From assembly GCA_020629005.1 (NCBI GenBank), contig JAHDEE010000037.1:1-39176 (forward strand): a DNA stretch of 39,176 nucleotides, written 5' to 3'. A program made the position numbers and the translations under genes. Each line of letters starts with the position of its first letter. Within the stretch, counting starts at the first letter, position 1. Positions 1 through 39,176 of this stretch are shown here, one piece after another. A model generated the notes under the pieces. That model ran no database searches. It had not been told where the DNA came from and worked only from the letters and a program-made list of their open reading frames with translations. This stretch comes from Chitinophagales bacterium. GTDB lineage: Bacteria > Bacteroidota > Bacteroidia > Chitinophagales > UBA2359.

Positions 1-3000
1 GCTGTGTAGCTGACCTTTCACTAGAGAAAGTTGCAAGCACAGATGCAATCGTTCAAGGTGAGACATTCACTTATACATTGACTCTGACTAACGAAGGTCC
101 AGCTGATGCGACAGGAATCGCAGTAGCAGAGAACCTACCTACCGGAGTTGAATACATTTCTGATAGCGCAAGTGCAGGTAACTTCAGTGCCGGTACTGGA
201 TTGTGGACAGTAGACCAATTGGCTGCTGGAAGCACTGCGACACTAGAGATTACAGTATTGGCTGCTGAGGCAGGTGATTATGTGAACACTGCACAGGTTG
301 TAGCGTCTGACCAGGAAGATCCTGATTCAGATCCAAACAACGATGACGGTGATCAGTCTGAGGATGATGAAGATAATGCAGGTACTACGGTTACTGAACC
401 AATCATCGACCTATCATTGACTAAGGATGTAGATGTAGATGCTGGAAACGAGGGTGATACTTTCGTATTCGAGTTGACAGTTACTAACCAAGGTCCTGAT
501 GACGCAACTGGTGTTGTAGCTAACGACGATCTACCAGCTGGATTGAGCTATGTAAGCGACAACCCAAGCACAGGTGATTATACTCCTGCAACAGGAAACT
601 GGATAATTGGTGATTTGGCAGCAGGTGCATCAGCAACGCTGACAATCTCAGTTACAGGTGATACTGCAGGTGAGTTTGAAAATGTTGCACAAATTATTGC
701 AGCAGATCAGACTGATATTGACTCTTCAACCAACAATGATGATGGCGATCAGTCAGAAGATGACGAAGATAACGCTAGCGTAATTATTGGTGAGCTAGGA
801 TCTATCGGAGACTATGTATGGTTCGATTTGAACAATGATGGTATCCAGGATGCTGGTGAAATGGGAATTGAAAATGTTGAAGTTACTTTGACATACCCAG
901 ATGGAACTACTGAAACTACCACTACAGATGCTGACGGCTTGTATCTCTTCGAAGAGCTACCTGCTGGAGACTATCTGGTGACTGTAGGAACAGGTCCTGA
1001 TGGAACTGTCTTGACAACTCCAAGCAACGATAGTGTTGCACTTGGTGAAGGTGAGGATTATGTAGATGCTGACTTCGGCTTCTATGTACCGGAAGAAATC
1101 ATTGATCTTGAAGTAACTAAGGCTGTAAATGCAGTTCTCGGTGTTGAAGGAGATGAATTCATCTGGACAATCACAATCGTTAACCAGGGACCAGATGATG
1201 CAACAGGTGTTGTCGTTAATGATGACCTGCCAGCATTGTTGACTTACCTTGGTGATTCAGCAAGCACAGGTGATTACACAGCTGCCACAGGTGACTGGGT
1301 AGTTGGAGATTTGGCTGTAGGTGCTACTGCTACATTGGAAATTACAACTGCGGCTCCGGTTGCTGGTGATTACACAAATGTTGCTCAGGTAACTGAAGCT
1401 GATCAGGATGATATCGATTCTCAGACCAACAATGATGATGGAGACCAAAGCGAAGATGATGAAGACAATGCGTCTATCACTGTCGATCCAATTGATCCTC
1501 CAATCGCAGATCTGGAATTGACTAAGACAGTTAATGCTGTTCTAGGCGAGGAAGGTGATGAGTTTACGTTTACAATTGAAGTAACCAACCAGGGTCCAAA
1601 TGCTGCAACTGGTGTTGTAGTAAACGATGACCTACCGGCATTGTTGGCTTACCTATCTGATTCTCCAAGCACTGGTGATTACACTGCTGCTACAGGCGAA
1701 TGGGTAATCGGCGATCTAGCTGTTGGTGCTACTGCTACTCTTGAGATTACTGTTAGTGCACCGATTGCAGGTGATTACACCAACATTGCTCAAGTAACTT
1801 CAGCTACTGAAGATGATATTGACTCAGTACCAAACAACGATGATGGCGACCAGTCTGAGGATGACGAAGACAACGCTTCAATCACTGTTACTGAAATTCC
1901 TGATCCAATCTCAGATATTGAGTTGACTAAGGAAGTGAACGCTGTACTAGGATCAGTTGGTGATGAATTCACATTCACCATCACTGTTGTAAACCAGGGA
2001 CCAGATGCCGCTACCGGTGTTATGGTTAATGATGATCTACCAACCGGCTTGACGTATATCTCTGATGCTCCAAGCACAGGTGACTATACTGCTTCAACTG
2101 GCGAATGGATGATCGGCGACCTTGCAGTTGGTGCTACAGCTACATTGGAGATCACAGTATCTGCTGATCAGGCAGGTGATTACACTAACGTAGCGCAGGT
2201 AATTGGCGCTAATGAAGATGATATCGATTCAGTTCCAAACAACGATGATGGCGACCAGTCTGAGGATGACGAAGACAACGCTTCTATCTCTGTAACTGAT
2301 GAAGTAATCGATCTTTCATTGACTAAGACAGTTGACGCGGATATGGGAATGGAAGGCGACTTCTTTACATTCACATTGACAGTGACTAACCAGGGTCCAG
2401 ATACAGCTACTGGTGTAGAAGTATTTGACAACCTTCCTACTGGATTGACTTATGACAGTGCCAACCCAACAACTGGTACTTACAGTCCATTCACTGGTAC
2501 CTGGATGATTGGAACAATGGAAGCAGGTGAAACTGCAACTATGACCATCACAGTTCTTGCTACTGAAGTAGGATCATTCACAAACATTGCTCAGGTTTCT
2601 GCTGCTAATGAGAATGATATCGATTCTACTCCAAACAATGATGACGGTGACCAGTCTGAAGATGATGAAGACAACGCTAGCGTTGAAATCGTTGAAGAAA
2701 TGGTTGACATTTCATTGACTAAGGAAGTTGATGCGAATGCAGGTTCAATAGGTGATGACTTTACATTCACCATCACTGTAACGAATGACGGTCCTGATAC
2801 TGCTACTAACGTAGTTGTAAACGACGACCTTCCAACTGGATTGACTTACATCTCAGATGCTCCAAGCACAGGTGATTACACCGCTGCTAGTGGCGATTGG
2901 GTGATCGGAAGTCTGGCTGCCGGACAAACGGAAATATTGACTATCACAGTTAGTGCTGATGTTGCCGGAAGCTTCGAGAACATTGCTCAGGTTACTTCAC

Positions 3001-6000
3001 ATGAAGAAGCTGACATTGATTCTGATCCAAATAATGATGATGGAGATCAAAGTGAAGATGATGAGGACAATGCTACGGTAACTGTCTCAGATGTCTTGAC
3101 TGATCTCGAGTTGACCAAAACTGTAGATACTGCAGCGGGTCTTGTTGGAGATAGCTTCACCTTCACGGTGACTGTAGCTAACCAGGGGCCAGCTGATGCA
3201 ACAGGTGTACAAGTATTCGATCTGCTTCCTGCAGGTTTGACTTACCTTGGTGATGTGCCTAGCACTGGTACTTACAGCCCGGCTACTGGAACATGGACAA
3301 TTGGTGATCTTGCAGTAGGAGCAACAGCTACTATTGACATTACCATCGTTGCCGATGTGGCTGGTGATTACACGAATATCGCTCAGGTTAGCGCTGCTAA
3401 TGAAGCTGATATCGACTCTACTCCAAACAATGATGACGGAGATCAGAGCGAGGACGACGAAGACAATGCGAGCATTGTAGTCGAAGAACTTCCTGAGCCA
3501 ATCATTGACCTTGAAGTAACTAAAGTTGCTAGCCAGGTACTGATTACTGAAGGTGAATCATTCACGTTCACAGTAACGGTTAACAACCAGGGACCAGATG
3601 ACGCAACTGGTGTTAGCGTATTCGATAACCTGCCTTCAGGTTTGACATACCTATCAGATGCTCCTTCAACGGGTACTTACAGCGAGAATCTTGATACATG
3701 GACAATAGGTGATCTTGCAGCAGGTGCAACAGCTACATTGACTATGGAAGTGGAAGCCAGCGTACCTGGTACTTACACTAACATCGCTCAGGTATTTGCA
3801 GCTGAACAAGATGATATTGATTCTACTCCAAACAACGACGATGGTGATCAGAGTGAGGATGATGAAGACAATGCTACTGTAACTGTAGAGCCTATCAATC
3901 CTCCGTTGATTGATCTTGAAGTTGCTAAGAATGTAAATGCTGCTCTAGTAACTGTTGGTGACGAAGTAATCTTCACGGTTACGGTTACTAACCAGGGGCC
4001 AGACGATGCCACAGGTGTTGAGTTGTTCGATCTACTGCCTACAGGCCTAGGTTATATCAGCTCTGACGCTAGCACAGGTACTTATAGTCCTGCTACTGCT
4101 ATGTGGACAATCGGCGACCTTGCTGCCGGAGCAACTGCTACTATCGAAATGACCGTAAGTGCTGATATTGCTGGTGACTACGTAAACGTAGCTCAGATCA
4201 GTGCTGCTGGTGAAGATGATATCGACTCTACTCCAAACAATGATGACGGAGATCAGAGTGAAGATGATGAAGATAACGCAGGTGTTACTGTTAATCCTGT
4301 TGATGAGCCAGTTTCTGATCTTGAGCTGACTAAAGTTGCAGATGCTGCTTTGGTAACAGTAGGTGACGAGTTTGCTTACACAATCACTGTGACCAACCAA
4401 GGTCCAGATGATGCTACAGGTGTAATGGTACTGGATAACCTACCTACAAATGTAGATTACCAAGGATTCAGCACAAGCACTGGCTCATACATCCCAGCTA
4501 CGGGACAATGGATGATTGGTGACCTTGCTGTGGGATCAACTGCCACTTTGACTATCATCGTTGAGGCTGCAGAAGCTGGTACATTCGACAATATTGCTCA
4601 GATCATTGCAGCAGGTCAGGATGATATCGATTCTACTCCAAATAATGATGATGGTGATCAATCAGAAGATGATGAAGACAATGCTACAGTTACAGCCAAC
4701 GAGCTTGGTGATCCGATCATCGACCTTGAAGTGACTAAAACTGCAAGCACTGCTTTGATTGAAGAAGGTGAGAACTTCACGTTCACAGTTACTGTAACCA
4801 ACCAAGGTCCTGACGATGCAACACAGGTGTCTGTATTTGACAACCTACCTGTTGGATTGACTTACCTGGGAGATATTACTTCCGTTGGAACTTATAGTGA
4901 AGGCGCTGATACCTGGTTCGTTGGTGATCTGGCTGCTGGTGCTACAGCTACTTTGACAATGACTGTTGAAGGAACTGTTGCAGGCTCTTACACGAATGTT
5001 GCACAGGTTGTTGCTGCTGAAGAGGATGATATTGATTCTGTACCGAACAATGACGATGGAGATCAAAGCGAAGATGACGAAGACAATGCGTCTGTAACCG
5101 TTACTGAGCCAAACACTCCTGTTATTGATCTTGAATTGACTAAGACTTCTGATGCAACAATCGTTAATATCGGAGACCAGTTCACTTATACCATCACACT
5201 GACCAATCAAGGTCCAGATGATGCAACAGGTGTAATTGCATTCGATAATCTTCCTGGAAACGTGAGCTACGTATCATCTGCTACTAGCACTGGTACATAC
5301 AGCCAAGGCTCAGGAATGTGGAATGTTGGTTCACTTGCCGCAGGTGGTGTTGCTACTTTGGATATCACAGTTACTGCTGATGCTGAAGGTAGTATTACAA
5401 ACATCGCCCAGGTAACTGCTGCTGGTCAGACTGATATTGATTCAACTCCGAACAACGATGATGGTGATCAGTCAGAAGATGACGAAGACGGTGTTGACGT
5501 AACTGTTAACCCAGAAGATGAGCCAATCATTGATTTGGACTTGACCAAAGTAGTTGATGCTGCTCAGGTAACTGTAGGTGATCTTGTTACTTACACTGTA
5601 ACAGTTTCAAATGCTGGTCCTGATGATGCAACTGGTGTAATGGTAATTGACAATCTTCCTGTACAGGTAGCCTTCCAGGGTTTTGCAGCCAGCACTGGCT
5701 CATACAGCCCAGGTACTGGCATGTGGAACATTGGAACATTGGCCGCTGGTAGCACTGCTACTCTTGAAATTCTTGCAGAAGTAATTACTGCTGGAAGCTT
5801 CGAGAATATTGCTCAGGTTACAGCTGCTGGACAAGATGATATCGATTCTACTCCAAACAATGATGATGGTGATCAGTCAGAGGATGACGAGGACAATGCA
5901 GGTGTAACTGCTGTTGACCCAGCTGAGCCTGTTGTTGATCTATCATTGGAGAAGACATCTACTCCAACTACAGTTAACATAGGTGATCAATTCATCTATA

Positions 6001-9000
6001 CATTGACATTGACTAACCAGGGTCCAGACGAAGCCACTAACATAGAGGTATTCGACAACCTTCCTGGTAATGTATCATACGTATCGGATGCACCTTCAAC
6101 AGGTACTTACAGCTCAGGTACTGGAATATGGAGCGTTTCTGGCCTTGCTGCCGGAGAATCTGCAACTCTGGACATCGTTGTGACTGCTGACGCTGAAGGC
6201 TCTATCTTAAACGTTGCTCAGGTAATTGCTGTAGATCAGCAGGATATCGACTCTACTCCAAACAATGATGATGGTGACCAGTCTGAGGATGACGAAGACA
6301 ATGCTACCACAAACATTAACCCAGAGGATGAGCCAGTTATCGATCTATCGCTTACTAAGACCAGCGATGCTGCAGTTGTGACTGTAGGTGATTCATTCAC
6401 TTATACCATTACTGTAAGCAACCAAGGTCCTGATGACGCTACTGGTGTGGAAGTGTTTGATAACCTTCCTAGCTATGTGACTTACATCTCTGATGCTGCA
6501 AGCACAGGTGTTTACTCTGATGGTTCGGACATCTGGACAGTAGGTTCTCTTGCTGCCGGTGCAACTGCTACATTGGATATAACAGTTGTTGCCAGCGAGC
6601 CAGGTGAGGGAATCGAAAACGTAGCTCAGGTTTCTGCTGCTAACGAAGACGATATCGACTCTATGCCAGGTAATGATGATGGAGATCAAAGTGAAGATGA
6701 TGAAGATGGAGTAGCTGTCACAATACTTGACGAAGCTGATCCTATCATCGATCTTGATTTGACTAAGACGGTTGATGAAGCTGTTGTGACTGTAGGTGAC
6801 TCATTCACATACACAATAACAGTAAGCAACCAGGGTCCTGATACCGCTACAGGTATTGATGTATTGGATAACCTACCAGCTGGAACCAGCTACCTGGGTC
6901 ATTCTGCTTCTACAGGTTCATTCATCTCAAGCACCGGACAGTGGTACGTAGGTACTTTGGATGCGGGTGCAAGCGCTACGCTATCAATCGAAGTATTGGC
7001 TATCGGAGAAGGTGATCTATTGAACGTTGCTCAGATTACTGATGCAAACGAAATGGACATCGACTCTACTCCAAACAACGACGATGGTGACCAGTCTGAA
7101 GATGATGAAGACAATGCAGGTGTAACTGTGAATCCTACTCCGGATCCATTGATTGACCTTTCATTGACTAAGGTTGCCGATGCTGCATCAGTAATGATTG
7201 GTGACGCATTTACTTATACTATCGAAGTAACCAACCAGGGTCCTGATACTGCAACCGGAGTACAGGCATTTGATCTACTACCTTCAGGTGTTAGCTTCCT
7301 AAGCGCTACTGCTTCTACAGGAACTTACAGCCCAGGTACTGGAATCTGGAACGTTGGTTCACTAGATGCTGGTGAAGTTGAAACATTGAACATCACTGTT
7401 GAGGCTCAAGCAGCTGGTAGCTATGATAACGTAGCCCAGATTTCTTCAGCTGATCAGACTGATATCGATTCTACTCCAAACAATGATGACGGTGATCAAA
7501 GCGAAGATGACGAGGATATCGCAACTGTGAACATCCTTGACGAAACTGCTGATATCATTGATCTTGATCTTGTTAAGACTTCAGATGCTGCTGCATTGGA
7601 AGTGGGAGATAGCTTCACCTATACATTGACTCTGACTAACCAGGGTCCTGACGATGCGACTGGTGTTGTTGTCTTTGACAACCTACCATCAGCTGTATCA
7701 TACATAAGCAATGCTGCTAGCCAAGGATTCTACGCTCCAGGAACTGGAGAGTGGACAGTTGGCGCTCTTGCTGCCGGTGCTTCTGCTACATTGGACATCA
7801 CTGTGACCGCCGATACAGACGGAACCATCACAAATGTTGCTCAGGTAATTGAAGCTGATCAGCAGGATATTGATTCTGCACCTGCTAATGACGATGGAGA
7901 TCAAAGTGAGGATGACGAAGATGGAACCGACGTAAATGTTGCACCTATCGGAGAGCCGATCATTGACCTCGATCTTGTTAAGACTTCTGATGCTGCTGTA
8001 GTGAACGTTGGAGATACTTTCAACTACTCAATTACAGTTACAAATCAGGGTCCTGACACTGCTACAGGTGTAGAAGTAGTGGATAACTTGCCTTCTAATG
8101 TGAGTTATGTAACGCATACTGCTAGTACTGGTATCTTCATCTCATCAACTGGCGAGTGGAATATCGGAACAATGAATGCAGGTGCAACAGCTACGATCGT
8201 AATCACTGTAAGCGCAGATTCAGAAGGAGATGTTACTAACGTTGCTCAGATTAGCTCTGCAAACGAAATGGACATTGACTCTAATCCTGCAAACGACGAT
8301 GGAGATCAAAGCGAAGATGATGAAGACTCAGCTGATACTTCTATCCAGGGTCCACAAGAGCCTGTGATCGATCTATCACTAGAGAAGACTAGTTCAGCAA
8401 CAAGTGTAACTGTAGGCGATGAGTTCGCTTACACAATCACTTTGACTAACCAGGGTCCGGATGATGCTACAGGTGTAGTAGTATTCGACTACCTGCCTAC
8501 AGGTGTTAGCTATGTAGGTTCAACTGCTACAGCTGGTACTTACGTGCCAACAAGCGGTGAATGGACCGTCGGTGCACTGGCAGCTGGTTCTACTGCTGAT
8601 CTTGTGATCACTGTAATTGCTGTAGGAGAAGGATCTATCGCCAACACAGCGCAAGTAATTGCTGCTGACCAGGATGATATCGATTCTGAGCCAAACAACG
8701 ACGACGGAGATCAAAGTGAAGATGATGAGGACGGTCAGGATGTAACTTCTACACCTGAAGATGAGCCAATCATCGATCTATCTTTGGAGAAAACTTCTGA
8801 CGCTGCTGCTGTCTCTATCGGAGACCAGTTTACTTATACTTTGACATTGACCAACCAGGGTCCTGATGATGCTACTGGAATCGTAGTCTTTGACTACCTA
8901 CCAGGTACAGTATCTTATATCAGCTCTGCTGGAACAGGCGTTTACAGCCCGGCTTCAGGTGAGTGGTCAGTATCTGCTCTTGCTGCAGGTGATGTAGTAA

Positions 9001-12000
9001 CAATGGATATCGTTGTTGAAGCAATCGGAGAAGGATCAACAGTTAACGTAGCGCAAGTAATTGCTGCTGATCAGACTGACATTGATTCTACACCAGCTAA
9101 TGACGACGGTGATCAAAGTGAAGACGACGAAGACTCTGCTAATACAAACATCTCCGGCCCAGCTGATGAGATGATTGATTTGGAGTTGACTAAGACTTCT
9201 GACGCAACAAGCGTAACTATCGGAGATCAATTCACTTACACGCTGACTTTGACCAACAATGGTCCAGATGACGCGACTGGTGTAAGTGTTGTTGATAATC
9301 TTCCAACCAATGTTAGCTTCGTAAGCTTCTCATCAAGCAATGGATTCTATGTTGCCAATACTGGCATGTGGAATGTACCAAGCCTTGCTGCAGGTGCTAC
9401 TGCTACCATGGACATTACGGTTGAAGCAATCGCTGAAGGTTCTCTTGCAAACATCGCACAGGTGGTTGCAGCGGATCAGATGGATACAGATTCTACTCCT
9501 GCTAATGACGACGGTGATCAAAGTGAGGATGACGAAGACAATTCAACTGTCAACGTTAATCCAATCGATGAGCCAGTTGTTGATCTATCGCTAGAGAAGA
9601 CTTCTGATGCTACCTTGTTGACTACAGGTGATACATTCTCTTACACATTGACATTGACCAACGCTGGTCCTGACGAAGCCACTGGAATCGTTGTTAACGA
9701 TTACCTGCCATTCGGATTGACCTATGTAGGTAGCGCAGCTTCAACAGGAAGCTACAACCCTGCTTCAGGCGATTGGACTGTATCTGCTCTTGCTGCAGGT
9801 GCTCAGGCAACACTGGAAATCACAGTAATTGCTAGCAGCCCTGGATCAATTGAGAATATCGCTCAGGTAACTGATGCTGATCAGGATGATATTGATTCTA
9901 ATCCAAACAATGACGATGGAGATCAGAGTGAGGATGACGAAGACAATGCTTCTGTGAATGTAGAAGACGAACCTGCTGACATAATTGACCTGGCTCTGAC
10001 CAAGACATCTGATGCAGCTGTCGTAACTGTAGGAGATCAGTTCACTTATACTTTGACATTGACCAACCAGGGTCCTGATGATGCAACTGGTATCGTTGTC
10101 TTTGACAACCTACCTGCTGCTGTAAGCTATGTAAGCTCTGCTTCAACTAACGGCTTCTACCTGCCTGCAAGTGGTGAGTGGACTGTACCAGCCCTGGCTG
10201 CTGGAGGTTCTGCAACACTTGACATCACGGTAACTGCCGAGACTGCTGCAAGTATCGAGAACATCGCTCAGGTAATCGCTGCTGATCAAACTGATATCGA
10301 CTCTACTCCAGCTAATGATGATGGAGATCAGAGCGAAGATGATGAAGATGCCGTAGGAACCGAAATCGGAGATGTTCCGCCAGTAGTTGCTGACCTTGAA
10401 CTCGAAAAGAGCTCAAGCGCTCAGTCAATTCCTCTGGGAACTCAATTCGATTATACATTGACATTGACCAACAATGGTCCAGATGATGCAAGCGGAATCG
10501 TTGTTCAAGATCAGCTTCCAGCTGGTGTTACATTCAACAGCTTCGCTGCTAACAATGGATTCTACAGTGTTGGCTCTGGAGAATGGACAGTTCCTAATCT
10601 TGCTGCTGGTGCAACTGCAGAGCTTGTTCTGACAGTTACAGCAACTGATCCTGGTTCTGTTACTAACGTGGCTCAGGTAATTGCTTCAAATGAAGAAGAT
10701 CCGGATTCAGATCCAGGTAATGACGACGGCGATCAAAGTGAAGATGATGAAGACAACTCTACAGTTACTGTAGAAGAGCCTGCTGCTCCAGTTGCTGACC
10801 TTTCTGTAACTAAGATTGCAGATCGTTCTTCGATGCTGGTAGGCGACTTCGTTAGCTACACAATTACTGTTACTAACTCAGGTCCGGATCAAGCTACAAA
10901 CGTAGTATTGACAGACTTGATGCCTTCTCAATTGACTTACTCAAGCTCAAATGCTTCTACTGGTTCATTCCAGCCTAGCACTGCAGTTTGGACCGTAGGT
11001 ACAGTTGAAGTTGGTGCAACAGAGACGCTGGAAATAACTTCAGTTCTAGAATCTGCAGGTCAGTTCACCAATGTTGTACAAGTTACTTCAGTTGATCAGG
11101 ATGATCCTGACTCTGATCCTAACAATGACGATGGTGACCAATCTGAAGATGATGAAGCAAATGCAACAACTGTAGGTATGAACCCACAAGGTTCTATCGG
11201 AGACTTCGTTTGGAATGATCTAGATGGTGACGGTGTTCAGGATCCAGGTGAGCCTGGTAAGGATGGTGTTACGGTAAATCTATATGATGCTGACGGTGCC
11301 TTCATTACTTCTGCAAATACATTTGGTGGTGGACAGTACTTGTTCTCCAACCTGGATGCTGGTGTCTACATCGTAGAAATCGGTGTGGTTGACGGAAACG
11401 TAATGACTACGCAGGATACTTACACAGTGAATCTCGCTCCTGGCGAAGACTTCCCGAGTGCTGACTTCGGTTGCTACGAGCCTGCTTGTATCGGAGACTA
11501 TGTATGGTTGGATGAAAATGGCAACGGTACACTAGACAACGGCGAGCCTGGATTTGAGCTAATGTTCGGTAACACTCCACAAGGAATCTCTGTATTCCTA
11601 TTGGGTGAAAACGGTCAATTGATCACTCAGACTACAACTGATAATGGTAGCTACGAATTCTGTGGATTGGCTCCTGGTACTTACACAGTACAGGTTGACG
11701 TTCCAAGTGGATTCTCACTATCAACTGATGGTTCTTACACAGTAACTGTTGAATCAGGAGACAACGTCACGGATGCTGACTTCGGCTTGACTCAGGCTAA
11801 CAGCTTGATCGCTAATGATGACTCAGCAGTTACGGATTGTGAATCTCCAGCTGCAATCACTGTAATAGCGAATGATACTGATCCTGATGGCGATAACTTC
11901 TCTATCACTTCTGTATCTAATCCGCTTAACGGTACTGCTGCTGCCACGGCAGCGGGTGTAATTACTTACACTCCTCTTGCAGGGTTCAGCGGAACTGATC

Positions 12001-15000
12001 AGTTTGATTACACGATCACTGATGATCTAGGTAACGAGGCTACGGCTACTGTTACTGTGACAGTCGGTCAATGTGATGAGAACGATCCTCCAGTTGCTGC
12101 TGATGGAAGCATCTCAACAGCTTGTGATACTCCAGATACTATCGATCTACTTGCAGGTGCAACTGATCCAGAAGGTGATACAATCACGCTTCAGTCAGTT
12201 AACCAACCAAGCAATGGTACAGTGGTAGACAACGGTGACGGAACGGTAACCTACACTCCTAATGCAGGATTTGATGGAGCTGACTTCTTCACTTATGTAA
12301 TCACTGACGGTGAGCTTACAGCTATCGGATCTGTAGTAGTGAATGTTGAAGATTGTGTGGAGCCAAATGAGGCTCCTGTTGCAAACGACGACACAAACAC
12401 TACTCCATGTGAAACCCCTGCTATCATCAACCTAACAGGTAATGATACAGATGCTAACGGTGATGCATTGACAATCACTGTGCTTGGTACGCCAGCGAAT
12501 GGAGCAGCTACTGGTAACGGAGACGGAACAGTAACATACACACCAAGTGCAGGATTCAGTGGAACTGATTCATTCACTTACACCATCTCTGATGGAAATG
12601 GTGGAACAGACTCAGCTACCGTAACTGTAACAGTTGAGACTTGTGTTGATCCTAACCAGGATCCTACAGCGAACAACGATATGAACACTACGCCTTGTGA
12701 GACTGCTGTTATCATCGATCTAATCGGAAACGATACAGATCCTGATGGTGATGCTTTGACTGTTTCTTCAGTTGGTAACCCAGCTAATGGTACAGTATCT
12801 GACAATGGCAATGGCACAGTAACATACACTCCTAATACAGGATTCGATGGAAACGACGTATTCACATACACTATTTCTGATGGCAACGGTGGAAGCGATT
12901 CCGCAACAGCTACAGTAATGGTAGAGTCATGTGTTGATCCTTGTACTGTAAACGGAGGTTCGATCTCTACTACAGATCCAACTACAATTTGTGCAGACGA
13001 TAATGTAGAAGATCTGATTGACGTGATTTTGGTTGGCGCTACTGGTCCAAACAATGCCTGGATCATTACCGATGACCTGGGTAATATTCTTGATCTACCT
13101 CAGGCACCACCATTCAACCTGGAAGGTGCAGGAGCAGGAGTTTGCCTAATCTGGCACATCTCATACGAAGACGGACTAACTGGCGCGAATGTTGGAGCTA
13201 ACGCTTCAGGACTTGCAGGTTGCTTCGATCTTTCTGAGCCAATCGCAGTTACAAGATTGACAGGAGACGATTGTCCTACGACAAACGAAGCACCTGTTGC
13301 TAACGATGATTCGAATACAACTCCGTGTGAGACTCCAGCCATCATCAACCTAATCGGTAATGATACCGATGCTGACGGTGATGCCTTGACAATCACATTG
13401 ATTGGAACACCTGCAAACGGAACGGCTACCAACAACGGCGACGGTACGGTAACCTACACTCCGAATGCAGCATTTGATGGAACTGACAGCTTCACCTACA
13501 CTATCTCTGATGGTAACGGTGGAACTGACAGTGCTACGGTAACTGTAACTGTTGAAGACTGTATCGCTCCTAATCAGAATCCTACAGCTAACAACGACCA
13601 GAATACAACTCCGTGTGAGACAGCAGCCATTATCAATCTAATTGCTAATGACTCTGATCCTGATGGAGATGCATTGACTATTACAGCTATCGGATCACCT
13701 GCCAACGGTACTGTTGTTGACAACGGTGACGGTACGGTACTTTACACGCCAAATGCAGAATTCAGCGGCATTGACCTATTCACTTACTCTATCTCTGATG
13801 GAAACGGTGGAACAGCTAATGCAACTGTTTCTGTAAACGTTGAGCAGTGTGCGGAGCCTAACCAGAATCCTGTTGCCAACAATGATCAAAGTTCAACTCC
13901 TTGTGATGAACCAGTAACCGTTGATGTACTAATCAATGACACTGATCCTGATGGCGATCCATTGACGATTATCTCAATCTTCTCGGTAGCCAACGGAACA
14001 GCAGTGATTACTGCGGATAATATGATCACTTTCACTCCTGATGCAGGATTCTCTGGTAACGGATTCGTTAACTACGAGATTTCTGATGGAAACGGTGGAA
14101 CGGCTCTTGGTGTACTTACAATTGCTGTAAGCGAATGTAATGACAACAATAACCCAATCGCTGTTGATGATCTGGTTGAAACTCCATGTGATACTGAAAT
14201 ATTGATCGATGTTACATCGAACGATACGGATGCTGACGGTGACTTCCTGATCGTAACAGGTCTGGGTGCTCCGGCTAATGGTTCTGTAGACAGACTAGGT
14301 AACACTATCTCCTACACTCCGGATCCTGGTTTCAGTGGAACGGACGTATTTACTTACCTAATTACTGATGGTGCTGGTGGTACGGCTACCGGTATCGTAA
14401 CAGTAGTTGTGGGTGACTGCGACATGAACACTGCGCCTACAGCAGTAGACGACAGTGGATCAACTAACTGTGATACGCCAGTGGCATTCTCAGTGATTGC
14501 CAACGATTTCGACCCTGATGGAAACGCATTGACCATTACCAGTACTTCTAATCCGGCTAACGGTTCAGTTACAGTACTAGGTGGTGTAATCAACTACGTT
14601 CCTGATTCAGGATTCTCTGGTACAGACTTGTTCACTTACACTATCTCTGATGGTGAAGGTGGAACTTCTTCAGCAACGGTAACCATCACGGTTGATCAGT
14701 GCGAAGATTGTGAGAACCCGGATATGTTCGGTTGTACTATGCCGATCACTCCGATTATCTTCTGTCCTGAGTTCTGTGCTTTGGGTGACCAGTATGAGAT
14801 TGTATCTCTTACTACTACATTCAACTGCAGCTTGACTATTCTTCCTGACAACTGCGTGCGATACGTACCGCTTCCAGGATTTGTAGGCATGGATACAATT
14901 GTTGCTACAGCTTGTGATGACAACGGAAACTGTGATGTAATCAATCTCAACGTAACAACTGCTGACGACTGTGCTGGAAACGGCAACAACTCACCGGCAG

Positions 15001-15869
15001 CCACCGATGATATTGCAATCACTGATCAGAATACCGCTGTTACCATTGTTGTACTTAACAATGACAACGACCCGGATGGTGATACACTTACCATCTGCGA
15101 CATTCAGCAGCCAGCTACTGGTACGGTTACTCAGGTTGGAAACTTCCTGACGTTCACTCCAAATGATGGTTTCGCTGGTGTAGCATTCTTTAGTTACACA
15201 GTTTGTGATGGAAATGGTGGAATGGATACTGCAACGGTTACAGTAACTGTAGAAGGTGATTCTACAGATTGCCTAAACCCTGCTATTTGTACTCAGCCTA
15301 TCGTCCCAACTGATATCTGTGTGAACTTCTGTAATGTTCCTGACGCTGAAATCACTGACATCAACACCTTGTTTGATTGTAGCCTTGGCGATCCTACAGA
15401 TAATTGCTTCACCTACACTGCTCTACCAGCATTCGCTGGAATTGAAGAGCTCACAGTGACAGGTTGCAATGCTAACGGAGATTGTGAAACAGTTGTCATC
15501 AGCGTTTGGGTTGGAGATTGTAACGAAAGTCCATTTAACAGTGAGGCTCTCGAATTCAACGATCCTATAGAGAAGAACGGCTCTATGGTTGAAGTCTGTG
15601 AATTGGCATTCGTGAAAGATCCATCTGCTTCTGCCGGCCACGTATTCATGGCTATCAATGCAGGATCTTGCTACGAGGATGAAATGTTGGAATTGAATAT
15701 CTACGATGCTGCAGGTCACTTGGTATACAATGCTAAGGGACTTACTGAAGCAACTCGTTGGGATGGAAACGCTAGCAACGGCATGAACGTGCAGCCAGGC
15801 GTTTACTTCTACCAGCTTCTTGTTGGAAACGGTGAGCAGTACAGTGGTTCAATAATGCTTGCGAGATAG
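1..15869 (+). CDS. Giant DUF11-repeat surface adhesin, 5' end outside the window
   Basis: The frame is open from the left edge (first full codon at 3) to TAG at 15867-15869, so at least 5288 residues are visible and the true start and signal peptide are missing. Domain order by nucleotide: two DUF11 repeats (about 12-795), an SdrD B-like module (798-1097, GSIGDYVWFD...DGIQDAGE), 25 more DUF11 repeats (about 1098-11187), two more B-like modules (11191-11484 and 11485-11796), then Ig/cadherin-like repeats of about 95 residues with NDTDPDGD and GTVTYTP motifs (11800-15525), interrupted at 12942-13274. The last ~110 residues (LNIYDAAG..., RWDGN..., PGVYFYQLL) resemble a gliding-motility/type IX sorting domain but lack its usual FSPNxDGxND start. 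The DUF11 part is extremely acidic and cysteine-free. Likely a secreted, cell-surface adhesin exported by the type IX system; ligand unknown. Family-level identification is secure, function is inferred. Confidence 0.93.
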   Translation, partial: CVADLSLEKVASTDAIVQGETFTYTLTLTNEGPADATGIAVAENLPTGVEYISDSASAGNFSAGTGLWTVDQLAAGSTATLEITVLAAEAGDYVNTAQVVASDQEDPDSDPNNDDGDQSEDDEDNAGTTVTEPIIDLSLTKDVDVDAGNEGDTFVFELTVTNQGPDDATGVVANDDLPAGLSYVSDNPSTGDYTPATGNWIIGDLAAGASATLTISVTGDTAGEFENVAQIIAADQTDIDSSTNNDDGDQSEDDEDNASVIIGELGSIGDYVWFDLNNDGIQDAGEMGIENVEVTLTYPDGTTETTTTDADGLYLFEELPAGDYLVTVGTGPDGTVLTTPSNDSVALGEGEDYVDADFGFYVPEEIIDLEVTKAVNAVLGVEGDEFIWTITIVNQGPDDATGVVVNDDLPALLTYLGDSASTGDYTAATGDWVVGDLAVGATATLEITTAAPVAGDYTNVAQVTEADQDDIDSQTNNDDGDQSEDDEDNASITVDPIDPPIADLELTKTVNAVLGEEGDEFTFTIEVTNQGPNAATGVVVNDDLPALLAYLSDSPSTGDYTAATGEWVIGDLAVGATATLEITVSAPIAGDYTNIAQVTSATEDDIDSVPNNDDGDQSEDDEDNASITVTEIPDPISDIELTKEVNAVLGSVGDEFTFTITVVNQGPDAATGVMVNDDLPTGLTYISDAPSTGDYTASTGEWMIGDLAVGATATLEITVSADQAGDYTNVAQVIGANEDDIDSVPNNDDGDQSEDDEDNASISVTDEVIDLSLTKTVDADMGMEGDFFTFTLTVTNQGPDTATGVEVFDNLPTGLTYDSANPTTGTYSPFTGTWMIGTMEAGETATMTITVLATEVGSFTNIAQVSAANENDIDSTPNNDDGDQSEDDEDNASVEIVEEMVDISLTKEVDANAGSIGDDFTFTITVTNDGPDTATNVVVNDDLPTGLTYISDAPSTGDYTAASGDWVIGSLAAGQTEILTITVSADVAGSFENIAQVTSHEEADIDSDPNNDDGDQSEDDEDNATVTVSDVLTDLELTKTVDTAAGLVGDSFTFTVTVANQGPADATGVQVFDLLPAGLTYLGDVPSTGTYSPATGTWTIGDLAVGATATIDITIVADVAGDYTNIAQVSAANEADIDSTPNNDDGDQSEDDEDNASIVVEELPEPIIDLEVTKVASQVLITEGESFTFTVTVNNQGPDDATGVSVFDNLPSGLTYLSDAPSTGTYSENLDTWTIGDLAAGATATLTMEVEASVPGTYTNIAQVFAAEQDDIDSTPNNDDGDQSEDDEDNATVTVEPINPPLIDLEVAKNVNAALVTVGDEVIFTVTVTNQGPDDATGVELFDLLPTGLGYISSDASTGTYSPATAMWTIGDLAAGATATIEMTVSADIAGDYVNVAQISAAGEDDIDSTPNNDDGDQSEDDEDNAGVTVNPVDEPVSDLELTKVADAALVTVGDEFAYTITVTNQGPDDATGVMVLDNLPTNVDYQGFSTSTGSYIPATGQWMIGDLAVGSTATLTIIVEAAEAGTFDNIAQIIAAGQDDIDSTPNNDDGDQSEDDEDNATVTANELGDPIIDLEVTKTASTALIEEGENFTFTVTVTNQGPDDATQVSVFDNLPVGLTYLGDITSVGTYSEGADTWFVGDLAAGATATLTMTVEGTVAGSYTNVAQVVAAEEDDIDSVPNNDDGDQSEDDEDNASVTVTEPNTPVIDLELTKTSDATIVNIGDQFTYTITLTNQGPDDATGVIAFDNLPGNVSYVSSATSTGTYSQGSGMWNVGSLAAGGVATLDITVTADAEGSITNIAQVTAAGQTDIDSTPNNDDGDQSEDDEDGVDVTVNPEDEPIIDLDLTKVVDAAQVTVGDLVTYTVTVSNAGPDDATGVMVIDNLPVQVAFQGFAASTGSYSPGTGMWNIGTLAAGSTATLEILAEVITAGSFENIAQVTAAGQDDIDSTPNNDDGDQSEDDEDNAGVTAVDPAEPVVDLSLEKTSTPTTVNIGDQFIYTLTLTNQGPDEATNIEVFDNLPGNVSYVSDAPSTGTYSSGTGIWSVSGLAAGESATLDIVVTADAEGSILNVAQVIAVDQQDIDSTPNNDDGDQSEDDEDNATTNINPEDEPVIDLSLTKTSDAAVVTVGDSFTYTITVSNQGPDDATGVEVFDNLPSYVTYISDAASTGVYSDGSDIWTVGSLAAGATATLDITVVASEPGEGIENVAQVSAANEDDIDSMPGNDDGDQSEDDEDGVAVTILDEADPIIDLDLTKTVDEAVVTVGDSFTYTITVSNQGPDTATGIDVLDNLPAGTSYLGHSASTGSFISSTGQWYVGTLDAGASATLSIEVLAIGEGDLLNVAQITDANEMDIDSTPNNDDGDQSEDDEDNAGVTVNPTPDPLIDLSLTKVADAASVMIGDAFTYTIEVTNQGPDTATGVQAFDLLPSGVSFLSATASTGTYSPGTGIWNVGSLDAGEVETLNITVEAQAAGSYDNVAQISSADQTDIDSTPNNDDGDQSEDDEDIATVNILDETADIIDLDLVKTSDAAALEVGDSFTYTLTLTNQGPDDATGVVVFDNLPSAVSYISNAASQGFYAPGTGEWTVGALAAGASATLDITVTADTDGTITNVAQVIEADQQDIDSAPANDDGDQSEDDEDGTDVNVAPIGEPIIDLDLVKTSDAAVVNVGDTFNYSITVTNQGPDTATGVEVVDNLPSNVSYVTHTASTGIFISSTGEWNIGTMNAGATATIVITVSADSEGDVTNVAQISSANEMDIDSNPANDDGDQSEDDEDSADTSIQGPQEPVIDLSLEKTSSATSVTVGDEFAYTITLTNQGPDDATGVVVFDYLPTGVSYVGSTATAGTYVPTSGEWTVGALAAGSTADLVITVIAVGEGSIANTAQVIAADQDDIDSEPNNDDGDQSEDDEDGQDVTSTPEDEPIIDLSLEKTSDAAAVSIGDQFTYTLTLTNQGPDDATGIVVFDYLPGTVSYISSAGTGVYSPASGEWSVSALAAGDVVTMDIVVEAIGEGSTVNVAQVIAADQTDIDSTPANDDGDQSEDDEDSANTNISGPADEMIDLELTKTSDATSVTIGDQFTYTLTLTNNGPDDATGVSVVDNLPTNVSFVSFSSSNGFYVANTGMWNVPSLAAGATATMDITVEAIAEGSLANIAQVVAADQMDTDSTPANDDGDQSEDDEDNSTVNVNPIDEPVVDLSLEKTSDATLLTTGDTFSYTLTLTNAGPDEATGIVVNDYLPFGLTYVGSAASTGSYNPASGDWTVSALAAGAQATLEITVIASSPGSIENIAQVTDADQDDIDSNPNNDDGDQSEDDEDNASVNVEDEPADIIDLALTKTSDAAVVTVGDQFTYTLTLTNQGPDDATGIVVFDNLPAAVSYVSSASTNGFYLPASGEWTVPALAAGGSATLDITVTAETAASIENIAQVIAADQTDIDSTPANDDGDQSEDDEDAVGTEIGDVPPVVADLELEKSSSAQSIPLGTQFDYTLTLTNNGPDDASGIVVQDQLPAGVTFNSFAANNGFYSVGSGEWTVPNLAAGATAELVLTVTATDPGSVTNVAQVIASNEEDPDSDPGNDDGDQSEDDEDNSTVTVEEPAAPVADLSVTKIADRSSMLVGDFVSYTITVTNSGPDQATNVVLTDLMPSQLTYSSSNASTGSFQPSTAVWTVGTVEVGATETLEITSVLESAGQFTNVVQVTSVDQDDPDSDPNNDDGDQSEDDEANATTVGMNPQGSIGDFVWNDLDGDGVQDPGEPGKDGVTVNLYDADGAFITSANTFGGGQYLFSNLDAGVYIVEIGVVDGNVMTTQDTYTVNLAPGEDFPSADFGCYEPACIGDYVWLDENGNGTLDNGEPGFELMFGNTPQGISVFLLGENGQLITQTTTDNGSYEFCGLAPGTYTVQVDVPSGFSLSTDGSYTVTVESGDNVTDADFGLTQANSLIANDDSAVTDCESPAAITVIANDTDPDGDNFSITSVSNPLNGTAAATAAGVITYTPLAGFSGTDQFDYTITDDLGNEATATVTVTVGQCDENDPPVAADGSISTACDTPDTIDLLAGATDPEGDTITLQSVNQPSNGTVVDNGDGTVTYTPNAGFDGADFFTYVITDGELTAIGSVVVNVEDCVEPNEAPVANDDTNTTPCETPAIINLTGNDTDANGDALTITVLGTPANGAATGNGDGTVTYTPSAGFSGTDSFTYTISDGNGGTDSATVTVTVETCVDPNQDPTANNDMNTTPCETAVIIDLIGNDTDPDGDALTVSSVGNPANGTVSDNGNGTVTYTPNTGFDGNDVFTYTISDGNGGSDSATATVMVESCVDPCTVNGGSISTTDPTTICADDNVEDLIDVILVGATGPNNAWIITDDLGNILDLPQAPPFNLEGAGAGVCLIWHISYEDGLTGANVGANASGLAGCFDLSEPIAVTRLTGDDCPTTNEAPVANDDSNTTPCETPAIINLIGNDTDADGDALTITLIGTPANGTATNNGDGTVTYTPNAAFDGTDSFTYTISDGNGGTDSATVTVTVEDCIAPNQNPTANNDQNTTPCETAAIINLIANDSDPDGDALTITAIGSPANGTVVDNGDGTVLYTPNAEFSGIDLFTYSISDGNGGTANATVSVNVEQCAEPNQNPVANNDQSSTPCDEPVTVDVLINDTDPDGDPLTIISIFSVANGTAVITADNMITFTPDAGFSGNGFVNYEISDGNGGTALGVLTIAVSECNDNNNPIAVDDLVETPCDTEILIDVTSNDTDADGDFLIVTGLGAPANGSVDRLGNTISYTPDPGFSGTDVFTYLITDGAGGTATGIVTVVVGDCDMNTAPTAVDDSGSTNCDTPVAFSVIANDFDPDGNALTITSTSNPANGSVTVLGGVINYVPDSGFSGTDLFTYTISDGEGGTSSATVTITVDQCEDCENPDMFGCTMPITPIIFCPEFCALGDQYEIVSLTTTFNCSLTILPDNCVRYVPLPGFVGMDTIVATACDDNGNCDVINLNVTTADDCAGNGNNSPAATDDIAITDQNTAVTIVVLNNDNDPDGDTLTICDIQQPATGTVTQVGNFLTFTPNDGFAGVAFFSYTVCDGNGGMDTATVTVTVEGDSTDCLNPAICTQPIVPTDICVNFCNVPDAEITDINTLFDCSLGDPTDNCFTYTALPAFAGIEELTVTGCNANGDCETVVISVWVGDCNESPFNSEALEFNDPIEKNGSMVEVCELAFVKDPSASAGHVFMAINAGSCYEDEMLELNIYDAAGHLVYNAKGLTEATRWDGNASNGMNVQPGVYFYQLLVGNGEQYSGSIMLAR
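12..11187 (+). repeat. 27-copy DUF11 coding repeat array (about 403-bp period)
   Basis: In-frame repeats begin with a DLxLTK or DLSLEK strand, carry N-GPD-ATG and a DNLP-type motif, then WxxGxLAAG, and end in an almost invariant acidic block DIDSTPNNDDGDQSEDDED. The block was counted 27 times. The first repeat is cut only slightly by the window edge. A B-like module at 798-1097 separates repeats 2 and 3. Repeat starts such as 1507, 1912, 3502, 5122 and 6340 are about 400 nt apart. This matches the DUF11 / TIGR01451 conserved repeat family of bacterial surface proteins, which forms rod-like stalks of beta-sandwich domains. Confidence 0.93.
11800..15525 (+). repeat. Ig/cadherin-like (Big_9-type) coding repeat array with paired cysteines
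   Basis: Ten repeats of about 90-100 residues share the pattern ANDD...ND(T)DxDGD...NGT...GTVTYTPxxGFxGxDxFxYxIxDGxGG. Nine carry one cysteine about 12-15 residues in (TPCETP-type) and one at the very end (VEDC, VEQC, VSEC). A different module (12942-13274) splits the array after the fourth repeat, and two cysteine-rich modules (about 14706-14975 and 15270-15525) flank the last one. The repeats resemble the bacterial Ig/cadherin-like tandem domains of large adhesins; the acidic loops suggest calcium binding, which is inference. Confidence 0.85.
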
Positions 15870-15888
15870 AATTCTTCGGAATCTATCT
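15864..15888 (+). other. UUCG-capped hairpin across the stop codon of the giant adhesin
   Basis: AGATAGA (15864-15870), a bulged A, and TTC (15872-15874) pair with GAA and TCTATCT (15879-15888) around a TTCG loop closed by C-G. The TAG stop at 15867-15869 lies in the 5' arm. There is no U-run directly after it; the true terminator follows 18 nt later. It may stabilise the mRNA 3' end or help termination. The structure is seen by base-pairing only. Confidence 0.55.
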
Positions 15889-15906
15889 GACGATACGATG
15901 AAAATT

Positions 15907-15939
15907 GGGTCGCAGCCTTCGGGTTGCGACCCTTTTTTT
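15907..15939 (+). terminator. Intrinsic terminator of the giant adhesin gene
   Basis: An 11-bp stem, 15907-15917 (GGGTCGCAGCC) with 15922-15932 (GGTTGCGACCC, one G-T pair), is closed by a C(TTCG)G tetraloop and followed by seven T residues (15933-15939). It starts 37 nt after the stop codon and is a textbook intrinsic terminator. Confidence 0.92.
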
Positions 15940-16412
15940 ATACCAATCCCTTAAAGATGAAGCAAGGAAATTATTAGGAGCGAACTGCTGCTCCTACGCG
16001 TTCTGTTCTACTCGCTATCCATTACTATGGAGCTAGCATGCAGGGCTTCGTGTATCCACTGCTGCGGTCTCTCCGCAGGCTCCGAGCCCCCATCAGTGGC
16101 ACACTCAGGACCTGCCTGCCAGCTCCATATCCATTACTATCGAGGCTATTTTGACACTACAGCCCAGCGCGCTCCGACAGAAAGTGACTCTAAAACAATA
16201 CACAGAGCGAAAAATAGTAATTGTCCTTTTAGCTCTGCTACCTCTGGCAGCAGTAATGTATTGCGTATACGAAGACAGGAATTGCCTCTGTCGCTAGCTC
16301 CGCTCACTGGAATAGCATTTGCAAATGTGCTTCTTGGTTGAACCGTGAAAAGCACCTTAGCAATTTGTGCAGTTTGCAGAATTCGCCGCCACCAAAGCAA
16401 AACCATTGAGCA
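15940..16412. other. Non-coding spacer, 473 bp, with repeats
   Basis: No convincing gene is present. Open frames on both strands (for example 16027-16341 on +) have an odd composition rich in Cys, Ser and His and no recognisable motif. The stretch holds an inverted repeat (16026-16044 with 16111-16129), a 13-bp direct repeat, a small hairpin TAGGAGC/GCTCCTA (15975-15996), and a segment similar in inverted orientation to about 20977-21010. No clear promoter for the gene at 16413 was found. Confidence 0.55.
16016..16140. repeat. Short inverted-repeat element with direct-repeat ends
   Basis: The 13-mer TATCCATTACTAT occurs at 16016-16028 and again at 16128-16140. Just inside, a 19-bp segment starting TATGGAGCT (16026-16044) is the reverse complement, at 17 of 19 positions, of the segment ending AGCTCCATA (16111-16129). 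The interior (16057-16087) resembles, on the opposite strand, 20977-21010. This looks like a remnant of a small non-coding dispersed repeat; no transposase is present. Confidence 0.5.
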
Positions 16413-19400
16413 ATGAGCATTAAGCGTTCCGTCTGCCAAGACAAGCTAATGGACTCTGTCCCTCTTCTGCTAGTCAGTATCATGTCGTTTTTGACATTCG
16501 TACTGCCAGCCAGGGCTCAGGACCCGCCAGGAGGATGTGGATATTATTATAGTCCGGAACATCATTACACAACGAGTATCCAACAGTCTTCAGATGATGC
16601 TAAAGAAGGAGATAATTCCTGGATGGATCTGGCCTCCGAATACCAGGATACCGGCCAGGCTCCCTGGGCAAATCTAAAGGCGGGATACAGATTTAGTGAA
16701 ACTAATTTGCCCGCCAACGCTATCATCACTAAGGCAGAACTCATACTGACTTTCATTTGGGACTACGGTACCTCTGTTAGTTTTTCCATCCACGGAGAGA
16801 ATCTAACGCAAAACTCTCTAACCTTTTCTACAGCAAACGCCGATATATCAAATCGTAATCAAACAACAGCCAATGTGAATTGGTCGCTTCCCGCAAATCC
16901 AGGATACCAATCCAGCTTACCGCACACTGTAGAGCTCACTGAGATTGTAAATGAGTTTGTAGTCGAAGGATGGAACCCCGGAGACCCCATGACCTTTATC
17001 ATTTCTCCGCTTTCTGGTTTTCGCTCTTTTGCAGCCCACGAATTTGAGGGACAGGGAAAGTACTCCCCTCAACTGAGACTTCACTATCGTTTGCCTGAGC
17101 CCGCTTGCTCTGGCTTGTCAGGACTGGCCTTCGAAGACTTCAATGATAATGGCCAATTCGATTCCGCCGGAGAGCAGTTGTGTGAGACCGGTCTGCCTGA
17201 GGTAGGGGTCAATATCTATAATGATGGTGGATTGGTTTATACAACTATCACCGACAATTTTGGAAACTGGTCTTTTCCTGCAGCCAACGCTGGCTCAACT
17301 TATCGCGTGGAATATGACTTGCCACAGGAATATCAGCCTGCCTCCGCGTCTGCACTCGGTTCAAGTTCCGAAACCTCCTTTGCCATCGCACCAGAATGCT
17401 GCATTGATTTCGGTCTGCACAGACCTGCCGATTTTGCCTGCGAGGTGCCACAGTTAGTGACCGTATGTAATGTACAGTGTGGAGCAGCAAACGAAAACGA
17501 GCCAGTCCTGGTTTCGATTCCGGAAACAGAATTGGGTAATTCAACTACGGATATCAACGATTATCTGATTGCTAATCATCCGATCATGGTTCCTGTCAGG
17601 GAATTGGGATCAATTTGGGGCCTTGCTTACAACAAGTGTGAAGATGTGATCTACACAGGTGCAAAGTTTAGCAATTTGACAGATATGGGTTCGGGTGGTA
17701 CCGGGGCGATTTACTGCATTGACAACTCCGCAAATGACGGAACCAATGAAACAGTAACGGAGGTATCCAATGTGCTTGTACAAATACCAAATGCCGGAAA
17801 CGATCCAGCGCAGGGACTCGAATGTGGTGCCAGCAATGATCCGGCTTTTATGAAGTACGCTGACAAAGTAGGTCTAGGTGATGTAGATCTAAACGAAACC
17901 TGTGATACGCTCTATGCTGTGAATCTATATAACCGCAGTCTTGTTGCCATTCCCGTCAATGGTTGTACGGCGACCGGAGGAATTCAAACTTATGGATTGC
18001 CAATTCCAATCGGCACTTTTGCCTGCTCCAACGATACGATTCAACCATTTGGATTGGCCTGTCACAAAGGCAAAGTATATGTAGGAGCTGTATGTACTGC
18101 TGAACGCACACAGGATCGCAACAACCTTTGGGCCTATGTCTATGAGTTTTCTCATGGTAGCGGATTCGACAGTACACCTGTTCTCGATTTTCCCTTGAAC
18201 TATGTGCGAAGTGGTAAGAATTTCATCAATAGTGCGGGTATCTCTCCCGATCTTGACTGGCATCCCTGGAGAACCGAGTGGAACGCAGCAAACACCATAG
18301 CCGATAGCCTTTACAAGGAGAACTATAATCAAGTTTCTTATCCGCAGGCAGTACTATCCGATATAGAGTTTGATAAAGGCGACATGACCCTCGGCTTTAT
18401 GGATCGCTTTGCCAATCAGTTTGCATATGATGAAGATCCAAGTGGTCATGCCGGACAAAACGCAGCTGATGGTACCAACGACGTAGGTGCTACTCCTGCC
18501 GGTGAAATTCTAAGGGCAGGAGCATTGCCCTCAGGAGGCTGGGTACTCGAGGATAATGCACTTGTCAATGGGGTGCAAACAGGATCACAACGAACTGAAG
18601 GAGTGAATACTTCGGAGGGACCAGGGGGCGGCGAGTACTATCATGGAGACCGCTTTGGCTCTACCCACGATGAATCTACTTTGGGAGGACTAGCTCAGAT
18701 TCCTGGGCATGTGGATGTTGCAGTAACCGCATTTGATCCCACTGGAATCTATTTTGAACATAGCAATGATCCCAGATATGCCAGTGGGGGAATTATCACA
18801 TTGAATAACCGCACGGGTTTGCAGCAGGCAGCTTGGGAGGGTTATTACAGTACTCCGAGCGCCTTCGGAAAAGGAAATGGTTTTGGCGATGTTGAGTATA
18901 TCTGTGCCTGCGCGGAAATCGAAATCGGTAATAGAATTTGGTTTGATATCGATGGCGATGGCATTCAGGATCCCGGTGAGCCTCCTATTGCTGGTGTCCT
19001 GGTAAATCTTTATTCGGCTCCTGGACAGTTGCTCGCGCAAGTAAGCACTGATTCGGAAGGGCGATATTTCTTTAGCAGTGACAATGTACCGGCAGGGTTG
19101 AGTACGGGACAGAATTACTTTCTTGCAGTTGATGCCAGCAATTTTAGTGTCTATGGTGAACTGGAATTGGCGGGGAATAACTATGGACGGTTGACTGTTT
19201 CGAATAGCAGCAATATGGGAAATGCAGATACCAATGACTCTGATGCGATTGATTCCGCACTGACCCCTTCTGGAATTACGCTGATTGACCTCGGCGAGAT
19301 GCCCTATATCGCGATCAGCACCGGCGAGAGCGGTTTCAACGATTTTACCTATGATTTTGGCTTTAGGCCAAATGCAGAATGTTCATTGGAAACAGCAGGA

Positions 19401-20711
19401 CTAGCAAACGTAGCCTGTCAGCTGGAAGGAACTGGAGCTGCCGCTGAAGGGCAAATTATCTTTAGCCTCGATCCCATGGGCGCCAATCTTTCTAAAGGCT
19501 ATCAGATTTCTGCAACACAAGCAGGTAACGCAATGGCAGTCGGCGATCTAAATGGCGATGCGATCCTGGCTGCCTATGGACAGGAGCAATTCTTCTCTTT
19601 GCCTGCCGGCACTGCAGGGAATGGGGATGTGCAGATCAGCATCAGAGATATTGATAATCCTAACTGCGAACTGTTCATAATCATTTCCGATCCAGGAACC
19701 TGTGAGCCGGACTGTTCTTGTGCCAATCACAGCATTACAATCATGAGAGAAGTTCCACTAACTGATACAAATTGGTCAACGCTGGTGTCCGTACCTAAAT
19801 TTGATGATCTTAATGGCTGTCGGGTTTTGCAATCCGTACTGGTGAAGCAAGTCGCCAGCCTTGGACAGATGGCCGCAGTGGAGAATGAGCATACAGCGGA
19901 AGCAAGTATTGAGGTGAATACCTCAGGATCCCTGACGCTTTCATTTAACGGCAATACACTCAATGCAAGTCCCCCAAATATCAATGTGCAGCAGATGTTG
20001 CCACCGTCTGTATTGGTACCTGCCCAGGGCAGTTGGCCTGGGGATCTGATGGGCTCCACCCTTCTTGCAATGGCTTCTGATATCAACTCGGCATTCGCAA
20101 ATCTTCAATCACCGCTTGAGCAGAATTGGTGGGTAACACAACTTAGCAATGATCTGCAACACGATGATGATATCATGGTATTCGAATCCGCATTTTCGGA
20201 AGCCACAGCTTCAGGCCTCTACACTGCTGCCAGCGACTTGACTTTTTTCACCGGATCGGGAATTGTAAATCTGGCGGCCAGCTCGTCGGGTGTCAGCTCC
20301 ATTAGTAGTGCTACTGATGCTAACTACGTAGTGCGAACGATGGCAAGTATGCTTGTGGAAGTCACCTATGAATACAGCTGTATCCCACCGCAAATACTGG
20401 CAATTAATCCGGGAGCCTGTGATCCTGAAAGCGACAGCTATGCACTCTCCATAGACCTGGCCTATCATTGTGGACTTGAAGGAGCAATACTGGTGAACGG
20501 CATATCCTTTGAGCCAGACGGCAGCAGTCCCGACACCTTTTCTTTGCCGGCCTTGCCTGCCAATGGCAGTATGAGTATCCCAGTATCTGTCTCTTATGCC
20601 AACGATCCTTCCTGTGCCACAGCAGAAGGGAACTACAATGCCCCGATAAGTTGCGCCTCACCTGATTGCACAGGAAGTGATTGCGTAATGATAAGGGTGC
20701 AGGCTCCATAA
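16413..20711 (+). CDS. Secreted mosaic surface protein (DNRLRE-like, SdrD B-like, choice-of-anchor E-like)
   Basis: 1432 residues with ATG at 16413. A hydrophobic segment with PARAQ at 31-36 is a signal peptide for the general secretion pathway. Residues ~40-228 resemble DNRLRE/CBM96-type beta-sandwich domains (KAELILTF, a WNPG segment, a closing SPQLRLHY strand). Residues ~230-340 are a B-like module (GLAFEDFNDNGQFD). Residues ~340-832 are a cysteine-containing, probably propeller-like region (FGLACHKGKVYVGAVC). Residues ~833-990 are an SdrD B-like module (IGNRIWFDIDGDGIQDPGEP). Residues ~1100-1323 resemble the choice-of-anchor E domain (DLTFFTGSGIVNLA, VEVTYEYSC). The final ~110 residues contain cysteines and end CVMIRVQAP, with no type A or type B sorting domain. 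It is probably surface-exposed or periplasmic; the exact role is unknown. The stop is 1 nt before a palindromic element. Domain names are by recognition, moderate certainty. Confidence 0.85.
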   Translation: MSIKRSVCQDKLMDSVPLLLVSIMSFLTFVLPARAQDPPGGCGYYYSPEHHYTTSIQQSSDDAKEGDNSWMDLASEYQDTGQAPWANLKAGYRFSETNLPANAIITKAELILTFIWDYGTSVSFSIHGENLTQNSLTFSTANADISNRNQTTANVNWSLPANPGYQSSLPHTVELTEIVNEFVVEGWNPGDPMTFIISPLSGFRSFAAHEFEGQGKYSPQLRLHYRLPEPACSGLSGLAFEDFNDNGQFDSAGEQLCETGLPEVGVNIYNDGGLVYTTITDNFGNWSFPAANAGSTYRVEYDLPQEYQPASASALGSSSETSFAIAPECCIDFGLHRPADFACEVPQLVTVCNVQCGAANENEPVLVSIPETELGNSTTDINDYLIANHPIMVPVRELGSIWGLAYNKCEDVIYTGAKFSNLTDMGSGGTGAIYCIDNSANDGTNETVTEVSNVLVQIPNAGNDPAQGLECGASNDPAFMKYADKVGLGDVDLNETCDTLYAVNLYNRSLVAIPVNGCTATGGIQTYGLPIPIGTFACSNDTIQPFGLACHKGKVYVGAVCTAERTQDRNNLWAYVYEFSHGSGFDSTPVLDFPLNYVRSGKNFINSAGISPDLDWHPWRTEWNAANTIADSLYKENYNQVSYPQAVLSDIEFDKGDMTLGFMDRFANQFAYDEDPSGHAGQNAADGTNDVGATPAGEILRAGALPSGGWVLEDNALVNGVQTGSQRTEGVNTSEGPGGGEYYHGDRFGSTHDESTLGGLAQIPGHVDVAVTAFDPTGIYFEHSNDPRYASGGIITLNNRTGLQQAAWEGYYSTPSAFGKGNGFGDVEYICACAEIEIGNRIWFDIDGDGIQDPGEPPIAGVLVNLYSAPGQLLAQVSTDSEGRYFFSSDNVPAGLSTGQNYFLAVDASNFSVYGELELAGNNYGRLTVSNSSNMGNADTNDSDAIDSALTPSGITLIDLGEMPYIAISTGESGFNDFTYDFGFRPNAECSLETAGLANVACQLEGTGAAAEGQIIFSLDPMGANLSKGYQISATQAGNAMAVGDLNGDAILAAYGQEQFFSLPAGTAGNGDVQISIRDIDNPNCELFIIISDPGTCEPDCSCANHSITIMREVPLTDTNWSTLVSVPKFDDLNGCRVLQSVLVKQVASLGQMAAVENEHTAEASIEVNTSGSLTLSFNGNTLNASPPNINVQQMLPPSVLVPAQGSWPGDLMGSTLLAMASDINSAFANLQSPLEQNWWVTQLSNDLQHDDDIMVFESAFSEATASGLYTAASDLTFFTGSGIVNLAASSSGVSSISSATDANYVVRTMASMLVEVTYEYSCIPPQILAINPGACDPESDSYALSIDLAYHCGLEGAILVNGISFEPDGSSPDTFSLPALPANGSMSIPVSVSYANDPSCATAEGNYNAPISCASPDCTGSDCVMIRVQAP

Positions 20712-20712
20712 G

Positions 20713-20882
20713 CTAGTGCCGGGTAAAGAAAGTATGTGACACCTGTGAGGAGCTTATCCTTTTGCCAGCCGAGGCGCGAAAAGGAAGAATAGCCATAGCT
20801 AGCTACATGGCTGAGGAGCATCAAAGGCTGGCAAAATTAGAAGCCAGTCAAACTGTTTAGAACTTTGTTTCCGGGGCACTAG
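20713..20882. repeat. MITE-like palindromic element, copy 1 (CTAGTGC...GCACTAG)
   Basis: The element begins CTAGTGCC and ends GGCACTAG. The outer ~21 bp are inverted repeats (left GGGTAAAGAAAGT, right read backwards CCGGAAACAAAGTT). Farther in, TTTTGCCAGCC pairs perfectly with GGCTGGCAAAA, and AGCCAT pairs with ATGGCT around AGCTAGCT, so the whole segment can fold into one long hairpin. Its first 60 nt match the copy at 38995 at about 50 of 60 positions. It starts 1 nt after the stop codon at 20709-20711. It has no coding capacity; if mobile it needs a transposase in trans. Confidence 0.8.
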
Positions 20883-21731
20883 AACAGATAAAGGCGCGGC
20901 CGAGTGCCCGATCAGAATAGCCCTGGGCGTAGCGGTACAAGCTGCCTGAATGCGCCAGTGACTGCCAGCAGATGCTGGCTCGGAGCTTGCCGTAGAGACA
21001 GCAGCTGCTGAGCAGGAACAAGCAGGCAGGTAGTGCGTACAAGCGGAGCACAGGTCAGCCGCTTGCGCGAAATACTTTGCTGCGCTCCAAAATAATCAGA
21101 AGCGCCACTCACAAATCGTCAAAGCAGAGGGGAAATAGCTGAAAATTTGTAGAAGTCTTACTACCTTTTTGCTTCATTTTAAGGGTAAAGCAGTTATTGT
21201 CAGTAGATTAGTTATTGCGCAGTGTGAAATCAGATTGTTTCTGCGCCTGCTACAGAAATAAAGACGCCTAACATAATTGTACAAAGGCGGGTCAAAACTA
21301 GTACAGTGTAGGCTTGCATTTGACCGGAATTTGCTGGCAAAACGTCGTTAAAATGACTGTCTGGTTTTGTCTTTTCCGATCTTTTTGCACAAGAAATGCA
21401 CTCTGTGTAAGAATTCGCGGATTTAGGGAATTCAATTCTATTGCTGTGTTCACAAGGACGCCAAAGAAATGGTCTTTTAGGTTCAAGAGGTTGATAATCA
21501 AGGTTTTGTGGGGCGTATTGGCTGAGTTTGACGGTTGGGCCTCAGATTTTGTTGTCTCAAGTCGGGCAGAAATCTGCTGGTTTTTTACTTCTTCCAGAGT
21601 CCGGCATGATTTTTTCACGCCAGATTGGTATGTTAATTGCATCACAGGGACTAGATGGACTGCATTTGGCTGAAATTGTTATGTCGTCCTTAAAGTGGCC
21701 TGATATGGGTCACTAACGTAAACGAATCATT
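20883..21731. other. Long spacer before the second giant adhesin, 849 bp
   Basis: The first ~220 bp are GC-rich and include a repeat segment; the remainder is more AT-rich. Open frames (+ 21314-21673, - 20857-21051) show atypical composition and no family resemblance and are not called. No clean intrinsic terminator or TAnnTTTG promoter was found. The length suggests a long leader or regulatory region for the gene at 21732, but that is inference. Confidence 0.5.
20977..21010 (-). repeat. Dispersed repeat segment, inverted relative to 16057-16087
   Basis: Read on +, 20977-21010 (GGCTCGGAGCTTGCCGTAGA...) aligns with the reverse complement of 16057-16087 (GGCTCGGAGCCTGCGGAGAG...) at about 26 of 31 positions, and weaker similarity continues for tens of bases on the CAGTGGC/CTCAGG side. 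The two copies lie on opposite sides of the 16413-20711 gene in opposite orientation. Identity is too short to define element ends. Confidence 0.45.
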
Positions 21732-24700
21732 ATGAACAACTCAACAACCCATAGTGTGACAAGCGCTCTACAAAAACGGGGGCTTGTGAAAGCTCTGTTT
21801 CTGTTTGTGCTACTGATCACCGTCGGCCTCAACAACTCGACGGCTCAGGATTGCATTGGTTTCGATATTCTTACTACTCCTTCAGTGGTCAATGAGAATT
21901 GTATCGATGGCTCTATCGAAGTAGTGGTGCAAAACGGTACCCCTCCCTATACGGTGAGCTTTTATCACATCGATCAGGACTTTCAGCTAAACTTGCCTAA
22001 TCAGTTTTTTGGAGATACCATTGTGCTAGACTTTCTCAGTCTTGGAAGCTATGAAGTAACCGTAACGGACTCTGAAGAGTGCACGATCACCTCTGATCCA
22101 CTCGTTGTAGGAGGGGAATGTCTTGTAGACCTTACCGGTCTCGCTTTTATGGACAGCAATGATAATGGCTTGCCAGATATGGGAGAAGAGCCGGTTGAGG
22201 GACTAATCGTGGTGTTGAATGATGATAATGACGATACTGTTGGTGTGTTTCCAACGGATGAAAATGGTCAGTTTACATTTAGCCAGGCTCCGGGAAGCTA
22301 CACTGTTTTGGTGCCTGAGACACTGGACGACGGGTCGCAGTTTAGTGGCAATCCAGCAGTGCCTTTGCAATTGAATGCGGGGCCACCGGTTTATGATTTT
22401 TATCTGCCCTATGTGCCTTATGTGCTACAGGCGGTAAATGATACGGTGTACATCGGGCCACAGGATACCGTCTCAATAGCTGTAATTGAAAATGATCTCG
22501 GTTCAAATCTCATTATTGATTTTTGGGTGCAGCCAGAGTTTGGCAGCATCGAACTTGTGCCAACCGGGGTCGAAATTGAGTATACTGCCTCGGAAGGATT
22601 TATTGGAGAAGATGCATTTACCTATACTGTGATTGACAACCTGGGAGGTATGTCGACCGGTACTGTTGTAGTATTTGTGTTGGAAGGCCCTTTGGCTGCT
22701 GACGACTCCTATGTAACCGAGGCTGGAGTTGATATACTAATGGAACCCATGCTGAATGATCAAGGCATCGGTATTACCATCTCAACCTTGAATCAGCCTA
22801 TTGCAGGTGGTACGGTTATTTGGGCTGACATTGAAGATAATCAGTTGATCTTTACGGTCGATGAGGGCTTTTCTGGCACTACACAATTCTCTTATGTGAT
22901 TGTCGATGCTGCAGGAAATACCAGTGAGGCGACTGTCACGATCGAAGTAGGTGAAGGACCTACTATACAGGCGGTTTTGGATTTTGCGGAAACGGGCATG
23001 GGGATGCCGGTGCAAATTGATGTTCTGGCGAACGACATAGGAGAGGGGCTTTCCATACAGTCCATTGCACAGCCCGTAGATAGTGGTTCTGTGGCATTTA
23101 ATGCGGATAGCACTGCTTTGATCTTCACGCCTGCAGATGGCTTTGAGGGAACTGCCACTTTTGAATATGTAATAGAAGATGAAAACGGCGAGGTTTCACT
23201 TGGTGGAGTTTCAGTACTTGTTGGTAATATTTCGATTCTGGGAATGGATGATGAGTACCAGATCAATGTTGGCGATAACGTGATCATGTCCGTTTTGGAG
23301 AATGATCTTGGAGAAGGTTTGGTGATCGCCGGTTTTTTGCCTCCTGCTGAAGGAGGCACGCTGACACAGTTGAATAATGGCCAGTTATTGCTGGAGCCTA
23401 CTGAAGGCTTTATTGGTGTGATTACCTTTAGCTATTCGATAATAAATGCAGATGGTGATATAGACAGTGCCGAAGTGACAGTGACTATTGTTGATGCTGC
23501 GATAGATGCTGAAGATGATGAGATCACCGTACAAGGAGGTACCATTGCTACGATAAATGTGCTGGATAATGATACAGGAGTAGGCCTTGCGATTACGAAT
23601 TTCACCCAGCCTTCCGATGGGACTGTTTCGGATAGTGGAGATGGTCAATCGCTCGTTTATGATCCTGGGCCAAGCTTCATAGGTACTACTTCTTTCATGT
23701 ACACGATCGTCGATGAGGATGGAAATAATAGCACTGCAACGGTATTGATCGATGTAGTTGCACCAGAGCTGACCTTACAGGATGACGAGTCACTGACAAG
23801 CGCAGGAGAAACGGTTCAAATCCCTGTTTTGTTAAATGACTTTGGCCAAGGCCTTACGATAACCGGATTTGCGCAACCTGTAAATGGCGGAATGGTGGTT
23901 TTTGGATCCGAAGATGGAGTGTTGGTCTTTATGGCTGACGAAGGCTTTGTGGGAAACGCGGTTTTCAGTTATGATGTGCAAGACCAGTTTGGCAGTGTAG
24001 CAACCGCCAACGTAGTGGTAACGGTTACTGATGAAGGCGGACTGCTGGCAGTTGATGATGATGAGATTCTTCAGTCAGGAGCCAATGGAGTATTTGACGT
24101 GTTGGCTAACGATTTTGGTGACAGTCCAATAGTGTCAGATTTTACCCAGCCTGTTTCAGGTGGTACTGTTGCCTTTGGTCCTGGTACTTCACTTCTGTTC
24201 ATACCTGAAGATGGATTTGCAGGGGTGGTAACCTTCACTTATACAATCACAGATTCAAGTGGAGAATTTTCTACGGCTACAGTAACGGTCAATGTCACGA
24301 TCAACCTTGCGATAGAAGCAGTAAACGACGTGGTTAGTACCGATCCTGGAACACCTATTGTCATCGATGTATTGGAAAATGATACGGGGGATGGTCTGGT
24401 GATTCTTACTTTCGGTCAGCCTAGTATTGGAGGCACTGTTGTTGAGGACCCAAATGGTGGTGGGTTGCTGTTCACTCCTTTTGAAGGCTTTATCGGATCG
24501 GTAAACTTTGGTTACTCGATCACTGATGGTCTTGGAAACGTGGACGATGGGCTTGTGACTGTCAATGTAGAGAACACAGGTAATCAACCACCATGTGAGG
24601 ACTCCCTGTTTTTCTGTACTGGTGTCTTGCAGCCATTTGATATGTGCTTTGAGAACTGCGATCCGGATGGAGATTCGATTTATATTGAGAGTGCCGTTTC

Positions 24701-27700
24701 TACCTTTAATTGCAGTGTAGATATTTTCAATGATACCTGTCTTACGTATGGACCTTTGCCTGGTTTCCAGGGAGTGGATTCTGTACTTGTGGTGATATGC
24801 GACAATCAGTTGCCACCAAACTGCAGCACCACTTTTGTGACTGTGGGTGTAGGAGAATGTGAAGATCCCGTTGCGAATGATGACTTCTACATCACGGCTT
24901 TTGGTACGCCGGTTGTAGTGGAATTCTTCCTGAATGATTCAGGTACCGGCATTACTTTGCTTGACTTTGAGCAACCAACAGGAGCAACAGTGACCGTTTC
25001 TGGTGACGACTTTATTGTAACACCTGATCCTGGTTTTTCCGGTGATATATTCTTTGACTATGTGATAACGGATATTTTTGGGACCACGGATGAAGCAACC
25101 GTTTTTGTAACGGTTCAGCCTTCCTTTGGTCCGATTGCACTTAACGATGAAGCGACAACGGATCAGGATGTGGGTATATCCATTCCTGTTTTAGAGAATG
25201 ATGAGGGATCGGGCTTGTCCATCACCAATGTCAACCAACCTGCTGAAGGTGGTTCTGTAGAGATCGCAGGAGAGGAGATTGTGTTTACTCCTGCACCCGG
25301 TTTTTCAGGAATTGTATCCTTTGAGTATGAGATAACTGATGATGCGGGTCTAACTGCTAACGCAACTGTAATTGTAGAAGTGCTCAGTAGCTGCGGAAAC
25401 ATTACCGAACTATGTACAGCCCCAGCTGTTCCACAGCAGCTGTGCTTTTCGTTCTGTGATATCGATGAGCCGGTTTCGATCGTCGATGCTTCGACGCTTT
25501 ATACCTGTAGCATTACCTATGACAGCGACACTTGTATCACTTATATCGCTTTGCCTGGAGCCGAAGGGCTTGCCGAAAACCTTCAGATTGTGGGTTGCAC
25601 TGCTGATGAGGCGATTTGTGATACCTTGAATGTCGCCATTATTGTGACTTGTACAGATCCGGTAGCACAGAATGACAATGCTACCACTGAGCCGGCAACC
25701 GAGGTGCAGATAGACGTTTTGGCAAATGATGAAAATCCTTGTAATAACGTTGAAGACCTGGAAGTCACTGTTACTAATGAGCCTGCAAACGGGCAGATTG
25801 TTGCACAAGACAACGGACTACTGACCTATCTTCCAAACCCTGGCTTCAGTGGGACAGATACCTTTACTTATGAAGCCTGTAATGATTGCAGCACGGCCAT
25901 CAGTGATGGATTATGTGATGATGCCATTGTGAGCGTCACTGTTTCTGATAATCCGACTGAGCTAACAGCTAATCCGGACAGTTATACAACAGAATTTGAA
26001 GAAAGTATTAATCTTCCAGTATTGTCAAATGATATTGGTGAAGGAATAAACATAACAGATAACACACAACCAGAAAATGGTACCCTGGTTTTGGAGGGAG
26101 TAGAGTTTGTTTATACTCCAAACCCCGATTTTGAAGGTACTGACTCCTTCACTTACACAATCACTGATGCCAATGGAGAAACTGCGGAGGCAACTGTGAC
26201 CATTGTGGTCAATGGACCCGCAGAGAATCAGCCACCTGTTGCCAATAGTGATATGGTTTCTACCGAAGGGCAATTTGTTGCGATTGAAGTGTTGGATAAT
26301 GATACTGATCCGGAAGATGGCGTGCTGATCATCACTGAATACACAACACCAGATGTAGGGACTTTGGAGCTATCAGCGGATAGTACTTTCTTTATATACA
26401 CTCCGGAGCCAGGCTTTGAAGGACTGGTGACCTATCAGTATACTGTTTGCGATGATGGTGAACCAGTGCTGTGTGATTCTGCAATTGTTGAAGTAGCAGT
26501 TGGTGTGCCGCCGAGCAACAACCCACCGATAGCCGTAAACGATACCACCGCTACGCAGGAAGGTGGCGCTCTTGTGATTGACGTATTGCTCAATGATAGT
26601 GATCCTGATGGCGATAACTTTAGCATCACAGATGTGGTGGAACCGGCGAACGGAACGATCGTAGTGGATGCGGAAAATGGTACGATCACCTACACTCCAG
26701 ATCCACTGTTTAGTGGTCAGGATACTTTCGTATATACTATTTGTGATGATGCTGATGTGCCATTGTGCAGTGATGCAGTAGTTGTGGTGGAGGTTGAAGC
26801 GATAGAACCGCCAATAGGTTTTGATGTGGAGGCAGATATCGTGTATACCAGCATTGACACACCTGTAGAAGTATTTGTATTAATTAATGACACCGGGGAA
26901 GGACTGTTTATCTCTGAGTTTAGTCAGGGAGAATTTGGATCTGTGCTTGCGAGCGGAAACGACGGAGCTCTGATTTACAACCCTGCACCTGGTTTTACCG
27001 GGCAGGATTACTTCTTCTACACTGCTTGTGATGAAGAGGGCGACTGTCAGGAGACTATTGTTGCCGTGACTGTATATCCAGCCGGTGAACCAAATCATGC
27101 CCCGGTTGCGAATGATGACCTCTATGAGGTTGATCCTGGTGCTTCAGCAAGTCTGGATGTTCTACTAAATGATCAAGATCCGGAAAATACTCCTTTAACA
27201 ATAACGGAAGTCAGTGAACCTACATTTGGAACAGTGACGATAAATGCCGAAGGTACGGGATTGGATTATGTGACGGCACCAGGCTTTACCGGAACCGATA
27301 CTTTCACCTATACCATTTGTGACGAAGGCACACCTCAGGAATGTAGCACAGCTACAGTCACTGTAGTGGTGGGAGTAGAGCTGCCAAATACCCCACCTAA
27401 TGCAGTAGATGACTTCCAAACTGTGGATCAAAATGTTGTGGTCACAATTGTGGTGACTGTCAATGATACCGATGCGGAAACTGCTAGTCAGGATTTGGAT
27501 GTTACCTTGCTCACACAGCCTCTGTTTGGAACTGCTGGAATCACTCCTGGTTCTAATGAGGTGACTTATATGCCTGATTTTAACTTTGTAGGAACAGACT
27601 ATTTCCTTTACGTTGCATGTGATGATGGAACGCCGGTACTCTGCGATACTGCCTATGTAGTCATCCAGGTCGGAGAAGTTGTTGAACCAAATGAAGACTT

Positions 27701-29141
27701 CATCCTACAACCGGACGTTGCCTATACCAACCTGACTGCTCAGGTAGAAATAGATGTATTGGCTAACGATTCGGGAGAAGATCTGGTAATCACTAACTTC
27801 TCAAATCCTTCACATGGAACAGTAATTTTTGGAGAGAATCCTGGCGACCTGGTATACATTCCAAATGGATCTTTTGTAGGAACAGATTATTTCATTTATA
27901 CCGCTTGTCAGCCTGATGGATCTTGCGAAAGCACCTTGGTCGCAGTGGTAGTATTGGATCAGGGCACCAATAATGTACCGCCGATTGCTGTTAACGACAC
28001 CTACATGACGGAAATGGATCAATCGATCAATTTTGACGTAATGGAAAATGATAGCGATCCTTTCGGTGGGGCTAACATCAGCATTTGTGATGTGTCTAGC
28101 CCACCAAATGGCTCCTTGATACAAGAGGCTGATGGTACCTTTACTTACTTCCCCAATGACGGCTTTATTGGAGAAGACTCCTTTAGTTACACGATTTGTG
28201 ACGATGGGGTTCCTCCGCTCAACTCCACTGCCGTAGTAACGATTACTGTGGGTACTGGCGGATTGTCAAATCAATTCCCTATTGCAACGGATGATTTCAT
28301 GTCTGGACAAACCAATGTGCCTATTAGCATCCCTGTACTGGAGAATGATATGGATCCGGATGGCGATGGCCTGACATTGATTCTGCTGACACCTCCTGGC
28401 AATGGAAATGCTGAAGTTTCTGAAGGCCAGATCGTATACACTTCTGACCTTGGATTCATCGGTACGGATTATCTGATGTACCAGATTTGTGATGATGGTA
28501 CTCCTGCACTTTATGATACTGCCTTTGTGACAATAGAGGTGATAGCGAATCAGACACCGGAAGTGATAGCGAACGATGACGCGGCCACATCAATAGAAAA
28601 CGTACCGGTCACTGTGCCGGTTTTGGGTAATGATTCCTGGCCTTTGGACAGTGCATTGGTCGTGACGATCTTCTCAGATCCGATCAGTGGAGGTATTGTT
28701 ACTGTCAATGGTGACAACACTATTCAGTATACTCCACCACTTGATTTTGTCGGAGAAGACAGCTTCCAGTATATACTATGTGCCGGATTGCTTTGCGATA
28801 CCGCTACGGTGATTATGACCGTACTACCAGAAGATGAGCCACCAGTGGAATGTGAGATAGAAATTCAAGGAGGATTTTCTCCAAACGATGATGGTATCAA
28901 CGATGGATTCCAGATTGAAGCATTGGACTGCTATCAGGAGCAAAACCCTGAACTGATCATCTTCAATCGTTGGGGATCGGAAGTATACAGGAAACAACCA
29001 ATGGCTGGCACTGATGTCTGGGATGGAACCTGGGACGTAAACGGTGAGCAACTGCCTGATGGAACTTATTACTATATATTGATTTTGAATGAAAATGATT
29101 CTGGAGAGAGCCTACAAGGCTTTGTCGAATTGCGAAGATAG
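21732..29141 (+). CDS. Giant Ig/cadherin-like repeat adhesin with type IX (type B) sorting domain
   Basis: 2469 residues with ATG at 21732. The signal peptide (KALFLFVLLITVGL, cut near STAQ, residue 39) is followed by a SprB-repeat-like segment (~40-127, GSYEVTVTDSEECTI), a B-like module (~128-228, GLAFMDSNDNGLPDMGEEP), then 21 Ig/cadherin-like repeats of 80-90 residues with a VLxNDxGxGL or VLxNDxDPDGD motif, interrupted by two cysteine-rich modules (about 24582-24864 and 25390-25653). Residues ~2379-2469 are a canonical CHU_C/gliding-motility C-terminal domain: GGFSPNDDGINDGF, IIFNRWGSEVY, WDGTWD, LPDGTYYYIL, final ELRR. In this phylum that domain directs export through the type IX system. 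Genes for two PorP/SprF proteins follow 214 nt downstream, fitting a cargo/partner arrangement like sprB-sprF. Surface adhesin role is inferred. Confidence 0.93.
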   Translation: MNNSTTHSVTSALQKRGLVKALFLFVLLITVGLNNSTAQDCIGFDILTTPSVVNENCIDGSIEVVVQNGTPPYTVSFYHIDQDFQLNLPNQFFGDTIVLDFLSLGSYEVTVTDSEECTITSDPLVVGGECLVDLTGLAFMDSNDNGLPDMGEEPVEGLIVVLNDDNDDTVGVFPTDENGQFTFSQAPGSYTVLVPETLDDGSQFSGNPAVPLQLNAGPPVYDFYLPYVPYVLQAVNDTVYIGPQDTVSIAVIENDLGSNLIIDFWVQPEFGSIELVPTGVEIEYTASEGFIGEDAFTYTVIDNLGGMSTGTVVVFVLEGPLAADDSYVTEAGVDILMEPMLNDQGIGITISTLNQPIAGGTVIWADIEDNQLIFTVDEGFSGTTQFSYVIVDAAGNTSEATVTIEVGEGPTIQAVLDFAETGMGMPVQIDVLANDIGEGLSIQSIAQPVDSGSVAFNADSTALIFTPADGFEGTATFEYVIEDENGEVSLGGVSVLVGNISILGMDDEYQINVGDNVIMSVLENDLGEGLVIAGFLPPAEGGTLTQLNNGQLLLEPTEGFIGVITFSYSIINADGDIDSAEVTVTIVDAAIDAEDDEITVQGGTIATINVLDNDTGVGLAITNFTQPSDGTVSDSGDGQSLVYDPGPSFIGTTSFMYTIVDEDGNNSTATVLIDVVAPELTLQDDESLTSAGETVQIPVLLNDFGQGLTITGFAQPVNGGMVVFGSEDGVLVFMADEGFVGNAVFSYDVQDQFGSVATANVVVTVTDEGGLLAVDDDEILQSGANGVFDVLANDFGDSPIVSDFTQPVSGGTVAFGPGTSLLFIPEDGFAGVVTFTYTITDSSGEFSTATVTVNVTINLAIEAVNDVVSTDPGTPIVIDVLENDTGDGLVILTFGQPSIGGTVVEDPNGGGLLFTPFEGFIGSVNFGYSITDGLGNVDDGLVTVNVENTGNQPPCEDSLFFCTGVLQPFDMCFENCDPDGDSIYIESAVSTFNCSVDIFNDTCLTYGPLPGFQGVDSVLVVICDNQLPPNCSTTFVTVGVGECEDPVANDDFYITAFGTPVVVEFFLNDSGTGITLLDFEQPTGATVTVSGDDFIVTPDPGFSGDIFFDYVITDIFGTTDEATVFVTVQPSFGPIALNDEATTDQDVGISIPVLENDEGSGLSITNVNQPAEGGSVEIAGEEIVFTPAPGFSGIVSFEYEITDDAGLTANATVIVEVLSSCGNITELCTAPAVPQQLCFSFCDIDEPVSIVDASTLYTCSITYDSDTCITYIALPGAEGLAENLQIVGCTADEAICDTLNVAIIVTCTDPVAQNDNATTEPATEVQIDVLANDENPCNNVEDLEVTVTNEPANGQIVAQDNGLLTYLPNPGFSGTDTFTYEACNDCSTAISDGLCDDAIVSVTVSDNPTELTANPDSYTTEFEESINLPVLSNDIGEGINITDNTQPENGTLVLEGVEFVYTPNPDFEGTDSFTYTITDANGETAEATVTIVVNGPAENQPPVANSDMVSTEGQFVAIEVLDNDTDPEDGVLIITEYTTPDVGTLELSADSTFFIYTPEPGFEGLVTYQYTVCDDGEPVLCDSAIVEVAVGVPPSNNPPIAVNDTTATQEGGALVIDVLLNDSDPDGDNFSITDVVEPANGTIVVDAENGTITYTPDPLFSGQDTFVYTICDDADVPLCSDAVVVVEVEAIEPPIGFDVEADIVYTSIDTPVEVFVLINDTGEGLFISEFSQGEFGSVLASGNDGALIYNPAPGFTGQDYFFYTACDEEGDCQETIVAVTVYPAGEPNHAPVANDDLYEVDPGASASLDVLLNDQDPENTPLTITEVSEPTFGTVTINAEGTGLDYVTAPGFTGTDTFTYTICDEGTPQECSTATVTVVVGVELPNTPPNAVDDFQTVDQNVVVTIVVTVNDTDAETASQDLDVTLLTQPLFGTAGITPGSNEVTYMPDFNFVGTDYFLYVACDDGTPVLCDTAYVVIQVGEVVEPNEDFILQPDVAYTNLTAQVEIDVLANDSGEDLVITNFSNPSHGTVIFGENPGDLVYIPNGSFVGTDYFIYTACQPDGSCESTLVAVVVLDQGTNNVPPIAVNDTYMTEMDQSINFDVMENDSDPFGGANISICDVSSPPNGSLIQEADGTFTYFPNDGFIGEDSFSYTICDDGVPPLNSTAVVTITVGTGGLSNQFPIATDDFMSGQTNVPISIPVLENDMDPDGDGLTLILLTPPGNGNAEVSEGQIVYTSDLGFIGTDYLMYQICDDGTPALYDTAFVTIEVIANQTPEVIANDDAATSIENVPVTVPVLGNDSWPLDSALVVTIFSDPISGGIVTVNGDNTIQYTPPLDFVGEDSFQYILCAGLLCDTATVIMTVLPEDEPPVECEIEIQGGFSPNDDGINDGFQIEALDCYQEQNPELIIFNRWGSEVYRKQPMAGTDVWDGTWDVNGEQLPDGTYYYILILNENDSGESLQGFVELRR
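22425..28835 (+). repeat. 21 Ig/cadherin-like coding repeats plus two cysteine-rich modules
   Basis: Each unit follows (A)NDD...VxVLENDxGxGLxIxxFxQPxxG...GFxGxxxFxYxIxDxxGxxxxATVxVxV. Early repeats (22425-24580) carry the short NDxGEGL form; later ones (from about 26230) alternate with the longer NDTDPxDG form and an added TxCDDGxP segment. Unlike the array in the first giant gene, these repeats lack the paired terminal cysteines. Unit DNA sequences are well diverged, so this is an old array. Confidence 0.85.
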
Positions 29142-29210
29142 ATATTTGTTAACAGCAGGTAATCAGAATTGTAACACAGGACTTAAAAATCGAAGCAATG
29201 TATCGGGAAA

Positions 29211-29235
29211 AAGAGCGTAAAAGAGCGTAATTTTG
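29211..29235 (+). promoter_or_regulatory. 10-bp tandem repeat and TAATTTTG box upstream of the first PorP/SprF gene
   Basis: AAGAGCGTAA occurs twice in direct tandem (29211-29220, 29221-29230). The end of the second copy begins TAATTTTG (29228-29235), an exact match to the Bacteroidota -7 consensus TAnnTTTG. No TTG lies at the expected -33 distance, so the promoter call is weak. The gene starts 120 nt downstream. Confidence 0.3.
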
Positions 29236-29355
29236 ATTGTTTGAGACTTTTTGTTGAGAAGCCAAAAGAAGGAAGGATTTTTGATGAAAAGGCAGGGCAA
29301 GCCCCTGAGTCTCAAAGCAAAGGAACCCGAGGAGCATGCGAATAAATTTTAGCTT

Positions 29356-30318
29356 ATGAATAGCAAATTAATCCAGAAATTAACAGCCAGCCTTAGTATC
29401 ATGCTAGTTTTGATGCTTGGTTTTTCGAGTCAATCGGCTCAGGCTCAACAGGATACAAGATATAGTCAGTATATGTTTAATGGTCTGGTACTTAATCCAG
29501 CCTATGGAGGTTCGGTTGAAGGCGCCAGTTTAAGCGCATTCTATAGAAACCAATGGGTCGGCATAGACGGTGCACCAGTGACCTACTCTTTTTCCGGTCA
29601 CAGTCGACTTGGTGACCGGGTAGGTGTAGGTGGATACGTACAGCGAGATGAAATTGGAGTTACCAATACCACCTCGGCATTCCTGACCTATGCCTATCGC
29701 ATTCCTTTTGCCAATGCCAATGTTGCCATTGGACTGAACGGAGGAGTTGATTTCTATTCTGCAAATCTGACTGATGTACAGGGACTCCCAGGAACGACAG
29801 GACCAGTAGATCCCGTATTTAATGAGGACGAGTCTCGATTAATGCCCAATTTTGGAGTTGGTATCTATTACCACTCTGAGTACTTCTATTTGGGTGCTTC
29901 GACCCCGAGGCTCCTGGAAAACAAATTCGATACACCGACAAAAAAGGCCAGACAGTATCGTCACTACCTGGGTACGGTCGGTATCGTCTTACCAATCCTT
30001 CCACAGGTAAAAGTGAATCCTTCGATGCTCTTCAAGACGGTTCCTGCGGAAGCTCCATATCAGTTTGATTTCAACCTCAATCTGATTTTCATGGACATGG
30101 TATGGATTGGCAGCTCTTATCGTACAGGAAAGGAGTTTGGACCAGAGTCTGTAGACTTCCTGGCTGGCTTCATGCTTAGAAACGGCTTGAGAATGGGCTA
30201 TGCTTATGACCTTACGCTGACGGAATTGGACCAGTTCACAAGTGGCTCTCACGAGATCACTATTGGATGGGATCTGCGTAAGAATAACGATATGATCATT
30301 ACACCGAGATACTTCTAG
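29356..30318 (+). CDS. PorP/SprF family type IX secretion outer-membrane protein
   Basis: 320 residues with ATG at 29356. Signal peptide residues 1-30 (LVLMLGFSSQSAQA). The mature start QQDTRYSQYMFNGLVLNPAYGGS is the hallmark of the PorP/SprF family, followed by FYRNQWVGIDGAP, LGASTPRLLE and a C-terminal GYAYDLTLTEL...GSHEITIGWDL. Such proteins are small outer-membrane beta-barrels; in Flavobacterium SprF is needed for export of the adhesin SprB, and PorP-like proteins act as partners of type B cargo. Located 214 nt after the type B adhesin gene, it is the best candidate partner for that protein. Ends at an intrinsic terminator. Confidence 0.95.
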   Translation: MNSKLIQKLTASLSIMLVLMLGFSSQSAQAQQDTRYSQYMFNGLVLNPAYGGSVEGASLSAFYRNQWVGIDGAPVTYSFSGHSRLGDRVGVGGYVQRDEIGVTNTTSAFLTYAYRIPFANANVAIGLNGGVDFYSANLTDVQGLPGTTGPVDPVFNEDESRLMPNFGVGIYYHSEYFYLGASTPRLLENKFDTPTKKARQYRHYLGTVGIVLPILPQVKVNPSMLFKTVPAEAPYQFDFNLNLIFMDMVWIGSSYRTGKEFGPESVDFLAGFMLRNGLRMGYAYDLTLTELDQFTSGSHEITIGWDLRKNNDMIITPRYF

Positions 30319-30341
30319 GGTACAAGAAAATAGCTTTCTGA

Positions 30342-30385
30342 AAAGGGGGATGGTTCCGGTTTGGAGCTATCCCCCTTTGTTTTTC
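30342..30385 (+). terminator. Intrinsic terminator after the first PorP/SprF gene
   Basis: AAAGGGGGAT (30342-30351) pairs with ATCCCCCTTT (30369-30378), with a short inner GTTCC/GGAGC pairing, followed by GTTTTT. It lies 24 nt after the stop codon at 30316-30318 and separates the two PorP/SprF genes into distinct transcripts, at least in part. Confidence 0.88.
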
Positions 30386-30422
30386 CCGTCATGCGCCATT
30401 TACAAAACGAAAAATTATGCCT

Positions 30423-30458
30423 AAGTTAGCAGGTTATTAGGAAGATAGAAGCTAACTT
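30423..30458 (+). promoter_or_regulatory. Leader inverted repeat before the second PorP/SprF gene
   Basis: AAGTTAGC (30423-30430) and GCTAACTT (30451-30458) form a perfect 8-bp inverted repeat with a 20-nt loop, ending 7 nt before the ATG at 30466. It could be an operator or an mRNA hairpin limiting ribosome access. No T-run follows, so it is not a terminator. Function is inferred from position only. Confidence 0.4.
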
Positions 30459-30465
30459 GTACCTT

Positions 30466-31392
30466 ATGAGAAATGCAGTAACCTATTTGTCCCTGTTTGT
30501 CACGCTTTGGTTGGCGGTAAATATCCTATCAAGTGACAAGGCTATGGCCCAGCAAGAGGCCCATTATACACAGTATATGTTCAATGGGTTGGTGCTAAAC
30601 CCTGCCTATGCCGGCAGCAGAGACGTTATGAGTGCTGTTGCTTTCTATCGCCATCAGTGGCAAGGAATCGACAAAGCGCCTCGTACGGTTTCTCTTAGCT
30701 TGCACGGCGCCGCCAGCGAAAAGGTAGGCCTGGGCATCCACATGGAGAATGATCGCCTCGGTGTGCACAATCGTTTCAATCTTCATGGTAGCTATGCCTA
30801 CCGCTTCCGACTGGGCTACGGACAGATGTCTCTGGGACTAAGAGCTGGCTTTCACAATTACAATTCTAGATGGACGGAGACCCAATTGCAGGATCCTGAT
30901 GACCAGGTCTTTCATACAAACGAAAACAAACTGCTTCCAAACTTTGGTTTTGGGGCATTCTACTTCACCAATCAGTTATTTATCGGTGTTTCCGTACCGA
31001 AGATTTTGGAGCAGGATATCAGTATAACCAAAGTAGCAAAAGAACGCAGGCACTACTTTCTTACAGCAGGCCTATTGATTCCGATGGGCGTAAATCTGGA
31101 CTTGCGACCGTCGATGATGATGAAGGCTGTTCCGGGAGATGCGCCAATTAGTACGGATATCAACCTTAGCCTGCTGATACAGCGAGCCCTCTCACTTGGT
31201 GTCTCTTACCGAATCAAGGACAGCTGGGATTTTCTCGTGGAGTACCAGCTCAACCATCATCTCAGGTTGGGATATAGCTACGATCTCACTGCCACAGAGC
31301 TCAGGCACGAAAACTCAGGTAGCCACGAGATCATGTTGGGCTATGATTTTTCCTTTGACCGCGAACGCATCATTTCGCCACGACATTTCTAG
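30466..31392 (+). CDS. PorP/SprF family type IX secretion outer-membrane protein, second paralogue
   Basis: 308 residues from ATG at 30466; an in-frame TTG three codons upstream (30457) is a less likely start because it lies in the inverted repeat. Signal peptide 1-28 (SLFVTLWLAVNILSSDKAMA). The mature protein begins QQEAHYTQYMFNGLVLNPAY and continues FYRHQWQGIDKAP, GSYAYRF, GVSVPKILEQD, LRLGYSYDLTATEL and GSHEIMLGYDF, the same plan as the preceding paralogue. Predicted outer-membrane beta-barrel partner for a type IX cargo. It is separated from its paralogue by a terminator but is only 3 nt from rsmE, so the two are probably co-transcribed. Confidence 0.94.
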   Translation: MRNAVTYLSLFVTLWLAVNILSSDKAMAQQEAHYTQYMFNGLVLNPAYAGSRDVMSAVAFYRHQWQGIDKAPRTVSLSLHGAASEKVGLGIHMENDRLGVHNRFNLHGSYAYRFRLGYGQMSLGLRAGFHNYNSRWTETQLQDPDDQVFHTNENKLLPNFGFGAFYFTNQLFIGVSVPKILEQDISITKVAKERRHYFLTAGLLIPMGVNLDLRPSMMMKAVPGDAPISTDINLSLLIQRALSLGVSYRIKDSWDFLVEYQLNHHLRLGYSYDLTATELRHENSGSHEIMLGYDFSFDRERIISPRHF

Positions 31393-31395
31393 CAG

Positions 31396-32106
31396 ATGCA
31401 ACTGTTTTATGAGCCTGCTTTGCTTGAGGGCACCACTCAGCTCAATGAGGTGGAGGCGCATCACTGCATTCACGTACTACGCAAAAAGCCAGGAGACAAA
31501 ATCCACATTGTAGATGGAAAGGGCGGATTGTACGAGGTGGCCATTACCGAAATTCAGGGCCGCAAACGGTGTCATTTTGAGGTGTTGAGCAAACAAGAAG
31601 AGGTTGGCATTCCTCCCTATGAGCTACACTTAGCGATCGCACCCACCAAGAATATCAGCCGCATCGAGTGGTTGCTCGAGAAAGCGACGGAGCTTGGTAT
31701 CTCCGAAATCACTCCCTTCATAGCGCAACATTCCGAACGCAAAGCGGTGAAACAGGAGCGGCTCAACAAGATTCTCATTACTGCAATGAAGCAGAGTCTG
31801 CGAGCCAGTCTTCCAAAACTAAACGAAGCAAGAAGTCTCCAGCAATTCCTGAAAGAGCAGGCAAGTAATCAAGACCAAAAGTACATCGCGCACTTGCATC
31901 CGGATCATGAGCACCTATCTGCTCACTATGACGGTTCGCCGATGTTGGTAATGGTAGGCCCTGAAGGTGATTTTTCGGAGCAGGAAATCGAAGCGGCAAA
32001 GACCGCTGGCTTCAAGGGTATTTCGCTGGGGTCTTCTCGTCTACGTACCGAAACTGCCGGAATGTTGGTAGTGGCTTTTTGTAATTTGTATTGCATATCT
32101 GGGTAG
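31396..32106 (+). CDS. rsmE: 16S rRNA (uracil1498-N3)-methyltransferase RsmE
   Basis: 236 residues, normal family length. RsmE uses S-adenosylmethionine to methylate N3 of U1498 in 16S rRNA in the cytoplasm. The N-terminal ~70 residues form the PUA-like RNA-binding domain (HHCIHVLRKKPGD). The SPOUT methyltransferase part includes IAPTKNISRIEWLLEKATELGI (82-103), ITAMKQSLRA (128-137), VGPEGDFSEQE (187-197) and the knot motif LGSSRLRTETAG (211-222). The usual GPEGGF reads GPEGDF here. The ATG is 3 nt after the preceding stop. Confidence 0.96.
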   Translation: MQLFYEPALLEGTTQLNEVEAHHCIHVLRKKPGDKIHIVDGKGGLYEVAITEIQGRKRCHFEVLSKQEEVGIPPYELHLAIAPTKNISRIEWLLEKATELGISEITPFIAQHSERKAVKQERLNKILITAMKQSLRASLPKLNEARSLQQFLKEQASNQDQKYIAHLHPDHEHLSAHYDGSPMLVMVGPEGDFSEQEIEAAKTAGFKGISLGSSRLRTETAGMLVVAFCNLYCISG

Positions 32107-32192
32107 TGTAGGCTTAAGGGGGATGCGAATTTTGCCATTACAGATCATGATTGCGTCCAGATCGTTAATGAAAATTGGTAACTTTACAGTAG

Positions 32193-32909
32193 ATGAATCG
32201 ATTGTCTACTAAGAAGTATGAAACCGCTATTGGCCAAGCCGTCCAAAGGTTTTGGTCAATTCGGAAAGCTCAAAAGACTAGTTTCGAAAAAAAGCAGGAC
32301 GTAGGAAACCGGGGAGCAGTTACGGGCGGAAGACACCTGGATGGTTTCCTTGACGTTCTTGTACAAGTCTCGGTAGATATCGGAGTACCCAGAAACTGTC
32401 TCTTTTTGAAAGGAAACACGCTACCTGGGTACTTTAGACCAACCAAGAACTGGGATTTTCTTGTTATGACTCCCCGCAAGGAACTCATTGCAGCTGTAGA
32501 ACTTAAATCTCAAGTTGGATCATTTGGAAATAACTTTAACAACCGTTCAGAAGAGGCTATCGGGAGTGCTGTCGATTTTTGGACCGCTTTTAGGGAGAAT
32601 GGGTTCAATACTTTTAGGCCCCCTTGGGTTGGTTATATGTTTCTTGTTGAAAAGTCGGCAAAATCTACTTCATTAGTGCGAATTGCCGAACCCCACTTTG
32701 ATGTCCGGAATGAGTTCAAAGAATCAAGCTATCTCGATCGATACAGATTATTGTGCCAGAAATTAATGTTGGAAAAGCATTATACGTCCACCGCTGTTCT
32801 CTGGACGAATGAAATAGCAGAATTTGGCAGCCTTGAAGAATCGATTTCGATTCAGTCTTTCCTGCTGTCATTGATGGGCCATTTGCAAAGCAAATCTAAT
32901 TTATTTTGA
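32193..32909 (+). CDS. PaeR7I/XhoI-family type II restriction endonuclease
   Basis: 238 residues with ATG at 32193. It matches the XhoI/PaeR7I family (Pfam XhoI), which cuts CTCGAG: the NWDFLVM strand (D88), VELKSQVGSFGNNFNNR (102-118) and EEAIGSAVDFWTAFRE (120-135) are the family signature. D88, E103 and K105 fit a PD-(D/E)XK catalytic site. The methyltransferase gene follows after 2 nt. Specificity for CTCGAG is inferred from the family. The gene is intact and somewhat more AT-rich than its neighbours, consistent with a transferred cassette. An 86-nt spacer separates it from rsmE. Confidence 0.9.
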   Translation: MNRLSTKKYETAIGQAVQRFWSIRKAQKTSFEKKQDVGNRGAVTGGRHLDGFLDVLVQVSVDIGVPRNCLFLKGNTLPGYFRPTKNWDFLVMTPRKELIAAVELKSQVGSFGNNFNNRSEEAIGSAVDFWTAFRENGFNTFRPPWVGYMFLVEKSAKSTSLVRIAEPHFDVRNEFKESSYLDRYRLLCQKLMLEKHYTSTAVLWTNEIAEFGSLEESISIQSFLLSLMGHLQSKSNLF

Positions 32910-32911
32910 TC

Positions 32912-34510
32912 ATGCGGTATGGAGAAAGAACTAGCGGCGGTGTACATGGAACGGTTGTGACAAGGATTGAGGTAGTCCGGAAAATGCTGGATCTATGTAA
33001 TTACCGATCTCAGGAAAATCTCGAAGGAATTCGTGTTATAGAACCAGCCGCGGGAGAAGGTGCGTTTGCAATTGAGATAGTAAAGAGACTCAGAGAGTCA
33101 TCGGAGAATCATGGTTTCTGTTTCGAAAAGTCTTTAGAGAACTTGGTTTTTTGCGAAATTGAGAAGGAAAACATTCACGTTTTGCGAGCAAAAGTTGCTT
33201 TGAGTCTTGGTGTTGATTTTTCCAGCTTACCGCTCAGTATGTTCATTTGCGGAGATTTCCTAACCAGTGATTTTGCAAAATGCGACATTGTAATTGGTAA
33301 TCCTCCCTATGTCAGACATGAGAAAATCCCAGAAGCAAGTAGGACTTTATACAAAAGATACTTCAAGACTTTTACTCACCGTTCAGACCTCTATATTCCT
33401 TTCTTCGAGAAGGGCTTGGGGCTACTCAAGCAAACTGGACAGATGGTCTATATTTGCTCAAATCGCTGGATGAAGAGCCAATACGGAGTGAATCTTCGAA
33501 CGCTCATCGCTAGTCAATATCACTTGAAGTATATCATAGATTTGGAAGACGTAGATGCATTTGAGGAGTCTGTTTTGGCATATGCTGCGATCACCTCAAT
33601 AAGTGCTTCAGAGAATCCGGAGAAAAGCAGTTTCTACAAATTGCGTTCGCTAAGCGATCTAATAAACTTTAGTCTCGAACAGCCCCCCTCCCAGCGTCTT
33701 AATTTGACTACAAAAAATTGGTTTGCAATTGAGTATGCAGATATAGGCATTGCACGAAAACTGACTTCAATCGTGGAGCAAGGCTTTAAGATCGGGATTG
33801 GCGTTGCAACTGGGAGAGATGGTGTTTTTATTGGTAAGCACTTAATCAATGAGGTGGAATCAGAATTGCTATTGCCAATTATTACTTCCAAAGGATTGGC
33901 AGCAGACAAGATTGAGTGGCAAGGAAAGTACTTATTGAATCCCTTTGCACCAAACGGTACTCTGATCGACTTGCAGGAATATCCAAAAGCCAGTCAGTAT
34001 TTAAGAAAGCATTTTGCATCACTTTCTTCAAGACATGTTGCTAAGAAAAACCCAAAGAACTGGTTTCGTACGATCGATCGAATTTATCCTGAATTGCACA
34101 AGAGACACAAAATTTTACTGCCTGACATAACGGGCAGACGGTTTTTGCATATCGATCAGGGAAATTTTTATCCTCATCACAATCTCTACTATATTTCTGG
34201 GAGAGATACACTTTCGCTGGAAGTGTTGGCAGCTATTCTGATGTCGGATTTTGTTCGAGCTCAATTGATTCATGTAGGAAATGTTATGAATGGAGGGTAC
34301 CCTCGTTGGCAGAGCCAAAATATTCGAAAGCTTAGGATTCCGTATTTGGATGCGATCACAGACAGTGACAAGACCAAGTTGGTCCTTGCCTACCGAAAGA
34401 ATTCATTGTCAGAAATAAATGAAATTATCAACGCGGAGCGAATAATTGAATTTGTAAGAACTGAAGGTCAACTGCGACTATTTGACCCGCCTGCTGATTA
34501 TGATCAGTAG
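32912..34510 (+). CDS. Type II N6-adenine DNA methyltransferase (PaeR7I/XhoI-type)
   Basis: 532 residues from ATG at 32912, 2 nt after the endonuclease stop; an upstream TTG at 32906 would overlap it. The SAM-binding motif EPAAGEGAF is at 44-52, an acidic CEIE at 81-84, and the catalytic NPPY at 130-133, the signature of gamma-class N6-adenine methyltransferases. The C-terminal half (ISGRDTLSLEVLAAILMSD, NGGYPRWQSQNIRKLRIP) resembles TaqI-like target-recognition domains. It should protect the host by methylating the adenine of the endonuclease target, presumably CTCGAG. Tight coupling with the nuclease gene indicates co-expression; no controller gene is visible. Confidence 0.92.
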   Translation: MRYGERTSGGVHGTVVTRIEVVRKMLDLCNYRSQENLEGIRVIEPAAGEGAFAIEIVKRLRESSENHGFCFEKSLENLVFCEIEKENIHVLRAKVALSLGVDFSSLPLSMFICGDFLTSDFAKCDIVIGNPPYVRHEKIPEASRTLYKRYFKTFTHRSDLYIPFFEKGLGLLKQTGQMVYICSNRWMKSQYGVNLRTLIASQYHLKYIIDLEDVDAFEESVLAYAAITSISASENPEKSSFYKLRSLSDLINFSLEQPPSQRLNLTTKNWFAIEYADIGIARKLTSIVEQGFKIGIGVATGRDGVFIGKHLINEVESELLLPIITSKGLAADKIEWQGKYLLNPFAPNGTLIDLQEYPKASQYLRKHFASLSSRHVAKKNPKNWFRTIDRIYPELHKRHKILLPDITGRRFLHIDQGNFYPHHNLYYISGRDTLSLEVLAAILMSDFVRAQLIHVGNVMNGGYPRWQSQNIRKLRIPYLDAITDSDKTKLVLAYRKNSLSEINEIINAERIIEFVRTEGQLRLFDPPADYDQ

Positions 34511-34660
34511 GACGAGCGCAAAGTCATGCACAGTTTGAATAAGATTGTCTTGTATCAGCGAAGACCCCGTGAAGCAGCATAGCCATAGCTGCATTGCTGA
34601 AAAACATCTAAGGATGATAGAAATAGATGGCTGTCAAATTATTCAGTTGCCGTACCAAAA
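34511..34660. repeat. Diverged copy of the palindromic element (copy 2)
   Basis: The right half (about 34573-34650) aligns with copy 1: the 12-mer ATAGCCATAGCT, then GCTGA, CATC, AAGG and a GGCTGTCAAA-like end. TGATAGAAATAGA matches TGACAGAAATAGA of copy 3. The left half is poorly matched and the CTAGTGC/GCACTAG tips are absent. It fills the gap between the methyltransferase stop (34510) and the stop of the convergent membrane-protein gene (34664). Boundaries are approximate. Confidence 0.5.
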
Positions 34661-34663
34661 TAA

Positions 34664-35140
34664 CTAACCCTTGGCAAGCCCACTAATCGCCTGCAATAGC
34701 TGCTCTTGCTGCGCGGTGCCAACATACACGAATCGTTTGGTATTCTTTCGGCCAATCTTGACTGCTGAACCGAATTTGGCATTATAAATCCAGCCATCGC
34801 GTGCGAGTCGGATGCCAATTCCATAGTACCAGGGAACATTTGTAGCGACTGCTTGCTTTGTTTGTAAAGCGGATATTGGGTATCGCTTTTTGATGATCCC
34901 CCACATGCCGTAACTAATTCGAAGTTCATCTTTGTTTATAGTGGTTTCCATTTTGTAAAACAATACAATTGGTAAGATGATGAACGCTGCCATTAACGAC
35001 AATAGCCAGAGATTTAGCGGCTCTTTGGTCGCCATTGTAATTCTGAAGAATAGCAACCCCAGCACGATGATTGGTACGATAAACAGCACTAAAGAAAAGT
35101 ACTGTTTTTCGTAATAAATAAGCTCTTTTTTGCTTTCCAT
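34664..35140 (-). CDS. Small two-helix membrane protein with PH-like C-terminal part
   Basis: 158 residues from ATG at 35140 (MESKKELIYY); a TTG further upstream (35176) is less likely. Two hydrophobic helices lie at about 15-33 (FSLVLFIVPIIVLGLLFF) and 43-62 (LNLWLLSLMAAFIILPIVLF). The soluble part that follows (ELRISYGMWGIIKKRYPIS, YYGIGIRLARDGWIYNAKFG, KRFVYVGTAQQEQLLQAI) looks like the bacterial PH-domain-like proteins common in Bacteroidota. Function is unknown. It lies downstream of MurF-Alr on the same strand after a 225-nt gap and converges with the methyltransferase gene. Confidence 0.8.
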   Translation of the reverse strand: MESKKELIYYEKQYFSLVLFIVPIIVLGLLFFRITMATKEPLNLWLLSLMAAFIILPIVLFYKMETTINKDELRISYGMWGIIKKRYPISALQTKQAVATNVPWYYGIGIRLARDGWIYNAKFGSAVKIGRKNTKRFVYVGTAQQEQLLQAISGLAKG

Positions 35141-35365
35141 GACTACGTGTTTTTGGGCCCGAATTACTGCCGCCAACAGCTGGAATTCAACTTACGATCA
35201 GATTGGTGATAACTGCAGAACTTCCATACGCTGAGAATTCCACTGCGCTAGTGCCAGCTTAACAAATTAGTGTCTCGACTGTGCGATTTAGTTCCGGGCT
35301 AATGAACCATTGCTTGTTTTGCTTCTGTGCGAACGTAGAAGAGGTGCTTCTCTAGAATCTCCGCT

Positions 35366-37852
35366 CTATTCAATGTAAAACACCCTCTTGACACGTTGCG
35401 AAATGCTGGTCATCAACTCGTATGCAATGGTGTTTGCCCAGGATGCCACTTGCTCCACACTAGGTGTCTCTCCAAATAGCAATACTTCGTCTCCTGGAGC
35501 AACCCCAGGTATATCGCTTACATCGACCATGCACATATCCATACAAATGTTGCCGATAGTAGGGGCTAGTTGACCTCGGATGAGCACGGAGGCTTTGCCA
35601 TCGCTAAGCGATCGGAAATATCCATCCGCATAACCGATGGCAATGGTGGCAATAATTCTCGGTTCATTGCCCGTCTGTCCTACACGACCATAGCCTATGC
35701 TGCTGTGTGCAGGTACAGTTTTGACCTGAGAGACAAATGACTTGAGGCTTGCAACAGTTTGTAATTCCTGTTGCAATTTGTTTGAAGGGTCAACACCATA
35801 TAGCCCGATGCCGAGCCGCACCATATCAAAATGAGCTTCAGGGAAATTGACAACACCAGTGGAATTGAGAATGTGTCTAAGCGGAGCAATTTGAAGTTGC
35901 TTGTTGATTGTGTTGCAGAGTGACTTGAAGGTCTCGATTTGTTGCAGTGAATAAGCTTTGCCGTTTGGGGTGTCGCTTACCGAAAGATGAGACATCAGGG
36001 ATTTTATCTCAAGGGAGTCATTGGCTTTGCGGCAAGTTTCGATCAGTTCCCGTATGTCCTTACTGCCAAAACCCAATCGATTCATTCCAGTCTCAAGTTT
36101 AATGTGAATGGGGTAGGGCAGGGGCACCTGCGATCTTTGTAGTGCCTTTAGGAATTGATCTAGTTGTTCAATGTTGAATATTTCAGGTTCCAATTGATTT
36201 TGAACCATTATCTCAAAACTGCCCGGATAAGAGTTCATCACCATTATCGGCAGTTGTATGCCTGCTTTTCTGATCTGCACACCCTCATCCGGGTAGGCGA
36301 CTGCCAGGTAGTCGGCTTTGTGGTAGCTCAGTGTTTTTGCCACTTCTGTGCTACCACTTCCGTAGGCTGCTGATTTGACCATCGCCATTACTTTCACATG
36401 CTTGTCTAGCAAAGAACGATAGATCCGTAGATTGTGCGCAATGGCATTGAGATTGATCTCTAGTCGTGTCTGATGAGCTTTCAGGGAAAGCTTGTTTACG
36501 ATTTGCTCAAAATGAAATTTTCGAGCTCCTTTGAAGAGAATTGTGGCATGACTCCAGAGGGACAAATCATGTTGAGCCAAGAAATCCTTGCTCCGCTCGT
36601 AGCTCTTGCTTTGAAAATGGTGCGTCAGAGCTGGAGCCAAATGCAGGGCAGATTCAGGTCCGATTGTGACAACCTCAGTGAGACTTCTTGCTTTGAGTAA
36701 TTCAGCAACTTCGGAGTACAACTCCGGCTTCGCACGGCCTGTCTGCAAAAGATCTGATAGGACCACAATCTTATCCTGACTCTGCTGCTGTTGATCTAGA
36801 AAATCTAATGCAATTCGGAGCGACTGCAGATCGGAATTGTAGGCATCGTTGATGAGCTGGCAGGAGTTGATACCTTGCTTCATTTCCAGGCGCATAGCTA
36901 CCGGTTCCAGACTTCGAAGTCGATTTTGGATTTGCTGATGGGATAGTCCATATTCAAGTAGAAAGACTACACAGCAGCACAGGTTTTCGATAGACGCTTG
37001 ATCGGTAAAGGGAATATCGAAATGTATGCTTGTTTCGGAAGCGTGATGGCGCATTTGCAACTTAGTGCTGTTGCCAGTAGCCTTTAGAGCGATCAATTGA
37101 TAGTCAGAAAGCTTGGAACTGCCCCAGGAGATGGCTTTGCTGTCTCTACTCATGCTCAAAATGGCTGTACTGAGCTCGGGATAATCATTGGGGTATACAA
37201 ACCATTTGCAGCCCTGAAACAGTTGCAGTTTTTCTTTTGCCTTCTGCAGTCGATTGTCGAAACCCTCATCATGAGCGCTGCCGAGGTTGGTGATGATTCC
37301 GTAATCGCACTTTAGCATTTTGGCTAATTGCTTCATTTCGTTAGGCAGGGAGATGCCGGCCTCAAATATTCCCAGGCTATGATGCGATCTCATTTCAAGC
37401 AGCGAGAGCGGCACGCCAATCTGTGAGTTATAGCTTTTCGGCGAACGTACAATCACATGATCCTGCCACAGCATTTGAAACAGCCATTCTTTGACAATGG
37501 TCTTTCCATTGCTGCCGGTGATTGCAATCACCGGATAGCGAAATTGTTGTCTTTGCGAGGCTGCAATTTGCTGCAATGCCTGTATGCTGTCCGGTACTTG
37601 TAGCACATTGGCTTCGGGAGTTGAGCTGAGATTAATTGGTGTTTGGACTATGAAGTTTCGAAACCCCTTTAGGTACAGTTCTTTGATGTACTGATGTCCA
37701 TCGTGCTGCCTTCCCCTTATGGCAAAAAATAAAGCTTTGCTATGTTCCCGTCTTTGCCGACTGTCAAGCAGGAAATGCTGTATACCGGGATTGGAGACTT
37801 GCTGCAAGAAGCGAGCACTGGTCAGTGATGCAATTTGGTTTAGCTGCAACAT
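35366..37852 (-). CDS. murF-alr: Bifunctional MurF ligase / alanine racemase
   Basis: 828 residues with ATG at 37852. The N-terminal ~455 residues are MurF, which adds D-Ala-D-Ala to UDP-MurNAc-tripeptide using ATP: DSR (30-32), the ATP loop TGSNGKT (112-118), SYNSQIGVPLSLLEM (139-153), EAGIS (164-168), and NDAYNSD (335-341). The C-terminal part (~460-828) is a fold-III PLP alanine racemase: RLEINLNAIAHNL, catalytic K493 in MVKSAAYGSG, SIGYGRVG with catalytic Y721, GYADGY (740-745) and CMDMCMVDVSD (770-780). Such a fusion is standard in Bacteroidota and links D-alanine supply to its use in peptidoglycan synthesis in the cytoplasm. It lies 54 nt downstream of the Rieske gene, probably in one transcript. 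Confidence 0.96.
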   Translation of the reverse strand: MLQLNQIASLTSARFLQQVSNPGIQHFLLDSRQRREHSKALFFAIRGRQHDGHQYIKELYLKGFRNFIVQTPINLSSTPEANVLQVPDSIQALQQIAASQRQQFRYPVIAITGSNGKTIVKEWLFQMLWQDHVIVRSPKSYNSQIGVPLSLLEMRSHHSLGIFEAGISLPNEMKQLAKMLKCDYGIITNLGSAHDEGFDNRLQKAKEKLQLFQGCKWFVYPNDYPELSTAILSMSRDSKAISWGSSKLSDYQLIALKATGNSTKLQMRHHASETSIHFDIPFTDQASIENLCCCVVFLLEYGLSHQQIQNRLRSLEPVAMRLEMKQGINSCQLINDAYNSDLQSLRIALDFLDQQQQSQDKIVVLSDLLQTGRAKPELYSEVAELLKARSLTEVVTIGPESALHLAPALTHHFQSKSYERSKDFLAQHDLSLWSHATILFKGARKFHFEQIVNKLSLKAHQTRLEINLNAIAHNLRIYRSLLDKHVKVMAMVKSAAYGSGSTEVAKTLSYHKADYLAVAYPDEGVQIRKAGIQLPIMVMNSYPGSFEIMVQNQLEPEIFNIEQLDQFLKALQRSQVPLPYPIHIKLETGMNRLGFGSKDIRELIETCRKANDSLEIKSLMSHLSVSDTPNGKAYSLQQIETFKSLCNTINKQLQIAPLRHILNSTGVVNFPEAHFDMVRLGIGLYGVDPSNKLQQELQTVASLKSFVSQVKTVPAHSSIGYGRVGQTGNEPRIIATIAIGYADGYFRSLSDGKASVLIRGQLAPTIGNICMDMCMVDVSDIPGVAPGDEVLLFGETPSVEQVASWANTIAYELMTSISQRVKRVFYIE

Positions 37853-37906
37853 TTGGTCTCTATTGTCAATTCGGGTTAATTGCCTAAGATTGAGAAAAAC
37901 GCAAAA

Positions 37907-38248
37907 CTACCAGAAATCCCACCATTTTTGTTCCGGCCATTCAATGTACAGCCCATTTGCTCGTTGTTCAACTGCGTATCGTTGAATGTTGTAACCTTCT
38001 CCGCTTATGTTCTTGCCGGTACAGACATCAAATTCATAGCGATGCCAGGGGCATACAATTGCGCCTTGTTCTGTGCACCAGCCGCCATCTAAAGGACCGC
38101 CGGCATGCGGACATTTGGCAGGTAGGGCATGGAATTGGTCCTTAAATCGAACTACGACAAGGTCTTTCCCTTTGACCAGTGTTCTCTTTATTTGTCCGTT
38201 TTGCCATTGAGAGACTGGTGGCATACCAGGGATTTTGAGCCAGGGCAT
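37907..38248 (-). CDS. Rieske [2Fe-2S] ferredoxin
   Basis: 113 residues with ATG at 38248. The cluster ligands are visible: C46-x-H48 in CPHAGGPL and C66-x-x-H69 in CPWHRYEF, the Rieske pattern with spacing typical of soluble ferredoxin components such as those of nitrite reductase small subunits and dioxygenases. There is no signal peptide or membrane segment, so it is cytoplasmic. It is likely an electron carrier; its partner is not in the window. It is upstream of murF-alr on the same strand and divergent from the 38316 gene. Confidence 0.93.
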   Translation of the reverse strand: MPWLKIPGMPPVSQWQNGQIKRTLVKGKDLVVVRFKDQFHALPAKCPHAGGPLDGGWCTEQGAIVCPWHRYEFDVCTGKNISGEGYNIQRYAVEQRANGLYIEWPEQKWWDFW

Positions 38249-38259
38249 TGGGAATTGAT

Positions 38260-38308
38260 TTGCAGTGAACTATTGTGTCTCGGATACTTTATCTTAGTAA
38301 CAAGATAA
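38260..38308 (+). promoter_or_regulatory. Palindromic operator-like site in the divergent spacer
   Basis: TTATCTT (38289-38295) and AAGATAA (38302-38308) form a perfect 7-bp inverted repeat with a 6-nt loop, 7 nt before the ATG at 38316. It overlaps a weak -7-like box TACTTTAT (38285-38292), preceded after 22 nt by TTG (38260-38262). The arrangement could be a repressor site shared by both divergent genes, or an mRNA hairpin over the ribosome site. Only the palindrome is certain. Confidence 0.4.
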
Positions 38309-38315
38309 GGATAAC

Positions 38316-38903
38316 ATGGATTTGAAGGCTTTCTTTAAAAATGTTTTTGAGCAGCAGGAAAAGGCCAATGTGCCTGTAGTACAAGAGATTATTGAGAGAG
38401 ATGACTACTTTCTGACTTCGTACAACAACTGGAAGAGCAGAAAAGCTTATCTGGAGTGGAATGAGACCTTATTTAGAGAAATGAATGCATTTCGCGATCG
38501 TGGTGAAAAACATCGTGATATTTGGTTCATGAATTCCGGCGCAACTGCTGCCTTGCTGTGGAAGCGGAGTGGTCAAGGAGTGCTGTTTTATTTCGACTAT
38601 CTTAAAGAGCGAGTCTTGAGCCTGGGCTATCGTTCTTACATGAGTGATCGTAAGTCTTACGTTCGGAAAGGCTACGCGGAGTATATTGAGCGGCATTACC
38701 TGAAACCAAAACTGCATTTTCAGCAAGGTGCTACCAAGGTTGAGCAGCTGTACGGTAATATTACAATTGAATGCATCAAGCACAATGACGAGGTGCAACA
38801 GTTGAAGTTTATGTGCACCAATTATCGCGATCACAATTATTCTGAGGCATTGGATTTTTACGATCTAATGGAGCGAGTCTTAGAGCAAGGAGATCTTGCC
38901 TGA
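38316..38903 (+). CDS. Unrecognised 195-residue soluble protein
   Basis: ATG at 38316, ending at TGA 38901-38903. The protein has no signal peptide or membrane segment, is rich in charged and aromatic residues, and contains WNETLFREMNAFRDRGEKH, GVLFYFDYLKERVLSLGYRSYMSDRK and EALDFYDLMERVLEQ. Composition and codon use look like a real cytoplasmic protein. No family was recognised and no cysteine or metal motif stands out. It is transcribed away from the Rieske gene; a weak CTGAG/CTCAG hairpin with a short T-run (38900-38932) overlaps its stop. Confidence 0.8.
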   Translation: MDLKAFFKNVFEQQEKANVPVVQEIIERDDYFLTSYNNWKSRKAYLEWNETLFREMNAFRDRGEKHRDIWFMNSGATAALLWKRSGQGVLFYFDYLKERVLSLGYRSYMSDRKSYVRKGYAEYIERHYLKPKLHFQQGATKVEQLYGNITIECIKHNDEVQQLKFMCTNYRDHNYSEALDFYDLMERVLEQGDLA

Positions 38904-38994
38904 GTTCGGGACAAACCTCAGATTGGATTTTTCTTATTGAACATCCTTTTGATGGTGTATCAACCACGGATTTGTATACTGCATCCTGAAATCC

Positions 38995-39118
38995 CTAGTG
39001 CTGCGTAAACAAAGTTCGTGACACCTTTTAGGAGCTTATCTTTTTGTCAGACGAGCAACGAAATATGACAGAAATAGAAGCCTTAAAGGTGGTGCGAATT
39101 TCGTTTGCGTAGCACTAG
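38995..39118. repeat. MITE-like palindromic element, copy 3 (best preserved tips)
   Basis: The element begins CTAGTGCTGCGTAAACAAAG and ends GTTTGCGTAGCACTAG. The outer 31 nt on each side are inverted repeats at 24 of 31 positions, and four of the seven differences would still give G-U pairs in a rightward transcript. The inner AGGAGCTTATCTTTTTGTCA pairs imperfectly with TGACAGAAATAGAAGCCT, so all 124 nt can fold into one hairpin. The left 60 nt match copy 1 at about 50 of 60 positions. Confidence 0.82.
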
Positions 39119-39176
39119 ATAGCCAACAATTCTTTAGCATTGGCTATTGCCATTTCACCAGGTTTGTCTCCACTCA
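39115..39176 (-). CDS. C-terminal end of a gene entering from the right edge
   Basis: On the minus strand the frame is open from the edge (first full codon at 39174) and reads SGDKPGEMAIANAKELLAI, then TAG at 39117-39115. Composition is protein-like. The stop codon lies inside the terminal GCACTAG of the palindromic element. Only 19 residues are visible, so no family can be assigned. Confidence 0.5.
   Translation of the reverse strand, partial: SGDKPGEMAIANAKELLAI

Follow-up and report, generated by a model that had tools for sequence, protein, structure and literature searches.

The window, i.e., the whole 39,176-nt stretch of DNA analysed here, opens with the 3' part of a giant gene that very probably encodes a stalk of DUF11/CLIPPER domains, exported by type IX secretion and locked domain by domain by Lys-Asn bonds, while a separate pressure acts against basic residues. 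Each of its 27 repeats carries exactly one Lys. This invariant residue makes most sense as the isopeptide Lys of the DUF11/CLIPPER fold, such that the one-Lys-per-repeat pattern most likely reflects chemistry and not charge.

The repeat array and its composition

The gene runs off the left end of the contig. Its repeat-bearing part is organized as follows.

3..15869, forward strand: giant surface protein, visible C-terminal 5288 residues, frame open at the contig's left end
12..11159, forward strand: array of 27 DUF11/CLIPPER repeats of 120-122 residues each plus short spacers, one Lys each
792..1094, forward strand: SdrD_B-like domain inserted in the array, without Lys or Arg (matches SdrD chains)
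5532..5894, forward strand: repeat 14 (the example of the preliminary description), 121 residues, starting at the strand-A Asp and ending with the acidic loop

All 27 repeats score above the Pfam cut-off for DUF11 (PF01345) in a profile scan of the window contig. The preliminary description had arrived at the same count and placed the array at 12-11187; the start agrees, while the last repeat already stops at 11159. It had also located one Lys in each opening strand, and this Lys is residue 6 in 27/27 repeats. The 23 Asp/Glu against one Lys reported for the example repeat are recovered when reading in frame from 5529. For residues 1-3721, i.e., the array including the inserted SdrD_B domain, we count 503 Asp, 223 Glu, 27 Lys, 1 Arg, 3 His and 1 Cys. 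That is, basic residues beyond the repeat lysines are nearly absent, as had been claimed, and the net charge of -698 for the array (-922 for the visible frame) is in the expected hundreds. Since the sole Cys of this stretch is residue 1, at the contig edge and ahead of the first repeat, the repeats are indeed Cys-free; this does not extend to the remainder of the protein, which holds 48 Cys outside the array.

With regard to the tail, NDDGDQSEDDE is found in 27/27 repeats, while DGDQSEDDED, formerly called invariant, is found in 26/27, as the last repeat ends in A. At the DNA level, the 11 tail codons come in 26 different versions across the 27 copies, and two repeats have on average 60% of their bases in common (ungapped comparison), which rules out chance or recent copying as the source of this regularity. 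Both the regularity and the size of the charge thus stand out as described. The charge extreme is not unique, however, because a neighbouring protein of the window lacks Lys and Arg in its core (see below), and so does region II of MpAFP from Marinomonas primoryensis, for which PMC4083281 gives 18% Asp+Glu and no Lys or Arg.

The invariant lysine and the predicted fold

DUF11 now goes by the name "CLIPPER"; within such a domain, a Lys and an Asn are joined by an intramolecular isopeptide bond (PDB 9IFR; PMC12617251). Two partners accompany the Lys at residue 6 in 27/27 repeats. At K+34 the residue is acidic (Asp in 26 repeats, Glu in one), and an Asn follows at K+85 to K+87. Because these partners are always present we read the Lys as the isopeptide Lys. 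For repeat 14, the three positions are given below, with roles assigned after PMC12617251.

5547..5549, forward strand: predicted isopeptide Lys (residue 6)
5649..5651, forward strand: predicted catalytic Asp (residue 40, K+34)
5805..5807, forward strand: predicted isopeptide Asn (residue 92, K+86)

The published triad of 9IFR (Lys715, Asp748, Asn806, i.e., +33 and +91; PMC12617251) is spaced slightly differently from that of the window repeats (+34 and about +86). The sequence alignment places the Asp 34 and the paired Asn 88 residues past the first Lys of the 9IFR chain; as this disagrees with the published numbers, their identity with the named Asp and Asn is presumed rather than established residue by residue.

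When the repeat profile is compared with PDB sequences, 9ifr_A is the single match at E <= 0.1 (E 5.8e-5), and it is again the sole match at E <= 1 for a profile of 98 repeat pairs. The predicted two-repeat model superimposes on 9IFR with Z 13.9 and an rmsd of 1.8 Å over 111 residues, and the model from a deeper alignment with Z 13.3 and 1.9 Å over 112 residues. That is, the prediction is a CnaA-like beta-sandwich of the DUF11/CLIPPER type, with 9IFR first, tied on Z with integrin chains, but the latter show an rmsd of 7.6 Å or more over about 220 residues. A Foldseek search of the model returned integrins first, and 9IFR was absent among the best 50 matches listed. The integrin matches would be accounted for by a shared Ig fold.

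The CLIPPER of the Acinetobacter silvestris adhesin B9T28_05395 (9IFR; PMC12617251) shares with the window repeats the profile match, the predicted fold, the Lys/Asp/Asn set and the arrangement in tandem along the stalk of a long surface protein. It differs in that the aligned part of its chain has several Lys instead of one and no acidic loop aligned, in a Cys pair in the last strand, where the window repeats have no Cys, and in an OmpA-like anchor in place of the terminal type IX sorting domain.

We thus propose that the array would form the stalk of a giant fibrillar Bacteroidota surface protein, possibly an adhesin, exported by the type IX secretion system. The lone strand-A Lys would condense with the Asn of the penultimate strand, aided by the K+34 acid, and the resulting intramolecular isopeptide bond would lock the beta-sandwich so that it withstands heat, protease and pulling. 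A separate pressure would exclude Lys, Arg and His from the repeated stalk domains and favour Asp/Glu. The isopeptide Lys would survive in such a basic-poor stalk because the bond needs it, and it would also lose its charge upon bond formation.

The acidic loop

The preliminary description regarded DGDQSEDDED as a linker-like segment. In the predicted model it instead belongs to a loop within one domain, located between the Asn-bearing strand (residues 88-98) and the last strand (120-128), and a tail that links domains was rejected on this ground.

5838..5894, forward strand: acidic loop of repeat 14, residues 103-121 (DIDSTPNNDDGDQSEDDED)

The loop is ordered and confident in the deep-alignment model (block means of 91 and 93 in repeat 1 and 85 in repeat 2), but not in the shallow-alignment model, where pLDDT is partly below 50 and residues 109-116 are of low confidence. 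Acids cluster along the sequence, i.e., they make up 274/513 tail residues (53%) compared to 372/2754 elsewhere in the repeats (13.5%). At the loop columns, the minor share of Asp/Glu exchange is 0.00 in the window and <=0.10 in wider sets, with 0.12-0.26 for column 17; the test is suggestive only, since the body columns 31 and 32 outside the loop show similarly little exchange. One scan yielded 401 confirmed places of the conserved acidic loop. Among repeats lacking the scan pattern, D103 (518/519), S106 (509/527) and D119 (370/370) are kept, while the DDGDQS part is often swapped for shorter neutral runs in other genomes. EF-hand loops start with DxDxDG and have Glu at position 12. With Gly113 as position 6, position 1 would be residue 108 (mostly Pro) and position 12 Asp119, so an EF-hand was rejected.

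It is possible that the loop binds calcium. That it holds Ca2+ or another divalent cation near the repeat joint and thereby stiffens the rod is compatible with the isopeptide reading, and we consider it a serious if tentative idea, somewhat short of even chances. It would explain the local excess of acids, the kept Asp/Glu identity together with D103, S106 and D119 and the order in the deep model, and it has a precedent in MpAFP, where acidic residues hold inter-repeat Ca2+ according to PMC4083281. The sequence is not that of an EF-hand, though, a pTM of 0.68 does not point to a rigid joint, and the low pLDDT of the shallow model, the behaviour of columns 31 and 32 and the replacement of DDGDQS in other genomes speak against it as well. 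Quite improbable is a tail that acts as flexible polyanionic spacer for which bulk charge alone matters: the high charge and the low-confidence residues 109-116 of the shallow model would fit, but the loop is intradomain and confident in the deep model, and its exact residues are conserved, not merely its charge.

Export, gene extent and distribution

The remainder of the gene and its neighbours, all on the forward strand, are as follows.

11163..15866, forward strand: C-terminal part with SdrD_B domains, then Big_9/cadherin-like (tandem-95) repeats
15684..15860, forward strand: CHU_C type IX secretion sorting domain at the C terminus (PF13585, 36.2 bits, cut-off 27)
16413..20711, forward strand: 1432-aa secreted-like protein with SdrD_B domains, Lys and Arg retained
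21732..29141, forward strand: 2469-aa tandem-95 repeat protein with type IX sorting domain
29356..30318, forward strand: PorP/SprF family protein
30457..31392, forward strand: second PorP/SprF family protein

The protein has the features of a type IX cargo, i.e., a CHU_C domain above its cut-off, SprA in the same genome (full-length, positions 6-2318 of 2319 matched) and two PorP/SprF genes downstream. When the C-terminal 1568 residues are scanned with Pfam, CHU_C is listed but no family of RTX repeats, i.e., no RTX-type C-terminal export signal.

The first 8,300 codons of the gene are probably held by another contig, C3. The join is unproven because the C3 end and the window start show no direct overlap, and their similarity (up to about 89% across some 50 bases) is no more than is usual among the repeats. 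The C3 protein, which presumably starts with a signal peptide, has 1/45 DUF11 matches without Lys. As an internal control, neither Lys nor Arg occurs in the 12 SdrD_B segments of the window and C3 genes, which total 1140 residues. The 2469-aa neighbour has no Lys or Arg between residues 21 and 2412 (2392 consecutive residues). A far-reaching version of our reading, in which C3 and the window contig together carry a single gene of no fewer than about 13,600 codons for some 70 domains, doubly locked by an isopeptide bond in each domain and, at each joint, by a non-EF-hand cation site not described so far (DxDSxPxN-DDGDQS-EDDED), with the charge tuned by habitat and the triad fixed, seems rather doubtful.

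Across this genome, a second genome (G007) and 74 other loci, the triad is present in 908/910 unique repeats, a sample recruited by likeness to the window repeats and therefore biased towards repeats with the triad; 51 of the 993 partial rows had been left out before counting, one of these with Glu at the Lys column. On contig C78 of G007, a single frame of 14,254 codons has the triad in 58/58 unique repeats kept, with 2.5 Lys per repeat. Synteny of this gene with the window gene was rejected since the neighbours differ, and for the same reason the G007 frame proves merely that single frames this large exist. Flavobacterium provides a natural control, as its repeats have 1.71 extra Lys each and fewer acids while the triad is found in 301/302. 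Arg per repeat is equal (0.48) in Flavobacterium and the other Flavobacteriaceae genera, and the bias is therefore not simply one against all basic residues everywhere. Flavobacterium lives mostly in fresh water and soil, the other genera are mostly marine; as the two groups are separate lineages, habitat is confounded with ancestry.

These counts also bear on what keeps the Lys and what removes the other basic residues. Retention of the Lys for folding or electrostatics, with no bond formed, would agree with the bond being a prediction for these repeats and with reports of some DUF11 domains that lack it. That three chemical partners are kept together, in the window as well as in the survey, renders this very improbable. 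Escape from trypsin-like proteases, or nitrogen saving in a giant protein, as the main cause of the Lys/Arg scarcity is unlikely, too. Lys and Arg are almost missing from the stalks, and side-chain nitrogen amounts to 0.109 per array residue, compared to 0.38-0.40 in three cytosolic-type proteins (the composition table names what we take to be RsmE and MurF-Alr). But His is scarce as well (3 in 3721 residues), for which a trypsin-like enzyme would not select, and nitrogen saving alone is weakened by normal levels of Asn (5.75%) and Gln (3.44%) in the array, i.e., nitrogen-bearing residues are not avoided as such.

The preferred reading, an isopeptide-locked stalk under separate pressure against basic residues, has partial parallels. 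MpAFP region II, as PMC4083281 describes it, is likewise a giant stalk of tandem Ig-like domains with acids near the joints. Asp and Glu make up about 18% of it, and Lys and Arg are missing, with the isopeptide Lys as the exception in the window array. MpAFP consists of another, identically repeated domain, where the window repeats share about 60% of bases, uses another export route and relies on Ca2+, and no isopeptide triad is described in the passages considered. The giant adhesin of Mobiluncus mulieris, with 51 cross-linked Ig-like domains in 7651 residues, resembles the window protein as a giant stalk with a covalent cross-link per domain, predicted in our case, but has, according to PMC10619420, several cross-link types in a Gram-positive organism where the window array has one predicted type.

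The domain and its bond are thus already known, while the retained-lysine pattern, the charge contrast between lineages and the conserved acidic loop are less so. Literature searches, mostly outside subscription papers, returned no paper joining isopeptide with Saprospir, none for most of the combinations around a single Lys, isopeptide bonds, acidic residues, adhesins and Bacteroid, and, judged by title, nothing on topic for DUF11 with type IX secretion. Our reading yields a testable rule, namely that the positive residues remaining in a basic-depleted stalk are those used in chemistry. If true, isopeptide domains in surface proteins of Bacteroidota could be recognized from sequence by a simple mark. 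The ligand of the acidic loop is measurable on a small fragment, and the comparison of Flavobacterium with the other Flavobacteriaceae is a natural experiment, already available, on the determinants of the charge.

Composition of the array and scarcity of basic residues

The source genome comprises 6.9 Mb in 456 contigs, one of which (C180) is the window. The features of interest are:

3-15869, forward strand: frame of a giant surface protein, left end open
12-11159, forward strand: array of 27 DUF11 (CLIPPER) repeats within this frame
21732-29141: gene of a neighbouring 2469-aa tandem-95 protein
32193-34510: XhoI-like restriction enzyme gene adjoining an Eco57I-type N6 methylase gene

Residues 1-3721 of the frame span the 27 repeats together with a single SdrD_B insertion. 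They contain 503 Asp, 223 Glu, 27 Lys, 1 Arg, 3 His and a sole Cys, i.e., the residue at the contig edge. The net charge of the array is -698. The preliminary description had counted 23 Asp/Glu and one Lys in an example repeat, and its counts are right; each window repeat carries one Lys, at position 6 each time (27/27). The motif NDDGDQSEDDE is likewise found in 27/27 repeats but with 26 different DNA spellings, so that it is kept by selection at the protein level.

With the 27 predicted isopeptide lysines set aside, the visible frame without its last 100 residues has only 1 Lys and 4 Arg, and 12 SdrD_B segments (picked by pattern from this gene and the one on contig C3 of the same genome) show 0 Lys/Arg in 1140 residues. 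The tandem-95 protein is more extreme than the DUF11 array, since it has no Lys/Arg between residues 21 and 2412, i.e., for 2392 consecutive residues. The bias is not genome-wide, given Lys+Arg contents of 7.5-13.0% in six other proteins of the window. It also spares some secreted regions, as Lys and Arg are present in the first ~1000 residues of the C3 protein and in a 1432-aa protein. A precedent for such an acidic, Lys/Arg-poor stalk is that of the Marinomonas primoryensis adhesin MpAFP, for which PMC4083281 gives 18% Asp+Glu and an absence of Lys and Arg.

Predicted isopeptide residues and fold, and the acidic loop

Beside the Lys, all window repeats have an acid at K+34, which is Asp in 26 of them and Glu in 1, and an Asn whose position ranges from K+85 to K+87 (27/27 each). 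When the 27-repeat profile is compared with the PDB, the single match at E <= 0.1 is 9IFR chain A (E 5.8e-5), from an Acinetobacter silvestris adhesin. As reported in PMC12617251, where DUF11 is renamed CLIPPER, this domain has a Lys715-Asn806 bond with Asp748 as presumed catalyst, and removal of the Lys lowers unfolding from ~80 to ~45 degrees along with protease resistance. The alignment places Lys6, Asp40 and Asn92 of the window repeats opposite a Lys, an Asp and an Asn, respectively; that of a second profile ended short of the Asn, so the exact pairing with the residues named for 9IFR is provisional. Spacings after the Lys are +33/+91 from the published 9IFR numbers, +34/+88 in the 9IFR alignment and +34/~+86 in the window repeats. 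The latter are within the family range, considering the values of ~+35 to +40 and +80 to +100 for related families (table in PMC12617251).

We generated two AlphaFold2 models of a two-repeat unit, a shallow one from 25 sequences (pLDDT 86.6) and a deep one from 98 (pLDDT 95.1). 9IFR ranks first for both, with Z 13.9 and rmsd 1.8 A over 111 residues (shallow) and Z 13.3 and rmsd 1.9 A over 112 residues (deep). Integrin chains equal it on Z for both models, at rmsd >= 7.6 A over ~220 residues, and 9IFR is absent among the 50 matches listed by Foldseek. In the deep model, Lys6, Asp40 and Asn92 are located in strands 2-8, 33-41 and 88-98, respectively; its pTM of 0.68 lends no support to a rigid inter-repeat joint. 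By analogy to the DUF11/CLIPPER family, the isopeptide bond would form in the window repeats as well. The regularity holds up, and its best reading is an isopeptide-locked CLIPPER stalk subject to a strong bias against basic residues.

With regard to the acidic loop (repeat residues 103-121), acids make up 274/513 of its residues versus 372/2754 in the rest of the window repeats. Asp/Glu exchange is zero at every loop column in the window repeats; in wider sets, the minor share is <= 0.10 at loop columns and 0.12-0.26 at column 17, and columns 31 and 32, outside the loop, show little exchange too. Among other-genome repeats without the scan pattern, D103 (518/519), S106 (509/527) and D119 (370/370) are nearly constant. 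The middle part DDGDQS is often swapped for shorter runs, e.g., GVTT, such that only DxDSxPxN and EDD form the constant core. The deep model puts the loop between strands 88-98 and 120-128 and gives it block means of 91 and 93 (repeat 1) and of 85 (repeat 2); parts of it drop under pLDDT 50 in the shallow model. Overall, a fixed structure is more likely than a floppy spacer; it may be a cation site, with calcium as a candidate ligand.

Probable extent of the giant gene and export of its product

At its C terminus, the giant protein has a type IX sorting domain (CHU_C). Two PorP/SprF genes lie further downstream, and SprA is present in the genome. The gene probably continues from C3, where a frame of 8322 codons, starting near a hydrophobic stretch that resembles a signal, reaches the end of the contig within a DUF11 repeat. 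Exact matches to the tail number 67 genome-wide and are distributed over C3 (32), C180 (27), C48 (5) and C216 (3). We looked for sequence overlap between C3 and C180 and found none that joins them. If joined, the gene would be longer than ~13,600 codons and include roughly 72 DUF11 matches (45 + 27); genome G007 has a single frame of the same kind with 14,254 codons.

A further giant DUF11 array, truncated at contig ends, is found on C48 and C104, which share the acidic tail DFDDED (17 copies on the C48 stretch examined, 2 on C104, 0 on both C3 and C180). On C3, which probably carries the first half of the gene, a 2.4-kb block occurs twice (66442-68850 and 69271-71679, 94.5% identity); this recent multi-repeat duplication indicates that arrays grow by blocks.

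Triad and charge across genomes

Of 407 pattern matches from one scan of genome contigs, 401 were confirmed; 80 were kept as 76 loci. We analysed 74 of these (the other two are on the G007 contig, handled apart) together with C78 of G007; C180, C3, C48, C104 and C43 represent the source genome. Of the 993 repeat rows in the alignment, we removed 51 as partial, one of which has Glu in the Lys column. The triad of Lys, acid and Asn is found in 908/910 unique repeats, which is an upper view because repeats were recruited by likeness to those of the window. Exactly one Lys is found in 27/27 window repeats, 34/39 on C3, 31/32 on the C48 stretch examined, 12/14 on C104 and C43, 14/58 in G007 and 438/740 in the remaining loci. 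Thus, the strict one-Lys rule is local while the triad is not. These repeats also occur on two contigs assigned to a Theionarchaea MAG (L056, L060), reflecting transfer or misbinning.

Within this one domain, Flavobacterium departs sharply from the other genera of the Flavobacteriaceae in its acid and Lys content (L071-L111, also L061-L070). The p-values computed for this contrast count related genomes as independent samples and carry little weight. Flavobacterium (20 loci, 302 repeats) shows 1.71 extra Lys and 12.6 acids per repeat, compared to 0.15 and 21.6 in the other Flavobacteriaceae (24 loci, 193 repeats), with disjoint per-locus acid ranges (11.2-13.6 vs. 17.2-25.5). The triad is kept in 301/302 and 193/193 repeats, respectively. 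Arg is equal in both groups (0.48 per repeat), which argues against one rule covering all basic residues. Habitat may be the cause of the acid/Lys difference.

The CLIPPER domain and its isopeptide bond are already known; less known are the pattern of the retained Lys, the conserved acidic loop and the way in which charge differs from lineage to lineage.

Follow-up and report, generated by a model that had tools for sequence, protein, structure and literature searches.

An apparently undescribed family of mobile hairpins of about 160 bases in several bacterial phyla

The window, by which we mean the whole stretch of 39,176 nucleotides analysed here (contig JAHDEE010000037.1 of a Chitinophagales bacterium), carries two palindromic elements, W1 and W2, and a decayed relative, W3. 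Among its genes are those for PorP/SprF proteins (type IX secretion system), which place the genome in Bacteroidota. W1 starts one base past the stop codon of an open reading frame (16413-20711), and W3 lies directly after the stop of a methylase reading frame (32906-34510).

20717-20878, + strand: W1, an element of 162 nt; the whole copy with its flanking CTAG is 20713..20882 (sequence, fold and covariance model)
20713-20716 and 20879-20882: CTAG tetranucleotides bordering W1
20784..20814, + strand: apical motif of W1, GGAAGAATAGCCATAGCTAGCTACATGGCTGA, 4 nt longer than in other copies (alignment A1)
34527..34646, + strand: W3, a decayed relative without tips but with the core retained (covariance model E 1.8e-9, W3 being outside the model set)
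34571-34600: apical motif of W3, GAAGCAGCATAGCCATAGCTGCATTGCTGA
38995..39118, + strand: W2, a copy of the short class without the apical motif, with CTAG at either side

The CTAGTGC/GCACTAG tips that an initial annotation of this DNA had reported at 20713-20882 and 38995-39118 were present as described. The whole-length hairpin it had assigned to both copies was also recovered, the RNA folds of W1 and W2 extending over their full length, at -58.8 kcal/mol (z -3.1) and -60.2 kcal/mol (z -9.8), respectively. Alignment A1 was made by sequence and includes W1. Covariance model R1, which was built without W2 and W3 and whose shortened calibration makes its E-values rough, matched W1 at E 1.6e-21, W1 itself being among the model's 29 sequences, and W2, which is outside the model set, at E 1.2e-15. 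A diverged third copy had also been proposed at about 34511-34660, where the apical motif GCATAGCCATAGCTGC is recognisable. This is a real relative (34527-34646, E 1.8e-9), but it has lost its independent fold, the region 34511-34660 giving no significant fold alone (z -0.23).

A search of the whole genome, as the initial annotation had suggested, revealed 226 matches to the end motif (118 forward, 108 reverse) against 15 for a reversed control (5 and 10), which excludes chance; the genome holds more than 100 copies. BLAST separated 125-bp and 166-bp size classes. The length difference between W1 and W2 had been placed mainly at the loop, and 41 bp of the apical region are indeed what the 124/125-bp class lacks relative to the 166-bp class; the difference is, more exactly, a specific deletion between two GACGAG repeats. 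The core-less 125-bp class comprises about ten near-identical dispersed copies, and W2 is 94-98% identical to the other short copies of the genome. Many contigs start or stop 52-54 nt into the element, which matters in practice for work with this draft genome; the copy number is therefore a minimum, and partners that are themselves repeated may have dropped out of the assembly. Copies are also abundant in the one other species of the window's genus that the analysis covered (G001). In the remaining genera of the family, BLAST matched the apex only, and the matches were hairpins of like design with different arms.

A non-autonomous mobile element accounts for the palindromes. The flanking sequence is unique to each copy, and unoccupied counterparts of several insertions could be found: L207 is inserted in a repeat with nine unoccupied copies, L182 (G003) has an empty site in L042, which carries a single CTAG, and comparison of L146 (G005) with L150 revealed a 3-bp AAT duplicated by insertion. 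Insertion takes place at precise sites; depending on the tip type, the duplication is a 4-mer, whether CTAG or another, or a 3-mer. Copies of the CTAG type are mostly bordered by CTAG left and right, and tandem copies have one CTAG in common. Because CTAG is palindromic, it cannot by itself fix the length of the duplication; four copies are flanked by identical 4-mers other than CTAG, namely CCTG (L202), CTCG (L165), TTAG (L192) and GTAG (L211). Duplications of 3 bp border eight of ten type-D copies, and other tip types are associated with TTAC, GTAA, AAT, ATT, TTT, ACT, TTA and TAA (lengths 159-161). Between its duplications, the element is 158-162 bp long in nearly every lineage measured. 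Insertion without duplication in the manner of IS200/IS605, an idea prompted by L207 with its target-derived CAAG at the left and CTAG at the right, was rejected as a general rule, because left and right tips are about equally variable and several copies each have an identical non-CTAG 4-mer at either side. Empty sites, target duplications, high copy number and the lack of coding capacity bear out the MITE-like character proposed for these elements.

No transposase had been noticed near the copies, and our searches support this. Neither family search nor tip pairing identified a transposase with these ends, in assemblies from which contigs shorter than about 3 kb are absent and a repeated insertion sequence could escape. 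Pairing of tips 0.4-4 kb apart across the DNA examined returned only two adjacent copies in L309 and one chance pair. IS630-type (DDE_3) genes had no match in this genome or its congener (G000, G001) and one fragment in G003, short contigs being missing. Loci of IS4/IS5-type DDE_Tnp_1 transposases were found without these ends, and CTAGTGC was absent from the loci of Y1 transposases, so neither was retained as partner. An IS481 beside a copy in Cupriavidus pRK1-5 seems to be no partner but to have used the tip as a target, since the CTA tip of the element is where the inverted repeats of IS481 end. At nine annotated plasmid loci, no recombinase consistently accompanies the elements. An insertion sequence with CTAGTGCTGCGTAAACAAAG ends in the window's species would name the transposase.

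The arms enclose a conserved core, AGGCG..CATAGC..GCTAYG..GAG..CAACG. Arms and tips are entirely different between lineages, with complementarity kept. At least three arm types (A, C and E) occur in the window's genus and others (B and D) in G003, G005 and G017, and chimeric copies join the left arm of one type to the right arm of another. The tips seen include CTAGTGC, CTAGTGGCTC, AGACTTG, GTAGTTAG and TATAGTC, among others. Compensatory changes between copies, which the initial annotation had proposed to look for, were frequent: in a sequence-based MAFFT alignment of 29 copies with five arm types, 35 of the 43 pairs had changed on both sides and 91.9% of cells were paired. Covariation in this alignment was 0.678; the shuffled control gave 0.240 and the slid controls no more than 0.195. 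An alignment of 40 cores across phyla gave similar figures (0.666 versus 0.175 shuffled and at most 0.201 slid). The covariance model found members in 17 of 60 relatives; the new members inspected were hairpins of 157-161 nt, some shorter ones excepted, whose tips were unrelated and whose apex was CATAGC..GCTAYG or the compensated form TACC..GGTA. Neither of the two outcomes that the initial annotation had set against its own reading, an absence of copies elsewhere and a random pattern of arm mismatches, materialised.

We then compared the two strands, orienting every element by its apical motif and defining 46 lineages by arms less than 68% alike. The motif strand was the more stable one in all 107 copies of the first types (107/107) and folded better in 41 of the 46 arm lineages. 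Mismatches were counted from an alignment that treats G-U and A-C alike. Over the 46 lineages, which are partly non-independent, there were 154 G-U against 48 A-C mismatches (binomial p 4e-14 for the mismatches and 4e-8 for the lineages); G-U exceeded A-C in 37 lineages and the reverse held in 3. No matching mutation bias was found in the unpaired centre, so that a simple strand bias of mutation was rejected as the source of the G-U excess. The greater stability of one strand together with this excess means that one defined strand is under selection for folding. The earlier hint that the RNA fold may matter thus gains far stronger support than the initial annotation could draw on, from both the compensatory changes and the excess of G-U over A-C in 46 arm lineages, with a fold of single-stranded DNA as its rival.

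These results bear on whether we are dealing with ordinary MITEs, that is, internally deleted DNA transposons whose inverted repeats are transposase ends and whose folded strand has no role. Target duplications, inverted ends, high copy number and the absence of coding are all in keeping with that explanation, as is the continued spread of the core-less short class. It predicts, however, that the ends should be conserved, whereas across phyla the centre is conserved and the ends are not. Complementarity is moreover maintained over the entire arm, and double-stranded ends could not distinguish strands in the way that the one-strand G-U excess (37 lineages versus 3) does. This excess sets the family apart from MITEs whose inverted repeats act solely as double-stranded DNA, and we regard the ordinary MITE as a distinctly improbable explanation.

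Strand bias by itself is no proof of RNA, since G-T is also tolerated in single-stranded DNA. The motif strand might be extruded or exposed at replication and handled as a DNA hairpin, like REP sequences by RAYTs or attC sites by the integron integrase. Strand-specific folding is expected of such substrates, DNA hairpins tolerate G-T, the internal loops of the core are conserved, and IS200/IS605-type genes are present in the genome. Yet HUH transposases of the IS200/IS605 type are not known to make target duplications of 3-4 bp. In addition, the Y1 (RAYT-type) genes at L110 and L112 are flanked by repeats of other kinds, and the nine plasmid loci offer no consistent recombinase. We consider a DNA hairpin of this sort unlikely. 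RNA is preferred because duplications of 3-4 bp suggest a transposase of the DDE type that works on duplex DNA, in which case the fold must serve another step.

Stable hairpins beside stop codons, as at W1 and W3, together with strand-specific folding, would also suit cis-acting transcript signals (terminators or mRNA stabilisers) dispersed by recombination. The copies showed no preference of orientation relative to neighbouring genes, which speaks against such signals and led us to reject regular transcription from those genes; read-through transcription of the motif strand is consequently not guaranteed. Precise insertion with target duplications also argues against transcript signals, and 160 nt with a conserved core is more than a terminator needs. 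We give this explanation almost no credence.

The core CATAGCCNNAGCTACGGCGAGG was found in 90 stretches of a species-level genome collection, most of which fold as long hairpins. They come mostly from Saprospiraceae and other Bacteroidota (Phaeodactylibacter xiamenensis, P. luteus, Lewinella and Tangfeifania), with further sources in Gemmatimonadota, a Chlorobiota MAG, a Deltaproteobacteria MAG and Martelella, a binning error being possible where a single MAG is concerned. The core thus recurs in Saprospiraceae, Gemmatimonadota, and Alpha- and Betaproteobacteria. The same core, with different arms, is present on complete plasmids of Martelella, Mitsuaria, Diaphorobacter, Cupriavidus, Comamonas and Variovorax, and no annotated feature lies beneath the core of these plasmid copies, one marginal overlap excepted. 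E. coli, phages and viral contigs gave no matches, and the strict form of the motif was absent from 394 other genomes of the phylum. Rfam 15 held no relevant match to the window or to members from Bacteroidota, Gemmatimonadota and Pseudomonadota. In the part of the literature covered, the core strings did not appear and nothing was said on MITEs in Saprospiraceae; an earlier description is possible. Apparently, then, this is an undescribed large family of mobile hairpins of about 160 bases that extends over several bacterial phyla.

We think it likely that the elements form a MITE-like superfamily whose exchangeable tips are recognised by transposases acting in trans and whose structured core works either as RNA or as a single-stranded DNA fold. 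Each long hairpin, of about 160 nt, has three layers. The outermost consists of tips of about 20 nt, tied to the duplication type and presumably recognised by a transposase in trans. The second consists of arms that drift or are exchanged between lineages while complementarity is kept. The third is the conserved apical core, made up of AGGCG, a bulged stem, a short internal loop, the hairpin CATAGC-N2-4-GCTAYG and CAACG. The hairpin would spread by borrowing whichever transposase fits its current tips, and recombination between copies, of which the chimeric copies may be products, would change the tips and hence the transposases. The folded strand most likely acts as an RNA whose transcription starts in the element or runs through it, and which is probably either bound by a protein at the core or processed as a stem-loop. 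Amplification of the core-less 125-bp class indicates that movement does not require the core in cis; given the lack of orientation preference as well, the core may work in trans or help the genome to tolerate the element.

A wider reading is that a cross-phylum lineage of mobile structured RNAs is involved, in which the core rides on short transposon-like ends and swaps them, and with them its transposase, while the 160-nt hairpin is kept by compensatory evolution. We advance this tentatively, with confidence falling a little short of even. If true, the core would be a parasite or a regulatory RNA of transposition with a protein partner of its own. Bacterial MITEs are usually seen as transposase ends with filler between them; in this family it is the filler that is conserved, as a strand-specific structure across phyla, while the ends are exchanged. 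If this is correct, an old structured RNA, or a DNA hairpin, can be maintained by selection inside small mobile repeats. The partner could be sought with the core motif, the covariance model and isolates, Phaeodactylibacter xiamenensis and plasmid-bearing Cupriavidus among them.

Among known systems, MITEs mobilised by IS630 and IS5 family transposases likewise have inverted ends and are moved in trans; the target preferences of these families are TA, CTAG or YTAR-like, or 3 bp. The present elements differ in their long strand-biased fold and conserved core, the DDE_Tnp_1 loci lack these ends, and no IS630/DDE_3 gene was found in the assembled contigs of G000 or G001. Integron attC sites share variable palindromic arms, conserved structural features and strand-specific folding, but here the ends do not carry the RYYYAAC/GTTRRRY core sites, target duplications are present and no integrase was found adjacent. 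The initial annotation had also mentioned a resemblance to REP-like hairpins. REP sequences with RAYT transposases (GTAG/CGTC families) resemble the elements in their palindromes, a conserved tetranucleotide at the foot, high copy number and one-strand folding, and the RAYT investigated in that work acts on single-stranded hairpins (PMC3733652). They are, however, 20-40 bp units with a one-sided tetranucleotide, no target duplication and a companion RAYT (Y1) gene flanked by the repeat, whereas the present elements have about 160 bp, duplications of 3-4 bp, CTAG at both ends and no such companion, the two RAYT-type genes examined having repeats of their own; membership among REP sequences is thus not supported. 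ERIC/IRU (127 bp, Enterobacteria) and Correia elements (Neisseria) are also small, non-coding, palindromic mobile repeats between genes that form stable transcript hairpins, and RNase III cleaves the transcripts of Correia elements (review PMC10969869). As far as is known, both are confined to particular bacterial groups, whereas the core described here is cross-phylum, with replacement of arms and tips and a duplication length that depends on tip type. The elements thus combine the size (158-162 bp), copy number (more than 100), inverted repeats and 3-4 bp duplications of MITEs with the compensatory changes and strand-specific G-U tolerance of a functional RNA.

Directly downstream of the intact hairpin copy W1 lies a dispersed repeat of another kind, roughly 200 bp long, which reads ATAGCCCTGATCGAAGTGGAAATGA ... 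GCTCGGAGCTTGCCGTAGAGAC and looks partly palindromic. This second repeat was also found close to many further copies of the hairpin element.

Window 20890-21100: second dispersed repeat, also present in the flanks of loci L013, L014, L030, L031, L105, L108, L110 and L112

The hairpin copy L207 is inserted into one copy of a third repeat, which is about 136 bp long and occurs nine or more times in the genome. This repeat reads TTATTTTTCTCCACCAGCCAACAAGGATGCTGTCAAAAAATGCC ... and is an imperfect palindrome in its own right.

L207 flanks; L124:1174-1309; L029:1158-1293; L102:4627-4762; others: third repeat

The decayed copy W3 begins shortly after the stop codon of the methylase gene.

Window 32193-34510: XhoI-type restriction endonuclease, then Eco57I-type methylase

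Copies at loci L186, L187, L057 and L067 are chimeras in which the left arm and the right arm (or arm part) belong to different types; they are arm-mismatch mutants of natural origin. Very short derivatives retain the tips only and look like extreme internal deletions.

L092:2848-2880; L088 near 2885; G000:C65:2398-2464: tip-only derivatives, 33 and 67 bp long

On a Cupriavidus plasmid (locus L336), a hairpin that carries the core has an IS481-family element inserted precisely at its CTA tip, consistent with the use of the hairpin tip as target.

L336:2476-3502: IS481-family element

Two RAYT-type Y1 transposase genes each lie inside a separate short-repeat array of their own (repeats CGGCGCGACGGGGACGTCACGCCGGG; CATTCTTCAATTTCATTGGAGAATTAACTATGATAAGTAAACGTGTGTCTAG).

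L110:1365-1913; L112:1396-1941: RAYT-type Y1 transposase genes
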